From positions 62,001 through 126,000 of the forward strand of contig CATLBR010000005.1 of assembly GCA_949879795.1 (NCBI GenBank): a stretch of 64,000 nt of DNA. Reading direction: 5' to 3'. The position numbers and the translations under genes were made by a program. Position 1 is the first letter of the stretch. Each line of letters opens with the position of its first letter. The notes under the pieces were generated by a model that was not told where the DNA came from, searched no databases, and saw only the letters and a list, made by a program, of their open reading frames with translations. This stretch comes from an uncultured Hungatella sp. Its GTDB lineage: Bacteria > Bacillota > Clostridia > Lachnospirales > Lachnospiraceae. Shown here piece by piece: positions 1-64,000 of the stretch.

Positions 1-539
1 TTTTAGATGTCTTTATGCGGGGGATGAACGGGGTCGATCTGGGCAGCGAGATACGGAGAGGTCTGGACAATGAGGAGGTTCATCTGGTGTATGTGACCAT
101 GATTACAAACCATCTGGAACTGCTGTTTCAAAACAGGCCTCTGGGACTGATCAGGAAACCGGTGCCCAGGGAGGAAGTGTACCGGGTCGCGGATTACGCC
201 AGACGGCTGGAGACAAGGTTTCAGAGATGCTTTCTGTACCGGAAAGAGAAAATCATTTACCAGGTAGCGTACCAGGAGATTTGCTATTTTCAGAGCGTGG
301 GAAGAAAGATCGAGATACATTCCACAAACGGAGTGTACGAATTTTACGGGAAGCTGTCATCGATTCTGGAGAGAGGGCTTCCGGTACAGTTTATTCAGAT
401 ACACAAATCGTATATCATCAACCGAGATTATGTGGTCTGGCAGAGTTCCAAGAGAGTGTGCATGAAGAATGAGAAGGGATGCCTGTCCATCAGCCGGCCC
501 TACCGCAGGACCGCCTTGTGGTGGACGGACGGCATGTAG
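1..539 (+). CDS. LytTR-family response regulator (5' truncated)
   Basis: The frame is open from the left edge, so the true start lies outside the window. What remains is the end of a CheY-like receiver followed by a LytTR DNA-binding domain. The text LDVFMRGMNG at bases 3-32 matches the phospho-acceptor strand of receivers, with the likely phosphorylated Asp at bases 6-8. The last ~100 residues, from RKEKIIYQ through IQIHKSYIINRDYV, have the LytTR pattern of AgrA/VirR-type activators, in which the HKSYIVN-like segment is conserved. Such proteins bind direct repeats near promoters and usually pair with a HPK10-type sensor kinase, which would be upstream. The gene ends well before a strong terminator. 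Its target genes cannot be judged from here. Confidence 0.88.
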   Translation, partial: LDVFMRGMNGVDLGSEIRRGLDNEEVHLVYVTMITNHLELLFQNRPLGLIRKPVPREEVYRVADYARRLETRFQRCFLYRKEKIIYQVAYQEICYFQSVGRKIEIHSTNGVYEFYGKLSSILERGLPVQFIQIHKSYIINRDYVVWQSSKRVCMKNEKGCLSISRPYRRTALWWTDGM

Positions 540-685
540 ATGTCTGATTTTGCCGGACAGGGTGCTAAAAATGACAGGAGTGAACCAGAAAGCGGGGGGA
601 TGTGGTAAGATATCAGTGACATGCTGCTGCAGTTTTGGCAAAGCCGCCTGGGGTCCTCAGCAGGGCAGCTTTCAGGGCAGATGTC

Positions 686-720
686 AAAAGTCCGGAATTC
701 GGGGGTTTTCCGGACTTTTT
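686..720 (+). terminator. Rho-independent terminator
   Basis: A perfect 12-bp stem (left arm 686-697, right arm 708-719) encloses a 10-base loop and ends in a run of T. It closes the transcript of the LytTR regulator, whose stop codon is about 145 bases upstream. The space between stop and stem holds no convincing gene. Confidence 0.85.
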
Positions 721-724
721 AGGA

Positions 725-753
725 TTGATTTTCCACAATGTTTTATGTAAAAT
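725..753 (+). promoter_or_regulatory. sigma-A promoter for the metY-like gene
   Basis: TTGATT and TAAAAT are separated by 17 bases, directly after the preceding terminator and about 40 bases before the start codon at 792. I see no SAM riboswitch or T-box in the short leader. Confidence 0.65.
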
Positions 754-791
754 AAGGAAGAAAATCGTTTATAGCCGGAGGAGGACACAAT

Positions 792-2069
792 ATGAGCGGG
801 AAACAGTCACTAGATACTATCTGTATACAGGGAGGATGGCAGCCGAAGAACGGAGAACCCAGGGTTCTGCCCATATACCAGAGTACAACATTCAAATACG
901 AGACCAGCGAACAGATGGGGCGTCTGTTTGATCTGGAGGAGAACGGATACTTTTACACCAGACTGGCCAACCCCACAAACGACGCGGTGGCGGACAAGAT
1001 CTGCAGGCTGGAGGGAGGAGCGGCAGCCATGCTCACCTCGTCGGGCCAGGCTGCCAATATGTACGCTGTCTTGAATATATGTTCGGCCGGGGACCATGTG
1101 GTCAGCGCCGCCACCATCTACGGAGGCACTTCCAACCTCTTTACCGTGACTCTGAAGCGGTTCGGGATCCAGTGTACTCTGGTAGATCCGGACGCGCCGG
1201 AGGAGGAACTGGAGAAGGCTTTTCAGGACAACACAAAGGCGGTGTTCGGGGAGACTATCGCAAATCCCGCTCTTGTGGTTCTGGATCTGGAGAAATTTGC
1301 CCGTCTGGCCCACAGCCACGGGGTTCCGTTTATCGTGGACAACACCTTCGCCACCCCCATAAACTGCCGCCCCATAGAGTGGGGGGCCGACATCGTGACC
1401 CACTCCACCACCAAGTACATGGACGGACACGCCATGGCTGTGGGTGGCTGTATCGTGGACAGCGGTAATTTTGACTGGGAGGCCCACAGCAGCAAGTTTC
1501 CGGGCCTGACTACCCCGGATGAGTCCTATCACGGGGTGGTGTATACCCAAAGGTTCGGAAAGGCCGCCTACATCACAAAGGCCACGGCCCAGCTGATGCG
1601 GGACATGGGTTCCATCCAGTCGCCTCAGAACGCATTCCTGCTGAACATCGGGCTGGAGACACTGCACCTGAGAATGCCCAGACACTGCGAGAATGCCCTG
1701 AAAGTGGCGGAGTATCTCAAATCCAGAGAAGATGTGGCGTGGGTGAAGTATCCTGGCCTTGCAGGGGACAGATATTATGATCTGGCGAAGAAGTATATGC
1801 CTGACGGGACCTGCGGCGTCATCTCCTTCGGCCTGAAGGGAGGAAGAGCCGCGGCGGCAGAGTTTATGGACCGGCTGAAACTGGCGGCTATCGTGACCCA
1901 TGTGGCGGATGCCCGCACCTCCGTGCTCCACCCTGCCAGCCATACCCACCGTCAGCTCAGCGACGAGCAGCTGGTTGAGGCGGGAGTGGACCCTGCGCTG
2001 ATCAGGCTCAGCGTGGGTATCGAAGGTGTAGAGGATATTATCGAGGATATCGCCCAGGCTCTGGCCTGA
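792..2069 (+). CDS. metY: O-acetylhomoserine sulfhydrylase (Cys/Met PLP enzyme)
   Basis: This 425-residue protein belongs to the Cys/Met metabolism PLP-dependent family. Family members of this size that carry YTRLANPTNDAVADKICRLEGG-like text are O-acetylhomoserine (thiol)-lyases, making homocysteine from O-acetylhomoserine and sulfide in the cytoplasm. The PLP-binding lysine is Lys208 in the segment THSTTKYMDGH. The C-terminal RLSVGIEG motif is the usual substrate-carboxylate site. The start is fixed by a strong GGAGGA ribosome site 8-10 bases upstream. The gene is monocistronic, with its own promoter and a weak hairpin after the stop. Cystathionine gamma-synthase (about 380 residues) or methionine gamma-lyase are less likely alternatives because of length. 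Confidence 0.85.
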   Translation: MSGKQSLDTICIQGGWQPKNGEPRVLPIYQSTTFKYETSEQMGRLFDLEENGYFYTRLANPTNDAVADKICRLEGGAAAMLTSSGQAANMYAVLNICSAGDHVVSAATIYGGTSNLFTVTLKRFGIQCTLVDPDAPEEELEKAFQDNTKAVFGETIANPALVVLDLEKFARLAHSHGVPFIVDNTFATPINCRPIEWGADIVTHSTTKYMDGHAMAVGGCIVDSGNFDWEAHSSKFPGLTTPDESYHGVVYTQRFGKAAYITKATAQLMRDMGSIQSPQNAFLLNIGLETLHLRMPRHCENALKVAEYLKSREDVAWVKYPGLAGDRYYDLAKKYMPDGTCGVISFGLKGGRAAAAEFMDRLKLAAIVTHVADARTSVLHPASHTHRQLSDEQLVEAGVDPALIRLSVGIEGVEDIIEDIAQALA

Positions 2070-2073
2070 TGTC

Positions 2074-2095
2074 TGCGGATTGCTCCGCATTTCTT
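2074..2095 (+). terminator. Weak terminator-like hairpin
   Basis: A 6-bp stem (TGCGGA / TCCGCA) with a 4-base loop is followed by a T-rich stretch just after the metY-like stop codon. The stem is short, so termination may be incomplete. Confidence 0.4.
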
Positions 2096-2141
2096 ACATG
2101 ACCTTTTGCTCCTGACATCTTGGTATTATTTTATAAAATAC

Positions 2142-2170
2142 TTGCCTTTTCCCGCTCCCGGTCGTATAAT
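2142..2170 (+). promoter_or_regulatory. sigma-A promoter for ribU
   Basis: TTGCCT and a perfect TATAAT are separated by 17 bases. The predicted start point lies about 15 bases before the FMN riboswitch aptamer, as expected for a riboswitch-led transcript. Confidence 0.75.
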
Positions 2171-2190
2171 AAGTGACGTAAACGAAATGA

Positions 2191-2301
2191 ATCTTCGGGG
2201 CGGAGTGAAATTCTCCACCGGCGGTAAAAGTCCGCGAGCCGTGCATACGGTTGATTTGGTGCAATTCCAAAACCGACAGTATAGTCTGGATGAGAGAAGA
2301 A
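2191..2301 (+). ncRNA. FMN riboswitch (RFN element)
   Basis: The conserved RFN blocks are present in order: TTCGGGGCGGAGTGAAATTC, then ACCGGCGGTAAAAGTCCGCG, then GATTTGGTGCAATTCC and ACCGACAGTATAGTCTGGATG, closed by GAGAGAAGA. These are the invariant pieces of the six-helix FMN aptamer. A strong terminator stem follows about 40 bases later, and the next gene encodes a riboflavin transporter. By analogy to the family, FMN binding should favour the terminator and shut off ribU. Confidence 0.96.
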
Positions 2302-2342
2302 GCGGCATGTTTCACGGAGCGGAACAGATTTTGCGGCGTATG

Positions 2343-2376
2343 GCCCTGGATATCGGAAGGTATTCGGGGCTTTTTT
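2343..2376 (+). terminator. Riboswitch expression-platform terminator
   Basis: A 12-bp stem with several GU pairs (arms 2343-2354 and 2359-2370) has a GGAA tetraloop and is followed by six T. It sits between the FMN aptamer and ribU, so it is the expected OFF structure of the riboswitch. Confidence 0.88.
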
Positions 2377-2457
2377 CAGGTTCTCAGGGTTCTGCCTCCC
2401 GGGCGAAAGCTACAATTCCTCAAAAGAAGATTCCCGGAACAAAGGAGGATAAGTAAG

Positions 2458-3072
2458 ATGAAAGCAGTAAGCGCGGCAAAGACAAAAAAACTTTTGGATG
2501 TGAGAAACGTGGTGCTCATGGGTATGCTGGGGGCCATCGGAGCTGTTCTGATGTTGTTTGAGTTTCCTCTTCCCTTTATTGCGCCGTCTTTTTACGGACT
2601 GGACTTAAGTGAGATCCCGGTGCTGGTGGGAGCCTTCGCCATGGGACCCGTGGCCGGTGGGATCATCGAGGCGGTGAAGATTCTGGTGAAGCTGGTGTTA
2701 AAGCCGACTTCCACAGGCTTTGTGGGGGAGTTTGCCAATTTTTGTATCGGATGCGCCCTGGTTCTGCCCGCTGGGATTATTTACAAGATGAAGAAGACCA
2801 AAAAGGGAGCCGCCATAGGCATGATCGTGGGAACAGTCTCCATGGCTCTGGTGGGGGCTGTGTTAAACGCCCTGGTTATGCTTCCCTTCTATTCCAATTT
2901 TATGCCCCTGGAGAAGATCATTGAGGCAGGCGCCGCCATCAATCCTGGCATCAGCAGTGTGTGGACCTTCGTGTTTCTGGCGGTGGCTCCCTTCAATCTG
3001 ATCAAAGGCGCTCTGGTGTCGTTAGTCACCACCTTGATCTACAAAAGAATCAGCGTGGTCATTCACGGTTAA
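2458..3072 (+). CDS. ribU: Riboflavin ECF transporter S-component RibU
   Basis: This 204-residue, very hydrophobic protein has about six membrane segments and is of RibU size. It is the substrate-capturing S-component of an energy-coupling-factor importer and works with a shared EcfA-A'-T module encoded elsewhere. Identification rests on its FMN riboswitch plus family-like text (LMLFEFPLPFIAPSFYGLDL near residues 35-55, FANFCIGCALVLPAGIIY near 90-105). The start is chosen for the ribosome site AAAGGAGGA 8 bases upstream. A longer reading frame from 2251 would run through the riboswitch and is rejected. The gene is monocistronic. Confidence 0.92.
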   Translation: MKAVSAAKTKKLLDVRNVVLMGMLGAIGAVLMLFEFPLPFIAPSFYGLDLSEIPVLVGAFAMGPVAGGIIEAVKILVKLVLKPTSTGFVGEFANFCIGCALVLPAGIIYKMKKTKKGAAIGMIVGTVSMALVGAVLNALVMLPFYSNFMPLEKIIEAGAAINPGISSVWTFVFLAVAPFNLIKGALVSLVTTLIYKRISVVIHG

Positions 3073-3094
3073 AAAGCCGGGATTTTCCTCCTGC

Positions 3095-3123
3095 TTGTCA
3101 TTTTTGCCATTATAAGATAGAAT
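3095..3123 (+). promoter_or_regulatory. sigma-A promoter for cardiolipin synthase
   Basis: TTGTCA and TAGAAT are separated by 17 bases, between the ribU stop and the synthase start at 3158. Confidence 0.65.
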
Positions 3124-3157
3124 AGATGGAAAAATGACAGGTCAGGAGGCTTTTTTT

Positions 3158-4711
3158 ATGAAGGACTACGAAAGAAAACTGAGGAGTTTGCTGCGCATTG
3201 TGTTTGGCCGTACCGCTTACGTGGTGGTCTTCCTTCTGATTCAGGTGGGCATCCTGTTTGGCATCATGCGGTGGCTGAGAGATTATTCCCTGTATGTCTA
3301 TGCCGCGCTGATTGTCCTGGGCGGCGTCACCTGTATCTACATTATCAACAAGAGGGACAATCCCAGCTTTAAGCTGGGCTGGATCATACCTATTCTGGTG
3401 TTCCCCGTATTCGGGACTCTGCTCTACATCATGATCGAGGCGGACCTGGGAAGCAGGATGTACGCCAGGAGGGCCAACGAGCTGGTGGAGGACACGAAAG
3501 ATTTTTTAAAGCAGGACAAGGACGTGGCAGAGCACCTTCGGCAGGCGGACCAAAGGATGGCCACCCTGGCCGAGTACATGGCCCATAAGGGGGGATTCCC
3601 TGTCTATGAGAACACGGATGTAACCTATTTTCCCTGCGGAGAAGACAAATTTGAGAGACTCCTGGAGGAACTTAAAAAGGCAGAACGGTTTATTTTTCTG
3701 GAGTATTTTATAGTGGAGCGGGGATTTATGTGGGATTCCATCCTGGAGATTCTGGAGCAGAAAGTGAAAGAGGGGGTGGAGGTCCGGTTTATGTACGACG
3801 GTATGTGCTCCCTGGTACTTCTTCCCTGGAGATACCCGAAAAAGATGGAGGAGAAGGGGATCCGCTGCCAGGCCTTTGCCCCCGTCCGTCCCATGCTGTC
3901 CACATACCAGAATAACCGGGACCACAGAAAGATCGTGGTTATCGACGGCCACACCGCTTTTACCGGAGGAATCAACCTGGCTGACGAGTATATCAATAAG
4001 AAGCCCAGGTTCGGATACTGGAAGGACACGGCGGTGATGGTGAAGGGGGAGGCTGTGAAAAGTTTTACCGTGATGTTCCTTCAGAACTGGAATATCTGGG
4101 AGAAGCAGCCTGTCTCCTGCGAGAAGTATCTGATCTCCGCCGATGTGCCGTCTTCGAAAGGGCAGGGGTTTGTCATGCCTTTCGGCGATACGCCTCTGGA
4201 CCATGAGCCGGTAGGAAAATATGTGTATATGGATATTCTCTATGAGGCGAAAGAGTATGTGCACATAATGACTCCATACCTGATTCTGGATGACGAGATG
4301 TTAAACGCCCTGATTTTCACGGCAAAGAGGGGGGTGGAGGTGATCATCATCATGCCCCATATTCCGGATAAAAAATACGCCTTTTTCCTGGCCCACACCT
4401 ACTACCAGGAGCTGCTGGACGGCGGGGTGAAGATATGGGAATTCACTCCCGGCTTCGTCCACGCCAAGGTGTTCACCAGCGACGGGGAGAAAGCGGTGGT
4501 GGGGACCATCAATCTGGATTTCCGCAGCCTGTACCATCATTTTGAGTGTGCCGCCTACATGTACAGGAATAAGGTGGTGGCAGATGTGGAGGCAGATTTC
4601 CAGAAGACCCTGGGACAGTGTCAGGAGATCACAAAAGAGATCTGCAGGGCCTATCCCTTCTATGAAAAAGTGGCGGGGCGGGGGCTCAGGCTTATCGCGC
4701 CTCTCATGTAA
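3158..4711 (+). CDS. cls: Cardiolipin synthase
   Basis: This 517-residue membrane enzyme joins two phosphatidylglycerol molecules into cardiolipin plus glycerol. Two or three N-terminal membrane segments (residues ~15-80, including a PLD-nuclease N-terminal type region) precede two phospholipase-D catalytic motifs. The first is HRKIVVIDG with His256 and Lys258; the second is HAKVFTSDG with His435 and Lys437. Both HxK(x)4D signatures are intact and the length is normal for ClsA-type enzymes. The start is set by AGGAGG 8 bases upstream; an in-frame ATG at 3134 lacks a ribosome site. The gene appears monocistronic. Confidence 0.93.
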   Translation: MKDYERKLRSLLRIVFGRTAYVVVFLLIQVGILFGIMRWLRDYSLYVYAALIVLGGVTCIYIINKRDNPSFKLGWIIPILVFPVFGTLLYIMIEADLGSRMYARRANELVEDTKDFLKQDKDVAEHLRQADQRMATLAEYMAHKGGFPVYENTDVTYFPCGEDKFERLLEELKKAERFIFLEYFIVERGFMWDSILEILEQKVKEGVEVRFMYDGMCSLVLLPWRYPKKMEEKGIRCQAFAPVRPMLSTYQNNRDHRKIVVIDGHTAFTGGINLADEYINKKPRFGYWKDTAVMVKGEAVKSFTVMFLQNWNIWEKQPVSCEKYLISADVPSSKGQGFVMPFGDTPLDHEPVGKYVYMDILYEAKEYVHIMTPYLILDDEMLNALIFTAKRGVEVIIIMPHIPDKKYAFFLAHTYYQELLDGGVKIWEFTPGFVHAKVFTSDGEKAVVGTINLDFRSLYHHFECAAYMYRNKVVADVEADFQKTLGQCQEITKEICRAYPFYEKVAGRGLRLIAPLM

Positions 4712-4771
4712 GCTGCCAGAAAATACAGGCTGTTGGAAAAATTGGAAAATGAACACATAATGAACACACAA

Positions 4772-4799
4772 TAGACACAATTCCCTGATAAAGTAAGAT
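4772..4799 (+). promoter_or_regulatory. Possible sigma-A promoter for SLH/MacAB operon
   Basis: TAGACA and TAAGAT are separated by 16 bases, 47 bases before the SLH gene start. The match is imperfect. Confidence 0.4.
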
Positions 4800-4845
4800 G
4801 CATAACAGACCAGTGCACTAAAAACGAATCCGGGAGGAGAGTCAT

Positions 4846-5943
4846 ATGAATCCACATCGATTGGCAGCCTGTGTGACAGTGGCTGCGGTTTTTGCCGCGA
4901 GTCTGCCGTTTTCGGCGGAGGCGGCAGACAACTATGAACTGAGAAAAAAGGTCGTCCGCCTCAGCGGAATTATGAACGTCACCGAGGACAACGGGCCGGT
5001 GAGCAGAGGGGAGTACGCCCAGATGCTGGTAAACGCCAGCACCTACAAGCAGGTGGCTCTCCAGGCCAGCGCCACGGCCGTGTTCTCCGACGTTCCCGCC
5101 GGCAGTTCTCAGGCATCGGCGGTGCGCATCGCCTGTGAGAACGGATGGATGGTGGGATATCTGGGAGGGCAGTTCCGCCCGGACCAGCAGATCACTCTCC
5201 AGGAGGCGGTCAGGGGGATCCTGGCCCTTCTGGGATATACGGATGAGGATTTTTCAGGAAATCAGATTAACGGGAGATGGGCGGAATACGGTTATCTGGA
5301 GCTGGGTGAGAACATCGGAAAGGAGCCCCTGGAGGTTCTGACCCAGTCCGATTGTGTCAATCTGTTTTACAACCTTCTGTGCGCCAAGACCACAGGCGGG
5401 AGAGATTACTGCACGGTCCTGGGCTATGAGCTGTCCGAGGACGGTGAGGTGAATCCCCTTACCATCGCGGACAACGAGCTGAAAGGTCCAAAGGTGGTGA
5501 AGAAAAATTATACCCTTGACGACTATCTGCCTTTTAAGGTCAGCGAGGCCACCTTCTATCTGGACGGCCAGATGTCCTCTCTGGAGAGGGTAAAACAGGC
5601 AAAACAGGACGGATTTGTGGTGATCTACTACAACACCAACACAAAGACCGTGTGGGTATACAGCGTCAACGGGGAGAGCGGGCTGGAAGGAACCAACATG
5701 GTGGCGGTGAAGGGGGAGATCAGCGGGATCTTCTACAGCTCCACCAATGTGATGAACCCCAGCGTGGTTATGCTGGAAGAGTACGGCGACGCGGAATTCC
5801 GCCTGAGAGATTCGGATGTTCAGTTTGCGTTTTCCATCTACGGGGAACTGCAGGTGGGCGACCAGGTGATTCTGATCTGTGAGAAGTCGGGAGGCAGCGA
5901 CGGCACGGACTCCTACACGGTGACTGACTACATTGAATATTGA
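4846..5943 (+). CDS. Secreted SLH-domain protein
   Basis: This 365-residue protein has a Sec-type signal peptide (hydrophobic residues ~8-25, likely cleavage after AEA). S-layer homology-like text follows, for example VSRGEYAQMLVNA, FSDVPAGSSQASAVRIACENGWMVGYLGGQFRPDQQITLQEAV and a weaker third repeat to about residue 185. SLH domains hold proteins on the wall through pyruvylated polymers. The C-terminal ~180 residues are not recognised. The gene is the first of four tightly packed genes (11 bases to the next), followed by an adaptor, ATPase and permease of a MacAB-like exporter. It may be a wall-side partner of that pump, which is inference from context. Confidence 0.82.
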   Translation: MNPHRLAACVTVAAVFAASLPFSAEAADNYELRKKVVRLSGIMNVTEDNGPVSRGEYAQMLVNASTYKQVALQASATAVFSDVPAGSSQASAVRIACENGWMVGYLGGQFRPDQQITLQEAVRGILALLGYTDEDFSGNQINGRWAEYGYLELGENIGKEPLEVLTQSDCVNLFYNLLCAKTTGGRDYCTVLGYELSEDGEVNPLTIADNELKGPKVVKKNYTLDDYLPFKVSEATFYLDGQMSSLERVKQAKQDGFVVIYYNTNTKTVWVYSVNGESGLEGTNMVAVKGEISGIFYSSTNVMNPSVVMLEEYGDAEFRLRDSDVQFAFSIYGELQVGDQVILICEKSGGSDGTDSYTVTDYIEY

Positions 5944-5954
5944 CGGGGGCGGCC

Positions 5955-7916
5955 ATGGCAGAACATGATAAGAAGAACAGCGGCAGAGATGCAAGATTGG
6001 CAGATCAGAACAGCAGGGAGCAGAACGGCCGGGCGGAGAGCGGCAAAGCGGTAAAGGAGAGAAAACAGGAGAAGGGGGCGCTTCCGGAGCAGAAGAACGA
6101 GGTGGGATTTAGGGACAACGGTGAGGGAAACCAGGTGGAAATCAGAGCGGGGAAGGCAGGAAACCAGGTGGACACCGGGGGCAGGACAAAAAAGAAAAAG
6201 AGGAGAAGAGGAGGCAGGCTGACGGGAAAGCAGAAGGCTGTGAGAGCCGCTGCCGTCCTGGGGGTGATTGCCCTGGCGGCAGCGGGCTTCAGGCAGTACT
6301 CCCTGAAGGCGTCGGCTCCGGCGGGGGACGTGGCGGCTCAGAAGACAGCAGGGGTACAGAAGATGAGCATCGTCTCATCCCTGTCCTCGTCAGGCAGTCT
6401 GTCCCCCAAGGATACCTACAACATCACATCTCTGGTGTCGGGGGATGTGGTCACCGCTGACTTCGAGGAGGGGGATGTGGTGACGGAGGGACAGATACTC
6501 TACGTTATCGACGGGTCATCTGTGGAGACGGAGCTGAACACGGCCCAGAATTCCTTGGAGCGGGCCCGGACCAGCTATGAGCTGGCACAGGAAAACTACA
6601 ACCAGGCCCTGGCAGACTACAGCGGCAACACTTACAAGTCCACGGAAACCGGTTTTATAAAAACTCTCTACGTGAAAGCAGGCGACAAGGTGAGCACAGG
6701 GACAAAGCTGGCGGATGTGTACAACAATCAGGTGATGAAGATGAAGGTTCCCTTCCTCAGCACGGACGCCGCGTTTATCGGAGTGGGCAACGACGCCCTG
6801 ATCACCATGTCCGATACAGGTGAGCAGATCGGAGGACGGGTGAGCGCGGTGAGCAACATGGAGGGAACTCTGTCAGGAGGACGGCTGGTGCGCTACGTCA
6901 CTGTGGAGGTGGCCAATCCCGGCGGACTGACCGAGGCGTCCTGGGCCACGGTACAGGTGGGAGATTTTGTCTGTGCCCAGGAGAGCACTTTCGAGCCTTC
7001 CCTGGACACGGTGATGAGCGCGGATATCTCAGGAAGCGTGGAGATCGCCGCGGTTCTTGTAAATGAAGGGGATTACATCGGAAAGGGCAGTCCCTTTTTC
7101 AAGATGACCGACAAGTCGGCTCAGAACCTTATCAGATCTTATAAAAATTCCATGGACCAGGCCCAGGAAACTTTGGAGTCCTCCCAGAGCAGACTCACCA
7201 CCACCCAGGATTCCTACGAAAATTATACCATCACAGCGCCTATCTCCGGCACGGTGATCACCAAGAATACCAAGGCGGGAGACAAGATCAGCGCGGGAGG
7301 CAACAACACGGCCACTCTGGCGGTGATCTACGATCTGTCCCAGCTGACTTTCGAGATGTCCGTGGATGAGCTTGACGTAGGCAGTGTGGCGGTGGGGCAG
7401 TCTGTGGAGGTGACCGCGGATGCTTTTGAAGGTCAGACGTTTTCCGGCAAGGTTACCAATATAAGTCTTGCCAGTTCCTACTCCAACGGCGTCACCAACT
7501 ATCCGGTGACGGTTACCCTGGACGAGACAGGAGATCTGCTGCCCGGCATGAATGTGGACGGCAATATCATCCTGGATCAGGCGGAGGATGTTCTGGTGAT
7601 TCCTGTGGATTCTCTGATGAGAGGCAATCGGGTTTACATAAAAGACGAGTCCGTGACCCAGGCCGACGGGCCTGTCCCTGCGGGATTCAGGGCAGTGGAG
7701 GTGGAGACAGGACTGATGAACGACGACTATGTGGAGATTGTATCCGGACTGTCCGAGGGAGATCAGGTCTACGTGTCCGAGTCTTCCCAGACCGGAGGCT
7801 TCATGATGCCCGGCGGTATGGGCGGTCCCGGCGGTATGGGCGGCCCCGGCGGCATGGGAAGTCCCGGGGGCGGAAATTCCGGCGGCAGAGGCGGCATGGG
7901 CGGCCAAAGGCCATAA
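5955..7916 (+). CDS. ABC exporter membrane-fusion (MacA/HlyD-like) subunit
   Basis: This 653-residue adaptor has an unusually long, charged N-terminal tail (residues 1-91, with a Lys/Arg cluster near 78-88). One membrane segment follows at ~96-112, then biotin/lipoyl-like halves around a helical hairpin, beta-barrel and membrane-proximal domains typical of RND/MacA adaptors. The C-terminus is a Gly/Met/Pro repeat tail (GGMGGPGGMGGPGG type) of about 38 residues. Such proteins carry substrates out of the cell envelope together with a MacB-type pump, encoded next. The ATG at 5955 is chosen; an upstream TTG at 5940 overlapping the previous stop is a weaker choice. The substrate is unknown. Confidence 0.85.
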   Translation: MAEHDKKNSGRDARLADQNSREQNGRAESGKAVKERKQEKGALPEQKNEVGFRDNGEGNQVEIRAGKAGNQVDTGGRTKKKKRRRGGRLTGKQKAVRAAAVLGVIALAAAGFRQYSLKASAPAGDVAAQKTAGVQKMSIVSSLSSSGSLSPKDTYNITSLVSGDVVTADFEEGDVVTEGQILYVIDGSSVETELNTAQNSLERARTSYELAQENYNQALADYSGNTYKSTETGFIKTLYVKAGDKVSTGTKLADVYNNQVMKMKVPFLSTDAAFIGVGNDALITMSDTGEQIGGRVSAVSNMEGTLSGGRLVRYVTVEVANPGGLTEASWATVQVGDFVCAQESTFEPSLDTVMSADISGSVEIAAVLVNEGDYIGKGSPFFKMTDKSAQNLIRSYKNSMDQAQETLESSQSRLTTTQDSYENYTITAPISGTVITKNTKAGDKISAGGNNTATLAVIYDLSQLTFEMSVDELDVGSVAVGQSVEVTADAFEGQTFSGKVTNISLASSYSNGVTNYPVTVTLDETGDLLPGMNVDGNIILDQAEDVLVIPVDSLMRGNRVYIKDESVTQADGPVPAGFRAVEVETGLMNDDYVEIVSGLSEGDQVYVSESSQTGGFMMPGGMGGPGGMGGPGGMGSPGGGNSGGRGGMGGQRP

Positions 7917-7930
7917 GGGGGAAGGCTGAT

Positions 7931-8638
7931 ATGGGAACGGCACTCATAGAATTGAGACATATTTATAAAATCTATCAGATGGGCTCCGAGGAGGTGCGGG
8001 CCAGCGACGACGTGAGTCTGACCATCGATCGGGGAGAGTTTGTGGCTATCGTGGGAAAGTCGGGGAGCGGCAAATCCACCCTGATGAACATCATCGGAGC
8101 CCTGGATGTGCCCACGGAGGGAGAGTACCTTCTGGGCGGGGAGGATACCGGCGAGATGAGTGATGACCAGCTGGCTCACATCCGCAACAAGATGATCGGC
8201 TTTATCTTCCAGCAGTACAATCTGCTGCCCAAGCTGAATCTTTTGGAGAACGTGGAGCTTCCCCTGCTCTATGCGGGGGTGGCTGCCCAGGAGCGGAGAG
8301 AGCGGGCTATGGAATCCCTGAGAAGGGTGGGACTGGAGGACAAGTGGAAGAATCTCCCAGCTCAGCTGTCCGGCGGGCAGCAGCAGAGAGTGTCCATCGC
8401 CAGGGCACTGGCGGGGAACCCGTCCCTGATTTTGGCCGACGAGCCTACGGGAGCTCTTGATTCCCGGACCAGCAGGGAGGTTCTGGATTTTCTGAAGGAG
8501 CTGAACGACGAGGGAAACACCATCATCATCATCACCCACGACAGCTCCATCGCCCTGGAGGCCAGGAGGGTGGTGCGGATCCATGACGGAAAGATTAATT
8601 TTGACGGAGATGTGAACGAGTATGCTGCAATCCTTTAA
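7931..8638 (+). CDS. ABC exporter ATPase (MacB/LolD-type)
   Basis: This 235-residue nucleotide-binding protein has Walker A GKSGSGKST (near residue 40), signature LSGGQQQR (near 146) and Walker B LILADEPTGALDS. The last is the text typical of the MacB/LolD/FtsE group. It powers the permease encoded immediately downstream, whose start codon lies inside this gene (17-base overlap, so translation is probably coupled). Together with the preceding adaptor it forms a three-part MacAB-like exporter. Candidate substrates include antimicrobial peptides or cell-envelope molecules, but nothing in the sequence decides. Confidence 0.93.
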   Translation: MGTALIELRHIYKIYQMGSEEVRASDDVSLTIDRGEFVAIVGKSGSGKSTLMNIIGALDVPTEGEYLLGGEDTGEMSDDQLAHIRNKMIGFIFQQYNLLPKLNLLENVELPLLYAGVAAQERRERAMESLRRVGLEDKWKNLPAQLSGGQQQRVSIARALAGNPSLILADEPTGALDSRTSREVLDFLKELNDEGNTIIIITHDSSIALEARRVVRIHDGKINFDGDVNEYAAIL

Positions 8639-9800
8639 ACTGGCCTTAAAAAGTATCAGAAGCAATAAAATGCGGTCCTTTCTCACCATGCTGGGGATTA
8701 TCATCGGGGTTGCGTCGGTGATTATCCTGGTCAGTCTGGTGAATGCCTACATGTCCTACATGACCGAGAGCTTTGCCAGTCTGGGAACCAACCAGATCAA
8801 CGTGAACGTGGTCAATCTGTCCTCCAGGTCTGTGTCCGTGGAGGAAATGTATGAGTTCTATGAGGGACAGGAAGAATTGTTTGACAATATGTCCCCCATA
8901 GTCAATGTGAGCACGGTGGTAAAGCACGGCAGCGACTCCATGTCATCCACAAACGTCATGGGCGTCAGCGAGGAGTATCTTGACATCAAGGGCTATGACC
9001 TGGCTCAGGGGCGCAATATCCAGTACTCCGACATCATATCCCGGCAGAAGGTGTGTGTGGCAGGATACTATGTGGCCGCGGAGCTGTACGGAAGCCCGGA
9101 GAAGGCCGTGGATCAGACCGTGAAGATCGGCGGCTATGCGTTTCGTATCGTGGGGGTGGCCCAGCGCCAGGACCAGGATGACATGGATGACGGGGGGACC
9201 GATGATTTTATATGGATGCCTTACAGCTGTGGGGTAAAAATGTCCAGAAATGCCAACATCGGCAGCTATATATTCACCATCCGAAGTCTGGACGCCGCCT
9301 CCAAGGCTAAGGCATGCATCAGCGATTTTCTCCAGGAAATTTTCAAAAATGACGATCTGTACCATGTGACAGCTATGAGCGAGATGCTGGATTCCTTAAA
9401 TTCCATGATCGCCATGGTGTCCGCAGGGCTGGGAGGGATTGCCGGTATATCTCTTCTTGTGGCAGGCGTGGGAGTTATGAACATCATGCTGGTGTCGGTG
9501 ACGGAGCGCACCAGAGAGATAGGCATACGTAAGGCGCTGGGGGCGAGAAAAGGTGTGATTCTGCAGCAGTTTGTCATCGAGGCGGCGGTTCAGAGCGCCA
9601 TGGGAGGCATCATCGGCATCGTGCTGGGAAGCGCCGCCACCACGGCGGTGGGAGCGGCGGCCGGCCTGAATGCCACCCCCACCCCGTCGGCGGTGATCGT
9701 ATCTTTCTCCGTGTCCGTGGCTATCGGTTTGTTCTTCGGCTACGCCCCCGCCAGGAGGGCAGCGGCCCTGAACCCCATAGACGCGCTGAGAAGCGAGTAG
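8622..9800 (+). CDS. ABC exporter permease (MacB/FtsX-type)
   Basis: This 392-residue permease begins with the pattern FKLALKSIRSNKMRSFLTMLGIIIGVASVIILVSLV, the first membrane helix of MacB-type proteins. A large extracellular domain (~residues 45-265) and three more helices follow, around the text VTERTREIGIRKALGAR. That text is the coupling motif of the FtsX/MacB permease family, and the length is typical. The gene is last in the SLH-adaptor-ATPase-permease operon and is followed by a strong hairpin with T-run at 9878-9912. Confidence 0.92.
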   Translation: MLQSFKLALKSIRSNKMRSFLTMLGIIIGVASVIILVSLVNAYMSYMTESFASLGTNQINVNVVNLSSRSVSVEEMYEFYEGQEELFDNMSPIVNVSTVVKHGSDSMSSTNVMGVSEEYLDIKGYDLAQGRNIQYSDIISRQKVCVAGYYVAAELYGSPEKAVDQTVKIGGYAFRIVGVAQRQDQDDMDDGGTDDFIWMPYSCGVKMSRNANIGSYIFTIRSLDAASKAKACISDFLQEIFKNDDLYHVTAMSEMLDSLNSMIAMVSAGLGGIAGISLLVAGVGVMNIMLVSVTERTREIGIRKALGARKGVILQQFVIEAAVQSAMGGIIGIVLGSAATTAVGAAAGLNATPTPSAVIVSFSVSVAIGLFFGYAPARRAAALNPIDALRSE

Positions 9801-9842
9801 AGTCAGAAACCGGCCGGTGAGCGAATCGGAGCCTGTAAGGGG

Positions 9843-9872
9843 TTGACTTTTTCATGTATATAGTGGTAAATT
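9843..9872 (+). promoter_or_regulatory. Possible sigma-A promoter before the dipeptidase
   Basis: TTGACT and TAAATT are separated by 18 bases. Its expected start point falls at the base of the 9878-9912 hairpin, an unusual arrangement discussed as a finding. Confidence 0.4.
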
Positions 9873-9877
9873 AGTGA

Positions 9878-9912
9878 GGTGCCGCGGGGCAAGAAGGCCG
9901 CGGCGCCTTTTT
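9878..9912 (+). terminator. Rho-independent terminator
   Basis: A 10-bp GC-rich stem (GGTGCCGCGG with CCGCGGCGCC, one GU pair) is followed by five T. It most simply ends the MacAB-like operon. Confidence 0.85.
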
Positions 9913-9955
9913 GACCTTTTCAGGCATAAGATAAAAGAAAACGCGGAGGATACAC

Positions 9956-10948
9956 ATGAGAGTCGTTGATATGCACTGTGATACTATCTATGAGATATAT
10001 AAGGGACGAAAAAAGGGGGAGGACATGTGTCTGAGGCGCAGCAGCCTGCACCTGGATCTGGAGAAGATGAAGAGGGGAGACTACGGTCTCCAGAATTTCG
10101 CCATATACGTCCATCTGAAAAGGACACAAGATCCTTTCCGTCAGGCCGGGGAGATGATCGACACTTTTTACCAGGAGATGGAGGCCAACCAGGACTTGAT
10201 CTCCCCTGTCACCTCCTACAAAGAGATAGAAGCCAACTGGAACCAGAACCGGATGTCGGCCATGCTCACTATGGAGGAGGGAGGCGTCTGCCTGGGGGAT
10301 GTACGTCTGCTGCGTAATTTTTACAGGCTGGGCGTGCGGATGATGACCCTGACCTGGAATTTCCCCAATGAGCTGGGCTACCCAAACCGGACGGTGCTGG
10401 AAGGCCCCGAGAAAGGCTGCTATCCCGACACGGAACACGGTCTGACAGAGACGGGACTGGAATTTTTGGATGAGATGGAACGACTGGGCATGATCATCGA
10501 TATCTCTCACTTAAACGACGCAGGAATCCGCGATGTATTCCGTCATACTGCCAGGCCCCTGGTGGCCAGCCATTCCAACGCCCGCGCCCTGGCCAGCCAT
10601 CCCCGCAACCTGACCGACGAGATGATCCGCTGTCTGGGAGAACGAGGCGGTGTGGCAGGTATCAACTACTACGCCGATTTCCTTCATGACTGGAAACCGG
10701 GCGAGTCCAAGTCCAGCCGTCTCTCCCACATGGTGTCTCACATGAAGCACATGAAGCAGACAGGGGGGATCGGCTGCGTAGGCCTTGGCTCCGACTTCGA
10801 CGGCTTCGGCGGCGCCGTGGAACTGAGAGATGCCTCCTGCCTTCCTCTCCTGGAAGAGGAGATGAAAAGACAAGGTTTCCTTCCCTCCGAGATCGAGGCA
10901 GTCTTTCACGGAAATGTTTTGAGAGTTTACAAGGAAATCCTGTCCTGA
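9956..10948 (+). CDS. Membrane dipeptidase, peptidase family M19
   Basis: This 330-residue metal-dependent dipeptidase belongs to the renal dipeptidase family. The first metal motif HxD is His7-Cys-Asp9. The bridging glutamate lies in TMEEGGV (~residues 100-107), and the two later histidines are in ISHLND and SHSNAR. GLGSDFDGF holds the C-terminal conserved Asp. Bacterial members lack membrane anchors and cleave dipeptides, including some with D-residues at the C-terminus. There is no signal peptide, so it is probably cytoplasmic. The start has a GGAGG ribosome site. The gene stands alone between a hairpin and the promoter at 11022. Confidence 0.92.
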   Translation: MRVVDMHCDTIYEIYKGRKKGEDMCLRRSSLHLDLEKMKRGDYGLQNFAIYVHLKRTQDPFRQAGEMIDTFYQEMEANQDLISPVTSYKEIEANWNQNRMSAMLTMEEGGVCLGDVRLLRNFYRLGVRMMTLTWNFPNELGYPNRTVLEGPEKGCYPDTEHGLTETGLEFLDEMERLGMIIDISHLNDAGIRDVFRHTARPLVASHSNARALASHPRNLTDEMIRCLGERGGVAGINYYADFLHDWKPGESKSSRLSHMVSHMKHMKQTGGIGCVGLGSDFDGFGGAVELRDASCLPLLEEEMKRQGFLPSEIEAVFHGNVLRVYKEILS

Positions 10949-11021
10949 GGCTCTTCTCTGAGGCAGGACGGATCGGTTACTTTACTGCGTTGAATTATTG
11001 GGTATTTAAAGTTATATAAGA

Positions 11022-11050
11022 TTGACGTCAGGGAAATTTTGTAGTATGAT
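11022..11050 (+). promoter_or_regulatory. sigma-A promoter for TrpX-like ABC operon
   Basis: TTGACG and TATGAT are separated by 17 bases, 65 bases ahead of the binding-protein start codon. Confidence 0.78.
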
Positions 11051-11114
11051 AACACCTGAGTTCGAAAAATTAGAATTTGCGAACAGACTTTATAGAGAAG
11101 GGGAGAATTGCATT

Positions 11115-12137
11115 ATGAAAAAATCAAGAAAATTGGCATCGATGATGTTGGCGGGAGCCATGGCTCTCTCCATGGCAGGCTGCTCCGGTTCAGGCGGCGG
11201 GACCGCCACCACCGCGGCGGCCGATTCCGGTTCCGGAACGGCTTCGGAAGGGGCAGACGGAAAGACATACACCGTAGGTATCTGCCAGCTGGTACAGCAT
11301 GACGCTCTGGATGCTGCTACAAAGGGATTTATAGATGCCCTGAAAGAAGAATTGGGGGATGCGGTCACCTTTGACGAGCAGAATGCCCAGGGTGATTCCA
11401 ACACCTGTTCCACCATTGTCAACAGCTTTGTATCCGCTAACGTGGATCTGATTCTGGCCAACGCCACACCTGCTCTCCAGGCGGCTCAGGCGGGAACCAA
11501 CGAGATTCCGATTCTGGGAACCTCTGTCACCGAGTACGGCGTGGCCCTGGGGATCGACAACTTTGACGGAACCGTAGGCGGCAACATCTCCGGAACCTCC
11601 GATCTGGCACCTCTCGACGAGCAGGCGGCCGTGCTCCATGAGCTGTTCCCGGACGCCAAGAACGTGGGGCTTCTCTACTGCTCCGCGGAGGCCAACTCCC
11701 AGTATCAGGTGGACACCGTGAAGACTGCCCTGGAGGAGCTGGGATACACCTGCGAGTACTATTCTTTCTCTGACTCCAACGACCTTTCCACGGTTGTGAC
11801 CAAAGCGGCTGCGGCCAGCGATGTGATCTATGTGCCTACGGACAACACCGCGGCAGCGGCTGCGGAGATCATCGACAACGTGTGCCGTCCCGCCAAGGTT
11901 CCGGTGATCGCCGGCGAGGAAGGCATCTGCGCAGGCTGCGGCGTGGCGACTTTGTCCATCAGCTACTATGACCTTGGCGTCGGCACAGGAAAGATGGCCG
12001 CCAAGATCCTGAAAGGTGAGGCTGACATTTCTCAGATGCCCATCGAGTACGCGCCTCAGTTCACCAAGAAGTACAATAAGCCCATCTGTGATGATCTGGG
12101 TATTGAGATCCCCGATGACTATGTGGCTATCGAGTAA
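11115..12137 (+). CDS. ABC transporter substrate-binding lipoprotein (TrpX/DUF534 family)
   Basis: This 340-residue lipoprotein has signal peptide MKKSRKLASMMLAGAMALSM and lipobox MAGC, with lipidated Cys23. A low-complexity Gly/Thr/Ala/Ser linker follows, then a two-lobed binding domain starting YTVGICQLVQHDALDAATKGF. That opening is typical of the DUF534/TrpX family of periplasmic-fold binding proteins. Streptococcal members are linked to aromatic amino acid uptake; other ligands are possible. The ATG at 11115 is preferred over an upstream frame extension because it begins a proper signal peptide after GGGGAG. The permease and ATPase follow in the same transcript. Confidence 0.9.
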   Translation: MKKSRKLASMMLAGAMALSMAGCSGSGGGTATTAAADSGSGTASEGADGKTYTVGICQLVQHDALDAATKGFIDALKEELGDAVTFDEQNAQGDSNTCSTIVNSFVSANVDLILANATPALQAAQAGTNEIPILGTSVTEYGVALGIDNFDGTVGGNISGTSDLAPLDEQAAVLHELFPDAKNVGLLYCSAEANSQYQVDTVKTALEELGYTCEYYSFSDSNDLSTVVTKAAAASDVIYVPTDNTAAAAAEIIDNVCRPAKVPVIAGEEGICAGCGVATLSISYYDLGVGTGKMAAKILKGEADISQMPIEYAPQFTKKYNKPICDDLGIEIPDDYVAIE

Positions 12138-12160
12138 TGTAAGCAGAAGCAGATAAGAGG

Positions 12161-12206
12161 GGAGACGGCGGGGCAGGGCCGGTGAGACCGGGCAGGTCCC
12201 GTCTTC
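12161..12206 (+). other. Hairpin between binding protein and permease
   Basis: GGAGACGG at 12161-12168 can pair with CCGTCTTC at 12199-12206, with further GC pairing inside. There is no T-run, so it is not a full terminator. Such structures often protect the mRNA of the binding protein and lower expression of the membrane genes; that role is inferred. Confidence 0.5.
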
Positions 12207-12267
12207 TCCGCAGTTTGACAAAGGGTATGTCCCCCGATGGACCACCAGGACAGCTAGGAGATGGATT

Positions 12268-13188
12268 ATGAATATTATGGTTTTAATTAACGCGCTGCCG
12301 GGCGCGGCGGCCCAGGGCCTGATCTGGGGGATCATGGCCATAGGCGTGTATATTACCTACCGCATTCTGGATGTGGCGGATCTGACCGTGGACGGTTCCA
12401 TGTGTACCGGCGGCGCGGTTTTTATCATGATGATGTTAAATGGAAGAAGTGTGTGGCTTTCCATGGCGGCGGCCTTCGCAACCGGTATGATTTCCGGCCT
12501 TGTCACCGGACTTTTTCACACATTTATGGGAATTCCTGCTATATTGTCCGGCATTCTGACCCAGCTTGGTCTGTGGTCTGTGAATTTGAAAATAATGGGA
12601 AAGGCGAACCAGGCCATCAATGTGGACAAATATGATCTGCTGGTGTCTCTGCGGTTTATCAAAAACGTGCCTTTCTATAAAAATACAATTTTGCTTGTGT
12701 GCCTGATCACCGTGGTGCTGATTGTGGTTTTGTACTGGTTTTTCGGGACAGAGCTGGGATGTTCTCTTCGGGCCACAGGCTGCAACGACAAGATGGCCAG
12801 AGCCCAGGGGATCAACACGGATCTGGGGCGAGTCCTGGGACTTATGATCTCCAATGGTCTGGTAGCCCTGTCCGGATCCCTGCTCACCCAGTATCAGGGC
12901 TTTGCCGATATCAATATGGGAAGGGGAGCCATCGTCATCGGCCTGGCGGCAGTGATTATCGGCGAGGCGGTTTTCGGGAAGGTATTCCGCAATTTCGGTT
13001 TTAAACTTCTGGCAGTTTCCCTGGGCTCCATCATCTACTATCTGGTTCTGCAGGTGGTGATCTGGATGGGTATCGACACGGACCTGCTGAAACTTTTGTC
13101 TGCCCTTGTGGTGGCTGTGTTCCTGGCCATCCCCGTATGGCAGGAGCGGTATTTTTCAAAGCCGGTAAAGAGAGGGGGGAATTCCTGA
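12268..13188 (+). CDS. ABC transporter permease (TrpY-like, BPD_transp_2)
   Basis: This 306-residue hydrophobic protein has about eight or nine membrane segments. Family text includes RILDVADLTVDGSMCTGGAV near residues 33-52 and GCNDKMARAQGIN near residue 172, both characteristic of permeases that pair with DUF534-type binding proteins. It forms the channel of the importer with the preceding lipoprotein and the following ATPase. Its stop codon overlaps the ATPase start by one base (TGATG), showing translational coupling. The ATG at 12268 follows the ribosome site TAGGAG. Confidence 0.92.
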   Translation: MNIMVLINALPGAAAQGLIWGIMAIGVYITYRILDVADLTVDGSMCTGGAVFIMMMLNGRSVWLSMAAAFATGMISGLVTGLFHTFMGIPAILSGILTQLGLWSVNLKIMGKANQAINVDKYDLLVSLRFIKNVPFYKNTILLVCLITVVLIVVLYWFFGTELGCSLRATGCNDKMARAQGINTDLGRVLGLMISNGLVALSGSLLTQYQGFADINMGRGAIVIGLAAVIIGEAVFGKVFRNFGFKLLAVSLGSIIYYLVLQVVIWMGIDTDLLKLLSALVVAVFLAIPVWQERYFSKPVKRGGNS

Positions 13189-13985
13189 TGCTGGAGATCA
13201 AACATATTTCTAAAACATTTAATCCGGGAACGGTCAACGAGAAGCAGGCGCTCAGGGGTTTGAGCCTTGCTCTGAAAGACGGGGACTTTGTGACGGTCAT
13301 CGGCGGAAACGGCGCCGGAAAGTCCACCCTGCTCAACGCCATCGCGGGAACCTGGAAGGTGGATGAAGGGCAGATCCTCATAGACGGGGTGGATGTGACC
13401 AAGTACCCGGAGCACAAGAGAGCCGCGTTTCTGGGCAGGGTGTTCCAGGATCCCATGAACGGAACGGCGGCCACCATGGGTATTGAGGAAAATCTGGCTC
13501 TCGCCCTGCGCAGAGGAGACAGGCGCACCCTGAAAAAAGGGATTGTGGCAGGGGAGCGGAAGCTCTACAGGGATATGCTGGCCAGGCTGGGACTGGGGCT
13601 GGAGAATCGTCTCACCAGCAAGGTGGGGCTGCTCTCGGGAGGACAGAGACAGGCCCTCACCCTTCTCATGGCTACCTTGAAGAAGCCCAAACTGCTGCTT
13701 TTAGACGAGCACACGGCGGCTCTGGATCCCAAGACGGCTGCAAAGGTGCTGGAGACCACGGAGACCATCGTGAACCAGGATCACCTGACCACGCTGATGA
13801 TCACCCACAACATGAGAGACGCCATCCACATCGGCAACCGTCTGATCATGATGAACAACGGGGAGATTATCTATGACGTGTCGGGGGACGAGAAGAAAGG
13901 TCTGACCGTGGAGGATCTGCTTAAAAAGTTTGCCGAGGCCAGCGGCGAGGAGTTTGCCAACGACAGGATGATGCTTGCCAGATAG
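13188..13985 (+). CDS. ABC transporter ATPase (TrpZ-like)
   Basis: This 265-residue ATPase has Walker A GGNGAGKST (near residue 42), signature LLSGGQRQA (near 151) and Walker B LLLLDEHTAALDP. The unusual HTAALDP after the Walker B glutamate is common in the DUF534-linked ATPases. The start at 13188 overlaps the permease stop and has AGAGGGGGGAAT upstream; a longer frame from 13137 would run inside the permease gene and is rejected. It energises import by the lipoprotein/permease pair. A TetR-family gene follows 72 bases later. Confidence 0.92.
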   Translation: MLEIKHISKTFNPGTVNEKQALRGLSLALKDGDFVTVIGGNGAGKSTLLNAIAGTWKVDEGQILIDGVDVTKYPEHKRAAFLGRVFQDPMNGTAATMGIEENLALALRRGDRRTLKKGIVAGERKLYRDMLARLGLGLENRLTSKVGLLSGGQRQALTLLMATLKKPKLLLLDEHTAALDPKTAAKVLETTETIVNQDHLTTLMITHNMRDAIHIGNRLIMMNNGEIIYDVSGDEKKGLTVEDLLKKFAEASGEEFANDRMMLAR

Positions 13986-14057
13986 AGAAGGCCATACAGC
14001 CGGCCGGGGAGACCTGCAGCTGCACAAGAGGGCCGGCAGCAGCGAGAAGGATTGGTT

Positions 14058-14669
14058 ATGGGGGATATAAAAAGAGATCTGGAGTCGGAACTGATCAGGG
14101 AGGCCGTGAGCCAGCTCCAGAAAAACGGCATGGAAGGATTTTCCGCCAGGGCGGTGGCAGAGGCATGTGGTGTGTCCTGTGCCGCGCCCTTTAAGCATTT
14201 TGACGGGAGGAGAGGGCTGTTTCTGGCCATATCAGAGTATCTGGACAGGATGCTCTTGAAAGCCATGGAGGAGATCGAGGCCAGGCGGGGATCGGACCAC
14301 AAAAATGCCCATCTGGACATGAATGTGGCCTACATCAACTTTTTGTGCCTTAACCCTTTTCTCATCAATGAATCTTTCTGGAAGACCATCGACGAGAAAC
14401 AGTCGGGCATCAGAAAATGGAAGAGCTTCCGGAAGATGACGGGACAGTTTCTCCTCTACTGCCAGGAGAATCAGATCCCGGAAGGAATATATAAAAGCTA
14501 CTATTTTAATTTTCAGACCCTAGCCTACGGGGCTGCTTTCGTCACGGTCAACAATCTGTTTTTGGAGGGTATCGACCTGGCTACGGGTATCGAGGATCTG
14601 CAGAACCGCATCTACAGGAATCTGGAGCAGAATATGGGCCTGAACAGCCGCAGAGAACAGGAACCGTGA
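14058..14669 (+). CDS. TetR/AcrR-family transcriptional regulator
   Basis: This 203-residue protein has an N-terminal helix-turn-helix (residues ~15-60: FSARAVAEACGVSCAAPFKHFDGRRGLFLAI) and an all-helical ligand domain. The cysteine-rich turn GVSCAAPFKHF replaces the common GVS.GTLYYHF pattern but keeps the fold signature. ATG at 14058 is chosen because AGAAGG lies 7 bases upstream; a TTG two codons earlier is the alternative. The gene sits between the TrpXYZ-like importer and a flavin reductase whose promoter carries a perfect 17-bp palindrome. That palindrome is a natural candidate for its operator, by inference. Confidence 0.88.
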   Translation: MGDIKRDLESELIREAVSQLQKNGMEGFSARAVAEACGVSCAAPFKHFDGRRGLFLAISEYLDRMLLKAMEEIEARRGSDHKNAHLDMNVAYINFLCLNPFLINESFWKTIDEKQSGIRKWKSFRKMTGQFLLYCQENQIPEGIYKSYYFNFQTLAYGAAFVTVNNLFLEGIDLATGIEDLQNRIYRNLEQNMGLNSRREQEP

Positions 14670-14687
14670 AAAGACGGTTCTGTTTTT
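14657..14687 (+). terminator. Terminator overlapping the TetR stop codon
   Basis: ACAG-G-AACCGT pairs with ACGGTTCTGT (one bulged G), with a GAAAAG loop and five T after the stem. The TGA stop of the TetR gene lies at the loop boundary, so coding and termination signals overlap. Confidence 0.8.
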
Positions 14688-14699
14688 ATGAAAAAATGC

Positions 14700-14728
14700 T
14701 TGCATAAAATGTGGATGAGTGATAAAAT
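14700..14728 (+). promoter_or_regulatory. sigma-A promoter for flavin reductase
   Basis: TTGCAT and TAAAAT are separated by 17 bases. It starts 13 bases after the upstream terminator. Confidence 0.75.
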
Positions 14729-14736
14729 TTTGGCAA

Positions 14737-14753
14737 GGTTAACAGTGTTAACC
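14737..14753 (+). promoter_or_regulatory. Perfect inverted-repeat operator GGTTAAC-AGT-GTTAACC
   Basis: A 7-3-7 perfect palindrome begins 9 bases after the -10 box, over the expected transcription start. A repressor bound here would block transcription of the flavin reductase. Size and symmetry fit a TetR-type dimer, and a TetR gene is immediately upstream. Confidence 0.7.
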
Positions 14754-14787
14754 GCGTTTCTAAATAATAAAAAGGGAGAGATGAAAC

Positions 14788-17403
14788 ATGAGAAAGAGAC
14801 GTTTGGCTGCCCTTACCATGACAGCCGCCCTGACAGCTTCCATGACAGCCTGCCAGAGCCAGCCTGCGGCCACGGACACCACCGCTGCGCCGGAGAGCAC
14901 CACGGCAGCCGAGACCACCACAGCAGCCGAGACTACCACAGCGGCGCCGGCGGCGGAGGCGCTTTACACAGCAGGTACCTACTCTGCTTCCGAGCAGGGC
15001 TTCGGGGGACCGGTTACGGTGACCGTCACGGTCAGTGACAGCGAGATCACGGAGGTTGAGGTCGAGGGGGCCGATGAGACGCCTGCCATAGGAGGGGCTG
15101 CCCTGGACACCTTAAAGCAGGCCATCCTGGACGCCCAGTCCGAGGAGATCGACGGGGTGGCAGGAGCCACCATCACCTCCGAGGCGGTTAAGAAAGCCGC
15201 CGCCAATGCCATCGGACAGGCAAAGGGCGAAACTTCGGCGGATGCCGATCTGGCATTTACCGCAGGCACCTACACCGGAACCGGCGAGGGTTACAACGGA
15301 CCGGTTGAAGTCAGCGTGACTTTCGACGACAAGGCTGTCACAGCCATTGAAGTCACTTCCAGCGTGGAGACCGAGCATGTAGGCGATATCGCATTTGATA
15401 TTTTGATTCCCCAGATGATCGAGGCAAACGGAACGGGTGTGGACGGTGTCTCCGGAGCGACCTTCTCCAGCCGTGCACTGAAGGCTGCCGTGAACGCCGC
15501 TGCCGAGGAGGCAGGCGTGACCAACGCTTCCCAGTTTGCAGCCAACACGGTTGAAGTGAAGGCACAGGATCCCATCGAGGACACATGGGATGTGGTCATC
15601 GTGGGAGCAGGAGGAGCCGGCATCAGCGCTGCCGCTCAGGCTTCACAGGACGGCAACACTGTTCTGGTGATCGAGAAGAACGCCGAGGTGGGCGGCAACA
15701 CCCTTGTATCCGGCGGTCAGTATCAGAGCGTGATGCCTTATCTGGTATGGGATGAGAGTGATCCCGACGCCACCACAGGCGTAGGCTTTGACGGCAATAC
15801 ATACAACAAAGTGAAATCTGTCAACGGCTGTATCAACGAGCTGAAGATGATCTATGAGTGGTCGGAAGATGAATTCGACGCAGACTACTACAAGGATCAC
15901 GAGTATGTGGCCGGCGACGCCGCAGAGCTTTCCAAACACGGCGTGCACGCAGACTACCTGCCCACGCTTCAGGCTCTGAAGAAAGAGATCAAGGCGTACC
16001 TTGACTGGGCTCAGCCCCAGCTTGACGCAGGTGTTTCCGAGTCCGAGCTGACCTTGTTCTCCACCGTGAACCTGCACATTTTCCAGACCTACTACGGCGG
16101 ACTGCGCCAGAGCGCTGACGGATCGGAGTGGATCTACGGAAACGTTGACCTGGTAAAACAGTTTATCGAGGACGGCCAGGAGATCAAGCCGTGGCTTGAG
16201 GATCTGGGAGCCACCTTTGTGGAAGACACACAGCCTACCCTTATCGGAGCTCTGTGGTACAGAGAGAACGAGTTCATCGGCGCCAATGTTGACGCGGACG
16301 GCGACGGCACTCCGGAAGAGTACAAGGGCCGCTGGGGAACTTATTTCATGGCTCCCATGACCGAGTTCCTGCAGAGCAACGAGAAGAATCAGATCATGAC
16401 CAGAACCACTGCCGAGGAGCTGATCGTGGAAGACGGACGCGTGGTGGGCGTGAAGGCTACCATGTACGACGGGACAGAAGTGACCGCAAAGGCGGCAAAG
16501 GGTGTGATTCTGGCTACCGGCGGTTACGCGGCAAACATCGAGAAGGTTGTTGAGACCAACAACTACTGGTCTCCGGAGTATGTCTCCACTGCCACCAAGA
16601 CCACCAACCGCAGCTCTCTTACCGGCAGCGGCATCGAGATGGCTCAGGAAGCAGGCGCGGCAGTCACCGGCGAGGGCTGGACTCAGATGATGCCGATCAG
16701 CTGGGTTGACAACGGAAACCTGGCGTTCGGCGGCGGAAACTACGCGGTATACATCAACCCCACCACCGGCAAGAGATTCGTGGACGAGGGATCCGAGCGC
16801 GACGTTCTCTCCCTGGGAGAGTTTAAGAACGGCATCGAGGTCAACGGAACCAAGGGCGTGTTCATGGAGATCTACAACGCTTCCGAGATGATTCCAGGCC
16901 CCATCCAGCTTGCTCCTGAAGGGGACTTTGAGGGAAGATACTACAGAAGAAGCGCCAACGCAGACGAGCTGAACGCTCTGTTTGACGAGATCGGCGTGGA
17001 GGCAGACGCCGAGACGGTTCTTGAGACCATCGAGAAGTACGACATGGCAGTTATGGGACAGGGCGAGTTTGAGGACGTAGGCAAGGCCATCGCTTCCAGA
17101 ACCATCGGCGATGTGGAGAAGAACGCTGACGGAAGCTACAACGTAGATTCCTACAAGCTGGAGGGCACGGCCCTCACCATCCGCCTCATGGCTCCGTCCA
17201 CTCACCACACCATGGGCGGCGTGGTTGTAGATACCGACCGCCACGTGCTTGACGAGGACGGCAATGTCATCGCGGGACTGTACGCCGCAGGCGAGGTTAC
17301 CGGCGGAATCCACGGCGGAAACAGACTGGGCGGCAACGCCATCACCGAGATCATCGTCTCCGGACGTACCGCGGCGAAGGCTGTCACTGCTGACAATCAG
17401 TAA
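14788..17403 (+). CDS. Secreted flavin-dependent reductase lipoprotein (fumarate/urocanate reductase-like, two FMN-binding domains)
   Basis: This 871-residue protein has signal peptide and lipobox MTAC with lipidated Cys22, then a Thr/Ala-rich linker (~residues 25-52). Two FMN-binding domains follow (~53-143 and ~152-245). Each holds a flavinylation motif: DGVAGATITS with Thr128 and DGVSGATFSS with Thr225. In this family ApbE attaches FMN to that Thr. The FAD-binding reductase domain begins near residue 268 (VVIVGAGGAGISAAAQ). HHTMGGVVVD and GGNRLGGNAI near the end carry the His and Arg used for substrate in fumarate reductases. It probably passes electrons from the membrane to an extracellular organic acceptor; the substrate cannot be told. 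It is monocistronic. Confidence 0.9.
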   Translation: MRKRRLAALTMTAALTASMTACQSQPAATDTTAAPESTTAAETTTAAETTTAAPAAEALYTAGTYSASEQGFGGPVTVTVTVSDSEITEVEVEGADETPAIGGAALDTLKQAILDAQSEEIDGVAGATITSEAVKKAAANAIGQAKGETSADADLAFTAGTYTGTGEGYNGPVEVSVTFDDKAVTAIEVTSSVETEHVGDIAFDILIPQMIEANGTGVDGVSGATFSSRALKAAVNAAAEEAGVTNASQFAANTVEVKAQDPIEDTWDVVIVGAGGAGISAAAQASQDGNTVLVIEKNAEVGGNTLVSGGQYQSVMPYLVWDESDPDATTGVGFDGNTYNKVKSVNGCINELKMIYEWSEDEFDADYYKDHEYVAGDAAELSKHGVHADYLPTLQALKKEIKAYLDWAQPQLDAGVSESELTLFSTVNLHIFQTYYGGLRQSADGSEWIYGNVDLVKQFIEDGQEIKPWLEDLGATFVEDTQPTLIGALWYRENEFIGANVDADGDGTPEEYKGRWGTYFMAPMTEFLQSNEKNQIMTRTTAEELIVEDGRVVGVKATMYDGTEVTAKAAKGVILATGGYAANIEKVVETNNYWSPEYVSTATKTTNRSSLTGSGIEMAQEAGAAVTGEGWTQMMPISWVDNGNLAFGGGNYAVYINPTTGKRFVDEGSERDVLSLGEFKNGIEVNGTKGVFMEIYNASEMIPGPIQLAPEGDFEGRYYRRSANADELNALFDEIGVEADAETVLETIEKYDMAVMGQGEFEDVGKAIASRTIGDVEKNADGSYNVDSYKLEGTALTIRLMAPSTHHTMGGVVVDTDRHVLDEDGNVIAGLYAAGEVTGGIHGGNRLGGNAITEIIVSGRTAAKAVTADNQ

Positions 17404-17497
17404 GATATACCTGCCGGGGCATGCCCGGCGGAGAGACGGGATGCCTGGCAGAGATAAGTGTCGGATCTGGATCCGGCCAAGTCTATAGGCTATTGAG

Positions 17498-17533
17498 AGA
17501 GAGCGGTAGCGCATATGGCTGTCGCTCTCTTTT
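17498..17533 (+). terminator. Rho-independent terminator
   Basis: A 13-bp stem (17498-17510 with 17518-17530, including GU pairs) has a 7-base loop and ends in T residues. It lies about 95 bases after the flavin reductase stop. Confidence 0.85.
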
Positions 17534-17544
17534 GCTATATTTCA

Positions 17545-17573
17545 TTGACACGGCTCGCTGAATGGGGTAAAAT
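17545..17573 (+). promoter_or_regulatory. sigma-A promoter for the IclR gene
   Basis: A perfect TTGACA and TAAAAT are separated by 17 bases. The three-half-site operator at 17585 starts 12 bases after the -10 box. Confidence 0.8.
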
Positions 17574-17584
17574 AGACAAAAATC

Positions 17585-17609
17585 ATGAATTTAATTTATA
17601 TATATAAAC
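17585..17609 (+). promoter_or_regulatory. IclR operator copy 1 (autoregulatory)
   Basis: This 25-base element is three half-sites: ATGAAT, 3 bases, ATTTAT, 4 bases, ATAAAC. It matches the elements at 18475 and 18571 in layout. Its 16-base core (17594-17609) begins 21 bases after the -10 box, exactly the same offset as in copy 2. The position over the start of the transcript suggests autorepression. Confidence 0.65.
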
Positions 17610-17635
17610 TATGGCAATAGATAGGGGAATCAAGG

Positions 17636-18391
17636 ATGAACAGAACAGTAGAACGTGCATTTTCTATTCTGCAGCTGATCGCCGACAGCAAACACGGCAT
17701 CACTCTGCAGGAGATCGCAAACGAGATGGGAATGGCCAAAAGCAGTGCGTTTGTCATCGTGCAGACGCTTTTGGAACTGGGATATATCTCCACAGTTCAG
17801 AACAACAACAAAAAGTACTGCCTTGGAGTCGAGACCTTCTCTTTGGGTATGAAGTATGTCAACGATATGAGCCTTGTGCGGCAGTGTTCCATCCATCTGC
17901 CGCCTATCGCAGAAAAATATAACAAGACGGCTTTTGTGGCGGTTCTTAACGGGAGCAAGATCGTGTATGTGTACAAATATGTGGCGAAGAACGCCAAACT
18001 GGCCTCTTGTGCCCTGGGGACGAGAAAGGATGTGTATGCCACATCTCTGGGAAAGGCGATTCTGGCTTTCATGCCTTCTGGGGAACAGAGAGAGCTGCTG
18101 GACAAGATCCAATTTCAGGCACTGATGCAGTATACAATCACTTCTAAGGAGAAGCTGGTGAAAGAACTGGAGAGGACCAGAGAGAGAGGCTATTCCGTGG
18201 ATGTGCGGGAACTGGAGGATATCACAAGCTGCTGCGGGGCACCTGTGTTTGACTACAGCGGTCAGGTAGTGGCGGCGGTTTCTCTGTCAGATATCTACAA
18301 CGAGAATCTGGACGATGAGGAGGTGGCCGAAGAACTGAAGGAGGTGGCTATGAATATCTCAAAGGATTTAGGATATTTGCCGAAATCCTGA
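17636..18391 (+). CDS. IclR-family transcriptional regulator (KdgR-like role)
   Basis: This 251-residue protein has an N-terminal winged helix-turn-helix (residues ~6-60; ITLQEIANEMGMAKSSAFVIVQTLLELGYIS). The IclR effector domain follows (residues ~80-250; text such as TSLGKAILAFMPSGE and GYSVDVRELEDITSCCGAPVFDYSG). In proteobacteria the IclR member KdgR represses pectin/uronate genes in response to 2-keto-3-deoxygluconate. Here the gene directly precedes a putative uronide operon and shares a distinctive operator with it, so an analogous role is inferred. There is a weak ribosome site before ATG 17636. About 200 bases separate it from the operon. Confidence 0.92.
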   Translation: MNRTVERAFSILQLIADSKHGITLQEIANEMGMAKSSAFVIVQTLLELGYISTVQNNNKKYCLGVETFSLGMKYVNDMSLVRQCSIHLPPIAEKYNKTAFVAVLNGSKIVYVYKYVAKNAKLASCALGTRKDVYATSLGKAILAFMPSGEQRELLDKIQFQALMQYTITSKEKLVKELERTRERGYSVDVRELEDITSCCGAPVFDYSGQVVAAVSLSDIYNENLDDEEVAEELKEVAMNISKDLGYLPKS

Positions 18392-18434
18392 GAGGTTTGT
18401 GGGAAGATCACTATAAAAAAATATACAAAGTAGG

Positions 18435-18463
18435 TTGACAAAAGGAAAAGCGGAGTGTATAAT
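18435..18463 (+). promoter_or_regulatory. Consensus sigma-A promoter of the uronide operon
   Basis: A perfect TTGACA and perfect TATAAT are separated by 17 bases. It should be very strong when not repressed. The operator at 18475 begins 12 bases after the -10 box. Confidence 0.9.
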
Positions 18464-18474
18464 ATAACTACATT

Positions 18475-18499
18475 ATGAACTTGGTTTATATATATGAAC
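18475..18499 (+). promoter_or_regulatory. IclR operator copy 2 (operon promoter)
   Basis: Three half-sites: ATGAAC, TTG, GTTTAT, 4 bases, ATGAAC. The core GTTTATATATATGAAC (18484-18499) is a near-palindrome. It matches copy 1 at 24 of 28 bases over the extended region and lies at the same distance from its promoter. Confidence 0.75.
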
Positions 18500-18570
18500 T
18501 ATTGTAAGGAGAGACAACAATATGCATGGAAAGGCTTCTGAATCGGAGGCCTAAAAAAATGGATAATTTT

Positions 18571-18595
18571 ATGAACGGAGTTTATAAATATGAAC
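18571..18595 (+). promoter_or_regulatory. IclR operator copy 3 (overlaps start codon at 18590)
   Basis: Three half-sites: ATGAAC, GGA, GTTTAT, 4 bases, ATGAAC. The last half-site contains the start codon of the first operon gene, and the ribosome site GGAG lies between the first two. Lying about 96 bases from copy 2, it could support a repression loop. Confidence 0.65.
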
Positions 18596-19156
18596 AAAGG
18601 AAAAAATTACCAATTCATGTGGTTCGATCTGGTCTTTCTGTCCTTCCTGGCGGCGTTGTCGGAATGGATGAGCAACTCCCTTCTCAGCGTGTGGAACAGC
18701 AGCTTTTATTTCAGTTTTTCCACAGCCATCTGCCTTATAGCCATGATCCGCTGGGGCTGGGCAGGAGTTGTGGTGGGAGTGGCCGGAGGAATGCCCGGTA
18801 TCTGGTTCTCACAGGTGAACCTGGCAGGCGGGATCCTGTTTTACATGGCGGCCAACGGATTTCTGGCAATCCCTATGATCCTCTACGGGGATCGCAGACG
18901 GGATGCTGTCAGCAGCAGAGTTCTGTATCTGGCAGCGTACGTGGTAGTGTGCCATGTGTGTCTGGCTGTGGGGAAGGGAGCGGCTATCCTCGTTCTGACA
19001 GGAGAGCGGACAGGGTTTAAAGATTATTTTGGGGCTACGTTTTTGATCATGGTGATTGATGTGATCGTGTGTGCGGCTCTTGGGACCAGAGAAGGGCTGG
19101 TTTGCGATATGCGGTATTATTTTCAGGAGAGGGAAGGGGAAGATCATGAAGCATGA
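18590..19156 (+). CDS. Unrecognised six-helix membrane protein, first gene of uronide operon
   Basis: This 188-residue integral membrane protein has about six helices (near residues 10-27, 37-55, 56-73, 76-98, 107-135 and 143-165) and a short charged C-terminus. I do not recognise a family. Size and helix count resemble ECF-type S-components or small sugar-transport accessory proteins, but no motif supports that. The start at 18590 has GGAG 9 bases upstream inside an operator copy. The gene overlaps the next (permease) by 11 bases, which ties it to the ABC importer. It may be an accessory subunit, which is inference. Confidence 0.7.
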   Translation: MNKGKNYQFMWFDLVFLSFLAALSEWMSNSLLSVWNSSFYFSFSTAICLIAMIRWGWAGVVVGVAGGMPGIWFSQVNLAGGILFYMAANGFLAIPMILYGDRRRDAVSSRVLYLAAYVVVCHVCLAVGKGAAILVLTGERTGFKDYFGATFLIMVIDVIVCAALGTREGLVCDMRYYFQEREGEDHEA

Positions 19157-20111
19157 CAACATTGAGATGAGGACATCTCAGACAAAGCGGATTTGGAAGG
19201 CGGTGGTGAAGGACTGGCGGCTGTATGTGCTGCTGCTCCCGCTGATCCTGTGGTTTGCAGTGTGGGCCTACAAACCTATGGGTGGGCTGCTCATAGCATT
19301 CAAACGGTTTGACCCCCAATTCGGTGTCTGGGGAAGCGAGTTTAAGGGGATCGACAACTTTATCAACCTGGTGTCGGGGGTGAACAAGACAGAATTCTGG
19401 CAGGCTTTCAGAAATACATTTATCATCAGCGCCTACAACCTGATCTTCGGCTTTCCGGTTCCTATTATTCTGGCTCTGCTTTTTGCGGAGATCGGCAATG
19501 ACCTGGTGAGGAAATTTGCCCAGACAGCTACATACCTGCCTCACTTTTTATCGGAGGTAACTATCACAGGCATCACGCTGATGCTGGTGTACAGCGGCGT
19601 CCGATCCAGTGGGATCGTGGCCTCTTTGTTCCAGCAGCTGGGGCTTCTGGAAGCAGGAACCTCCATGATGCAGAAGGCCAATTATTTCAGGCCCCTGTAC
19701 ATCCTGGTTGGGATCTGGAAAGAAAGCGGATACAACTCCATCGTGTACTTTGCGGCTATCATGGGGATCTCGCCCTCCCTGTATGAGGCCTTGAAGGTGG
19801 ACGGAGGCAACAAGTTCCAGGAGATTCGGTTTGTCACATTTCCGGGCATGGCCCCTACACTGATTATTATGATCATCATGAGGATCGGCAACATGCTGAC
19901 TATCGGCTACGAGAGGGTGCTGCTTTTGTATAATGCCAACATCTATGTGACAGCAGATGTGCTTTCCACCTTTGAACAGAGGCTGGGGATCCTGTCGGGA
20001 AACTATGGAATGGGAGCGGCGGTGAGTCTGTTCAACTCCTTCATCGCCTTTGCCCTGGTGATCGGGGCCAACACTATCAGCAGAAACATATCAGAGACAT
20101 CTCTGTGGTAA
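19146..20111 (+). CDS. Oligosaccharide ABC permease, LplB family
   Basis: This 321-residue permease has six membrane segments. The ORF begins with charged residues, then DWRLYVLLLPLILWFAVWAYKPMGGLLIAF, which is the LplB/YteP signature (Y-x-P-x-x-G-x-x-IAFK). The EAA coupling loop text is SPSLYEALKVDGGNKFQEI (near residues 208-226). These permeases work with YtcP-type partners and large lipoprotein binding proteins to import oligosaccharides such as oligogalacturonides or glycosaminoglycan fragments. ATG 19146 is chosen because it opens with a normal cytoplasmic tail; a longer frame from 19071 lies inside the preceding gene. Confidence 0.93.
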   Translation: MKHDNIEMRTSQTKRIWKAVVKDWRLYVLLLPLILWFAVWAYKPMGGLLIAFKRFDPQFGVWGSEFKGIDNFINLVSGVNKTEFWQAFRNTFIISAYNLIFGFPVPIILALLFAEIGNDLVRKFAQTATYLPHFLSEVTITGITLMLVYSGVRSSGIVASLFQQLGLLEAGTSMMQKANYFRPLYILVGIWKESGYNSIVYFAAIMGISPSLYEALKVDGGNKFQEIRFVTFPGMAPTLIIMIIMRIGNMLTIGYERVLLLYNANIYVTADVLSTFEQRLGILSGNYGMGAAVSLFNSFIAFALVIGANTISRNISETSLW

Positions 20112-20129
20112 GGAAGAAAGGAAGGGGTT

Positions 20130-20993
20130 ATGGAACGGTTAGACAGAAGCGAAAAAATATTTAAGGTGTGCTCCTACACCATGGTGATCGTCTTTGCACT
20201 GCTGGCACTGTACCCGGTGCTGTATGCGTTCAGCGTGTCCATCAGCGGAAAGGTGGCATATGAAAGCGGGCAGATTGTCCTTCTTCCAAAAGATGTGACC
20301 TTTCAGGCCTACGACATGGTTCTGCACAACAAGGGATTCTGGATCGCCTACACCAACACCCTGTTCTACACGGTCATGGGTACGGCGTGGAGCATGGCCA
20401 TATCTCTCACAGGAGCTTACGCTCTGCAGAAGACAAAACTTTTGTTCTGCAGGCAGTGGAATTTTCTCCTGGTGTTCACCATGTGGTTCAGCGCGGGCAT
20501 GATCCCAATGTACTTAAACTACAAGACCATGGGGGTGGACAACCGGTGGGGGATGGTTATCGCTTTCGGCGTACAGGCTTACAACATCATTCTGCTGAGA
20601 AATTACTTCAGCAGTATCCCCAAGGAGATCGAAGAAGCGGCCATTATGGATGGAGCCAATGAGTTTCAGCTGTTTGGGAAGGTGTATATTCCCATGTCCA
20701 CAGCCAGCATTGCCACAGTGACTTTGTTTTATGCTATCAGCAGGTGGAACGGGTACTACTGGTCCAGAATGCTGCTGTCAGACCCATACGAGCAGCCTCT
20801 CCAGGTGTATCTGCGGCAGCTCATTGAAAATTATCAAAAACTGTATGACGAGTCGCCGGTGAATTTGACGTACTCGGCAGACAGTCTGGCATACGCGATC
20901 ATTATCTGTTCGATCGTACCGGTGTTAGTCATTTACCCGTATATACAGAAATACTTTGCAAAAGGTGTGAATGTAGGCGGGGTAAAGGGATAA
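20130..20993 (+). CDS. Oligosaccharide ABC permease, YtcP family
   Basis: This 287-residue permease has six membrane segments and is the second half of the channel. Typical text includes LYPVLYAFSVSISG near residue 25, ALQKTKLLFCRQWNF, and the EAA loop IPKEIEEAAIMDGANEFQLF near residues 165-185. The C-terminal end IQKYFAKGVNVGGVKG is a well-known signature of YtcP/AraQ-like permeases. It lies 18 bases after the LplB-type gene and 34 bases before the binding-protein gene. Confidence 0.94.
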   Translation: MERLDRSEKIFKVCSYTMVIVFALLALYPVLYAFSVSISGKVAYESGQIVLLPKDVTFQAYDMVLHNKGFWIAYTNTLFYTVMGTAWSMAISLTGAYALQKTKLLFCRQWNFLLVFTMWFSAGMIPMYLNYKTMGVDNRWGMVIAFGVQAYNIILLRNYFSSIPKEIEEAAIMDGANEFQLFGKVYIPMSTASIATVTLFYAISRWNGYYWSRMLLSDPYEQPLQVYLRQLIENYQKLYDESPVNLTYSADSLAYAIIICSIVPVLVIYPYIQKYFAKGVNVGGVKG

Positions 20994-21027
20994 AATCAGC
21001 CGAAAAGGCAGAAGGAGGAACTTATTT

Positions 21028-23160
21028 ATGAGAAGAAAAGCAGCAGGTGCTCTGGCGGCAGCGATGATGGCTTCGGCCCTTCTTGCAGGATGCGGCTCTT
21101 CTGTGGTAGAGCAGGCGCAGGAGCAGCAGACAGCAGCCCAGACGACAGCGGCCCAGGCAGCCGGGGGGACTCAGGAGGGCAGCGGACAGGCGGAGGTTCA
21201 GGAGACAGCAGATCTTGCAAAGACCGTGGAGCTGAAATTCAACTACGCGGTGGGAAACAAGTCCAGAACCATGACCTACAACCAGGAATCGCCGTTGACT
21301 CTCCCCGACGGGACCGTGGTGACGGCGGGAATGCTCAAGCCTATGTGGTCCTATGTGGAGAAAGAGTTAAACAGCAAGTTTACGGATGTGACCGTGCAGG
21401 ACATGAAGTCCAGCGATATGATCCAGACAGAGTCCACCTCCAATTTCTTGGGTGCCAATATCTACGGCGGCGAGTCTATAGCGGAGAGGCTGATGTTCTA
21501 CGGGACAGAAGGAAAGTTTGTGAATCTGACTGAGATGATGGAAGCAGGCTATCTGCCCAATTTCAAAAATTATCTGAACAACAACCCGGATGTGAGATCT
21601 GCCATCACTGCCTACGACGGCAATATCTACCATGTGCCCTACATAGCGGAGATCAACCAGATCGCCAGAGCCTTTGAGATCAGAGGCTCCTGGGTTACAG
21701 AGCTGTTGGATCAGACAGACGCATCCTATGACACGGACAGATTTGATATTTATTATCAAGGATTCTACATAGGTGATAATAAGAGGACCGGTGACAACGG
21801 CGGCACGGTGACTCCCAAGGAGGGTGTGAACATTGCCAAGAAGACAGATGCCAATATCATTGAGATCCAAAACAGCCTTGACGTGAAAAACGGCGAGACC
21901 CTGACAGGTGCTCTGATTCAGTATATCAACGACAATTATGATTATGATACACCGTCACAGTTATATGTAGGAGAAAAAGCTGCCTACGATATTGATGAGC
22001 TTATCGCCCTGATGCGGTGCATCAAAGCTAACCCTCATTATCTCACAGACGGCAGAGCCGATGTGGTGTGGCCTCTGTTTACGAGGCAGTCCTCCTACAG
22101 AGAGGAACTGGTAAGGCTGGCCACCTACTTTGGAGGTGTGAAAGTTCACGGCGCCGATTCTTACAAGGCGACATGGTATATTGATGAGAACGGAAAGGTA
22201 CAGTACACCTACAGTGAGGAGGGCATTTATAATGTACTTTGCTATCTGTCCGACATGGAGGCAGAGGGGTTGATCTATTCTGACTGCTATGATCTGACTG
22301 ACAAGACCAATTATCGCTCGACTCTCTGGGGAACCGACGACGGGGATGCTCCTTCCTTTGGATTTATGACCTATGACTTTATCGCGTCCTCCACATCCGA
22401 TTCTCTCAACAAAGACACCATCGTGATCCTGCCTCCTGTGGCAAAGGTGAACGGTGTATGGCAGTACTACATGGACAACGGCCGGGCCATCAAGCCTGAC
22501 GGCTGGGCCATCTCCATCGCAGGTTCTACCCAGGAACAGATTGACAGAGCCTGCGCGGTGCTGGACTACTTCTTCACAGCAGAAGGCGCTGTGCTGCAGA
22601 ACTACGGGCTTCCCATGATCCTGGAGGAGAACGAAAAGTACGAGGGACCAGACGGGATCTCCTACCCCAAGTTTAACTCATGGGTAACCGAGACCTGCAA
22701 TGCCGTAGCCAAAGGAGATCTGTCCACATTTTTAAGAGATTGGATGGGGTGTCTGATGCCCATTGGCTATCAGAAGGAGATCGGTTTCGAGTATCAGTAC
22801 ACCTCTGAGAGAGGCTTTGAGGGATGGGCTTTGCTGCAGGGTTCCACTCTTCACATTGCCACCTACGCAGGAGAAGGTCCTGACGGGGACAATCCAAACT
22901 ATTATAAGATGATACCGCCGGTGTTCTCGCTTACTTCCAGACAGAAGGAGACTATATCTGACTCCACATCCATCGAGTCAGACGACATCGTAGAGTACAT
23001 GTTCAACATCGTCCGCTACCGCACCAAAGGCAATGCTCCCCAGGGGGCAGAGGTGGCTCAGACTTATGAGGAGTACGCGGCGAAATTTGCCGCGAGAGGA
23101 CTTGACCTTTATGAGCAGACATATCAGGCAGCTTATGATGTAATGATCCTTGGGAACTGA
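21028..23160 (+). CDS. Extracellular solute-binding lipoprotein, LplA-like (large)
   Basis: This 710-residue lipoprotein has signal peptide with lipobox LAGC and lipidated Cys22, then a Gln/Ala/Thr-rich linker to about residue 60. The binding domain is much larger than the ~430-550 residues usual for sugar-binding proteins. This fits the oversized family 1 members that accompany LplB/YtcP permeases. Text such as IKPDGWAISIAGSTQEQIDRACAVLDYFFTAEGAVLQNYG near residues 490-530 is the conserved tail-side motif of such proteins. It should capture the oligosaccharide outside the cell. A hairpin follows the stop codon. Confidence 0.9.
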   Translation: MRRKAAGALAAAMMASALLAGCGSSVVEQAQEQQTAAQTTAAQAAGGTQEGSGQAEVQETADLAKTVELKFNYAVGNKSRTMTYNQESPLTLPDGTVVTAGMLKPMWSYVEKELNSKFTDVTVQDMKSSDMIQTESTSNFLGANIYGGESIAERLMFYGTEGKFVNLTEMMEAGYLPNFKNYLNNNPDVRSAITAYDGNIYHVPYIAEINQIARAFEIRGSWVTELLDQTDASYDTDRFDIYYQGFYIGDNKRTGDNGGTVTPKEGVNIAKKTDANIIEIQNSLDVKNGETLTGALIQYINDNYDYDTPSQLYVGEKAAYDIDELIALMRCIKANPHYLTDGRADVVWPLFTRQSSYREELVRLATYFGGVKVHGADSYKATWYIDENGKVQYTYSEEGIYNVLCYLSDMEAEGLIYSDCYDLTDKTNYRSTLWGTDDGDAPSFGFMTYDFIASSTSDSLNKDTIVILPPVAKVNGVWQYYMDNGRAIKPDGWAISIAGSTQEQIDRACAVLDYFFTAEGAVLQNYGLPMILEENEKYEGPDGISYPKFNSWVTETCNAVAKGDLSTFLRDWMGCLMPIGYQKEIGFEYQYTSERGFEGWALLQGSTLHIATYAGEGPDGDNPNYYKMIPPVFSLTSRQKETISDSTSIESDDIVEYMFNIVRYRTKGNAPQGAEVAQTYEEYAAKFAARGLDLYEQTYQAAYDVMILGN

Positions 23161-23168
23161 TGAATTGA

Positions 23169-23190
23169 GGAGGGGGAAAGCTCCCCCTCC
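23169..23190 (+). other. Intra-operon hairpin after binding-protein gene
   Basis: A perfect 9-bp stem (GGAGGGGGA / TCCCCCTCC) has a 4-base loop and no T-run. It probably protects the 3' end of the binding-protein mRNA and gives partial read-through to the following genes. Confidence 0.65.
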
Positions 23191-23214
23191 CTGGTAAAAA
23201 GGTGGGAGCTGATT

Positions 23215-23748
23215 ATGCAGAAACTATTCAGGGTACAGAAGGTTATGGCATGGGTTTACACGGTTACGGCGCTGGCTGTATTTTTGTATACCCTGGTGTT
23301 TATGACAGAATATAAAGATCTGTTCGGCTTAAAGCTGAAGCAGAACAGTCAGATATCATTTTTTCACGATTCTGTTCTCCAGACATTTAACAGACAGATA
23401 TTCGCTCTGGCGCTGGTCGGGATCCTGGTTATCGTGTTTTCTTTCTTTTTGGAGATTTTTACTAAAGTTCCGGATCTGTTTGCCCTTGTGGTGCTGTTTG
23501 CATGTTTGACAGGCTGTGCCGGCGGAGCGGTGTATGCCATCACCAATATACAGGCAGTGGAGGCTTTTTATAGAGGCCTTGATTTTCAGTATCTTTATCT
23601 GGAGGGACTGGCGGACTATGAGCACAAGTTTACTACCTTTCGGGCAGGCGTGGGAGTTTATGTGCTGCAGATCGTTTCCTGTGCCGCTTACGGGGCGGCT
23701 ATGGTGATGAGTCATGTGAGGTTTAAAAAACTGAGTGCAGCAGAATGA
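23215..23748 (+). CDS. Unrecognised four-helix membrane protein
   Basis: This 177-residue protein has about four hydrophobic segments (near residues 10-30, 60-82, 86-110 and 142-165). A ~30-residue soluble stretch lies between the first two and another (FYRGLDFQYLYLEGLADYEHKFTTF) before the last. I recognise no family. The ribosome site GGTGGGAG precedes ATG 23215. It sits between the importer's binding protein and ATPase, next to another protein of the same kind, so a supporting role in transport or assembly is plausible but unproven. Confidence 0.65.
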   Translation: MQKLFRVQKVMAWVYTVTALAVFLYTLVFMTEYKDLFGLKLKQNSQISFFHDSVLQTFNRQIFALALVGILVIVFSFFLEIFTKVPDLFALVVLFACLTGCAGGAVYAITNIQAVEAFYRGLDFQYLYLEGLADYEHKFTTFRAGVGVYVLQIVSCAAYGAAMVMSHVRFKKLSAAE

Positions 23749-23763
23749 AAGGGCGTATAAGAG

Positions 23764-24225
23764 ATGAATGATCGATCAATGGAGAGAGAAAAAAAGGCTT
23801 TGGTGTCTTTATATAAAAGGGACAGCCTGTCTTACACTCTGGCTTTGTGCGGCATTGCGGCGGAGCTTGTGTATGTCATAGGCATCCTGGATGTGATGGC
23901 GGTGAGTTTCTGGATGGGGGTCACTGTCATGGTGAATATTGCGGTGCTGTTCGCGCTGTTTACCTGTGCCGTAAAGATGAATATCTATGACAGATGGTGG
24001 GCAGGGGCGGCGGTGTGTCTGGGGGTGTACATGGCGTTTCGGCAGGTGATTCTGGTACCTGTGATCTTAAAACCTTATGACAGACAGTTCCTCATAGGGG
24101 CGGCCAACGCAGCGGGAACGGTTCTTCTGGTGGCTGCGGGGATGATCAGCCAGACGAGGAGCAGCCGGAGGAAACATATGGAAGAGAGGCTGGAACAATC
24201 AGAAAGCGAAAAGGGGATGAGGTGA
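23764..24225 (+). CDS. Unrecognised four-helix membrane protein
   Basis: This 153-residue protein has about four membrane segments (near residues 21-40, 42-65, 76-98 and 104-127) and a charged C-terminal tail (SRRKHMEERLEQSESEKGMR). No family was recognised. It follows the previous small membrane gene by 15 bases and precedes the ATPase by 4 bases, so all three must be co-translated from one mRNA. Shape and position suggest it belongs with the other small membrane proteins of the operon. Confidence 0.65.
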   Translation: MNDRSMEREKKALVSLYKRDSLSYTLALCGIAAELVYVIGILDVMAVSFWMGVTVMVNIAVLFALFTCAVKMNIYDRWWAGAAVCLGVYMAFRQVILVPVILKPYDRQFLIGAANAAGTVLLVAAGMISQTRSSRRKHMEERLEQSESEKGMR

Positions 24226-24229
24226 TAAT

Positions 24230-25336
24230 ATGGGAAGCCTGCAGTTTCGCAGTGTGAATAAAATCTATTCCAACGGATTCCACGCAGTCCACAACTTTGA
24301 TCTGGAAGTGAAAGACGGAGAGTTTATTGTGTTTGTGGGGCCTTCCGGCTGTGGCAAATCCACAGTGCTGCGGATGATCGCAGGGCTGGAGGCCATATCT
24401 GACGGGGAGCTGGTGTTGGACGGAAAAGTGATCAATAAGTGTCCGCCGGTGGAGAGAGATATCGCCGTGGTGTTTCAGGACTACGCCCTCTACGGAAACA
24501 TGACGGTCTACGATAATGTGGGGATGAGTCTGAGAGTGCGGCATGAGAAGAGCACGGTGATCTATGACAAGGTGCAGGAGGCCTCCGGGATGCTGGGGCT
24601 GAAAGGTCTTTTAAAAAGACTTCCGGGCCAGCTGTCAGGCGGGCAGAAGCAAAGAGTGGCTCTGGCCAGGTCGGTTGTCCGCCAGCCCAAGGTGTTCCTT
24701 ATGGATGAACCACTGTCCAACTTGGATGCAAAACTGAGGAACAGCACCAGAGGAGAGATCGTAAAACTTCAGAGAGATCTGGATGTGACCACTATTTACG
24801 TGACCCATGACCAGACGGAAGCCATGACCATGGCGGATCGGATGGTGGTGATGAAGGACGGGATTATCCAGCAGGTGGGAACTCCCAAGGAGATCTACTA
24901 TGAGCCAAAGAATCTGTTCGTCGCCGGATTTATCGGCGCGCCTCAGATGAATTTTGTGGAGGGGATCGTGGAGGGCGGAGAGTTCGTGTTTGGGAAGAGC
25001 CGAGTTTTGCTGCCGGAAAAGGCCAAAAAGGGGCTTTCCTCCTATCAGGATCGGAAACTGATTCTGGGGATCCGTCCGGAACAGTTTGCCGTCGCAGACG
25101 GTCCGGGAGAGACTGTGGTGTCAGGAAAGCTGGAGAATAAGGAGTTCCTGGGCAACTACCACATTTTGTACGTCAATGTGGGAGGGCAGATGCTGGTATG
25201 CCGCATCGACGGTCTGGAGGACCGGTTTGACGAGACGGTTTATATAAAATTTGAGATGGAACATCTGTATTTCTTTGACACGGAGACAACGGAATTGGTG
25301 CTGTACGCAAAAGAGGGAGAAAATGATGAAAAATAA
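24230..25336 (+). CDS. Sugar ABC ATPase, MsmX/UgpC family
   Basis: This 368-residue ATPase has Walker A GPSGCGKST (near residue 38), signature LSGGQKQR (near 135), Walker B VFLMDEPLSNLDAKL and the switch histidine in YVTHDQTEAMTM. A C-terminal OB/TOBE regulatory domain (residues ~235-360) contains GIRPEQF. MsmX-type ATPases energise many carbohydrate importers. LplB/YtcP systems often lack their own ATPase, so having a dedicated one inside the operon is noteworthy. Its stop codon lies 14 bases inside the next gene. Confidence 0.95.
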   Translation: MGSLQFRSVNKIYSNGFHAVHNFDLEVKDGEFIVFVGPSGCGKSTVLRMIAGLEAISDGELVLDGKVINKCPPVERDIAVVFQDYALYGNMTVYDNVGMSLRVRHEKSTVIYDKVQEASGMLGLKGLLKRLPGQLSGGQKQRVALARSVVRQPKVFLMDEPLSNLDAKLRNSTRGEIVKLQRDLDVTTIYVTHDQTEAMTMADRMVVMKDGIIQQVGTPKEIYYEPKNLFVAGFIGAPQMNFVEGIVEGGEFVFGKSRVLLPEKAKKGLSSYQDRKLILGIRPEQFAVADGPGETVVSGKLENKEFLGNYHILYVNVGGQMLVCRIDGLEDRFDETVYIKFEMEHLYFFDTETTELVLYAKEGENDEK

Positions 25337-25730
25337 AATAGCGAAGGGCCTCATTGCGGTCAGTTCTCTGGCTCATCTGGTATTTGCCAACATCCATGTA
25401 AAGGCGCTGCTTTTGCTGGAGAATGAGATCTGCGGATTTATCATGTTTTTGTTTGTGCTGTTCGGGCTGGTGACTCTGTTTGAGATGACAAGGATCAAAA
25501 AGAGCCGGCTGTCAGGCCAGGCGCTGACGGCAGCCTTCTGCTTTGTGACCATCGGGTTCGGGCTCGGGCTTACCTCTATCTACAGGCAGGCCATAGCCGG
25601 CCAGAGGGCTCTGGAGACAGCCTCGGTCTCAAAGGCTGTAGGATTTTCCTTCATACTGATGGCAGCTTACGCCTGTGCAGGGGTGCTGCTTGTCCTGGAG
25701 CTGGCAAAGCACGGCAGGCATACAGCCTGA
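25323..25730 (+). CDS. Unrecognised four-helix membrane protein
   Basis: This 135-residue protein has four hydrophobic segments (near residues 8-28, 33-52, 62-85 and 105-128). Two adjacent start codons (25323 and 25326) share the ribosome site GAGGGAG, and both overlap the ATPase stop. No family was recognised. It is the third small membrane gene clustered around the ATPase. Confidence 0.62.
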   Translation: MMKNKIAKGLIAVSSLAHLVFANIHVKALLLLENEICGFIMFLFVLFGLVTLFEMTRIKKSRLSGQALTAAFCFVTIGFGLGLTSIYRQAIAGQRALETASVSKAVGFSFILMAAYACAGVLLVLELAKHGRHTA

Positions 25731-25760
25731 AAAAGTTGAGAAACGTCAGGAGGATCAGGA

Positions 25761-26306
25761 GTGCTTATGGGAAAGGATTCGGCACAGAGGAAAAAGTGGT
25801 TATCGGACAATAAAAAGGCTTCCCTGCTGAGATGGTGGCTTGCGGGGATGTGCTATTTCTTCATCGGTTTCGGCACCCAGGCGGGAATGTTCACAGATCC
25901 GGTGGATCTGGTGTTCTTCCTGGGGGCGGGGATCGGGCTTGTGACTATTGTCATCTATAATCCCATCGCCTACGGCATGTTCGACATCACAAGGAAGGGG
26001 CAGATCGCCAACAAGGCTTACTATGAGAGAAAAGGCTGGCAGAACGCAGGGTACCGTCTGGCTGAGATCTTTAAGAGCATGTTTCTGACGGCCATGGTGT
26101 ACTTCACATACCAGAATGTGAATCTTTTGATAGTCAGTATCTGGGATCTGCCGGGGGAGACCGTGGTGATTCCGGGAGAACCGTTCGGGTTTGCCACCCT
26201 GTATGTGGTGTACTATTATATGCTTCAGGGGATCGTAGATACTATCAGGAACGCAAGGGGAAAAGACGGAGGTGAACGCAGTGGAGAGACTGGTATTCAT
26301 AGGTGA
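25761..26306 (+). CDS. Unrecognised membrane protein upstream of lyases
   Basis: This 181-residue protein has four to five hydrophobic segments (near residues 24-42, 46-66, 110-130 and 140-160) and a charged loop with KAYYERKGWQNAGYRLAEIFKSM between them. The family is not recognised. GTG 25761 (AGGAGG 7 bases upstream) and ATG 25767 (AGGAG 5 bases upstream) are both possible starts. The 3' end overlaps the first lyase gene by 26 bases. It may be a transporter accessory like the other small membrane genes in the operon. Confidence 0.62.
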   Translation: MLMGKDSAQRKKWLSDNKKASLLRWWLAGMCYFFIGFGTQAGMFTDPVDLVFFLGAGIGLVTIVIYNPIAYGMFDITRKGQIANKAYYERKGWQNAGYRLAEIFKSMFLTAMVYFTYQNVNLLIVSIWDLPGETVVIPGEPFGFATLYVVYYYMLQGIVDTIRNARGKDGGERSGETGIHR

Positions 26307-28284
26307 TCCGGAACCCTGTATGACACAGCGGGACGGGAAGAGAAAGAGACAGTACAGACGGCTTTTAGAGCAGGCGGACCGGTACCGGGAGATGGAGCTG
26401 CCAAAGGAGCACCCTAAGGAGAGCACTACCTATATGGGGATCGCCATTGTGAACCTGGCCCTGGCTTACCGATTGAGCAGGGAGGAGCGGTATCTGGGAG
26501 AGGCGAAGCGGTTTATGGAGACGGTGTGCTCCTACGAGAAATGGGGCAATGCCCATCTGGTCAATGTGGATCTGTCCGCCTCCTGGATTCTCTTTGGGCT
26601 TTCTCTGGGCTATGACTGGCTGAAACCCTGGCTGACAAGTGAGGAGCGGGGCAGGATATCAGAAAAGATCCTGCACCACGCCCAGGTCATCTTTCAGTAC
26701 AGGCGAGATACATACGGCCAGGGCTGGTCCACGGCCTTCTACCAGAATCACAACTGGATCAATATGACAGGCCTGGCAGCGGCCGGGTATGTGCTGGCGG
26801 GGGAGGAGAAAGGGTCTGAGGCCCAAAAAGTTTCCAGCCAATATATCCAGGAGGCGAGAGAAGATTTTGCCAGAGTATTTTCCTATCTGGCTGAAGATGG
26901 TTCCAACTATGAAGGGGTGGCCTACTGGCGGTACGGGGGCATGTGGCTGTTTGTCTATGCCCACCTTCTGAAGATCCAGGAGGGAAAGGACTATTTTAAG
27001 GAGAGCGGCTATCTGAGGCATACCTTCTACTACCGCCTCTACCAGTCCTGCGGAGATTTCCGGCAGCAGATGAATTTCGGAGACTGCCATGACCGGCACA
27101 GCGGCCACGCGGCCTGCGTCTACTACAAGGTGGCGGCAGAGTACAAGGACGGGTTTGCCCAGACATTCGGCAACATGGTGGTGGACGAGTTCCTCATGGA
27201 GGAAGCCTGTGAGAGCAAGGTAAAACCGGGGATCCTGCCGGAGGCGTGTTTTGAGTATCTGTGGTACGACCCCGACGTGGAGGAGAAGGACTTATCCCTC
27301 CTTCCAAAAGTATGGTACTTTGAGGATCTGGGCCTTCTGGGGATCCGTGACAGCTGGCAGCGTGACGGAAAAGTACTGACCATCAAGTGCGGGTATCCCG
27401 GGGGAAGAAAACAGTGGGAGACGGGGCGGAGGCTTTACAGGGAGGAGAATATCTGCTGTCTCAGCTTATCTCACCATCATCCTGACAATCTGTCCTACAT
27501 CTTTGCAAGGGGAAGCGAGTACTTGACCTGTGAGGACGGATATAACCGGAACATCATGCCGGACAATCATAACGTGATCCTGGTGGACGGGTCTTATGCA
27601 GATGTGACCGATGTGTCCGATGTGTACATAGGCAGCGCCATGCTGCGGCAGGCGGAGGAAGAGCCGGGTTGGGAGAAAGATTACGGCGGCCGGGTGACTG
27701 CGATGAAAGTGGATGGTTCGGTGGTGATCTACCGGGGAGAGACCTCCGGCATCTACCCCAAAAGACTGGAGATGGAAGAGGTAAGCCGTCTGCTGTTCAC
27801 GGACGGTCTGGATTTCTGGGTCTTCGTGGATGTGCTGAGGAGCAGAAAGGAACATATCTATGAGATCATCTGCAACACAGACGCAGAAGCCGCAGTGAAT
27901 GGAGAGGGATTTGTCTACGATATGAAGACAGGACCTGTCCGCTATACCGTCTTTTCTGACAGGGGGATACGGTGCAGAACCTATACCCAGAAGATCGAGA
28001 GCATTATGACAAGCCAGGAGCCGGACAAAGTGTGCAGGACCGATATCCATACATTGTCGCAGAGGTCCAAGAACCGGGAGAGGCGGCAGGTGTTCTTTGA
28101 ATGCTTTACTTTTGAGGATGAGGACACAGAGGTATTTATGGAAGAAGAGAGCTTAAAAGTGAGACAAGGGACAAAGCGGTACGAATTTCAGACCGTATGG
28201 CAGGAAGACCCTGCGTCCGGCACCATACCCATAAAGATAAGGATCAGAGATGAAGATGGCAGAGAGGTCTGCTATGACGCATAG
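26281..28284 (+). CDS. Heparinase II/III-family polysaccharide lyase, cytoplasmic
   Basis: This 667-residue protein has the heparinase II/III layout: an N-terminal alpha/alpha toroid (~residues 50-320) and a C-terminal beta-sandwich from about 360. Candidate catalytic residues are Asn156-His157 in FYQNHNWINM and Tyr210/Tyr215 in DGSNYEGVAYW. The sandwich has HHHPDNLSYIFARG and the family motif HNVILVDG. There is no signal peptide, so it probably acts inside the cell on imported oligosaccharides. GTG 26281 is chosen because GGAGG is 8 bases upstream; GTG 26272 is an alternative. Family members act on alginate, heparin and related uronic polymers by beta-elimination; the exact substrate is not determinable. 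Related non-lyase members exist, so activity is inferred. Confidence 0.8.
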   Translation: MERLVFIGDPEPCMTQRDGKRKRQYRRLLEQADRYREMELPKEHPKESTTYMGIAIVNLALAYRLSREERYLGEAKRFMETVCSYEKWGNAHLVNVDLSASWILFGLSLGYDWLKPWLTSEERGRISEKILHHAQVIFQYRRDTYGQGWSTAFYQNHNWINMTGLAAAGYVLAGEEKGSEAQKVSSQYIQEAREDFARVFSYLAEDGSNYEGVAYWRYGGMWLFVYAHLLKIQEGKDYFKESGYLRHTFYYRLYQSCGDFRQQMNFGDCHDRHSGHAACVYYKVAAEYKDGFAQTFGNMVVDEFLMEEACESKVKPGILPEACFEYLWYDPDVEEKDLSLLPKVWYFEDLGLLGIRDSWQRDGKVLTIKCGYPGGRKQWETGRRLYREENICCLSLSHHHPDNLSYIFARGSEYLTCEDGYNRNIMPDNHNVILVDGSYADVTDVSDVYIGSAMLRQAEEEPGWEKDYGGRVTAMKVDGSVVIYRGETSGIYPKRLEMEEVSRLLFTDGLDFWVFVDVLRSRKEHIYEIICNTDAEAAVNGEGFVYDMKTGPVRYTVFSDRGIRCRTYTQKIESIMTSQEPDKVCRTDIHTLSQRSKNRERRQVFFECFTFEDEDTEVFMEEESLKVRQGTKRYEFQTVWQEDPASGTIPIKIRIRDEDGREVCYDA

Positions 28285-28301
28285 AAAGGGAATGCAGATT
28301 T

Positions 28302-30212
28302 ATGAATTACATCAATGACAAGTTTGACCAGCTTATCCGGTCGGAAGAGAACCAGAAGATCATAGAGGCCATGAGGGGTGATGTGGATCAGTTTATGCCG
28401 GGCTTTTGTGATTCCGCGGAAAAATTAAGCCGGTGGGGCCACTGGTATTTCTGTGATGACGACGGGGGAAGACTGATCTTTGATCTGAATTCTCCTCATG
28501 AACACCGATGTGAAGTGTGCGGCAAAGTGTATGGAGACGAGATCCTGGACGGAGTGTGGACCACCTTTTACCGGAATAGGGCCGTGATCATGGCTCTGGT
28601 GTCTGCAGTGATCTACCGGGCCACCAGAGAGAGAAAATATTTTGATTATACGGTGAAGGTCATCGGATTTTATGCGGATTACTACAAAGAGTTTCCCCTG
28701 CACAACAAAGAAAATGACCACTGTGACTCTTACGACACTATGGTGTGGGGCTGTGGAAAAATGATGCCTCAAGGGCTCAACGAGTCCATCGTGGCTATTC
28801 GGTTTGTCCAGGCCATCGAGATCTTAAGGGAGGAGTTGGACGAAGGGTGGCTTAAGGGAGTGTACCGTAATTTGTTCAGGGAGGTATTTCATCTTCTCGC
28901 CCCACAGGTCACCTCCATCCACAATATCAGCTGCTGGGATCTGTCGGCCATCGGCGTCATGGGTCTGGCCTTCCGGGATCAGGAGATGATAGATTTCGCC
29001 TTTAACAGCGAGTTCAATATCAGGGAACAGCTTAAAAAAGGCGTCACCCAAGATTTCTTCTGGTATGAGGGCTCTATCCACTACAATTTCTTCCTTCTGG
29101 AGGGAATCTCCTACCTGTTTTTGTTCAGCAGGCTCTACAGATATGAGTTTGGCGAGGAGAGCAGCCGGATCTTCGAGAATATGTTCATTCAGGCCTATCA
29201 CTACGCCTTTGACAACCAGTATCTGCCCAATCCCAATGACGGCTGGCCCAATCTGAACTTAAAGACCTTCAGTTACGTGTACCACACGGTAGCCCGGGCT
29301 TTTGGGGAGGACAGCCCTGTGGGCAATTTAACCAAGATCATAGAGACATCTCGGGAGCCAAGGACGATCCTCCCGCTGTCGGAACCTTACTACTGTGAAA
29401 ACCGAGTGTGTCTGGAACAACTTCTGTTTAATATTGATTTTGACTATGCCACGGTTATCCCTGTGGAGAGGACTTCCAGGAATTTCCCCAGATCCAACTT
29501 TGTGATGCTGCGAAACCAGAACTGGAATGTGTTTATGAAATACGGTCTCAACGGCAGATCTCATGCCCATCCGGATATTATGAATGTGGAGATCATGTAC
29601 AAAGGCCGCAGGATCACAAGAGATCTGTCCAACGCGGGCTATCAGTCCCGGCTGTGCAACGAGTGGCACCGGAAGACACTGTCCCATAACACAGTGTGCT
29701 ACAACGGGACTGATATCACCTCCGTGAGTCCGGGAGAATGTCTGTACTACGACGGCGGCAGGGTCATGGCCCTGGCAAGGCAGGTCTATGAGGGGATTGA
29801 TTACCAGAGAACCTTGACGGTCACGGAGGATCAGGTGGAAGATGATTTCCGGATCAAGAGTCAGAAAGAGGGGATCTATGATTATGTATTCCACTTCGAG
29901 TCGGACATCCGCTTAATCTGTGACCTTGTGTGCAGGGAGGCAGATTTAGAGTTTGACATGAACGGTTACCAGCATATTCTGGAGACCAGGAAAGTTGAGA
30001 CTGAAAAGCGGCAGATAAGTCTTAAGGCAGAGGGAGACGGATGCAGATTGGAGGTTACGGCGGAACTGGAAGAAGGGCAGGAAGTGTACCTGCTGAAGAC
30101 TATGGACAATCCGGTGAACAGGACCCGCAGTACGATTTTAATAAGGAGCAGCATACCTTCCCCAGAGTATCATCTGAGGATCAAAGAAGATAAAGGAGAG
30201 AAAACATTATGA
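28302..30212 (+). CDS. Heparinase II/III-family polysaccharide lyase, cytoplasmic (second copy)
   Basis: This 636-residue protein is only distantly similar to its neighbour. It begins with a Cys-x2-Cys element (HRCEVCGKVY, Cys70 and Cys73) often seen at the N-terminus of such lyases and possibly metal-binding. The toroid has His207-Asn208 (SIHNISCW) and Tyr255 in FFWYEGSIHYNF. The beta-sandwich has the strong family pattern SHAHPDIMNVEIMYKG (His421, His423) and TLSHNTVCYNG (His462). There is no signal peptide. Two distinct intracellular lyases suggest stepwise or two-linkage cleavage. It ends with ATGA overlap into the SDR gene, so the two are translationally coupled. Confidence 0.85.
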   Translation: MNYINDKFDQLIRSEENQKIIEAMRGDVDQFMPGFCDSAEKLSRWGHWYFCDDDGGRLIFDLNSPHEHRCEVCGKVYGDEILDGVWTTFYRNRAVIMALVSAVIYRATRERKYFDYTVKVIGFYADYYKEFPLHNKENDHCDSYDTMVWGCGKMMPQGLNESIVAIRFVQAIEILREELDEGWLKGVYRNLFREVFHLLAPQVTSIHNISCWDLSAIGVMGLAFRDQEMIDFAFNSEFNIREQLKKGVTQDFFWYEGSIHYNFFLLEGISYLFLFSRLYRYEFGEESSRIFENMFIQAYHYAFDNQYLPNPNDGWPNLNLKTFSYVYHTVARAFGEDSPVGNLTKIIETSREPRTILPLSEPYYCENRVCLEQLLFNIDFDYATVIPVERTSRNFPRSNFVMLRNQNWNVFMKYGLNGRSHAHPDIMNVEIMYKGRRITRDLSNAGYQSRLCNEWHRKTLSHNTVCYNGTDITSVSPGECLYYDGGRVMALARQVYEGIDYQRTLTVTEDQVEDDFRIKSQKEGIYDYVFHFESDIRLICDLVCREADLEFDMNGYQHILETRKVETEKRQISLKAEGDGCRLEVTAELEEGQEVYLLKTMDNPVNRTRSTILIRSSIPSPEYHLRIKEDKGEKTL

Positions 30213-30943
30213 GAGCAGTGATTACAGGAGGAACAAGGGGCATTGGACTGAGCGCGGCGGCAGCTCTTGGAAAGGCCGGCTATGATATTATCATCACAGG
30301 GATCGACAAGGAGGCATCCGTGTCCGCCCTGAAAGAGTTGGAGGACAACGGCATTAAAGGAGAATTTATTTATGCGGATTCCATGAACGAGGATGATGTG
30401 AACCGCTGCTTTGAGGAGATCGCCCGGAAATATGATTCTCTGGATGTGTTGGTGAACAATGTGGGCGGTCTTGGGGGACGTCAGAGATTTGAAGGTATGG
30501 AGACGTCCTTTATGAGAAAGGTGATGGCCCTGAACTTTGACAGTGCGTTTTTTGCCAGCCGGGCGGCGATCCCTCTGTTGAAGAAGGGGAGCCATCCTTC
30601 CATCATCAACTACAGTACCATCGCAGTCACCTCCGGAGGAGGTCCGGGCGCAGGCATCTACTCTGCCAGCAAGGCGGCTATCGAGGGTCTGACCAGGGCA
30701 CTGGCAAAAGACCTTGCCGAGTATGGGATCAGAGTCAATGCCGTGTCCCCGGGAACCATTGACACCGACTTCCACGCGGCTACCAAGAGAGATATCATGG
30801 AGACCTGGAAAGCCGGCATTGTCATGAAGCGGTTTGGAAAGCCGGAGGAAGTGGCATCAGTCATCGAATTCCTGGCTTCCGAGAAGGCATCTTTTCTCAC
30901 CGGCGAGATCATCCAGATCAACGGCGGTCAGGCATTTATCTAA
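30209..30943 (+). CDS. Short-chain dehydrogenase (candidate uronate reductase)
   Basis: This 244-residue SDR has dinucleotide motif TGGTRGIG (residues ~6-13), NNVGG, catalytic Ser in INYSTIAV and the YSASK active-site pair, ending TGEIIQINGGQAFI. Classical SDRs of this kind include KduD, FabG and the 4-deoxy-L-erythro-5-hexoseulose uronate (DEH) reductases of alginate pathways. Position after two lyases and before a KdgF-like cupin makes a DEH or deoxy-ketouronate reductase the best reading, giving 2-keto-3-deoxygluconate. Sequence alone cannot separate these. The ATGA overlap with the lyase stop is clear. Confidence 0.88.
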   Translation: MRAVITGGTRGIGLSAAAALGKAGYDIIITGIDKEASVSALKELEDNGIKGEFIYADSMNEDDVNRCFEEIARKYDSLDVLVNNVGGLGGRQRFEGMETSFMRKVMALNFDSAFFASRAAIPLLKKGSHPSIINYSTIAVTSGGGPGAGIYSASKAAIEGLTRALAKDLAEYGIRVNAVSPGTIDTDFHAATKRDIMETWKAGIVMKRFGKPEEVASVIEFLASEKASFLTGEIIQINGGQAFI

Positions 30944-30976
30944 TACAGATACGCAAGAATATACGAGGTGGAGAAT

Positions 30977-31297
30977 ATGGTTTTAAAGTATGAGGACATC
31001 ACTGCCACAAAGCCGTCGCCGGGGATCACCAGAAGGATCCTGGCCAGAGGCGGAACGATGATGGGTGTGGAGGCATCTTTTGAAAAAGGGGCGGTGGGCG
31101 AGGTCCATCGGCATGAACACGAGCAGGTCAGCTACATCGTCTCCGGCTCCTTTCGCTACACGGCGGACGGAGAGACCTATGAGCTGAAAGCAGGGGACAG
31201 CTACTATGTGGCTCCTAACGTATCCCACGGGGCAGTGGCCCTGGAGGACTCTGTGATTTTAGATATCTTTACCCCTCAGAGGGAAGACTTTCTGTAA
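30977..31297 (+). CDS. kdgF: KdgF-like cupin (unsaturated uronate linearisation)
   Basis: This 106-residue single-domain cupin has metal ligands HRHEHEQ (His44, His46, His48, Gln50) and His84 in VSHGAV. The C-terminal DIFTPQREDFL (Asp96, Arg102) resembles the catalytic tail of KdgF. KdgF opens 4,5-unsaturated monouronates released by lyases or glucuronyl hydrolases into the linear keto form used by the reductase. ATG 30977 is preferred over GTG 30968, with GAGG 8 bases upstream. It is the last gene of the operon, followed by a terminator. Other small cupins look alike, so the context carries much of this call. Confidence 0.82.
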   Translation: MVLKYEDITATKPSPGITRRILARGGTMMGVEASFEKGAVGEVHRHEHEQVSYIVSGSFRYTADGETYELKAGDSYYVAPNVSHGAVALEDSVILDIFTPQREDFL

Positions 31298-31304
31298 AAA
31301 TTAC

Positions 31305-31340
31305 AAAAGGCCGGCACCGTATATGGATGCCGGTCTTTTT
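31305..31340 (+). terminator. Terminator of the uronide operon
   Basis: A 12-bp stem (AAAAGGCCGGCA with TGCCGGTCTTTT) is extended by two GC pairs across a bulge and ends in a T-run, eight bases after the cupin stop. With A-tract and T-tract it could also work from the other strand. Confidence 0.88.
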
Positions 31341-31386
31341 GTGTGAGTATAGAGAGGGGCAATAAGTCTTATTGATAAAATATATA

Positions 31387-31414
31387 TTGCCAAGATCGGA
31401 AAATACGTTATAAT
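31387..31414 (+). promoter_or_regulatory. sigma-A promoter for the CHR transporter pair
   Basis: TTGCCA and a perfect TATAAT are separated by 16 bases, about 75 bases before the start at 31490. Confidence 0.68.
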
Positions 31415-31489
31415 CTCGAAAGAGGATTATTCTGCGCAGGCACATTATACTGCACAGTAAAACATGAAAAAAGAGAGGATCTGAAACAT

Positions 31490-32143
31490 ATGAAAGAGGG
31501 CAAAGGAAGGAAGAGGATACCGGAGCTGTCAAAAACTCCGGGAACACCGGAGGAAACCGGCCAGTCCGGGGGAGGGATCTGTCCGCCTGGCCGGGTGGGA
31601 CGCCTGGCGGTGATGTTCTGGACCATGGCGAAGATCGGGTGCTTCACCTTCGGGGGAGGGTGGAGCATCATCGGCCAGATCCAGGCGGAGTTTGTGGAAA
31701 AGCGGGGCTGGATGACAGAAGAGCAGATCATCGACTTCATGTCCCTGGCCAAGTCATTTCCCGGTATCATGATCATCAACATGTCGGTGCTGTGCGGCTA
31801 CGCCATGGAGGGGGCGGCGGGGGCTTTGTCGGCGGCCTTCGGCCTGTCGGCCCCTGCCATCGTGGCCATCGGGCTGGTAACTTACTTTTACAGCTCCCTG
31901 AAAAGCAACCCCTATGTGGAGAAGGTGCTGAACGGAGTCCGGTGTGTGGTGATTCCTATCATCCTTCAGGCGGCGTGGAAGCTGAAGGACCGATCCCTGA
32001 CTTCCGGAATTTCTTATGTGCTGCTTGGGATCGCCTTCGTGGTGTGTGCTTTTACAGGCATCAGCAAGCCGGCGGTGATGGTGGCAGGAGGCGTGCTTGG
32101 GCTTGTGATATGGAGAGGAGGCAGTGAACATGGTGCTGCTTAA
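31490..32143 (+). CDS. CHR-family (chromate transporter-like) half-protein A
   Basis: This 217-residue protein has an N-terminal tail of ~35 mostly polar residues, then a single CHR domain: MAKIGCFTFGGGWSIIGQIQ, FVEKRGWMTEEQIIDFMSLAKSFPGIMIINMS. Short-chain CHR proteins act in pairs; the long ChrA has both halves in one chain. Members are named for chromate efflux, but in gut anaerobes the real substrate is unknown. The second half gene overlaps this one by 14 bases and is co-translated. The pair is not a broken long ChrA, because both halves have their own starts and full motifs. Confidence 0.88.
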   Translation: MKEGKGRKRIPELSKTPGTPEETGQSGGGICPPGRVGRLAVMFWTMAKIGCFTFGGGWSIIGQIQAEFVEKRGWMTEEQIIDFMSLAKSFPGIMIINMSVLCGYAMEGAAGALSAAFGLSAPAIVAIGLVTYFYSSLKSNPYVEKVLNGVRCVVIPIILQAAWKLKDRSLTSGISYVLLGIAFVVCAFTGISKPAVMVAGGVLGLVIWRGGSEHGAA

Positions 32144-32675
32144 GCTGTTTCTTTCGTTTATGAAGATAGGATTTTTCAGCTTCGGCGGGATGACTATGAT
32201 CCCGGTGATCAACGACGAGGTTCTGGTTCACGGCTGGATGACCGCGGATGAGGTCATGGACATTGTGGCGGTGGCCGAGATGACCCCCGGCTCCCTGGGC
32301 ATCAACTGCGCCACCTTCGTGGGACTGCGGACAGCGGGAATTTCCGGCGCCTTCTGCGCCACTCTGGGGGTCATGATGCCGTCCCTGACCCTGTGTATGG
32401 CGGCGGCCCACTTTATTATGAAACTGAAAGGGAACCGGACTCTGGAGAATATCATGAGCGGCGTCCGCCCCGTGAGTATGGGGATGCTCCTGGCGGTGGC
32501 GGTGACCCTGGGAAGGAGCACTTTCTGGGCGGAGGAAGCGGCGGTGAGCCTGGCCGGGTTTCACTGGAATCTGGCGGTCATCGCCCTGGTGTGCGGCGTG
32601 CTGATGTTCAGGCTGAAGCTGACCATTCCCCGGACGATCCTGCTGGCAGCCGTGCTGGGGCTGGTCATGGGGTAG
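32130..32675 (+). CDS. CHR-family (chromate transporter-like) half-protein B
   Basis: This 181-residue partner of the preceding protein has the motif MKIGFFSFGGMTMIPVINDEV and the related VHGWMTADEVMDIVAVAEMTPGSLGINCATFVG. ATG 32130 is chosen because AGGAGG lies 8 bases upstream; a GTG at 32124 would be too close to it. Together with half A it should form a two-chain membrane carrier for an inorganic oxyanion or a related ligand. The downstream gene is on the other strand and only 42 bases away. Confidence 0.88.
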   Translation: MVLLKLFLSFMKIGFFSFGGMTMIPVINDEVLVHGWMTADEVMDIVAVAEMTPGSLGINCATFVGLRTAGISGAFCATLGVMMPSLTLCMAAAHFIMKLKGNRTLENIMSGVRPVSMGMLLAVAVTLGRSTFWAEEAAVSLAGFHWNLAVIALVCGVLMFRLKLTIPRTILLAAVLGLVMG

Positions 32676-32717
32676 CCTGCTGCTCCAGGCCCGGAAGGGC
32701 CGCTCCCCGGTCTCCGG

Positions 32718-33647
32718 CTATATCCACGCCTCCGGTGAGACACACCGGATGAACAGCTGATCCGCCTTGGACATAAAACTGTCCTCCAGAGTGGCCACGC
32801 ACATATCCCACCAGGCCTCGTACCGGTTGTCGATAGACAGGAGGATAGGAGAGCGCTCCTGTTCCACGGTGAGGCGGGAGTACTCCAGGGGAACCATGGT
32901 GACGCCCAGGCCCTGGGCCGCCATGAGCTGGGCGGTGGTGTGGTTCCTGAGAGTCATGAAAGTGGAGATGCGGCGGATGCCCGCCCTCTTCAGCACCATA
33001 TCTGTCACCTGGCGGATTCGCTGGTCAGGGTTCAGGCGGATCATGGGCTGGCCCTCCAGAAGCCGTATATCCAGCATCGGGTAGGGGTATCCCTCCGTGA
33101 CCGCCGCCTTTGACGCAAGAGGGTGGTCCTGCGCCATGACCAGGACGAAGGGGTCCCTGAAAAATGTTTTGTAGCAGATCCTGCCGGGCTGAAAGTCCGC
33201 CGGGGCGTGCATGATCACAAAGTCCAGCTCCCCCGCGATGAGACGCTTTTCCAGCCCCAAGGTGTTGTCCTCGGTCACCAGGACCTCCACGAAGGGGCAG
33301 ATGTCGTGAAACCTTTTCACGGCCTGGGGAAGTGTCAGGATCCCCAGATGGTTGGTGATCCCCACACGGATACGTCCTGTTTTTAAATTGTTGATGTCGC
33401 TGATCTCGATCTCAAAATTCTCGTATATCTTTAAAATCTGAGCTGCCATGTGGCAGTAGCGTTCCCCGGCATAGGTCGGGCTCAAACCTGCAGTCGTCCG
33501 GTTGAACAGAGGGGTGCCCAGCTGCTCCTCCAGCTTCTGCAGTGCCTGGCTCAGGGACGGCTGTGCGATATACAGCTTTCTGGCGGCTTTGGAGATGCTT
33601 TTTTCCTCGGCAATGGTTTTTACATAGAGAAGTTCGCGGCTTGTCAT
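32718..33647 (-). CDS. LysR-family regulator, divergent from the hydratase
   Basis: This 309-residue protein has an N-terminal winged helix (residues ~1-60: SISKAARKLYIAQPSLSQALQKLEEQLGTPLFNRT) and a LysR substrate-binding domain from ~90. The gene runs opposite to the aconitase-family hydratase at 33780. A long dyad with a T-N11-A core lies between them, the classic LysR arrangement in which the regulator controls its divergent neighbour. The co-inducer is probably the substrate or product of that enzyme, by inference. The start has GGAGG (read as CCTCC at 33654) in good position. Confidence 0.92.
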   Translation of the reverse strand: MTSRELLYVKTIAEEKSISKAARKLYIAQPSLSQALQKLEEQLGTPLFNRTTAGLSPTYAGERYCHMAAQILKIYENFEIEISDINNLKTGRIRVGITNHLGILTLPQAVKRFHDICPFVEVLVTEDNTLGLEKRLIAGELDFVIMHAPADFQPGRICYKTFFRDPFVLVMAQDHPLASKAAVTEGYPYPMLDIRLLEGQPMIRLNPDQRIRQVTDMVLKRAGIRRISTFMTLRNHTTAQLMAAQGLGVTMVPLEYSRLTVEQERSPILLSIDNRYEAWWDMCVATLEDSFMSKADQLFIRCVSPEAWI

Positions 33648-33690
33648 GTCTGCCTCCTTTCCATAGGAAAAAACAATAAGATATATTATA

Positions 33691-33711
33691 AATATAGTAT
33701 TTTACTATATT
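33691..33711 (+). promoter_or_regulatory. 21-bp dyad, likely LysR operator
   Basis: A perfect 9-3-9 inverted repeat has the core TATAGTA-TTT-TACTATA (33693-33709). It contains a T-N11-A arrangement (33695 and 33707) and overlaps the -35 box of the hydratase promoter. It lies in the 132-base divergent region. Confidence 0.7.
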
Positions 33712-33729
33712 CTAACATGGTGGTATGAT
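33701..33729 (+). promoter_or_regulatory. sigma-A promoter for the hydratase
   Basis: TTTACT and TATGAT are separated by 17 bases, with the -35 box inside the right arm of the LysR dyad. Confidence 0.6.
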
Positions 33730-33779
33730 TAGGGCAACAAGAAAATGAAACGAGAAATACATAAAATGGAGGGATTTAC

Positions 33780-36071
33780 ATGGTAAAGCTGTATGACGGG
33801 GGAGTTTATCTGGTTAACGGCAGGGAGATCGTGCAGGAGGGGGATGAGGCAAAGGTAAAGGCCCTTACAGGGAAAGAGACGGACAAGGATCAGGCCAGAC
33901 AGGGAACTATGGCCTATCAGATCATCAAGGCTCACAACACTTCCGACGATATGGAGAATCTGAGACTCAGATTTGACGCACTCACCTCCCACGATATCAC
34001 ATTTGTGGGAATCATTCAGACGGCGAAGGCTTCCGGGATGACAGAGTTTCCCATCCCCTACGTGCTCACCAACTGCCACAACTCGCTCTGCGCCGTAGGA
34101 GGGACTATCAATGAGGACGATCACATGTTCGGCCTGTCTGCCTGCAAGAAATACGGCGGAATCTTCGTTCCTCCCCACATCGCCGTGATTCATCAGTACA
34201 TGAGAGAGACCATGGCAGGCTGCGGAAAGATGATTCTGGGTTCTGACAGCCATACCCGCTACGGAGCTCTGGGAACCATGGCCGTGGGTGAAGGCGGCGG
34301 CGAGCTGGTGAAGCAGCTTCTGAGGGATACCTACGATGTGGCGTTCCCGGGAGTGGTGGGCGTGTATCTGGACGGAAAGGTGAACCCGGGAGTGGGGCCT
34401 CAGGATATCGCCATCGCCATCATCGGAAAAGTGTTCCGCTGCGGCTATGTGAAGAACAAGGTGATGGAGTTTGTAGGGCCCGGCATCTCCGGAATGACCA
34501 CGGATTTCAGGAACGGTGTGGATGTGATGACCACGGAGACCACCTGCTGGACCTCCATCTGGAGAACCGACGAAGATACAAAAGCGTTCCTGGCGGCCCA
34601 CGGCAGAGAGGAAGCCTACAGAGAGCTGAATCCAGCAGATGTGGCCTACTACGACGGCATGGTGTATGTGGATCTGTCCACGGTGAAGCCCATGATCGCC
34701 CTGCCCTTCCACCCAAGCAACGCCTATGAGATCGATGAGCTCAACGCCAATCTGGGAGACATCCTGAGGACCGTGGAAGCGGAGGCGGCCAAGCTGTCGG
34801 GAGACAAGGCACACCTGAGCCTGACAGACAAGATCGTAGACGGAAAGCTGATGGTGCAGCAAGGGATCATCGCAGGATGTGCAGGCGGAAACTATACCAA
34901 TGTCATGGAAGCCGCCCACATCCTGGAGGGCAGAAGCTGCGGAAGCGACGTGTTCAATCTGTCCGTATATCCGTCCTCTCAGCCGGTGTACATGGAACTG
35001 GTGAGAAACGGCGCCGTGGCCACATTGATGGGCGCGGGGGCCGCGTTGAAGACCGCCTTCTGCGGACCATGCTTCGGCGCAGGAGATACGCCGTCCAACA
35101 ACGGCCTGAGCATCCGCCATACCACCAGAAACTTCCCCAACAGAGAAGGCTCCAAGCCGGGTGTGGGCCAGATGTCGGCGGTGGCCCTCATGGACGCCCG
35201 CTCCATCGCGGCCACGGCGGCCAACGGAGGAATCCTCACCCCTGCCACGGCGGTGGCCGACGGTTATCAGGTTCCGGAGTACCACTTCGACGATACGGTG
35301 TACAGGAACAGAATCTACCAGGGGTATCAGGCGGGAGACAGCTCGAAGGAGCTGGTGTACGGACCGAATATCAAAGACTGGCCCGAGATGGGAGCCCTCA
35401 CGGAGAACATTCTTTTGAAGGTGTGCTCCAAGATTATGGATGCCGTGACCACCACAGACGAGCTGATTCCGTCGGGAGAGACTTCCTCCTACAGGTCCAA
35501 TCCTCTGGGGCTGGCAGAGTTTGCCCTGTCCAGAAGGGATCCGGAATATGTGGGCCGTTCCAAAGAGGTGGACAAGATCGAGAAAGCCAGAATGGGAGGA
35601 ACGTGCCCCTGCCAGGCGGACCCGGAGCTTGAGAAAGTGTTTGACAAGATCCGCACCATCCCCGGCAGTGAGAACGTGAAGGCGTCGGAGACAGAGATCG
35701 GAAGCATGATTTACGCGGTGAAACCGGGGGACGGCTCTGCCAGGGAGCAGGCGGCCAGCTGTCAGAGAGTGCTGGGCGGTCTTGCCAACATCGCCAGGGA
35801 GTATGCCACCAAGAGATACCGCTCCAATGTGATGAACTGGGGCATGATCCCCTTCCAGATGGCTGAGGAGCCTGACGCCTTCCAGGTAGGAAGTTACATC
35901 TATGTGCCGGGCATCCGGGCAGCCCTTGACAGAGGCATGAAACAGATCAAAGCCTATGTCATCGGCGACCAGGTGAAGGAGCTGAATTTGTACATTGCGG
36001 ATATGACAGAAGACGAGAAGAAGATCGTCAAGGCAGGTTGTCTGATCAACTACAACCGGAACAGAGCTTGA
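33780..36071 (+). CDS. Aconitase-family hydratase (YbhJ-like)
   Basis: This 763-residue protein belongs to the aconitase/IPM-isomerase superfamily and resembles E. coli YbhJ in length and opening ([11 protein letters not shown]...). The Fe-S cluster cysteines are recognisable as Cys367 (GCAGGNYTN) and the pair Cys428/Cys431 (CGPCFGAGD). [19 protein letters not shown] near residue 155 is the aconitase-type substrate-loop motif. It should hydrate/dehydrate a tri- or dicarboxylate using a [4Fe-4S] cluster in the cytoplasm. The exact substrate is not known for this group. It is monocistronic with a dyad-controlled promoter; the citrate-lyase genes lie 2.3 kb downstream. Confidence 0.88.
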
Positions 36072-36137
36072 AACGTGCCGGGGCTTTCCCTGAACTGTGT
36101 CCCGGCCGATTCAAATATATTATACTCCATTGTATAG

Positions 36138-36181
36138 GGGAAAGCCGTCCTGAACAGGTAATGCTGCAGGGCGGCTTTCCC
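36138..36181 (+). terminator. Long hairpin, probable terminator
   Basis: A 15-bp stem (GGGAAAGCCGTCCTG with CAGGGCGGCTTTCCC, one GU pair) is followed only by a weak T-rich stretch (GATTTGTAAATTT). It shares its arm core with the hairpin at 42683. Confidence 0.6.
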
Positions 36182-36348
36182 GATTTGTAAATTTACGAAA
36201 CAGAATCCTTAAAATTGTAACATTTTGTAAAATATCGTCAGAAAAAAGTCTGATAATATAAGAGATTGGTAAAGTCTCGAGGAAAAAAATCTGTTAGAAT
36301 AGAGACAATAGAGGAAAGTCGCCATCATGAATGAAGGGAGCGGAAAAG

Positions 36349-37080
36349 ATGAAGCCGTGTTGGAACGTATTGAAAAAATTGTTTTTGCTGGCGTTTGTGG
36401 TGTGTGTCTGCTCCGGCTTCGTGGTGGCAGGCAAGGGATATGCGGTTTACAGGGAAGCCGTGGAGGATATGAGCCTTGAGGACAAGGTGGCCTCCATCCA
36501 GGGAAAGGCTTCCTACACAGAATACGAGGAACTGCCTGAGCTCTATGTCCAGGCGGTGATCGCCGTGGAGGATAAACGGTTTGAAAAGCATATGGGAGTT
36601 GACCTGATCGCCCTCTGCCGCGCTGTGAGGAACGATATCCGAGCGGGGGCTTTTGTGGAAGGCGGCAGCACCATCACCCAGCAGCTTGCCAAGAATCTGT
36701 ATTTCGGACAGAAAAAGGACGTGGTCCGGAAGGTGGCGGAGCTGTTTGTGACCATGGATCTGGAGAAGAATTATACAAAAGAAGAGATTTTTGAACTGTA
36801 TGTGAATGTGATCTATTTTGGTGACGGCTACTATGACGTGGCGTCCGCCAGTGAAGGGTACTTCGGCAAAGAGCCGGAGGAGATGACCGAGTATGAGAGC
36901 ACTCTTCTGGCAGGGATTCCCAACGCCCCGTCAGTCTATGCCCCCACCAGGAATCCGGAGCTGGCGGCCAAAAGACAGCTGAAGGTGTTGGAGCGCATGG
37001 AGGCCTGCGGCTACCTGTCCACGGAAGAGGCGGAGACCGTGGCGGAGACAGCCGAGGCTTTGCTGACGGCGGCACAGTAG
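36349..37080 (+). CDS. mtgA: Monofunctional peptidoglycan glycosyltransferase
   Basis: This 243-residue protein has an N-terminal membrane anchor (residues ~10-30), then a family GT51 transglycosylase domain. The catalytic glutamate lies in AVEDKRFEKHMGVDL. Other family motifs are GGSTITQQLAKNLYF, KNYTKEEIFELYVNVIYFGDGYYDV and ESTLLAGIPNAPSVYAPTRNPE. It extends glycan strands from lipid II outside the membrane and has no transpeptidase domain. ATG 36349 is chosen because AGGGAG precedes it by 8 bases; ATG 36331 is the alternative. It sits alone between two metabolic modules and seems unrelated to them. I see no strong promoter, only TAGAAT at 36295. Confidence 0.93.
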   Translation: MKPCWNVLKKLFLLAFVVCVCSGFVVAGKGYAVYREAVEDMSLEDKVASIQGKASYTEYEELPELYVQAVIAVEDKRFEKHMGVDLIALCRAVRNDIRAGAFVEGGSTITQQLAKNLYFGQKKDVVRKVAELFVTMDLEKNYTKEEIFELYVNVIYFGDGYYDVASASEGYFGKEPEEMTEYESTLLAGIPNAPSVYAPTRNPELAAKRQLKVLERMEACGYLSTEEAETVAETAEALLTAAQ

Positions 37081-37146
37081 CGGCCTGCGGGGCGGGTATG
37101 GCTGCTTTCCCGTGGACCGGTAAACTCTGGGGCAGGCTCTCCCTTT

Positions 37147-38058
37147 TCAGTGGAGGACGGGCTGTTCCATCTCGGTGAGAATCCGGACAAAGGCTTTCAT
37201 ATATTTTGTCAGATACAGATCTTTGCGGTGGCACACATAGAAGCTGCGCCGGTTCTCGATGCCTTTGATGGGGTAGACACTGCAGTAAGGGTGTATCTCC
37301 GGCGACATCTCGATATAGTTGATGGGGCAGATGAACACCGCGTCGCAGGCCACAGCCGTGCGCTTTGCCACCTCGATGCTGATGGTCTCAAAGAGAATAC
37401 GTGGTTGAATATCATACATGACAAACAGCCGGTCCTGAGTGGTGCGGACACTGTGGCCGGGTTTGCTGCAGATGAAGGATTCATCTTTGGCTTCTGTGAT
37501 GCTGATCTCAGAGCCGGAGGGGATCCTTTTTGCTATGGAAGTATTTTTGCTGGCAAGGAGCACCAGCTCCTCCTGCTCGATGAAAATATAGTTCAGCTCC
37601 TCGTGTTTGGGGTAGGTGGTGAGACAGGCCAGATCCAGGGCCCCCTCCAGAAGCATGGACTCCACGGTGGCGGAGCCGAATTCGCTCAGCTGCAATTCCA
37701 CCATGGGAAACTGCCCGTGAAACCTGGGGAACACATAGGGCATCACCTGCATGGCCCTCTGGACCGGGATCCCCAGACGTATGGTGCCGTGGTCTTCCTG
37801 GTTGATCTCCTGGATCTCCCTTGCCAGATTCTGGTTGATGGTGAGGACCTGCTTGGCGGCCTCCACATATTTCTGCCCCGCGTAGGTAAGTGTGATAGGG
37901 TCTGTGTTGCGGTTAAAGATGGGGGCGCCTAAATTATTTTCCGCCAGCTTGATCATCTGGCTGAGGGAGGGCTGGGATACATAGAGCTTTTTGGCCGCGT
38001 TGGTGATGCTGCCTTCCTTGAGAACAGTGAGAACATACTGGGCGTGTTTGATGTTCAT
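37147..38058 (-). CDS. LysR-family regulator, divergent from citDEF
   Basis: This 303-residue protein has an N-terminal helix-turn-helix (SITNAAKKLYVSQPSLSQMIKLAENNLGAPIFNR) and a LysR effector domain. The start at 38058 follows AAAGGAAAG in the right position; a frame extending to 38304 would add an untypical 82-residue head. The gene is divergent from citD. A perfect palindrome lies inside its own promoter, suggesting autorepression and control of the citrate operon. It is clearly different in sequence from the LysR gene at 32718. Confidence 0.92.
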   Translation of the reverse strand: MNIKHAQYVLTVLKEGSITNAAKKLYVSQPSLSQMIKLAENNLGAPIFNRNTDPITLTYAGQKYVEAAKQVLTINQNLAREIQEINQEDHGTIRLGIPVQRAMQVMPYVFPRFHGQFPMVELQLSEFGSATVESMLLEGALDLACLTTYPKHEELNYIFIEQEELVLLASKNTSIAKRIPSGSEISITEAKDESFICSKPGHSVRTTQDRLFVMYDIQPRILFETISIEVAKRTAVACDAVFICPINYIEMSPEIHPYCSVYPIKGIENRRSFYVCHRKDLYLTKYMKAFVRILTEMEQPVLH

Positions 38059-38119
38059 GAGCTTTCCTTTCTGTTTGGGGTCGGTGGCCGTTTTTGCCGG
38101 CTTGCTGTCGTATATGATT

Positions 38120-38149
38120 ATTATATTATTGCAAAGGTTTGCAAGGCAA
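38120..38149 (-). promoter_or_regulatory. sigma-A promoter of the LysR gene
   Basis: Read on the minus strand, TTGCCT (38149-38144) and TATAAT (38125-38120) are separated by 18 bases. The dyad at 38129-38144 fills the spacer. Confidence 0.6.
38129..38144 (+). promoter_or_regulatory. Dyad TTGCAAA-GG-TTTGCAA, likely LysR operator
   Basis: A perfect 7-2-7 inverted repeat lies between the -35 and -10 boxes of the divergent LysR gene. A second smaller dyad, GGCA-ATATA-TGCC (38145-38157), abuts it. Confidence 0.65.
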
Positions 38150-38221
38150 TATATGCCAGAGACGAAAGTTTCCGTGGCAACCATAAGTACAGCCTTATAT
38201 GGGTAATAATTTTTTTTATAT

Positions 38222-38250
38222 TTGCCATAGAGCATTGTGCATGATACCAT
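38222..38250 (+). promoter_or_regulatory. Candidate sigma-A promoter for citDEF
   Basis: TTGCCA and TACCAT are separated by 17 bases, 80 bases before citD. The weak -10 box would suit an activator-dependent promoter. Confidence 0.45.
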
Positions 38251-38330
38251 ACAATCAGAAAAAATCAACGAGATAAAAGCCTCGGAACACAGATAAGCCA
38301 ACAATATGACTAATTTAAGGAGGAAATGGT

Positions 38331-38630
38331 ATGGAGATCAAGAAAGCCGCTATGGCAGGGACACTTGAATCCAGCGATGCCCAGGTGACGGTGGAGCCTG
38401 GCGAGAACGGAATTGACCTGTCCATCGAGAGCAGTGTGATTCACCAGTTTGGAAGGCAGATCAGGGCCACGGTTCTGGAGACGCTGAACCGTCTTCAGGT
38501 CACGGACGCGAAAGTGACGGTGGTGGACAAAGGCGCTCTGGACTGTACGCTGAAGGCCAGGGTGGAATGTGCCGTGTACCGTTCCAACGGCATCACCGAA
38601 AATCTGCCGTGGGGAGGTGTGATAAAATGA
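38331..38630 (+). CDS. citD: Citrate lyase acyl carrier protein (gamma subunit)
   Basis: This 99-residue protein matches CitD. The segment AMAGTLESSDAQV holds Ser14, the residue that carries the phosphoribosyl-dephospho-CoA prosthetic group in citrate lyase. The C-terminal RVECAVYRSNG is also family-like. It shuttles acetyl and citryl groups between the alpha and beta subunits encoded next. It has an AAGGAGG ribosome site. Its stop overlaps the citE start (ATGA). Confidence 0.93.
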   Translation: MEIKKAAMAGTLESSDAQVTVEPGENGIDLSIESSVIHQFGRQIRATVLETLNRLQVTDAKVTVVDKGALDCTLKARVECAVYRSNGITENLPWGGVIK

Positions 38631-39529
38631 GCCATCCAAACAAAAAGCGTCTGAGACGCTCCATGATGTTTCTCAACTGCCAGAAACCGGGCCTGATCAA
38701 GGACCCGTACATTTACAAACCGGACTCTATCATGTTGGATCTGGAGGACGCGGTGGCGGAAAACCAGAAAGATGCCGCCAGATATTCCCTCTATCATGCC
38801 CTTCAGGAGATTGATTACAGAGGCGTGGAGAGAGTGGTGAGGATCAACGGTCTGGACACGCCCCACTGGAGAGAAGATATCCGTGTCTGTGTGGCGGGGG
38901 GGGCGGACACCATCCGCATAGCCAAGACAGAATCTGCAAGGGATGTACATATAGTGGAAGAACATGTGCTGGCGGCAGAGAGAGAGTTCGGGAGACCGGA
39001 GGGGTCCACGCTTCTCATGGCGGCTTTGGAGTCCTGCAGAGGCGTGCTTCATGCTCTGGAAGTCTGCGAATCTTCGGACCGCCTCATCGGTATCGCCCTC
39101 AGCGGCGGCGACTACACCAAGGATCTTCAGACCGTGATCACGGGAACAGGGGTGGAACTCCAGGGAGCCAGACAGCAGATGATCATCGCCGCCAGGGCGG
39201 CAGGCGTTCAGTGCTGGGACACAGTGTTCACAAATCTTGATGCAATGGATGTGTTTGAAGAAGAGGTAAAGATGATCAAGATGATGGGATTTGACGGAAA
39301 GTCTCTGGTAAATCCCAGGCAGATCGATATTGTCCACAAGATCTTCACTCCCAGCCAGAAGGAGATCATTTTCGCCGAAAAAGTAGTTCGGGAGATCGAT
39401 GAGAAGAAATCTTTGGGTATAGGCGTGTTTACGGTAGACGGCAAGATGATCGATATCGCGTTCTACGACGGGGCGAAGAGAACCATCGACCTTGCCAAGG
39501 CATCAGGCGTATATGAGGGGGATTTGTAA
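38627..39529 (+). CDS. citE: Citrate lyase beta subunit (citryl-ACP lyase)
   Basis: This 300-residue TIM-barrel enzyme begins RLRRSMMFLNCQKPGLIKDPYIYKPDSIMLDLEDAV, the standard CitE opening with the metal-binding Glu-Asp. GVERVVRINGLDTPHW and GADTIRIAKTES follow. It splits citryl-ACP into oxaloacetate and acetyl-ACP. The ATG at 38627 has GGGGAGGTG 8 bases upstream and overlaps the citD stop. Citramalyl-CoA lyase relatives are similar, but linkage to citD and citF favours the lyase complex. Confidence 0.92.
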   Translation: MSHPNKKRLRRSMMFLNCQKPGLIKDPYIYKPDSIMLDLEDAVAENQKDAARYSLYHALQEIDYRGVERVVRINGLDTPHWREDIRVCVAGGADTIRIAKTESARDVHIVEEHVLAAEREFGRPEGSTLLMAALESCRGVLHALEVCESSDRLIGIALSGGDYTKDLQTVITGTGVELQGARQQMIIAARAAGVQCWDTVFTNLDAMDVFEEEVKMIKMMGFDGKSLVNPRQIDIVHKIFTPSQKEIIFAEKVVREIDEKKSLGIGVFTVDGKMIDIAFYDGAKRTIDLAKASGVYEGDL

Positions 39530-39530
39530 G

Positions 39531-41096
39531 ATGATAAACGCAGTTGGAAGAGAAATTCCGGAAGAAATCCTGAAAATCACGGGAAAAGAAGGCTATCAGG
39601 GGGCGAAGGCCAAAGACAACTTTGAGTTCACCCGGGGCGCCGCCAGAATCCGCGCCATGGTGGATCCCACCAGAAGCAAGGTGGTGGACAGCATTCATGA
39701 CGTGCTGGTGAAGTGCGGTATGAGGGACGGGATGACCATCTCTTTCCATCACCATTTCAGAGAAGGGGACTATGTGGTGAACATGGTTATGGAGGAGATC
39801 CACAGGATGGGATTCAAGGACATCTCCATCTGTGCCACGTCTCTGGGAAAAGCCCACGACCCCATCGTTCCCATGATCGAGGACGGAACCGTCACCAGCA
39901 TCCGCTCCTCGGGGGTGAGAGGGAAGATCGGCCAGGCCATCTCCACCGGAAAGCTGAAGAATCTGGCGGTGATGTGCTCCCACGGCGGACGTGTGAGGGC
40001 CATCGAGTCAGGGGAGGTACATATTGACATCGCGTTTATAGGGGCTCCTTCCGCGGACGAGTACGGCAACCTGAAGGCCAACGGCGGCAAGTCGAACTGC
40101 GGGGTTCTGTCCTACGCCATGGCGGATGCTCAGTATGCCGACAAGGTGGTGGCCGTCACGGACACCCTGGTTCCGTTTCCCAACGTGCCGGCCAGCATTT
40201 CCATGACCAACGTGGACTATGTGGTGGTGGTTGACGAGATCGGCAATCCTGCCAAGATCGCCACGGGGGCGGCAAAGCCTACTACCGACATGAGGAAACT
40301 GCGGATGGCGGATTACTGTACCCAGTTTGTCATCAACACTCCCTACTTTAAAGACGGCTTCTCCTACCAGACAGGAGTGGGCGGCGCTTCCATCGCTTCC
40401 ACCATCTCTCTGGCGGAGGAGATGGAGAAGCGGGGAATCCGCATGGGTTTCGGAGTGGGCGGCCTGACGACCCCTATGTGCAGTCTTCTTGAAAGAGATC
40501 TGGTGGGTGTGCTGGTAGATACCCAGGATTTTGATCTGGGAGCCGTGGAGTCTATTCAGAAACACCCGGACCGCCATATCGAGATCTCGGCATCCGAATA
40601 TGCCAACCCATTTAACAAGGGAGCCTATGTAAATAAGCTGGATTTCGTTATCCTGGCAGCTTTGGAGGTAGACGTGAATTTTAACTGCAACGTGGTGGTC
40701 GGCTCCGACGGAGTTATCACCGGAGCACAGGGAGGACACCCGGACACGGCAGCAGGCGCAAAGTGCACTATCGTCATCGCGCCTCTCCTCCAGGGACGTA
40801 TCCCGGCGGTCTGCACCAGCGTGACCACGGTGACCACCCCCGGGGAGACAGTGGATGTGCTCATCACCGATTACGGCATCGCCATCAATCCGAGAAGGCA
40901 GGATCTCATCGACTGTATGAAGGGTACCAAACTCCCCATATGCACCATCGAGGAGCTGAGGGATATGGCCTACTCCATCGTGGGAGAGCCGGATCCGGTG
41001 CAGTTCGGGGACAGAGTCGTGGGTATTATCGAAGGCAGGGACGGCACCGTCATGGATGTGGTGAGGGAGATCAAGCCATACGAATTCCGAGACTGA
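39531..41096 (+). CDS. citF: Citrate lyase alpha subunit (citrate:ACP transferase)
   Basis: This 521-residue protein has CitF features: the opening SFHHHFREGDYVVNMVMEEI near residue 73, a central SHGGRVRAIESGEVHIDIAF, and C-terminal GITGAQGGHPDTAAGAKCTIV-type text. It exchanges acetyl for citrate on the acyl carrier. ATG 39531 is one base after the citE stop; a longer frame lies inside citE. citC, citX and citG, needed to activate the complex, are absent nearby. The homologous citramalate lyase alpha subunit cannot be excluded. Confidence 0.92.
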   Translation: MINAVGREIPEEILKITGKEGYQGAKAKDNFEFTRGAARIRAMVDPTRSKVVDSIHDVLVKCGMRDGMTISFHHHFREGDYVVNMVMEEIHRMGFKDISICATSLGKAHDPIVPMIEDGTVTSIRSSGVRGKIGQAISTGKLKNLAVMCSHGGRVRAIESGEVHIDIAFIGAPSADEYGNLKANGGKSNCGVLSYAMADAQYADKVVAVTDTLVPFPNVPASISMTNVDYVVVVDEIGNPAKIATGAAKPTTDMRKLRMADYCTQFVINTPYFKDGFSYQTGVGGASIASTISLAEEMEKRGIRMGFGVGGLTTPMCSLLERDLVGVLVDTQDFDLGAVESIQKHPDRHIEISASEYANPFNKGAYVNKLDFVILAALEVDVNFNCNVVVGSDGVITGAQGGHPDTAAGAKCTIVIAPLLQGRIPAVCTSVTTVTTPGETVDVLITDYGIAINPRRQDLIDCMKGTKLPICTIEELRDMAYSIVGEPDPVQFGDRVVGIIEGRDGTVMDVVREIKPYEFRD

Positions 41097-41168
41097 CAGA
41101 AGCGGGAGGCGGATAATGGTTCCGACGGGCCTTGGCGGCTGCCGCGGGGACCCGGCAAAAGAATGATC

Positions 41169-41235
41169 TGTCTGTCGGACAGAACAGGGAACTGTCCGGC
41201 AGACATGAAAAACAGGCAGAACAGGGAACTGCCTG
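41169..41235 (+). ncRNA. Tandem stem-loops with identical AACAGGGAA loops
   Basis: Stem-loop 1 has 14 bp (41169-41182 with 41192-41205, one GU pair). Stem-loop 2 has 7 bp (41213-41219 with 41229-41235). Both have the same 9-base loop AACAGGGAA, while the stem sequences differ and stay paired. They lie 34-100 bases upstream of the CitMHS start and lack T-runs. The loops contain ACAGGGA, fitting the CsrA consensus ACARGGA, so post-transcriptional control is suspected. Confidence 0.55.
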
Positions 41236-41268
41236 GCAATAAAATTTATACAATGGAGGTATACTAAT

Positions 41269-42621
41269 ATGTCAGAGTTGCTGGTTGGTATTTTGGGATT
41301 TGCCTGTATCATAGGCATTGTAGTGACACTTTTTAAAAGCAAGACGCTGCCGAGTATCGCGTTTATCACATTCCCCATGATCCTGGCAGTGGTGCTGGTG
41401 GCAGGCGGATATTACACATGGGACAATATCGGCTCTCTCATCAAGGGCGGCTTCGGAAGTACGGGCCCCACGGCCGCGCTGTTTGTATTCAGTGTGCTGT
41501 ATTTCGGAATTATGACAGACGCAGGCATGTTTGACGTGATTATAGGAAAATTGATGAAGTTGGTGAAGGACAACGTGGTAGGCGTCTGTGTCATGACCTG
41601 CGTCATCGCTCTCATCGGACATCTGGACGGCGGAGGGGCGTCTACCTTCTGTATTGTGGTGCCTGCCATGCTGCCGGTTTACAAGAAGATGCACATGCGC
41701 CCCACCACCCTGCTTTCTATAAGTGTTCTGGCTATGGGTGTGCTGAATCTGATGCCATGGGCAGGCCCCACCATGAGGGCGGCCACGGTTCTGGGCATGG
41801 AGGCCAGCTCTCTGTGGCAGACCATTCTGCCCATCCAGGTGGTGGGAATCATTATGAGCCTGGGAGTGGCGGTTATATTCGGTATGCTGGAGAAAAAGAG
41901 GGGAGCAGGCTTAAAGGGAAAGCTGGCGGAGCTTGAAGGAGAAGTGGTTCTCAGCGAAGACGGCGTCGCCCAGGTCAATGAACTGGCCCGCCCCAAACTG
42001 TTTCTGTTCAACATCCTTTTGACCCTGGGTGTCATCGCCCTGTTGATCAAAGACATATTCCCCAGCTATGTACCCTTTATGCTGGGCGTGGCTGCGGCGA
42101 TCCTGGTAAACTATCCCGGAGCGAAGATGCAGAAAAAGATTATCAACAGCCATGCCGGCCCTGCCCTGATGATGTGCAGTACTCTTATGGGAGCGGCTGT
42201 CCTCATGGGCGTGCTGGTAAAGAATGTGGAAGGTGTTACCAGCGTGATCACCTGTATGTCCGGTTTGATCAGCAGTTTCCTTCCCGCGGTGCTGGGACGT
42301 CATCTGCCCATCGTCATCGGAATCCTGAGTGTGCCGCTGGCTCTGGCATTTGACACGGACAGCTATTTCTACGGAATGCTCCCGGTTATGATCGGGATCG
42401 GCGAGGGGTTCGGAATCGGGGCAACCCCCATTGCAATCGCCATGGTAGTATGCAGGAACTGTGCTACTTTCATCAGCCCCATGGTGCCTGCGACCCTCCT
42501 GGGGGTGGGCCTGGCGGATGTGGATATCAAAGATCATATCAAGAACTCGTTTTTGTGGGTGTGGGGATTCAGCTTTATCTGCATGATCGTGGGTGTCGTT
42601 GTGGGGATTATACCGTTTTAA
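41269..42621 (+). CDS. CitMHS-family citrate symporter
   Basis: This 450-residue, highly hydrophobic protein has about 11-12 membrane segments. Text such as FGIMTDAGMFDVIIGKLMKL near residue 80, ALIGHLDGGGASTFCIVVPAMLP near residue 108 and AFDTDSYFYGMLPV near residue 362 is diagnostic of the CitMHS family. Members import citrate complexed with a divalent metal together with protons. The ribosome site TGGAGG lies 9-10 bases upstream. It follows citF by 172 bases and is probably in the same transcript, supplying the lyase. Related members carry other carboxylates. Confidence 0.9.
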   Translation: MSELLVGILGFACIIGIVVTLFKSKTLPSIAFITFPMILAVVLVAGGYYTWDNIGSLIKGGFGSTGPTAALFVFSVLYFGIMTDAGMFDVIIGKLMKLVKDNVVGVCVMTCVIALIGHLDGGGASTFCIVVPAMLPVYKKMHMRPTTLLSISVLAMGVLNLMPWAGPTMRAATVLGMEASSLWQTILPIQVVGIIMSLGVAVIFGMLEKKRGAGLKGKLAELEGEVVLSEDGVAQVNELARPKLFLFNILLTLGVIALLIKDIFPSYVPFMLGVAAAILVNYPGAKMQKKIINSHAGPALMMCSTLMGAAVLMGVLVKNVEGVTSVITCMSGLISSFLPAVLGRHLPIVIGILSVPLALAFDTDSYFYGMLPVMIGIGEGFGIGATPIAIAMVVCRNCATFISPMVPATLLGVGLADVDIKDHIKNSFLWVWGFSFICMIVGVVVGIIPF

Positions 42622-42682
42622 ATGAGCTCACCAGAATTTCATAGAGCCAATTTCTGCCAAAGAATATAGATGAATTGCGGGG

Positions 42683-42716
42683 GGAAAGCCGTTCGGTGTC
42701 AGCCGGGCGGCTTTCC
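42683..42716 (+). terminator. Hairpin after the CitMHS gene
   Basis: A stem of up to 15 pairs (GGAAAGCCG...CGGCTTTCC with inner GU and GC pairs) has a short loop. There is no clear T-run, so termination is uncertain. The arm core matches the hairpin at 36138. Confidence 0.55.
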
Positions 42717-42736
42717 TCCGTGGTGCTAATTAAGGC

Positions 42737-42765
42737 TTTACACCTTTTAGAATATTCATTATAAT
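42737..42765 (+). promoter_or_regulatory. sigma-A promoter for the GH31 gene
   Basis: TTTACA and a perfect TATAAT are separated by 17 bases, 68 bases before the start at 42833. Confidence 0.72.
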
Positions 42766-42832
42766 GTAGACAGCTGTTATTTGTACGTAAAAATCATCAA
42801 AAATCACCGCTTATGGAATCGGAGGTAATCTT

Positions 42833-44911
42833 ATGATCAGAAAATTTGTATTCGGCAGTCCCGTGGAGACAGAAGCTCTGACGGACAGCGGGAGCATCCC
42901 TGGAATCAGGGGGGAAGAGACGGAAGACTTTCCCCATCTGGCGGTCTCGGCAGGCGAGAATCAGTCCCATGTACTCTCCTGTGACATGGCCCCCCACGAT
43001 ATCATCTACGGCCTGGGTGAGAATGTGAGAGGGATCAACAAGCGGGGCTGGCTTTATCAGTCCAACTGCAAGGACGACCCTCTCCACACGGAGACCAGAC
43101 ATGAATTGTACGCGGCCCACAATTTCTTCCTGGCAGACGGGAGAGAGCGGTTCGGAGTGTTTGTGGACGCGCCTCAGACAGTGACCTTTGACTTGGGTTA
43201 CAGCGACAGGGACAGGCTGACGGTGACGGTGGATCCCGGCGGGTTTGTGCTGTATATCCTGGAAGGAGACAGCCTGCGCCAGATAGTGAAGGAATTCCGC
43301 CATGTCATCGGCAGAAGCTACATTCCGCCCAGGTGGGCCTTCGGATACGGTCAGAGCAGGTGGGGTTACGAGTGCGCAGACGATATCCGCCAGGTGGTGC
43401 GCCGCCACAGGGACAACCATGTGCCTCTGGACAGTGTGTACATGGACATAGATTACATGGAGAACTACAAGGACTTTACGGTGGATTCAGATAAGTTTCC
43501 GGATTTCCCCGGGTTCGTCCGGGAGATGAGGGAGGAGAACATTCATCTGGTTCCCATCATCGACGCGGGGGTGAAGATCGAAGAAGGCTACTCTGTGTAC
43601 GAAGAGGGCGTGAAAGAAGGATATTTCTGCAAGAAGGAGGACGGGAAGGAGTTTGTAGGCGGAGTCTGGCCGGGGCGGGTTCATTTTCCTGACATGCTGG
43701 ACGAGAAGGCCAGGTCCTGGTTTGGCGGCAAATATAAGGTGCTTCTGGACCAGGGCATCGACGGGTTCTGGAACGATATGAACGAGCCTGCCCTGTTCTA
43801 CGGGGAAGATCATCTGGATGAGGTCTTTGAGAAGCTGGAGGACTACAGCAGGCAGGAATTGAATATCCAGTCGTTTTTTGGCATGAAGAACCTGGTTCTG
43901 GGAGTGGCCAACAGGAAAGAAGACTATGAGACCTTCTATCATCGGTACAGAGGAGAGCAGATCCGCCATGACAGAGTACACAACCTGTTCGGATACTATA
44001 TGACCAGAGCGGCGGGAGAGGCTTTTGACAGGCTGGAGCCAGACAGGAGAATCCTTATGTTCTCCCGCGCCTCGTACATAGGAATGCACCGGTACGGCGG
44101 CGTGTGGACCGGGGACAACTGTTCCTGGTGGTCCCATATTCTCATGAATCTGCAGATGCTTCCGGGACTGAACATGTGCGGTTTCCTCTACACGGGGGCC
44201 GACCTGGGCGGCTTCGGTGCCGACACCACGGAGGATCTGCTGCTCCGGTGGCTGGAGCTTGGTATCTTTACGCCCCTGATGAGAAACCACTCGGCCAAGA
44301 GAACCAGGCTGCAGGAATTCTACCGCTTCGGCCATATGGAGGATTTTCGCAATATTCTGGGGCTGCGCTACGGATTTTTGCCCTATCTGTACAGTGAGTT
44401 TGTGAAAGCTGCCGTAAATGACGATATGATGTTTCTGCCTCTGTCCTTTGTGTACACGGAGGATGAAGAGGCGGCGGGGGTGGAAGATCAGCTGATGGTG
44501 GGGGAGAGCATGATGATCGCCCCGGTCTACAGGCAGAACGCCAGAGGCAGATATGTGTATCTTCCGGAAAATATGAAGCTGTACCGTTTCAGAAGTCTGG
44601 ATTGCGGGGACTCGCAGATTCTTCCCGCAGGACACCACTATGTGAGGGCGGAGCTCAACGAAGTGCTGGTGTTCGTCCGGCCGGACCATATGGTTCCCAT
44701 GTCGGAAGGAGGCTGCTGTGTGGAGGACGTGGATATGTCCAGGCTGAATCTGCTGCATTTCGTCAGAACAGAGGCCGTGTATGAGCTGTACCACGACGAC
44801 GGAATCAGCCGGAAGGTGGAGCTGGAGACAGGAATCACGAGAATTAAGGTGAAGACGGACGGGACAGTGTCTGCGGAGGGGATGCTGAACCCGGAATGCC
44901 GTCTCAGATGA
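42833..44911 (+). CDS. Glycoside hydrolase family 31 (alpha-glucosidase-like)
   Basis: This 692-residue enzyme has an N-terminal beta-sandwich (~1-160), a catalytic barrel (~165-510) and C-terminal beta domains. The nucleophile is Asp315 in DGFWNDMNEPA and the acid/base is Asp428 in WTGDNCSWW. YMDIDYMENYKDFT near residue 200 and PPRWAFGYGQSRWGY are typical of GH31 alpha-glucosidases. There is no signal peptide, so it hydrolyses imported alpha-glucosides in the cytoplasm. alpha-Xylosidase or transferase activity is possible. It is monocistronic between its own promoter and a strong terminator. Confidence 0.92.
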   Translation: MIRKFVFGSPVETEALTDSGSIPGIRGEETEDFPHLAVSAGENQSHVLSCDMAPHDIIYGLGENVRGINKRGWLYQSNCKDDPLHTETRHELYAAHNFFLADGRERFGVFVDAPQTVTFDLGYSDRDRLTVTVDPGGFVLYILEGDSLRQIVKEFRHVIGRSYIPPRWAFGYGQSRWGYECADDIRQVVRRHRDNHVPLDSVYMDIDYMENYKDFTVDSDKFPDFPGFVREMREENIHLVPIIDAGVKIEEGYSVYEEGVKEGYFCKKEDGKEFVGGVWPGRVHFPDMLDEKARSWFGGKYKVLLDQGIDGFWNDMNEPALFYGEDHLDEVFEKLEDYSRQELNIQSFFGMKNLVLGVANRKEDYETFYHRYRGEQIRHDRVHNLFGYYMTRAAGEAFDRLEPDRRILMFSRASYIGMHRYGGVWTGDNCSWWSHILMNLQMLPGLNMCGFLYTGADLGGFGADTTEDLLLRWLELGIFTPLMRNHSAKRTRLQEFYRFGHMEDFRNILGLRYGFLPYLYSEFVKAAVNDDMMFLPLSFVYTEDEEAAGVEDQLMVGESMMIAPVYRQNARGRYVYLPENMKLYRFRSLDCGDSQILPAGHHYVRAELNEVLVFVRPDHMVPMSEGGCCVEDVDMSRLNLLHFVRTEAVYELYHDDGISRKVELETGITRIKVKTDGTVSAEGMLNPECRLR

Positions 44912-44943
44912 GAACACCCGGACAGACAACGTGACGGAGAACG

Positions 44944-44985
44944 AAAAACAGGCGCCTAGATGCTGCAGGCGCCTGTTTTTCTTTT
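44944..44985 (+). terminator. Strong bidirectional-looking terminator
   Basis: A perfect 14-bp stem (AAAAACAGGCGCCT with its complement, 9-base loop) is followed by a T-run and has an A-run before it, so it could work on both strands. Confidence 0.92.
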
Positions 44986-45035
44986 CTCCGTTCCATGAAT
45001 TTTGACCAGAAATTCGCTAAAATACAGAAAACTGA

Positions 45036-45064
45036 TTGATATGATTTGGAAAATACAGTATGAT
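45036..45064 (+). promoter_or_regulatory. sigma-A promoter for the hybrid kinase
   Basis: TTGATA and TATGAT are separated by 17 bases. A second TATAAT occurs at 45065. Confidence 0.6.
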
Positions 45065-45117
45065 ATAATATAGCTGAAAGTATGTACATAATATGCGAAA
45101 CACAGGGGGAAGAAACA

Positions 45118-48100
45118 ATGTACCATTGCCATATTTCTTTCTATTTGACAGGCGGCCACTGCAGAGCATTTGAAATTATAAAAGAGATTTCACCGCTTGA
45201 ACATTTTACCCACGAATTTGTCTGCAATGACCTTATAGAGAGACCGGCGGCCCCGGTCAGTGTCATTATTGCAGATGTGAGGGCTGCAGACGAGAGAGGG
45301 GCGCTGGAGATATTGACCTGCGAGAGGAACAGCGGGGAGGAACTGATTCTCATCGCGGACAGGGAGCAGATCTGCGGATTGTCAGAGTTTTTGCCGGAGA
45401 TTAAGGATATATGGACCATGCCCATGTCTGATGAGGAGATTCGATTCCGTTTTCTCAGATGGCAGGAGGGATTCAAGCTGGGCAAGGATCTCTGGGAGAC
45501 TGACCAGTATCTGGAAGCTACCATCAACCATGTGCCCAATCTGGTCTGGTATAAGACCAAGGACGGCATACATGAGAAAGTCAACAACAGTTTCTGCCGT
45601 ACGGTGAACAAGACCAGGAAACAGGTGGAGGGACAGGGTCACGCCTATATCTGGGATGTGGAGCAGGACGACCCGGCCTGCATCGAGTCGGAGCGGGAAG
45701 TTATGACCAGAAAGGAGACATGTATCTCCGAGGAGGTGGTAAAAACCGGCGAGGGGACAAAGCTGCTGACTACTTACAAGTCGCCCCTTTACGATGTGGA
45801 CGGAACTGTCATGGGAACCGTGGGTGTGGCTATCGACGTGACGCAGGAGAGGGCTTACGAGCAGGAGATCGTGGAGAAGAACCAGACTCTGGAGACGATT
45901 TTCACCACCATGGACTGCGGGATTCTCTGTCACACCGTGGACGGCAGGAGAATCATCAGCGTCAACAGGGCGGCATTGGAGATTCTCGGTTATGAGAGCG
46001 CCGAGGAGATGGCCGCCGCAGGGTTTGACATGGTGGCGGACTCCGTGATGGAGGATGACAAGGAGAAACTGCGGGAAGGCATGCGGGAACTGAAAAAAGA
46101 AGGGGACAGCACCAACATCGAGTACCGGGTTCAGAAGGCCGACGGGGAGATCCGCCATGTCATGGGCAACATAAAACTTCTCAGGGAGAACGGAGAACTG
46201 CAGTATCAGCGCTTTCTTCTGGACTGCACCGCCCAGAAACTGCAGGAGAAGGAAAATGAAAGACATCAGACGGAGCTGATCCACGCGCTGAGTATTGATT
46301 ACAGCCTGGTCTGCTTCTTTGACCTGGATACGGGTGTGGGAGCTCCTTTGAGAATCAGCGACGACCAGGAGATGTTTGCCTCCGTGTTCGGGAAGGGACT
46401 TTCTCTCAGCGAATGTATGGAGCTTTATATAGAGAAGTATGTCTACGAGGAGGATCAGGATATGATGCGCCGGTCCTGTACCGTGGAAAGGCTGAAAAAA
46501 GAACTGTCAACCAAAAGACAGAACTATGTCAACCACCGGGTGCTGACAGGCGGAGATATGAAGTATTTCCAGATGAAGGTAGTGTCGGCGGGAGTCTGGG
46601 GGGAGAGCCACGGCATCGTCCTGGGATTCAGGAGCGTGGACGAGGAGATCCGCAGCGAGCTGGAACAGAAGAGCATGCTGGAGGACGCCCTTTCCCAGGC
46701 CAACCGGGCCAGCAGGGCAAAAAGCGTGTTTCTCTCCAATATGTCCCACGACATAAGGACGCCTATGAACGCCATTGTGGGATTTACCTCCCTGGCCCTC
46801 TCCCATATCGATCGGGCTGACCAGGTGGAGGAGTATCTCAGGAAGATCATGACGTCGGGCAATCATCTGCTTAGCCTGATCAACGATGTGCTGGATATGA
46901 GCCGCATAGAGAGCGGCAAGATGAGGCTGGACGAGAAGCCCTGCAGCCTTCCCGACATTCTTCACAGCCTGCGAAATATACTGCAGGCAGATATCAGGTC
47001 GAAACAGCTGGAGCTGTGCATCGATGCGGTGGATGTGGTGGACGAGGAAATCTACTGTGACAAGCTGCGGCTGAATCAGGTACTTCTGAATCTTCTGAGC
47101 AACGCGGTTAAGTACACGCCGGCCAACGGCACCATCAGCGTGCGGATCACGGAGAAGCCGGGGGCTCCCGAGGGAAGTGCCAATTACGAATTTCATATCA
47201 GTGATACCGGCGTCGGTATGAGCGAAGAGTTTGTCGCCCATATTTTTGAGCCTTTTGAGAGGGAGAAAACCTCCACCATCAGCGGAATCCAGGGAACCGG
47301 TCTGGGGATGGCCATCACCAAGAATATTGTGGACATGATGAACGGCACCATCAAGGTGGAGAGCAGACAGAACGTAGGCACGGAGGTGACGGTGACTTTT
47401 ACGTTCCGTCTTAACTCAGAAGTCAGGGAGCCGAAGGACATACTGGAACTCAACGACTGCAGGGCGCTGGTGATCGACGACGATTTCAACACCTGCGACA
47501 GCGTGTCCTATATGCTGGGACAGCTGGGAATGCGGGCGGAGTGGACCCTGTCGGGCAAGGAGGCAGTGCTGCGCACCAGACAGGCCTCCATGCGGGGAGA
47601 CAGCTACAGCGTCTATGTGGTAGACTGGCTGCTGCCTGACATGAACGGCATCGAGGTCACCAGGAGGATCAGGAAGGAGGCAGGACGGGATGTTCCGGTT
47701 ATCATCCTGACAGCCTACGACTGGGCGGACATCGAGGAGGAGGCCGCCGAGGCAGGGGTCACGGCCTTCTGCAGCAAGCCGCTGTTTTTGTCAGAGCTGA
47801 GAAACTGCCTTATCTCCGTCATGGACGGGGACGAGAACAAAAAGAAGCGCAAGGAGAACAAAGGGCATAAACACCACACAGGGCGTATCCTTCTGGCGGA
47901 GGACAACGAGCTGAACCAGGAGATTGCCGTGGCCATCTTAGGGGACGCGGGATTTGTCACGGACGTGGCCAAGAACGGACAGATCGCCGTGGATATGCTT
48001 GAGAATTCCAGGCCCGGATATTATCAGCTGGTGCTTATGGACGTGCAGATGCCGGTGATGAACGGCTACGAGGCTACCCGTGTCATCCGCCGTCTGGAGA

Positions 48101-48255
48101 ACAGGGAACTGGCATCTATTCCGATTCTGGCTATGACAGCCAACGCTTTCGAGGAAGATAAACGGGAGGCTGTACACTGCGGCATGAACGGCCACATAGC
48201 CAAACCCATAGATATAGAGAAACTTTTTGATATGCTGGATGAGGTTCTGGGGTAA
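45118..48255 (+). CDS. Hybrid sensor histidine kinase with two receivers
   Basis: This 1045-residue protein lacks membrane segments, so it senses inside the cell. An N-terminal ~130-residue region is unrecognised. PAS/PAC-like domains follow (~residues 135-260 and 265-385), and a further PAS-like region to ~525. HisKA has phospho-acceptor His544 (SNMSHDIRTPMNAIVGF). HATPase has DTGVGM and GTGLGMAI. The two receivers have Asp836 (YVVDWLLPDMNG) and Asp975 (VLMDVQMPVMNG), all key residues intact. It probably runs a multi-step phosphorelay. ATG 45118 is chosen for AGGGGGAAG upstream. A diguanylate cyclase follows 62 bases later. Confidence 0.93.
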   Translation: MYHCHISFYLTGGHCRAFEIIKEISPLEHFTHEFVCNDLIERPAAPVSVIIADVRAADERGALEILTCERNSGEELILIADREQICGLSEFLPEIKDIWTMPMSDEEIRFRFLRWQEGFKLGKDLWETDQYLEATINHVPNLVWYKTKDGIHEKVNNSFCRTVNKTRKQVEGQGHAYIWDVEQDDPACIESEREVMTRKETCISEEVVKTGEGTKLLTTYKSPLYDVDGTVMGTVGVAIDVTQERAYEQEIVEKNQTLETIFTTMDCGILCHTVDGRRIISVNRAALEILGYESAEEMAAAGFDMVADSVMEDDKEKLREGMRELKKEGDSTNIEYRVQKADGEIRHVMGNIKLLRENGELQYQRFLLDCTAQKLQEKENERHQTELIHALSIDYSLVCFFDLDTGVGAPLRISDDQEMFASVFGKGLSLSECMELYIEKYVYEEDQDMMRRSCTVERLKKELSTKRQNYVNHRVLTGGDMKYFQMKVVSAGVWGESHGIVLGFRSVDEEIRSELEQKSMLEDALSQANRASRAKSVFLSNMSHDIRTPMNAIVGFTSLALSHIDRADQVEEYLRKIMTSGNHLLSLINDVLDMSRIESGKMRLDEKPCSLPDILHSLRNILQADIRSKQLELCIDAVDVVDEEIYCDKLRLNQVLLNLLSNAVKYTPANGTISVRITEKPGAPEGSANYEFHISDTGVGMSEEFVAHIFEPFEREKTSTISGIQGTGLGMAITKNIVDMMNGTIKVESRQNVGTEVTVTFTFRLNSEVREPKDILELNDCRALVIDDDFNTCDSVSYMLGQLGMRAEWTLSGKEAVLRTRQASMRGDSYSVYVVDWLLPDMNGIEVTRRIRKEAGRDVPVIILTAYDWADIEEEAAEAGVTAFCSKPLFLSELRNCLISVMDGDENKKKRKENKGHKHHTGRILLAEDNELNQEIAVAILGDAGFVTDVAKNGQIAVDMLENSRPGYYQLVLMDVQMPVMNGYEATRVIRRLENRELASIPILAMTANAFEEDKREAVHCGMNGHIAKPIDIEKLFDMLDEVLG

Positions 48256-48317
48256 AACCACGGTCTTTTTTCAGCAGCCCGGCCGGGAGAGAAGCAGCGG
48301 AGACAGGGGACAGATTT

Positions 48318-49790
48318 ATGAAAAAGAAGAAACAGGAGCCGGGCGTGAAAAAATACGTCACGGTCTGTGTTTTGTTTTTGGTATTTATGACATTCAGCAT
48401 CTTCTATTTCTTCTACTGTGTTCAGGTGAACGTGGTGGACGCGGCGGAAGATACCATCGTGGAGCATGTAAAGAGACAGGGCCTTCACTTTAAGGAGATC
48501 ATGAACCTTCAGCATGATTACCTGGAGGGGATTGCGGCCTGTATCGGGGATTCACGAGAGATGCTGTCGGAGGAGAATCTGAGGCTCCTCCGGTCTCTGT
48601 GCGAGAAAAACAATTTTGTGAACATGGCTATCATCGACAGGGAAGGCGTGGCCACCTACGAAGACGGAACCCGGAAAGACGTGTCTTTCAGAAAATATTT
48701 TCGGGAGGCAGTGGGAGGGGCCCGGTCCCTGAGTGATCCCATCGCCAGCAGCGTGGACGGGGAGCGCCATGTGATCCTGGCGGTTCCCATAGTCAGGGAC
48801 GGACAGACAACCGGGGTGCTGGCCGGCTCCTGCGACGTGGGAATCCTCAACGACCTGCTGTTTGAAGACATCTACGGAGGAACAGGGTACAACCTGATCG
48901 TCACCTGTGAGGGGGCGGTGGTCTCCTACGACGGAGCCGAGGAAGAGCATCACATCCGAAGCGGCGATAACTTTTTTGAGTACTACGGTCGGATGAATTT
49001 TTCGGGAAAAAATTCCATAGAGCAGCTGGAGAGATATTTCTCCGATCAGACAGGCGGCTGTGTGAGGATCAAATCGGAAAAGGGCGTCTACTACCTGGTG
49101 TGCGAACCGGTGGAGCTGGGGGGATGGATGCTGTGCTATCTGGTGCCCGTGGAGAAGGTTCAAGAGGATTTTGGATTTATTCGATATTATGAGGTGATCC
49201 TGTCGGGGGTGCTTCTGAGCGGTCTTGCTGTACTTCTGGGGTACCTGTGGAAAGAGAACAGGAGAGAACAGAAAGAACTCATGGAGTATGCTCAGACCGA
49301 CGCTCTCACAGGAGCCGTTAACAAGGACAGCACCGAGAAAAAGATCAACCAGTGGCTTAAGGAGTCGGCGGAAGGGATTCAGGTGTTCCTTATGCTGGAT
49401 GTGGACAACTTTAAGTCAGTCAATGATGTCCACGGCCACGCGGTGGGGGACGAGGCCCTGCATCAGATCGGCAGAGTGCTGGCCCAGGAGTTTCGTGGAG
49501 ACGATATCATCGGGAGAATCGGCGGCGACGAGTTTGTGGTGCTGATGAAAAATATTGCGGACCGGGAATCGGCAGTTGCCCGTGTGGAGAATATGTGCCA
49601 GAGAATACGGGCAATTTCCCTGAAAGGGGTTCCGGGCAATCCCTTAAGCTGCAGTGTGGGGGTGGTCTACAGCCCAGACTACGGAAACACTTACCAGGAA
49701 CTGTACCTCTGCGCGGACAAAGCCCTCTACGAGACAAAAGAGAGGGGAAGAAACGGATACACCATATATCACGAGGATGACAGGGCGTAG
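48318..49790 (+). CDS. Membrane diguanylate cyclase (sensor + GGDEF)
   Basis: This 490-residue protein has two membrane helices (~residues 12-34 and ~290-313) flanking an extracellular Cache-like sensor. A GGDEF domain follows (residues ~325-485). The active-site motif is intact GGDEF at 402-406, and an inhibitory RxxD (RGDD) sits five residues before it, so product feedback is expected. It makes cyclic di-GMP in response to an outside signal. No EAL domain is present. It lies just after the hybrid kinase, possibly in one transcript, and 5 kb from flagellar genes. Ligand unknown. Confidence 0.94.
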   Translation: MKKKKQEPGVKKYVTVCVLFLVFMTFSIFYFFYCVQVNVVDAAEDTIVEHVKRQGLHFKEIMNLQHDYLEGIAACIGDSREMLSEENLRLLRSLCEKNNFVNMAIIDREGVATYEDGTRKDVSFRKYFREAVGGARSLSDPIASSVDGERHVILAVPIVRDGQTTGVLAGSCDVGILNDLLFEDIYGGTGYNLIVTCEGAVVSYDGAEEEHHIRSGDNFFEYYGRMNFSGKNSIEQLERYFSDQTGGCVRIKSEKGVYYLVCEPVELGGWMLCYLVPVEKVQEDFGFIRYYEVILSGVLLSGLAVLLGYLWKENRREQKELMEYAQTDALTGAVNKDSTEKKINQWLKESAEGIQVFLMLDVDNFKSVNDVHGHAVGDEALHQIGRVLAQEFRGDDIIGRIGGDEFVVLMKNIADRESAVARVENMCQRIRAISLKGVPGNPLSCSVGVVYSPDYGNTYQELYLCADKALYETKERGRNGYTIYHEDDRA

Positions 49791-49936
49791 AAAAAGAAAT
49801 ACAGACAGACGGCAGAGAACGGAGAGCCAGGACGCCGCGGGGCGGAAGGCTCTCTGTTTTGCCATGCGGACCGGAAAGACAGAGGAAGGAATCTGGCCTT
49901 TGTGCGAAAACAGGGAGAAAGAAAAGGAGGCGGATG

Positions 49937-51292
49937 ATGAAGACAATCGTGTACAACGGAATGCTGGTTACCATGAATGAAAACATGGACATGTATCCGG
50001 CAGGCTATGTGGCCATGGAGGGAACCAAGGTGACGGAGACAGGTTCCATGGAACAGCTGAGACAGCGGTACGGGGATGTATTTTCCACGGAAGAAGGGGG
50101 AGAGGCGGGAATTGTGTGGGAGGATGCCTGCGGCGGCATCATCATGCCGGGGATGGTGAATACCCACTGCCACATGAGTATGGTCCCGTTCAGGGGGCTG
50201 GGCGACGACTGCAAGGACCGTCTGAGAGTATTTCTTCTTCCCATGGAGGAGAAGGCCATGGACAGGGAACTGGCGGTGCTGGCGGCGAGGTACGGAATCT
50301 GTGAGCTTCTTCTGGCAGGCATCACCACGGTGATGGATATGTACTATTACGCTGGGGATATTGCCGGTGTGATGGACACCGCGGGAATCAGAGGAATCGC
50401 GGGGGAGACGGTGATGGACCAGGCCACCTGCGACGCGAAAACACCCTTGGAGGCCATGGACAAGGGGCTGGAGGCCATGGAGAAGTACCGGGATAACCCT
50501 AGAGTGTCCGTGTGTCTCTCCCCCCACGGGACCACCACCTGCAGCAGAGAGTACCTGGAACAGATTTACCGGAAGGATCGGGAATATCATGTCCCCTTTA
50601 CCCTGCACACTGCGGAGATGGACTATGAGATGTTTTACCTGAAGGAGACTTACGGCTTGGGAGCGGTGGAATATCTGGACCGTATAGGTGTTCTGGGGGA
50701 ATCCACTCTGGCGGCCCACGCTATCCAGGTGAGCCCCGGCGAGATAGAAGTTTTGAAAAAGAGGGGAGCCTCTGTGGCCCACTGTATCGGGTCCAACACT
50801 AAAGCGGCCAAAGGGGTGGCCCCGGTGAAGAGGATGCTTGAGGCGGGGGTGCCTGTAGGTCTGGGGAGCGACGGGCCGGCCAGCGGCAACACCCTGGATC
50901 TGTTTACCCAGATGAGATTCTGCGCCAATTTTCACAAGAACGAGCTGAGAGACCGCAGTGCTTTCCCAGCCAGGGACATTGTGGCCATGGCGACCCGGTG
51001 GGGCGCCACGGCTTTGGGCCTCCATCATGTCACCGGTTCCCTGGAGGCAGGAAAGGAGGCGGATCTGGTTGTGGTGGAGACGGATTCGGCCAACATGTTT
51101 CCGGTGTATGACCCCTATGCCGCTCTGGTCTACAGCGCCCAGGCCGCCAATGTAAAAACGGTGTACGTGGCGGGCAGGTGTCTGGTGAAAGATAAGAAGC
51201 TGACAGAGATGGATCTGGGACAGGTACGCGGAGCTCTTGCCGAGAAAATGAGACGTACAGCCTTCAGGGATCAGGGGCTGGTAAAATTTTAA
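49937..51292 (+). CDS. Amidohydrolase, MTA/SAH deaminase-like
   Basis: This 451-residue metal-dependent deaminase has metal-binding HCH in NTHCHMSMVPFRG (near residue 72), then HTAEMDYEMF, AAHAIQV and GSDGPASGNTLDLF. This pattern is typical of 5-methylthioadenosine/S-adenosylhomocysteine deaminases (MtaD) and related amino-purine deaminases. Such enzymes convert these thioadenosines to inosine products in salvage. ATG 49937 is preferred, with AAAGGAGG 6 bases upstream. It lies 146 bases after the diguanylate cyclase and before the nrdDG promoter. Guanine or other aromatic deaminases are possible alternatives. Confidence 0.86.
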   Translation: MKTIVYNGMLVTMNENMDMYPAGYVAMEGTKVTETGSMEQLRQRYGDVFSTEEGGEAGIVWEDACGGIIMPGMVNTHCHMSMVPFRGLGDDCKDRLRVFLLPMEEKAMDRELAVLAARYGICELLLAGITTVMDMYYYAGDIAGVMDTAGIRGIAGETVMDQATCDAKTPLEAMDKGLEAMEKYRDNPRVSVCLSPHGTTTCSREYLEQIYRKDREYHVPFTLHTAEMDYEMFYLKETYGLGAVEYLDRIGVLGESTLAAHAIQVSPGEIEVLKKRGASVAHCIGSNTKAAKGVAPVKRMLEAGVPVGLGSDGPASGNTLDLFTQMRFCANFHKNELRDRSAFPARDIVAMATRWGATALGLHHVTGSLEAGKEADLVVVETDSANMFPVYDPYAALVYSAQAANVKTVYVAGRCLVKDKKLTEMDLGQVRGALAEKMRRTAFRDQGLVKF

Positions 51293-51302
51293 AAAAACGC
51301 TC

Positions 51303-51330
51303 TTGTATTTTTGGAAATATCAGTTATAAT
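51303..51330 (+). promoter_or_regulatory. sigma-A promoter for nrdDG
   Basis: TTGTAT and a perfect TATAAT are separated by 16 bases. The NrdR-like box overlaps its start region. Confidence 0.65.
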
Positions 51331-51344
51331 ACTAGATGTAGTAT
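51329..51344 (+). promoter_or_regulatory. Possible NrdR box
   Basis: The dyad ATACTA-GATG-TAGTAT agrees with the NrdR consensus (ACACTATATATAGTGT) at 12 of 16 positions and lies over the transcription start of nrdD. NrdR usually needs two boxes and a second was not found upstream. Confidence 0.5.
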
Positions 51345-51385
51345 ATAGACGGAAATAAATAAACAATATATGGAGTGTTGTGGGA

Positions 51386-53569
51386 ATGAACATTATAAAG
51401 CGAAGCGGCAAAGAAGTTCGTTTTGAAGCGCAGAAAATCCAAAACGCGGTGGAGAAAGCCAACGGTACCGTGAAGGAAGAAGAGCACCTGACTTCGGACC
51501 AGATTGTGAAGATCGTCCAGGCGGTGACCAACCGGTGCATGGAATTGAACCGGGCAGCAGGTGTGGAAGAGATCCAAGATATGGTGGAGGAAGAGATCAT
51601 GCGCCATCAGGCGTACAAAGTCGCCAACCATTATATCACATACCGTTATAAAAGGCAACTGGTTCGTAAGGCCAACAGTACGGATCAGCAGATACTCAGC
51701 CTCATCGAGTGCAGCAACGAGGAAGTGCTTCAGGAGAATTCCAACAAGAACCCGGTGGTGAACAGCGTACAGAGAGATTACATGGCGGGGGCGGTCAGCA
51801 AGGATATCACCAACCGGCTTCTTCTTCCCCAGGAGGTGGTTCAGGCCCATGAAGAAGGGATCATTCATTTTCACGATGCAGATTATTTCGCCCAGCACAT
51901 GCACAACTGTGATCTGGTGAACCTGGAGGATATGCTTCAGAACGGGACGGTGATCTCCGATACCCTCATCGAGAAGCCTCACAGCTTTTCCACGGCCTGT
52001 AACATTGCCACCCAGATCATTGCCCAGGTGGCCTCTTCCCAGTACGGCGGGCAGAGTATCTCCCTGACCCACCTGGCGCCCTTTGTGGACGTGAGCAGGC
52101 AGAAGATTGTGATGGAGGTGCGGGAGGAGCTGAAGGAGCTGGGATGCGAGGGCACCAGGGATCAGATGGAGTCTATCGTTGAGAAACGCCTCAAAGACGA
52201 AGTGAAAAAAGGCATCCAGACCATACAGTACCAGGTGATCACCCTGATGACAACCAACGGACAGGCGCCCTTTCTCACAGTGTTCATGTATCTCAACGAG
52301 GCAGGACAGGATCAGCGTCTCAAGCGTGACCTGGCCATGATTATCGAGGAGACTCTGTGCCAGAGAATACAGGGAGTGAAGAACGAGAAAGGGCAGTGGA
52401 TCACGCCTGCGTTTCCGAAGCTGATCTATGTTCTGGAGGAAGACAATATCCGTCCCGGCTCGCCCTACTACTATCTGACGGAGCTGGCGGCAAAGTGTAC
52501 TGCCAGGAGGATGGTGCCCGATTACATCTCGGAGAAGATCATGATGCAGAACAAGGTGGACAAGAACGGGGAAGGACACTGCTACACCTGTATGGGTTGC
52601 CGCAGCTTTCTCACCCCCTATGTGGATCCCGACACAGGCAGACCTAAGTACTATGGCCGGTTCAACCAGGGGGTGGTGACCATCAGCCTTCCCGACGCGG
52701 CCCTGTCCTCGGGAAAAGACATGGATAAGTTCTGGGAGATTCTGGATGAGCGTCTGGATCTGTGCTACCGGGCTCTCATGTGCCGCCACAAACGCCTTAA
52801 AGGCACTTTGTCCGACGTGGCCCCCATCCTGTGGCAGAACGGTGCCCTGGCCAGACTTAAGAAGGGCGAGACCATCGACAAGCTGCTGTACGGCGGTTAC
52901 TCTACCATATCTCTGGGTTACGCGGGACTCTACGAGTGCGTCTTCTATATGACCGGGAAATCCCACACGGATCCGGAGGCCATGCCTTTCGCTCTCCAGG
53001 TGATGCAGCATTTAAACGATGCCTGCAGGACGTGGAAAGAGAAAGAAAATATTGACTTTTCCCTGTACGGTACCCCTCTGGAGTCCACCACCTACAAGTT
53101 TGCCAAGTGTCTTCAGAAGCGTTTTGGGATCATAGAGGGCGTCACCGACAAGAACTACATCACCAACAGTTACCACATCCATGTGACCGAGGAGATCAAC
53201 GCTTTTGACAAGCTGACCATCGAGTCCAAATTCCAGGCCCTGTCCCCGGGAGGCGCCATCAGCTATGTGGAAGTGCCGGACATGCAGAACAACATCCCAG
53301 CGGTCATGGCTCTGCTGAACCATATTTATGACAATATCATGTACGCGGAGCTGAACACCAAAAGCGATTACTGCCAGGTGTGCGGCTTTGACGGGGAGAT
53401 TCAGATTGTGGAAGACCGGCACGGCAAGCTGGTGTGGGAATGTCCTAACTGCGGCAACCGGGATCAGGACAAGATGAACGTGGCCAGGAGAACCTGCGGC
53501 TACATTGGCACGCAGTTTTGGAATCAGGGCAGAACCCAGGAGATCAAAGACAGGGTGCTGCATCTGTAG
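51386..53569 (+). CDS. nrdD: Anaerobic ribonucleoside-triphosphate reductase (class III)
   Basis: This 727-residue protein has an N-terminal ATP-cone (residues ~1-95: IIKRSGKEVRFEAQKIQNAV) and a glycyl-radical barrel. The C-terminal part has zinc cysteines (CQVCGFDG and CPNCGN) and the radical site RRTCGYIG with Gly705. It reduces NTPs to dNTPs without oxygen, using formate or thiol donors. ATG 51386 is preferred over GTG 51380; a weak GGAG lies upstream. It is followed by its activase 9 bases later. A single-box NrdR dyad lies at the promoter. Confidence 0.97.
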   Translation: MNIIKRSGKEVRFEAQKIQNAVEKANGTVKEEEHLTSDQIVKIVQAVTNRCMELNRAAGVEEIQDMVEEEIMRHQAYKVANHYITYRYKRQLVRKANSTDQQILSLIECSNEEVLQENSNKNPVVNSVQRDYMAGAVSKDITNRLLLPQEVVQAHEEGIIHFHDADYFAQHMHNCDLVNLEDMLQNGTVISDTLIEKPHSFSTACNIATQIIAQVASSQYGGQSISLTHLAPFVDVSRQKIVMEVREELKELGCEGTRDQMESIVEKRLKDEVKKGIQTIQYQVITLMTTNGQAPFLTVFMYLNEAGQDQRLKRDLAMIIEETLCQRIQGVKNEKGQWITPAFPKLIYVLEEDNIRPGSPYYYLTELAAKCTARRMVPDYISEKIMMQNKVDKNGEGHCYTCMGCRSFLTPYVDPDTGRPKYYGRFNQGVVTISLPDAALSSGKDMDKFWEILDERLDLCYRALMCRHKRLKGTLSDVAPILWQNGALARLKKGETIDKLLYGGYSTISLGYAGLYECVFYMTGKSHTDPEAMPFALQVMQHLNDACRTWKEKENIDFSLYGTPLESTTYKFAKCLQKRFGIIEGVTDKNYITNSYHIHVTEEINAFDKLTIESKFQALSPGGAISYVEVPDMQNNIPAVMALLNHIYDNIMYAELNTKSDYCQVCGFDGEIQIVEDRHGKLVWECPNCGNRDQDKMNVARRTCGYIGTQFWNQGRTQEIKDRVLHL

Positions 53570-53578
53570 AGGAGAGAC

Positions 53579-54106
53579 ATGTACTACAGTGCGATCAAAA
53601 AATGGGACATCGCCGACGGCCCCGGCGTGAGAGTCACTCTGTTTGTGTCAGGCTGTACCAACCGCTGCCCCGGATGTTTTCAGCCGGAGACCTGGGATTT
53701 CCGCTACGGCTTTCCCTACACGCAGGAGACGGAGGCGGAGATTATGGAGGCCCTAAAGCCCGGTTATATTCAGGGCCTGACCCTTTTGGGCGGCGAGCCT
53801 ATGGAGCTGGAGAATCAGCCGGTTCTCCTGGAACTTGCAGGGAGAGTGAAAGAGCGTTTTCCCCAGAAGGATATCTGGTGCTATACAGGTTTTACCTACG
53901 AGACAGACTTAAGGCCCGGGGGACAGCGGTATTGCCAGGCCACAGACCGGTTCCTGGAAAAGCTGGACGTCCTTGTGGACGGGAGATTTATCAGGGAACA
54001 GCGGAATCTGATGCTGGCCTTCCGCGGCTCGGAAAACCAGCGGATCATCAACCTGCCCGCCACTCTTAAGACGGGCAGGACCGTTCTTGGAGAGTGGGGG
54101 AAATAG
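53579..54106 (+). CDS. nrdG: Class III RNR activating enzyme
   Basis: This 175-residue radical-SAM protein has the cluster motif CTNRCPGC (Cys26, Cys30, Cys33) after IADGPGVRVTLFVSG. LGGEPME follows near residue 63. It makes the glycyl radical on NrdD with S-adenosylmethionine and a [4Fe-4S] cluster. It has a GAGGAG ribosome site and is co-transcribed with nrdD. No terminator with a good stem follows, and the next gene is 102 bases downstream. Confidence 0.96.
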   Translation: MYYSAIKKWDIADGPGVRVTLFVSGCTNRCPGCFQPETWDFRYGFPYTQETEAEIMEALKPGYIQGLTLLGGEPMELENQPVLLELAGRVKERFPQKDIWCYTGFTYETDLRPGGQRYCQATDRFLEKLDVLVDGRFIREQRNLMLAFRGSENQRIINLPATLKTGRTVLGEWGK

Positions 54107-54179
54107 GAGCTTTTCCGGATTTTCTCTTCCCTCTTCCCTTATTTTTTTCGGGAAAATACCGATATATAGAATAAAATAT

Positions 54180-54192
54180 GGTATTTAATACC
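54180..54192 (+). promoter_or_regulatory. Small dyad GGTAT-TTA-ATACC before FliD-like gene
   Basis: A perfect 5-3-5 dyad lies directly upstream of the ribosome site of the gene at 54209. The surrounding AT-rich stretch holds ACCGATAT at 54158, which resembles a sigma-28 -10 box, but a matching -35 is missing. Confidence 0.3.
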
Positions 54193-54208
54193 GGAAAGGA
54201 GACAAATT

Positions 54209-55117
54209 ATGGCAGTAAGCGGAGTTACATCGGATTTTTATGGCAGCTATTATACCTATAATTACGGCTACAATAATTCCTCCAACGGCATCAGCAGCGA
54301 CAGCTGGGGAAAGAAGGCCACTGAGGAAGCGGATAAGCTGAAAGAGTCTCTGGGCATTTCTGACGATAAAACCGACACCTCCACCAAGTCCAACACCACA
54401 GCCAGCAGCACGTCAGGATTCCTCATGGGATATCAGACAAGGCTGGAAGATTTGGAGGCGTCTGCTTCCAAACTGCAGCTTGGCAGCAAGAACAACGTGT
54501 TTGACAAGTATGACGCGGTGAAAGCTAAGGTGGATAAGGGAGAGGCCACGGAGGATGATCTGACCAAGGCTGCAGAGGAAGTCTATTCCGCAGTAAAGGA
54601 TCTGGCGGACAAGTACAACAACACGGTGGATTATCTGAAGAAGAATACCGAGTATGGACAGGGCCTCAGCAGCCAGCTGGATTCTCTTAAGAGAAGCATG
54701 CCCACAGAACAGGGCTTAAAGTATTTTGGCATGAGCTACGATACCAGCGGCAACGTAAAGGTGGACAAAGAGGAGTTCATGAAGACTTTCCAGAACGATT
54801 CCAACTATGTGAAGGAGTCCTTCGGCGGACAGTATGGTATTGCCGATCGTCTGGGAGCCAAAGCCAGCGCGATTCTGGATTCTTCTGTCGACAAGGTCCT
54901 TGGAAGCGGCGCTACCGATGGGGTGTCCAACGGCGACAGCAGCAAGCCCAAGGTCAGCAGTTCCCCTGCTTCCGAGACATATGGCGGCTCTTCTGTCAAC
55001 ACAGCCAACGCCATGAATGTAAATGATTCATTTAAGCAGTTTGCCACATTTGCCAGAAGTGGAGCATATAATCTGGGCAATTATTATGCAGTTTCCATGC
55101 TGAATATTCTTGCATAG
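54209..55117 (+). CDS. FliD C-domain-like flagellar-associated protein
   Basis: This 302-residue protein has no signal peptide. Residues ~1-75 are Tyr/Ser/Asn-rich and look disordered. The middle and end (YNNTVDYLK, MPTEQGLKYFGMSYDTSGNVKVDKEEFMKTFQNDSNYVKESFGGQYGIADRL) resemble the C-terminal part of the filament cap protein FliD. That part ends with Gly-x-Ile-x-Asp-x-Asp-Gly-x-Leu-like and linear beta-turn text before an amphipathic helix. It lacks the N-terminal FliD half (usual length 450-600). It may be a cap-like or secreted flagellar protein exported by the type III apparatus encoded next. AAAGGAG is the ribosome site. Confidence 0.7.
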   Translation: MAVSGVTSDFYGSYYTYNYGYNNSSNGISSDSWGKKATEEADKLKESLGISDDKTDTSTKSNTTASSTSGFLMGYQTRLEDLEASASKLQLGSKNNVFDKYDAVKAKVDKGEATEDDLTKAAEEVYSAVKDLADKYNNTVDYLKKNTEYGQGLSSQLDSLKRSMPTEQGLKYFGMSYDTSGNVKVDKEEFMKTFQNDSNYVKESFGGQYGIADRLGAKASAILDSSVDKVLGSGATDGVSNGDSSKPKVSSSPASETYGGSSVNTANAMNVNDSFKQFATFARSGAYNLGNYYAVSMLNILA

Positions 55118-55145
55118 TCAGATTGATTATTGTTAAGTTTCAAAG

Positions 55146-55172
55146 GGAGTCCGGCGGGTCCGGGCTCTTTTT
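55146..55172 (+). terminator. Rho-independent terminator
   Basis: An 8-bp stem (GAGTCCGG / CCGGGCTC, one GU pair) with a 5-base loop is followed by five T. It ends the FliD-like gene and isolates it from the flagellar operon. Confidence 0.85.
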
Positions 55173-55252
55173 ATGCTCTTTTTATATATTAAAGGATAAA
55201 ATTTTAACACAATAAAGAACTTAAAAAGATGAAATCAAATATATATTCTGTC

Positions 55253-55281
55253 TTGATTTTAAGAGAAACTGATGTTATGAT
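55253..55281 (+). promoter_or_regulatory. sigma-A promoter of the flagellar operon
   Basis: TTGATT and TATGAT are separated by 17 bases in an AT-rich region, about 95 bases before flgB. No sigma-28 pattern is seen, as expected for an early flagellar operon. Confidence 0.65.
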
Positions 55282-55377
55282 TATAAAGAATGTATATTTA
55301 GTAAAATTCCAAGAACTTACTATTGCATAAATGTGGCTTTTAATGGAAAATAGAATGTAAGAGAGGAGCGGTATTTT

Positions 55378-55770
55378 ATGTCTCAGATATACGGCAACGG
55401 TGTTGCGTTGACAGAAAAGGTTCTAGACTATCTGTGGCAGCGTCAAATCGTGTCATTGAACAATATAGCCAACGATGACACGCCTGGATTTAAATCTCAG
55501 TACATATCATTCGAAGAAGAACTGAATAAGAGAATAAAGGATGCCAACAAGGTAAAGCATCATCCCAAGAGATCCGTGTACGAGGCCATCGGCAACACCC
55601 GTTCCCGGCTGAATACCACATGGAACGAGTCCACCAGGCTGGACGGGAACAATGTGGATGTGGATCAGGAGCAGGTGGAGATCGTGCGTACAGCTTACGA
55701 GTATCAGTATATCCTGAGTTCGCTGAACAACGATCTGTCCCGCTTGAGGAACGCGGCCAAGACGTTCTAA
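55378..55770 (+). CDS. flgB: Flagellar proximal rod protein FlgB
   Basis: This 130-residue protein has the rod-family N-terminus (KVLDYLWQRQIVSLNNIANDDTPGFKSQYISFEEEL) and C-terminal NVDVDQEQVEIVRTAYEYQYILSSLNNDLSRLRNAAKTF. It forms the inner flagellar rod and is exported by the flagellar type III system. It has GAGGAGCGG as ribosome site, and it is the first gene of the operon. flgC normally follows directly but is absent here; fliE follows after 58 bases. Confidence 0.95.
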   Translation: MSQIYGNGVALTEKVLDYLWQRQIVSLNNIANDDTPGFKSQYISFEEELNKRIKDANKVKHHPKRSVYEAIGNTRSRLNTTWNESTRLDGNNVDVDQEQVEIVRTAYEYQYILSSLNNDLSRLRNAAKTF

Positions 55771-55828
55771 GTCAGAGACAGAGGGCGGGAGCCGGTATGA
55801 ACCACAAGGAAACAAGAGGACGGAGACG

Positions 55829-56152
55829 ATGACTATGGATGGAGCAGGATTTATCACCCCCATGCAGTTGTGGAATATAGGGGGAGGGCAGTTGACCGAG
55901 GCCCAGAATGTGGCGGTGGCCAATACAGATGCGTCGCTTTTTAAAAGTGTGTTTAAAAACGCTGTGGATCAGGTGAAAGAGACCCAGGCGGATGTGGAGC
56001 ACAAACAGTACCTTCTGAGCACGGGACAGCTGGACGACGCCCACACTCTTCCCATCGCGGAAGCGAAAGCCAGCCTGAGTGTGGATGTGTTGATTACGCT
56101 GCGCAACAAAACTTTGGAAGCATACAATGAACTGATCAAGATGAATGTTTGA
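55829..56152 (+). CDS. fliE: Flagellar hook-basal body protein FliE
   Basis: This 107-residue protein has the FliE pattern: FKSVFKNAVDQVKETQADVEHKQYLLSTGQLDD, then IAEAKASLSVDVLITLRNKTLEAYNELIKMNV. FliE links the MS ring to the rod. ATG 55829 is chosen with AGAGGA 8 bases upstream. The 58 bases after flgB hold no gene-sized frame. Confidence 0.93.
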   Translation: MTMDGAGFITPMQLWNIGGGQLTEAQNVAVANTDASLFKSVFKNAVDQVKETQADVEHKQYLLSTGQLDDAHTLPIAEAKASLSVDVLITLRNKTLEAYNELIKMNV

Positions 56153-56236
56153 TGTTTGTTAAGACGTGCGGCGGCGCATGAAAGCGGCGCCTTCTTGAGA
56201 AGGCGCTCCAGAATATGACAAAGGTTGGATAGGGAA

Positions 56237-57979
56237 ATGCAGAACTGGAAAGAGAGCTGGCAGAACATGCCGGAGAAAACTAGAAAAATTATAAAAACCA
56301 TCGCCGGAGGAACGGCGGCGATCGCCCTGGTGGCCATCGTCGCCCTGAATCTTTTGGGAAACCAGGCGGATTACTCCACACTGTTCACGGGTTTGAATCA
56401 GGAGGAAGCCAGGGAGGTGGTAAGCCTTCTTCAGGAAGAGGGGATCGAATACCGGTACAATGCCAGCGACGGCGCTATACGGGTTCCGGAGACCGCCGTG
56501 GAGCAGACCAGGGTGAACCTGCTGAGCAAGGGATATCCCAAAAGCGGTTTCGCCTATGACATGTATCTGAACAATACGGGATTGATGACGACGGAGTCAG
56601 ACAAAAAGCTGATCACCAAGTATGAACTGCAGGACCGCCTGGGAGCAACTATCCGGGTGTTTGAAGGGGTTCAGGACGCCAAGGTGACCATCAACGAGGG
56701 CTCCGAGTCTTTGTATGCCTGGGGAGACCAGTCCGCCTCCAGCGCCTCGGCGTCGGTGGTGGTGACTATGAAAAACGGAGGAACTCTGACAGCGGATAAG
56801 GCCCAGGCGGTGAAGACCCTCATCTCCCACGCGGTGAAAGGCATGACCTTTACCGACGTGGCGGTGTTTGACGCCGCTACCATGATGGAGGTGGGCTCCG
56901 AGGGGGACGGCACTACAAGCAGTTTCAGCAATGTGGCCAGCCTTACCAGCCTGGTGGAGAGCAATATAGCCAACAATGTAAGACGGGTGCTGGAGCGGCT
57001 TTACGGATCGGGCAACGTGGCTGTATCCGTGAAGGGGACTCTGAACATGGAGAGGCTGATTCAGGAGACCACCCAGTACTCGGTTCCGGAAAAGATTGAC
57101 GAGGAGGACAAGGAAGGTCTTCTGAGAATCGAGGATCTCACCGATGAAGGAAGCAGTTCCGGAAGCGTGGGAGCAGGCGGTGTGGTGGGAGCAGATGCCA
57201 ACGCCGATGTCCCCAGATACACCAATGAGAATGGAACCGGCCAGAACGGTGATACATACAATAACAGCACAGCCTCCAGAGAGTGGCTGTACAATACTTT
57301 AAAAGAGCAGCGCCAGATTGATCCGGGCGTCCTGGAGGACACCTCCATCGGCGTAGTCATCATCACGGACCGGTTGGAGACCCCCACTCAGGAGGAACTG
57401 CTCCGCCTGGTGGCCAACGCAGGAGGCATCCCCATAGAAGGAGCGGGGGAGAAGATCACCATTATCCGGGACAGAGGAGAGGTTGTGGACGTTCCTGTGA
57501 CCCCCGGCGGCGACACGCAGACCGGAACCGGCGAGGACGATGTGGAGAAGAAGACTCAGATACCGCTTCTGGTGTGGATTGCCATAGGAGCAGGAGTTTT
57601 GCTGCTGCTGCTTTTGGTGCTTCTGCTTGTCCTGAGAAACAAAAAGAAGAAGAAACTTCAGGAAGTAGTGATGGAGGGCGGCGACTTTATCGACGGCGAC
57701 GCGCTGTCTGCCGGTGAACTGCCGGTGGACGACAGCGGTCTTGCCATAGCGGCGGAAGGCGCCGGCGTGCTTCCCGGCATGGAGGAGGAAGAGGATGAGT
57801 TCGCCAAGAACGAGGAGATTCTTAACCTCCGCATGCAGCGGAGTCTGCGCCTGAAGCAGAATATTGCGGAATTTGTGGATCAGAATCCGCAGATCGCGGC
57901 CAAACTGGTACAGAGCTGGCTGAGAGGAGAGGAGGTAGAAGAGGGTGGCAGAAGCAAGGACAGCAATCGAAGAAAGTAG
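56237..57979 (+). CDS. fliF: Flagellar MS-ring protein FliF
   Basis: This 580-residue protein has two membrane helices: the first at ~residues 20-40 (AALVAIVALNLLG), the second at ~440-465 (LLVWIAIGAGVLLLLLLVLL). The YscJ/FliF ring-building motif region (~40-260) and the FliF C-terminal domain lie between them. The cytoplasmic tail ends with EFVDQNPQIAAKLVQSWLRG, which binds FliG. ATG 56237 is chosen, though its ribosome site (AAGG 12 bases upstream) is poor; a TTG at 56225 is the alternative. Its last 35 bases overlap fliG. Confidence 0.95.
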   Translation: MQNWKESWQNMPEKTRKIIKTIAGGTAAIALVAIVALNLLGNQADYSTLFTGLNQEEAREVVSLLQEEGIEYRYNASDGAIRVPETAVEQTRVNLLSKGYPKSGFAYDMYLNNTGLMTTESDKKLITKYELQDRLGATIRVFEGVQDAKVTINEGSESLYAWGDQSASSASASVVVTMKNGGTLTADKAQAVKTLISHAVKGMTFTDVAVFDAATMMEVGSEGDGTTSSFSNVASLTSLVESNIANNVRRVLERLYGSGNVAVSVKGTLNMERLIQETTQYSVPEKIDEEDKEGLLRIEDLTDEGSSSGSVGAGGVVGADANADVPRYTNENGTGQNGDTYNNSTASREWLYNTLKEQRQIDPGVLEDTSIGVVIITDRLETPTQEELLRLVANAGGIPIEGAGEKITIIRDRGEVVDVPVTPGGDTQTGTGEDDVEKKTQIPLLVWIAIGAGVLLLLLLVLLLVLRNKKKKKLQEVVMEGGDFIDGDALSAGELPVDDSGLAIAAEGAGVLPGMEEEEDEFAKNEEILNLRMQRSLRLKQNIAEFVDQNPQIAAKLVQSWLRGEEVEEGGRSKDSNRRK

Positions 57980-59006
57980 TGCAGGAAAACCGGAAGGAGA
58001 AGCCATAACGGACCCGAAAAGCAAAGCCGCCCTGGTGGTTGTCTCCCTGGGGGCCGACAGAGCTTCCCAGATTTACAAGTACCTGAACGAAGAGGATATC
58101 GAAGAGCTCACCTATGAGGTGGCAAAACTTGGAAAGACTTCCAACAGCCAGGTGGAGGCCACGCTGGATGAATTTTATAAACTGTGTCTGACCCACAAGA
58201 TGATGACCGACGGCGGCCTTGATTACGCCAGAAACGTTCTGGAGAAAGCCTTCGGCGAGTCCACGGCCAGAAACCTTCTGGAGAAGGTCTCCAAGACCCT
58301 CCAGTCCAAGCCTTTCAACTTCTTTATGAAGGGGGATCCCAAGGCGCTTTTGTCTCTGCTGCAGAATGAGCGGCCTCAGGTTATCGCCTTGATCATGGCC
58401 TACATGGATGCCCAGCAGGCGGCCCAGGTTTTGGAGCAGCTCCCCGACGAGAAGCGTATTGCCACGGTGGAGAGCATGGCCCGCATGGACCGTGTGTCCC
58501 CTGAAGCCATCGCCATCGTGGAGGAGGAGATGAAGAGAAAGTTCGCAACCATCATCACCAGCGAGGACAACATGAACCTGGGCGGTATCGATTATGTGGC
58601 AGATATGATGAACCACATAGACCGGAGCAGCGAGAGGAAGATATTCGAGGAACTGGACAAGAGGAACCCGGAATTGTCCCAGAGCATCAGGGAGAAGATG
58701 TTCGTGTTCGAAAATATTTTGGACATGGACGACAGATCCGTTCAGCGTTTTGTCAGAGAGCTGGATACCAAGGATGTGGTGTATGCCCTGAAGAGCGCAT
58801 CCCAGGAGATGCGGGATATTTTCTTCAGAAACATGTCAAAGCGTATGGCAGATTCTGTCCGCGGTGACCTGGAGATCACTACCAACGTGAGACTGAAAGA
58901 CGCGGAGGAGGCGCAGCAGCGCATTGTCAATATTATCAGAAGACTGGAAGAGCAGGGTGAAGTGATCATCAAGAAGGGAGAAGAAGATGATAACATCCTC
59001 GTCTAA
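57945..59006 (+). CDS. fliG: Flagellar motor switch protein FliG
   Basis: This 353-residue protein has the three FliG domains: SKAALVVVSLGADRASQIYKYLNEEDIEEL near the start, a middle domain around LLQNERPQVIALIMAYMDAQQAAQVLEQLPDEKR, and a C-terminal torque helix near DDRSVQRFVRELDTKDVVYALKSAS. It connects the rotor to the stators. The start is GTG 57945, with AGGAGGT 8 bases upstream, inside the fliF gene. Confidence 0.96.
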   Translation: MAEARTAIEESSAGKPEGEAITDPKSKAALVVVSLGADRASQIYKYLNEEDIEELTYEVAKLGKTSNSQVEATLDEFYKLCLTHKMMTDGGLDYARNVLEKAFGESTARNLLEKVSKTLQSKPFNFFMKGDPKALLSLLQNERPQVIALIMAYMDAQQAAQVLEQLPDEKRIATVESMARMDRVSPEAIAIVEEEMKRKFATIITSEDNMNLGGIDYVADMMNHIDRSSERKIFEELDKRNPELSQSIREKMFVFENILDMDDRSVQRFVRELDTKDVVYALKSASQEMRDIFFRNMSKRMADSVRGDLEITTNVRLKDAEEAQQRIVNIIRRLEEQGEVIIKKGEEDDNILV

Positions 59007-59904
59007 GCGGATCATCAAGCGCCCGGAGGCGTCGGCGAACCCGCAGATCGAGAATTATCTGCCCCCCTTGGAACAGCTGATGAACAACCGAGACCTGACA
59101 CCGAGAAAACCTGAATTTCCACAGTACACCATAGAAGGGAAGAAAAAAGAGCAGGGGGCGCGGCAGAAAAAGAATTCTTCCCAGGAACTTTCTTCCCGGG
59201 AAGCGGAGCAGCTTTTTGAGGAGGCCGCCGCCGCTCAGGAGAGGATTCTCAAGGAAAAGGAAGAAAAACTTCTGGAGGAGTGGAAGGAAGAGGGAGCCAG
59301 GCTCCTGGAGGCGGCCAAGGAAGAGGCGGCCCGCATTCTGGAAGACAGCAAGAGGCAGGCAGAAGAAGAACAGACAAGGGCCTATGAAAAAGGACGCAGG
59401 GAAGGGTATGAAGCCGGATATGACGACGGCAGAAGGCAGGCAGCGGCGGATTTTCAGGAGGAGATTCAAAGTGAGCTGGCAGACTTTCAGGTGGACATGA
59501 AGCAGGCCCTTCAGTCTGTTGATAGGGCAAAAGAGCACTGTCTAAAAACATACCTGGACGAACTGAAGGACTGCGCCATAGCAGTTGGAGAGAAGGTCAT
59601 CCACATCAGTTTAAGGTCCAGCGGAGAGGTGATCAAACAGATGATTATCTCGGCTACGGAAAAACTGAAAAAGACCGCATGGGTCAAGATATACATAGAT
59701 AAATATGATTACGACATGATGATGGCCGCCGACGCGGGAGTTCTAGACGAACTCTCCCGTCTGTCCGACAATATCAAGTTCATCGTCATGGACAAAGAGG
59801 ACAGGGGCAGCTGTATTATAGAGATGCCGGAGGAGATCGTGGATGTGAGCGTCAACACCCAGATGGGCAACATCAGAGATATTCTGGAAAATATAAGGCT
59901 GTAA
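58987..59904 (+). CDS. fliH: Flagellar export regulator FliH
   Basis: This 305-residue protein has an N-terminal tail, a long helical middle with Glu/Lys/Arg and GxxxG-type repeats (EKGRREGYEAGYDDGRRQ, near residues 132-150), and a C-terminal FliH/HrpE-like domain. It binds and holds FliI in the export apparatus. It overlaps fliG by 20 bases and precedes fliI by 14 bases. Confidence 0.92.
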   Translation: MITSSSKRIIKRPEASANPQIENYLPPLEQLMNNRDLTPRKPEFPQYTIEGKKKEQGARQKKNSSQELSSREAEQLFEEAAAAQERILKEKEEKLLEEWKEEGARLLEAAKEEAARILEDSKRQAEEEQTRAYEKGRREGYEAGYDDGRRQAAADFQEEIQSELADFQVDMKQALQSVDRAKEHCLKTYLDELKDCAIAVGEKVIHISLRSSGEVIKQMIISATEKLKKTAWVKIYIDKYDYDMMMAADAGVLDELSRLSDNIKFIVMDKEDRGSCIIEMPEEIVDVSVNTQMGNIRDILENIRL

Positions 59905-59918
59905 AAGGGGAGTTTCCC

Positions 59919-61220
59919 ATGTATGAAAAGATTGTTCAGCTTATCGGCAAGACCGAGACGGTGAGCCATATCGGAAAGATAGAAAACGTAGTCGGAATGT
60001 CCATGGAGGCTTCCGGCGGCCGCTCCAGCATAGGAGACATCGTCATGATCTACAATGAGGAGCTGAACCGGCAGATGCCCGCCGAAGTGGTAGGGTTCAA
60101 GGAGGGAAAGATTCAGCTGATGACCTACGAGGCTACCAGCGGCATTGCCTCCGGAAGTTTTGTGCGCAACACCCGTCACAGGCTGAAGGTTCCTGTGGGA
60201 GATTTCCTCAGGGGAAGAATCATCAATGCCCTGGGAGAACCCATAGACGGAGGAGCGCCTTTTCCGCCTTCCAAGCACTATACGGTTCAGAGCCCCTACA
60301 TCAATCCTCTGGACCGTCCTCCTATCCGCGAGAGACTGGAGTTTGGGGTGAAAGCCATAGACGGCCTGAACACCATCGGAAAAGGCCAGAGAATCGGTAT
60401 CTTTGCCGGTTCCGGAGTGGGGAAGAGTACCCTCATGGGCATGATCGCCAAGAATGTGAAAACAGATATCAACGTCATCGCTCTGGTGGGGGAGCGTGGC
60501 CGAGAGGTCCTGGAATTTATCGAGAAAGACCTGGGGGAGGAAGGGATGCGGCGCTCCGTCCTGGTGGTGGCCACCTCCGACCAGCCAGCTATGCTGAGGA
60601 TGAAATGTCCTCTGGTCGCCACCACCATTGCCGAGTATTTTAAAGATCAGGGGTACGATGTGCTGTTGATGATGGATTCCCTCACCAGGTATGCCATGGC
60701 ACAGAGAGAGATCGGCTTGGCCATCGGTGAGCCGCCTATCGCCAGAGGCTACACCCCGTCCATCTATGCGGAGTTTCCAAAGCTCCTGGAGCGCAGCGGA
60801 AATTTTGGAAGAGGCTCCATCACCGGGGTTTACACTGTTCTGGTGGAGGGCGATGACACCAATGAGCCCATCTCCGATACGGTGCGAGGCATCCTGGACG
60901 GTCATATCGTCCTCAGCAGGCAGCTGGCCAACGAAAATCATTTTCCTGCTATTGATATCGGGGCAAGCATCTCCCGCCTTATGGTGGAGATCGTGCCGGG
61001 GGAACATCAGAAAGCGGCATCGCGGCTGCGCAACCTTCTGGGGCTATATCAGAAGAATGCGGATCTGATTGCCATCGGAGCTTACAAGAAAGGCAGCAAC
61101 CAGGCTCTGGACGAGGCTGTGGGCAAGATCGACGATATAAACAGATTTTTACAGCAGGGAATCAGCGAGAGCTTCAGCTATGAGAAGACCGTGGAGCTTA
61201 TAGAGGCCATAACCGGTTGA
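59919..61220 (+). CDS. fliI: Flagellum-specific export ATPase FliI
   Basis: This 433-residue ATPase has Walker A GSGVGKST with Lys169, ERGREVLEFIEKDLGEEGMRRSVLVVATSD, and Walker B region VLLMMDSLTRYAMAQREIGLAIGEPP. It powers protein unfolding and chaperone release at the flagellar type III export gate. The start has AGGGGAG upstream; it belongs to the fliH-fliI-fliJ group. Confidence 0.97.
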   Translation: MYEKIVQLIGKTETVSHIGKIENVVGMSMEASGGRSSIGDIVMIYNEELNRQMPAEVVGFKEGKIQLMTYEATSGIASGSFVRNTRHRLKVPVGDFLRGRIINALGEPIDGGAPFPPSKHYTVQSPYINPLDRPPIRERLEFGVKAIDGLNTIGKGQRIGIFAGSGVGKSTLMGMIAKNVKTDINVIALVGERGREVLEFIEKDLGEEGMRRSVLVVATSDQPAMLRMKCPLVATTIAEYFKDQGYDVLLMMDSLTRYAMAQREIGLAIGEPPIARGYTPSIYAEFPKLLERSGNFGRGSITGVYTVLVEGDDTNEPISDTVRGILDGHIVLSRQLANENHFPAIDIGASISRLMVEIVPGEHQKAASRLRNLLGLYQKNADLIAIGAYKKGSNQALDEAVGKIDDINRFLQQGISESFSYEKTVELIEAITG

Positions 61221-61236
61221 TTCGAAGGAGCGGAAA

Positions 61237-61695
61237 GTGAAACAGTTTAAGTACAGACTCGAGACAGTGCTGGACTACAAGACCCAGGTGCTGGACAATT
61301 TAAAGACAGAACATGCGGTGATTCTTCAGAAGGTGAACCGCAAACAGGAAGAGATCACAGGGCTCAACCAGGAGCTGGCAGGCTTTGAATCCCGCTTTGA
61401 CAAGGCGAAGGAGGAGGGGGCTGCTATCGAGAACTATCGGCTGTTTGATATGTGCATCGGGCGCATGGAGGAGATCATCGACCAGGAGAAGGCCCGCCTG
61501 AAAGTCCTGCGCAGGCAGGAGGAAGAGAAGAAACAACAGGTGATTACGGCCAAGGTAGACACCTCCAAATTCGAAAAATTAAAAGAAAAGAAACTGAAAG
61601 AATATCAGAAGGCAGCGGCCAAGGCAGACGAGATGTTTATTGAAGAATTCGTCACCGGCAATGCCCTGCGGGTCCGTCCTCAGCACAGAGGCTGA
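61237..61695 (+). CDS. fliJ: Flagellar export chaperone FliJ
   Basis: This 152-residue coiled-coil protein starts KQFKYRLETVLDYKTQVLDNLKTEHAVILQKVNRKQEE, the standard FliJ opening. The start is GTG 61237, with AAGGAG 6 bases upstream. FliJ sits at the centre of the FliI ring and escorts substrates. The next 132 bases before fliK hold GC-rich inverted repeats but no gene. Confidence 0.88.
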   Translation: MKQFKYRLETVLDYKTQVLDNLKTEHAVILQKVNRKQEEITGLNQELAGFESRFDKAKEEGAAIENYRLFDMCIGRMEEIIDQEKARLKVLRRQEEEKKQQVITAKVDTSKFEKLKEKKLKEYQKAAAKADEMFIEEFVTGNALRVRPQHRG

Positions 61696-61827
61696 GGAGG
61701 GAGACCGGCCGGCGGAGTTTCGCCGCGCCGGCGGCAAACGGGATAATCACAGGCGAGAGCCTGATGATTATATACAGGCCCGGAAGGGCCATAGATTCAA
61801 TTTCAGAGAGAAAGGAGGGAGAACACC

Positions 61828-63246
61828 ATGGAGACAGTGAAGATGCCCGTCACAGTCCAGGCAAAAGCGGGGACGGTGAGCAGGAGTGTCCAGACGGAGC
61901 TGCAGAATCAGAGCCAGAGCTTTGTGAAGCTCCTTCAGGAGAAGAAGGATATGGCGGAGCCGGACAGAGCCCAGACCGGGACTGCGGATAAAAAGAAGGA
62001 ACCGGTTCGGGGCGGAGATGACAAAACCGACCAGACCGGGGAGCCGGAGAAAAAAGTTCAGGATAAGGTTCCTGAGAACGGAGACGGGCTGGAGGACAAG
62101 GACGGTGTGACACAGGAAGCTCTTCTTCAGGCTGGTGTGTGGCAGGCGGCGGCTCAGATCAAGGGGATGCTGGCCGAAGATGTACAGTCGGATGCAGCAG
62201 GAGCCGAGGAGGAGATTTTGGTTTCGTCTGACAGTGCAGTGCCTGTCGTCAGCCTTGATAAGGCAGGTGGTTCCGAAGTTCAGGAAGCTGTGGCAGCTGC
62301 TGCGGACAGTCTGATGGCAGAGACGACCGGCCAGGATGCTGCGGTTGAGACGGCAGTATCGGACGCAGGGGTGTATCAGGCAGATGAGAAAGTTCCTGGG
62401 GAGAAATCGGAATGGCAGGCAGAAGAGACCGTGGCGGAAGCGGGGGAGACCGAGAGGACGGTTGAAACCCGGAGAAACACAGAGGCACCGCAGGTCACGG
62501 CAGCTGCCCAGGAGGAGACGGCCCGGATCCGGAAAGATTCGGCGGAGACCGTACACGGACAGGAAGAGACCGAGAACCAAAGTCCTTCTCCGGATCAGGA
62601 GAAAGGCGGGACATGGCAGTCTGCAGGCAGGGACGCGGCCGTGGCGGAGAAGCCGGGGGAGAGACCGGATGAGAAGCCGGCGGCAGCCAAGGTTCAGACA
62701 GGTGATTCCCAGGTTCGCCAGGACAGAAAGGCAGAGCGGGAGACCGCACGGGAGCCGGTGTACCGGACAGACAGTGTGAGAGAACCGTCATGGCAGTCAT
62801 TGGGCAGCCGCAGGACGGAAGAGATTCCTCTGAGAACCAGCGAGAGCCATCTGCCCCAGGATCTGGGGAAGACACTGGCAGCCAGACTTCCGGGGAACGG
62901 AAGGGAACTGGTCATCGAGCTGGAACCGGCAGCTCTTGGAAAACTTACCATCAAGCTGGCTTATGAGGGGGGCAGGGCGGCAGTTTCCATCCTGGCATCC
63001 AACCCAAGGACCCTGGAGGTGTTGAGCCAGAGAGCTTCGGAGATCGCAGCGATCCTGGAGGAGAAGACCGGCCAGGACACCATTATCTACACCCATGCGC
63101 CTGAACAGCAGCAGAATCAGGACCAGCAGGAACAGCAGGACCAAGGAGGCGGCAGACAGGAGCAGAGGCAGGACCAGCAGAAACGGCAGGATGAGCAGAA
63201 TCAGACAGAATCCTTTGCTCAGCAGCTGAGGCTGGGACTTATTTAG
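61828..63246 (+). CDS. fliK: Flagellar hook-length control protein FliK
   Basis: This 472-residue protein has a disordered, acidic and repetitive first ~330 residues. A folded Flg_hook C-terminal domain follows (residues ~340-430: LPGNGRELVIELEPAALGKLTIKLAYEGGRAAVSILASNPRTLEVL). A Gln/Asp/Arg-rich tail begins at about residue 430 (repeats of QQ, DQQ, RQDQQ). It measures hook length and switches export. The low-complexity region differs in base use from neighbours, as is common for FliK. Confidence 0.93.
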   Translation: METVKMPVTVQAKAGTVSRSVQTELQNQSQSFVKLLQEKKDMAEPDRAQTGTADKKKEPVRGGDDKTDQTGEPEKKVQDKVPENGDGLEDKDGVTQEALLQAGVWQAAAQIKGMLAEDVQSDAAGAEEEILVSSDSAVPVVSLDKAGGSEVQEAVAAAADSLMAETTGQDAAVETAVSDAGVYQADEKVPGEKSEWQAEETVAEAGETERTVETRRNTEAPQVTAAAQEETARIRKDSAETVHGQEETENQSPSPDQEKGGTWQSAGRDAAVAEKPGERPDEKPAAAKVQTGDSQVRQDRKAERETAREPVYRTDSVREPSWQSLGSRRTEEIPLRTSESHLPQDLGKTLAARLPGNGRELVIELEPAALGKLTIKLAYEGGRAAVSILASNPRTLEVLSQRASEIAAILEEKTGQDTIIYTHAPEQQQNQDQQEQQDQGGGRQEQRQDQQKRQDEQNQTESFAQQLRLGLI

Positions 63247-63263
63247 GAGAAAGAGGGAAGAGC

Positions 63264-63818
63264 ATGGCAAAGATATCAGTAAGCGGAACAGGCACACCCT
63301 ACGCCACAGGGGCCTACACCGTGGAGTCCAACGACAAGAACACCCTGAGCATGACAGGTTATTTTCAGCTTTTGGCGGCTCAGCTACAGAACCAGGACAT
63401 GACAAATCCCATGGATAACAGCGAGCTAATGGCTCAGATGACCCAGATGGCTATGGTGCAGTCCATGAGTTCCATGACGGACGCGCTGAAGACTTCCACC
63501 GCGGTCACTACACAGACCTATGCGGCCAGTCTGGTAGGCCAGGAAGTGACCATGGCGCAGACCAGAGAAAATTCTTATGGACAAGAGGTCCCATACGATG
63601 TAAAATATGCTAAGGTGGAGTGGGTCAACTTTACCAGCGGCGATCCCACCATCAAACTTGAGGGCGACGACAAGGAGTATTCCCTGGCTCATCTGGTGGG
63701 TATGGGAAAGGTTCCCAACCCTTACGCCAAGGACGATGATGAGGACGGGGACGACGTTCCGAAAGAGGAGGAAGGCGGGTCCCAGGAGGGTGATGAGAGC
63801 CGTACGGCCTTAGTCTGA
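63264..63818 (+). CDS. flgD: Flagellar hook-capping protein FlgD
   Basis: This 184-residue protein has the FlgD N-terminal motif YFQLLAAQLQNQDMTNPMDNSELMAQMTQMAMVQSMSSM (near residues 33-72). A short middle part and an acidic tail (DDDEDGDDVPKEEEGG) follow. The beta-domains found in larger FlgD proteins are reduced, as in many Clostridia. It caps the growing hook. It lies 17 bases after fliK. Confidence 0.92.
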   Translation: MAKISVSGTGTPYATGAYTVESNDKNTLSMTGYFQLLAAQLQNQDMTNPMDNSELMAQMTQMAMVQSMSSMTDALKTSTAVTTQTYAASLVGQEVTMAQTRENSYGQEVPYDVKYAKVEWVNFTSGDPTIKLEGDDKEYSLAHLVGMGKVPNPYAKDDDEDGDDVPKEEEGGSQEGDESRTALV

Positions 63819-63853
63819 CGGCTTTAAGCAGGTATTTGGAAAGAGGGGACAGT

Positions 63854-64000
63854 ATGAATATGAACAGTGTCGGCTTTGTAGAGAACAGGCCGCCAGCTAT
63901 CCCGGGCCAGAATGCCGGAAGGTCTGGAACGGGGGGAGAACAGGCAGATTTTCAAACCCTTCTCCAGCAGAGGGCAACGGGCCTGAATTTTTCCAAACAT
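63854..64000 (+). CDS. Flagellar operon protein, TIGR02530-like (3' truncated)
   Basis: Forty-nine codons are visible up to the window edge, starting MNMNSVGFVENRPPAIPG and ending GLNFSKH, which is the opening of a conserved FSKHAxxR-type segment. Position after flgD, before where the hook gene flgE is expected, matches the small flagellar operon protein of Firmicutes often named FlgO-like. GAGGGGA is 6 bases upstream of the ATG. The function is not settled. Confidence 0.7.
   Translation, partial: MNMNSVGFVENRPPAIPGQNAGRSGTGGEQADFQTLLQQRATGLNFSKH

Follow-up and report, generated by a model that had tools for sequence, protein, structure and literature searches.

A conserved IclR-controlled operon of an uncultured Hungatella sp. 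with a probable role in the import and intracellular breakdown of alginate-type oligouronides

Which oligosaccharide is taken up and degraded through an IclR-controlled operon in an uncultured Hungatella sp.? This operon had been predicted, within a window of 64,000 nucleotides (the whole stretch of DNA analysed here), as an operator-controlled unit encoding an IclR regulator, an importer, two lyases, an SDR and a cupin. We confirmed this observation: all the named genes were found, with three operator sites, in one unit of 14 close-set genes (positions 17636-31297, plus strand), five of which encode small membrane proteins left out of the original gene list. The interpretation that came with it is partly supported, including its tilt towards alginate-like oligouronides, a substrate that we infer. 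Our preferred reading, which we consider probable, is an inducible operon through which alginate-type oligouronides are imported and degraded exolytically to KDG inside the cell, by divergent lyases. According to passages of a review (PMC8286568), genetic work is still required on alginate metabolism in Firmicutes. The operon represents a compact, testable alginate-type system, present in cultured strains and in mollicute-type MAGs, and if confirmed it would mark Clostridia able to use alginate fragments.

Organization, regulation and distribution of the operon

The iclR promoter (TTGACA-17-TAAAAT; 17545-17573), which is the start given in the original prediction, matches the sigma-A consensus at 11 of 12 positions, and the operon promoter (18435-18463) at all 12. 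Downstream of mp1, the first gene for a small membrane protein, the intergenic gaps range from -35 to +54 nt. A terminator-like hairpin followed by a T-run (31311-31340) was read from the sequence on the plus strand; the scan listed this hairpin for the minus strand only.

The regulator (251 aa; 17636-18391) belongs to the IclR family (Pfam IclR_C, 6e-37; HTH_IclR, 2.4e-13) and scores 151 bits against the NCBIfam KdgR model, under its cut-off of 275. The operator TGAACNNNGTTYATAWWTATGAAC has three matches in the window, against 0.01 expected. Site O0 (17586-17609), before iclR, shows three mismatches to the consensus and has counterpart sites in the relatives; O1 (18476-18499), directly 3' of the -10 element, and O2 (18572-18595), which overlaps the mp1 start, are exact matches and are kept in the relatives. 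The conserved operator is present on both the operon promoter and the iclR promoter. The IclR protein would repress the unit at these three sites, and an intermediate, perhaps KDG, would release it. In the related genome G426, the same operator lies 3' of the -10 element of a PL7 alginate-lyase gene, divergent from iclR, whose product has a signal-peptide-like start as judged by eye. A second PL7 gene in this genome, lacking such a start, is located 3' of the SDR gene and has A1-II' as its best PDB match.

The 14-gene block is found with unchanged gene order in two other genera, and the other loci have most of it, which places the operon beyond chance. Its relatives belong to related Clostridia, including the cultured Lacrimispora celerecrescens, L. 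defluvii and Clostridium spp., and to mollicute-type MAGs of 1.2-2.5 Mb, in which the operon is rearranged and more diverged (15 loci in all). These loci come from a scan with a three-row alignment of lyase 2, which returned 17 loci, two distant ones (L070 and L071; 24%) being excluded from the 15-locus counts. When one lyase 2 protein alone served as query, the genome scan yielded no relative; such a scan misses relatives because it requires short exact patterns. Few genomes of the family carry the operon: a close lyase 2 was found in 3 of 299 (9 of the 299 at E 1e-20, distant ones included) and lyase 1 in 3 of 397 genomes at E 1e-40. Within the genus of the window, 2 of 26 genomes carry lyase 1 at E 1e-10, only the window's own one being close.

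Several features of this distribution count for the alginate reading, among them the operator on the PL7 gene of G426. A PL38-like gene lies 3' of the SDR gene in all six mollicute-type loci. Across 33 genomes, a strong PF05426 match (>150 bits) was detected in 13 of the 16 operon-bearing genomes vs. 2 of the 17 operon-free ones (P = 8e-5, uncorrected for relatedness), and at the search's own threshold in 13 of 16 vs. 4 of 17. Counted against the alginate reading are the presence of PL7 (PF08787) in only one of the 16 operon-bearing genomes and one locus (L069) in which the importer is not adjacent to the lyases.

Importer, reductase and cupin

Both permeases and the binding protein have AlgM1, AlgM2 and AlgQ as their closest solved relatives, and these matches count for the alginate reading. 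Permease 1, of the AlgM1/LplB type (19146-20111), matches AlgM1 in the PDB at 1.6e-76. Permease 2, of the AlgM2/YtcP type (20130-20993), matches AlgM2 at 5e-88, the next-best match being SugB (3.3e-15). The solute-binding lipoprotein (710 aa; 21028-23160) matches AlgQ1/AlgQ2 at about 1e-28 and the next binding protein at 9e-8; in a pairwise alignment, it does not retain the AlgQ2 stretch NGNGKADE. Since few such importers are in the PDB, these are the nearest solved relatives and not a proof of specificity, and LplB/YtcP-type permeases at large may resemble AlgM1/AlgM2, which counts against the alginate reading. As predicted, the importer has its own ATPase (24230-25336), of the UgpC/MsmX type (Pfam ABC_tran, OB_MalK and TOBE_2; NCBIfam UgpC, 422 bits for a cut-off of 432).

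By hydropathy scan, four of the small membrane proteins have about four transmembrane stretches: mp1 (18590-19156; 7 of 15 loci), mp2 (23215-23748; 12 of 15), mp3 (23764-24225; 11 of 15) and mp4 (25323-25730; 14 of 15), whose likely start is the ATG at 25323, the searches having been run from 25320. No Pfam family was above cut-off for mp1, and its counterpart in G426 is on another contig. The fifth, mp5 (25761-26306), was aligned over 13 sequences, shows one clear transmembrane stretch and is present in all 15 loci.

The SDR (30209-30943) had been predicted to reduce a keto-uronate, and its resemblance to the DEH reductase A1-R' makes this plausible: 94 of 239 positions (39%) are identical, and the two proteins have in common the motifs NNxGGLxGR, GGGxGAGxY and PGTxDTxFH. 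GGLGGR, GGxGAGxY and PGTIDTxFH are present in all 15 aligned SDR sequences. FabG (2p68) obtains a slightly higher overall score, yet lacks the A1-R' motifs. The cofactor motif TGxxxGxG, which also characterizes A1-R type DEH reductase in the passages of PMC8778563, is found in 15 of 15 sequences, and the Tyr/Lys of the triad appear as YSASK in the window copy. At the presumed catalytic Ser of A1-R' (Ser150), the window protein has Thr and the mollicute-type orthologues Ser. KduD was rejected as the identity of this SDR. KduD models are absent from its best 25 matches, and a separate SDR, adjoining KduI in a mollicute-type genome, has a different motif (NNAGIIKR); for that protein the best score is gluconate 5-dehydrogenase, and KduD models fall under their cut-offs. 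A UxuB-type fructuronate reductase was considered as a possible identity, because a UxuA-like gene adjoins the SDR gene in one locus.

The KdgF-like nature of the cupin (30968-31297; likelier start, ATG 30977) is borne out by an alignment in which all seven published KdgF residues are kept. Residues H47, H49, Q53 and H87 correspond, without gaps, to the BeKdgF metal ligands His50, His52, Gln56 and His90, and D99, F101 and R105 to the catalytic Asp102, Phe104 and Arg108. The text of PMC11381880, in its passages on BeKdgF, gives a metal site of three His and one Gln, and a legend prints Glu56; the aligned chain carries Gln. The KDG kinase and aldolase had been expected elsewhere, and an aldolase and a KDG-kinase-like gene were indeed found on contig C1 of the same genome, a KDPG aldolase being present in all 16 operon-bearing genomes. 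The SDR motifs, the KdgF residues and this aldolase count for the alginate reading.

Two divergent lyases

Both lyases are distant from the solved families. They had been predicted to be cytoplasmic, in agreement with a simple hydropathy scan that found no transmembrane-like stretch in either. A profile comparison between the two covered 112 columns at a probability of 21%, too weak to use.

Lyase 2 (636 aa; 28302-30212) has a PL17 fold: its ten top-ranking Foldseek hits are all chains from four PL17 alginate lyases (TM 0.66-0.72 by query). Against the NCBIfam oligoalginate lyase model it scores 48.9 bits, not reaching the cut-off of 1400. Like the PL17 oligoalginate lyases Alg17c, AlyA3 and Smlt2602, it has the His-Asn pair (H207-N208). 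Unlike them, it lacks the neutralizer His, the Asn-His of PL17 (N199-H200 in AlyA3; N201-H202 in Alg17c) being replaced by N208-I209. The N208-I209 pair is invariant in the 15 aligned sequences (L067, in which the gene is cut, was omitted). The position of the acid Tyr (Y258 in Alg17c) aligns with His260, one column from the invariant Tyr261, and the invariant Tyr447 is one column off PL17 Tyr450 in the pairwise alignment. Lyase 2 also differs by the invariant C51, C70 and C73 near its N-terminus. The missing His and the His260 at the acid position count against the alginate reading.

Lyase 1 (670 aa; 26272-28284) is a toroid lyase of the DUF4962/dermatan-sulfate-epimerase type, to which Pfam DUF4962 (46.6 bits; cut-off 28.7), sequence and fold matches, and residues all point. 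It is closest by sequence to dermatan-sulfate epimerase (DSE), and also to a PL35 chondroitinase; its best fold matches are the epimerase 6hzn, then PL15 Atu3025, with a low identity of 9-18% among the 50 matches listed. Unlike DSE1, PL15, PL21 and PL35, whose fold and active-site residues it shares, it has no signal-like stretch and no Pfam Hepar_II_III_C match. N159, H160, Y218, H401, H403 and Y424 are invariant in all 16 sequences, and H160, Y218, H401 and Y424 align with DSE H205, Y261, H450 and Y473, as given in the passages of PMC8006597. As judged from these alignments, the active site of dermatan-sulfate epimerase, PL15 and heparinase II is conserved in lyase 1. Among the DSE metal ligands, His452 corresponds to H403 (16 of 16) and Glu470 to E421 (Asp in six sequences), and Asn481 aligns with H433, adjoining the invariant N434. 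The folds of both lyases and the invariant residues of lyase 1 count for the alginate reading.

The catalytic tyrosines first proposed for the two lyases both appear to be misassigned. For lyase 1, the epimerase Tyr261 aligns with Tyr218 and not with the proposed Tyr210 (Tyr213 in our numbering, if the +3 offset of Asn156/His157 holds). For lyase 2, the PL17 enzyme 9irq has Asn at the place of the proposed Tyr255, the better candidate being Tyr261.

Substrate of the operon and related systems

What we observed is the gene content, the gene order and its conservation, and the conservation of residues and operators; the mechanism that we infer from them concerns the substrate, the exolytic action, the activities, the effector and the division of labour. 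The AlgQ-like lipoprotein would pass the oligosaccharide to the AlgM1-AlgM2-type ABC importer and its ATPase. Two exolytic beta-elimination lyases would then shorten it in the cytoplasm. Lyase 2, without the second neutralizer His, would take residues with syn C5-H and O4 (mannuronate, possibly glucuronate), and lyase 1, whose site of the PL15/heparinase II/epimerase type includes the His that acts as anti base in heparinase II, may act on guluronate, the opposite C5 epimer, or on both epimers. The unsaturated monouronate would be opened by KdgF to give DEH, which the SDR would reduce to KDG, and a KDG kinase and KDPG aldolase encoded elsewhere would complete the breakdown.

A comparable cluster, Bw800-Bw807 of Bacillus weihaiensis Alg07, counts for the alginate reading; it includes a 'pectin degradation protein', a name used for KdgF. 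Passages of PMC5128808 describe this cluster as kelp-induced, with tested activities, and as encoding ABC permeases and a binding protein, a signal-less PL15 oligoalginate lyase and an SDR-type DEH reductase that carries the annotation 3-oxoacyl-ACP reductase, with KDG kinase and aldolase elsewhere. Its regulator is two-component, in contrast to IclR here, and it has one PL15 lyase, whereas we found a DSE/PL15-like and a PL17-like one; these passages name no ATPase or small membrane proteins, both of which are present in our operon. Sphingomonas sp. A1, as described in passages of PMC8286568 and PMC8778563, has the same importer architecture (AlgQ1/Q2-AlgM1M2SS, the nearest solved relatives), a cytoplasmic exolyase and a DEH reductase of the A1-R/A1-R' type. 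It differs by its pit/superchannel for the polymer, its AlgO regulator, its exolyase (A1-IV) and its A1-R genes, far from the cluster, whereas the importer operon described here also encodes the SDR, KdgF and two lyases. In passages of PMC11381880, the alginate loci of Bacteroides ovatus CP926 and B. eggerthii comprise PL6, PL17, PL38 and KdgF. In B. eggerthii the PL17-type lyase is paired with KdgF, as here, and in B. ovatus PL17 is paired with PL38, a combination shared by the mollicute-type operons; unlike our lyases, BePL6 and BePL17 are most probably periplasmic, with signal peptides.

It is possible, but unlikely, that the substrate is of the glucuronan type (beta-1,4-linked GlcA) or a mixed ManA/GlcA oligouronide, lyase 2 being a natural exolytic glucuronate lyase. 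Ile209, in all 15 sequences, sits at His208 of Smlt2602, and in the passages of PMC4765187 the change H208F gave 28-fold more glucuronan activity, with about 30% of the activity kept on polyM and 5% on polyG. However, H208A and H208W gave little or no gain (PMC4765187), so the loss of His alone need not suffice. The UxuA-like gene within the operon (1 of 15 loci) and UxaC (16 of 16 operon genomes) would fit a GlcA route, but UxaC is also found in 11 of the 17 operon-free genomes. A PL38 enzyme, called multi-specific in passages of PMC11381880, also counts for this reading. Against it stand the operator on the PL7 gene of G426, the absence of KduI from the operon and the similarity of the SDR to DEH reductases, the product route of which suits a ManA/GulA-derived keto-uronate. 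Ile209 provides a precise residue prediction for the choice between ManA and GlcA. A bolder and rather doubtful proposal is that the lyases represent two new (sub)families, which would divide the residues of a mixed oligouronide between them according to C5 configuration. Lyase 2 would be a natural exolytic glucuronate/mannuronate lyase, with an evolved Smlt2602 H208F specificity, lyase 1 would take the C5 epimer, and as many as five small membrane proteins would be accessory subunits of the importer.

A glycosaminoglycan operon (or one for another GlcA/IdoA heteropolymer), in which the lyases would release unsaturated disaccharides for GH88 to finish, is quite improbable. It draws on the sequence proximity of lyase 1 to dermatan-sulfate epimerase and a PL35 chondroitinase, and on GH88-like genes downstream in 5 of 15 loci, GH88 not being needed for homopolymeric alginate. 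In genome G253, the GH88-like gene matches unsaturated glucuronyl hydrolases (2e-56) and scores just under the Pfam cut-off; a gene for a sulfatase is found about 8 kb away from iclR. The isomerase for the pectin/glycosaminoglycan-type product, KduI, is encoded outside the operon in 14 of the 16 operon-bearing genomes, and was not found in the window's own MAG (65% complete) nor in G427. Both GH88 and KduI count against the alginate reading. On the other side, 10 of 15 loci (some cut by contig ends) have no GH88 match, and the Pfam results for the unit include no hexosamine gene and no KduI/DhuI-type isomerase, in contrast to a glycosaminoglycan cluster with an isomerase beside the reductase. 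Homopolyuronides are also indicated by lyase 2 and by the additional PL38 and PL7 genes. The absence of GH88 and KduI, on which the original tilt towards alginate was based, is true of the stretch itself. As an argument against glucuronate, that of GH88 is weak, given the five loci and three GH88-family matches in the window's own genome, and we rejected either absence as proof of alginate.

A role of lyase 1 as a uronate C5-epimerase inside the cell, converting residues for lyase 2, in place of a lyase activity, is very improbable. In its favour, human DSE1 is the best sequence and fold match, the proposed triad H205/Y261/Y473 is retained as H160/Y218/Y424, and minute changes can convert a lyase to an epimerase (passages of PMC8006597). 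Against it, PL15, PL15_2 and PL21 lyases have the corresponding His/Tyr/His residues (passages of PMC12088678), the double Tyr also occurs in heparinase II and Atu3025 (PMC8006597), and a catabolic operon in which each epimer had its own lyase would hardly need an epimerase. A pectin reading was set aside, because neither the lyases nor the motifs of the SDR nor the partners of KdgF fit it best.

Finally, a separate locus on contig C30 of the same genome, with GH28-like and GH88-family genes partly identified by eye, appears to be the one for pectin.

Layout and conservation of the operon

All the genes named in the original prediction were recovered by ORF, Pfam and NCBIfam searches, and the operon is confirmed. 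It further encodes five small membrane proteins conserved alongside the importer, mp1 (18590-19156), mp2 (23215-23748), mp3 (23764-24225), mp4 (25323-25730) and mp5 (25761-26306), none of which matches a Pfam family above its cut-off. Hydropathy gives four stretches in each of mp1 to mp4 and one in mp5. The likely ATG of mp4 is at 25323, searches having started one triplet earlier (25320). A promoter with perfect consensus is located at 18435-18463, intergenic gaps downstream of mp1 range from -35 to +54 nt, and a hairpin with a T-run (31311-31340, listed by the scan on the minus strand only) is found at the 3' end. The MAG holding the window (contig C5) measures 2.63 Mb and is 65% complete. 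Directly before the operon, a gene (14788-17403) encodes an 871-aa flavoprotein with two FMN-binding stretches, FAD_binding_2 and, by eye, a lipoprotein-like start; downstream lie a chromate-transporter gene pair (31490-32675) and an aconitase-family gene (33780-36071).

Two further genera of the family carry all 14 genes in the same arrangement, and a scan of named genomes found the block largely kept in 15 loci, two of which, L055 and L066, are the contigs of these genera themselves. Close loci include Lacrimispora (Lachnospiraceae) and a MAG named Lachnospiraceae. Lyase 1, lyase 2 (the scan query, hence 15/15) and mp5 are present in all 15 loci, SDR, ATPase and mp4 in 14, the cupin in 13, the permeases, binding protein and mp2 in 12, mp3 in 11 and mp1 in 7. 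These counts include loci that end within lyase 2 (L067) or at a contig edge on the importer side (L060 and L064); no cupin was found in L056, and in L069 the importer does not adjoin the lyases. Six loci are of mollicute type (L062-L065, L068 and L069; five are titled so and L065, "uncultured bacterium", was placed by its genes). In these six and in L060 the cupin precedes the SDR, four of the six carry the IclR gene at the operon 3' end, and most possess mp2-mp5 at 22-38% identity. On the 3' side we found a PL38-like gene in all six mollicute-type loci, a GH88-like gene in 5 of the 15 loci (L055, L056, L061, L063 and L069), a UxuA-like gene in one (L066) and a PL7 gene in one (L060). An IS110-type transposase (L015:2122-3333) separates the cupin from GH88 in L055, which is the contig of L015 (genome G253). 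Lacrimispora celerecrescens carries, downstream of its operon, a gene (L057:14144-16162) for a PL12-like heparinase (Hepar_II_III_N + C).

A probable local operator and its link to PL7

The operator TGAACNNNGTTYATAWWTATGAAC has three matches in the window (0.01 expected): before iclR, directly past the operon -10 and across the mp1 start. We then searched 10 of the 16 operon-bearing genomes, i.e. those not of mollicute type, and compared the match positions with known loci. With up to 3 mismatches, 36 matches were obtained, 24 of them at the operon, its iclR or an adjoining PL7 gene, as are all 19 matches with up to 2 mismatches; the reversed pattern, used as a control, matched 4 times in total. 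Given this clustering and the few control matches, the pattern appears to be an operator dedicated to this locus.

In one genome (G426), an operator site lies past the -10 of a PL7 gene divergent from iclR. This gene is a 1343-aa open frame with, by eye, a signal-like start, and its contig also holds iclR, mp1, both permeases, the binding protein, mp2 and mp3, all of these at 40-80% identity except mp3 (39%). A second contig carries the remainder of the operon, followed after the SDR by a PL7 gene without a signal-like start. From the contig ends, we infer that the two contigs form one operon.

The two lyases

Lyase 2 (28302-30212) matches PL17 alginate lyases in sequence (3e-13), and the ten best fold matches of its model (pLDDT 83.0) are chains of four PL17 enzymes. 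It retains His207-Asn208, but Ile209 replaces the PL17 neutraliser His that follows Asn (H200 in AlyA3, PMC12336832; H202 in Alg17c and H208 in Smlt2602, from the excerpted text of PMC4765187). Ile is found in 15/15 aligned sequences (L067, cut within the gene, being left out). Because nine more distant homologues keep the His, which is absent from a tenth, PL12-like one, Ile209 appears as a mark of this operon's lyase 2 family among the homologues compared. As regards a glucuronan-type substrate, the excerpts credit the H208F variant of Smlt2602 with a gain in exolytic glucuronan activity and a greater loss on polyG than on polyM, while H208A and H208W showed little or no glucuronan gain (PMC4765187). 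The position of the PL17 acid Tyr is His260 in lyase 2; the adjoining Tyr261 is invariant and also present in 10/10 distant homologues. The active-site loops 419-423 and 445-449 are poorly modelled, and we speculate that the invariant C51, C70 and C73 may bind metal. Lyase 2 is not classed as PL17. More remote lyase-like proteins, at 20-25% and about 670 aa long, form a family of their own (L017-L023, L070 and L071) that carries the HNH pair together with a CPxC motif resembling a zinc finger and has members in Kluyvera and Biostraticola as well; response regulators and ABC permeases adjoin several of its loci in Lachnospiraceae.

For lyase 1 (26272-28284), a C5-epimerase function is an unlikely alternative. 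Among solved structures, the nearest in sequence is human dermatan-sulfate epimerase 1 (1.6e-16), followed by PL35 and PL15, and the best fold match of its model (pLDDT 85.3, 16 sequences) is 6hzn (TM 0.79 by query), followed by the PL15 enzyme Atu3025 (0.69). With epimerase numbering taken as chain position + 22, an offset picked because the published residues then fit, epimerase N204, H205, Y261, H450, H452, E470 and Y473 align with lyase 1 N159, H160, Y218, H401, H403, E421 and Y424, all invariant (16/16) except E421, which is Asp in six. The excerpts of PMC8006597 propose H205, Y261 and Y473 as the epimerase triad. The third epimerase metal ligand, Asn481, aligns with H433, adjoined by the invariant N434, and residues 214-220 are of low confidence in the model. 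Because His202 of heparinase II, the equivalent of the lyase 1 His, is described as an anti base for iduronate (excerpts of PMC12088678), lyase 1 would act on the C5 epimer that lyase 2 is predicted to handle poorly.

Downstream enzymes and the probable substrate

The SDR (30209-30943) shares 39% identity over 239 positions with the DEH reductase A1-R', and three motifs common to both are absent from the best-scoring FabG (2p68). GGLGGR, GGxGAGxY and PGTIDTxFH occur in all 15 orthologues; 14 also have the NN ahead of GGLGGR, and 8 have the third G of GGG. The available text of two papers has the keto-uronate from glucuronate or galacturonate proceeding via KduI or DhuI (PMC12838403, PMC8778563). 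On our stereochemical argument, direct reduction would fit a keto-uronate from mannuronate or guluronate. The cupin (30968-31297) keeps 7/7 KdgF residues; KdgF also occurs in pectin routes.

Elsewhere in the genomes, KDPG aldolase is present in 16/16 operon-bearing genomes. In the studied MAG it lies on contig C1 with a KDG-kinase-like gene, whose best match is an aldolase/kinase fusion model (below cut-off), and a PL38-like gene is ~4 kb away. A strong PF05426 match (>150 bits) was found in 13/16 operon-bearing genomes vs. 2/17 operon-free relatives (4/17 counting weak matches), PL7 in 1/16 vs. 0/17 and UxaC in 16/16 vs. 11/17, the relatives being hand-chosen and mostly at least 90% complete, and the genomes compared not being independent. 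KduI was found in 14/16 operon-bearing genomes, which this search covered. Of three genomes searched for UxuA, G194 and G253, both from the family of the window's genome, possess it, and it was not found in the 65% complete MAG.

Among the substrates considered, including glucuronan-type polymers and glycosaminoglycans, an alginate-type one is the best supported, and we regard it as fairly probable. No description of this operon was found among the matches listed in open-licence literature, a weak negative. Among published loci, the one in B. weihaiensis comes nearest; according to the excerpted text, it already joins an importer, a signal-less oligoalginate lyase, a "pectin degradation protein" and an SDR acting as DEH reductase (PMC5128808).

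Finally, contig C10 of the same MAG carries a 2388-aa frame (L098:6094-13260) with a signal-like start, CBM96, two Alginate_lyase stretches, four Big_3 and choline-binding repeats. It is possibly a surface depolymerase; an ABC importer (by eye) and GH28, GH31 and GH88 genes are found nearby.
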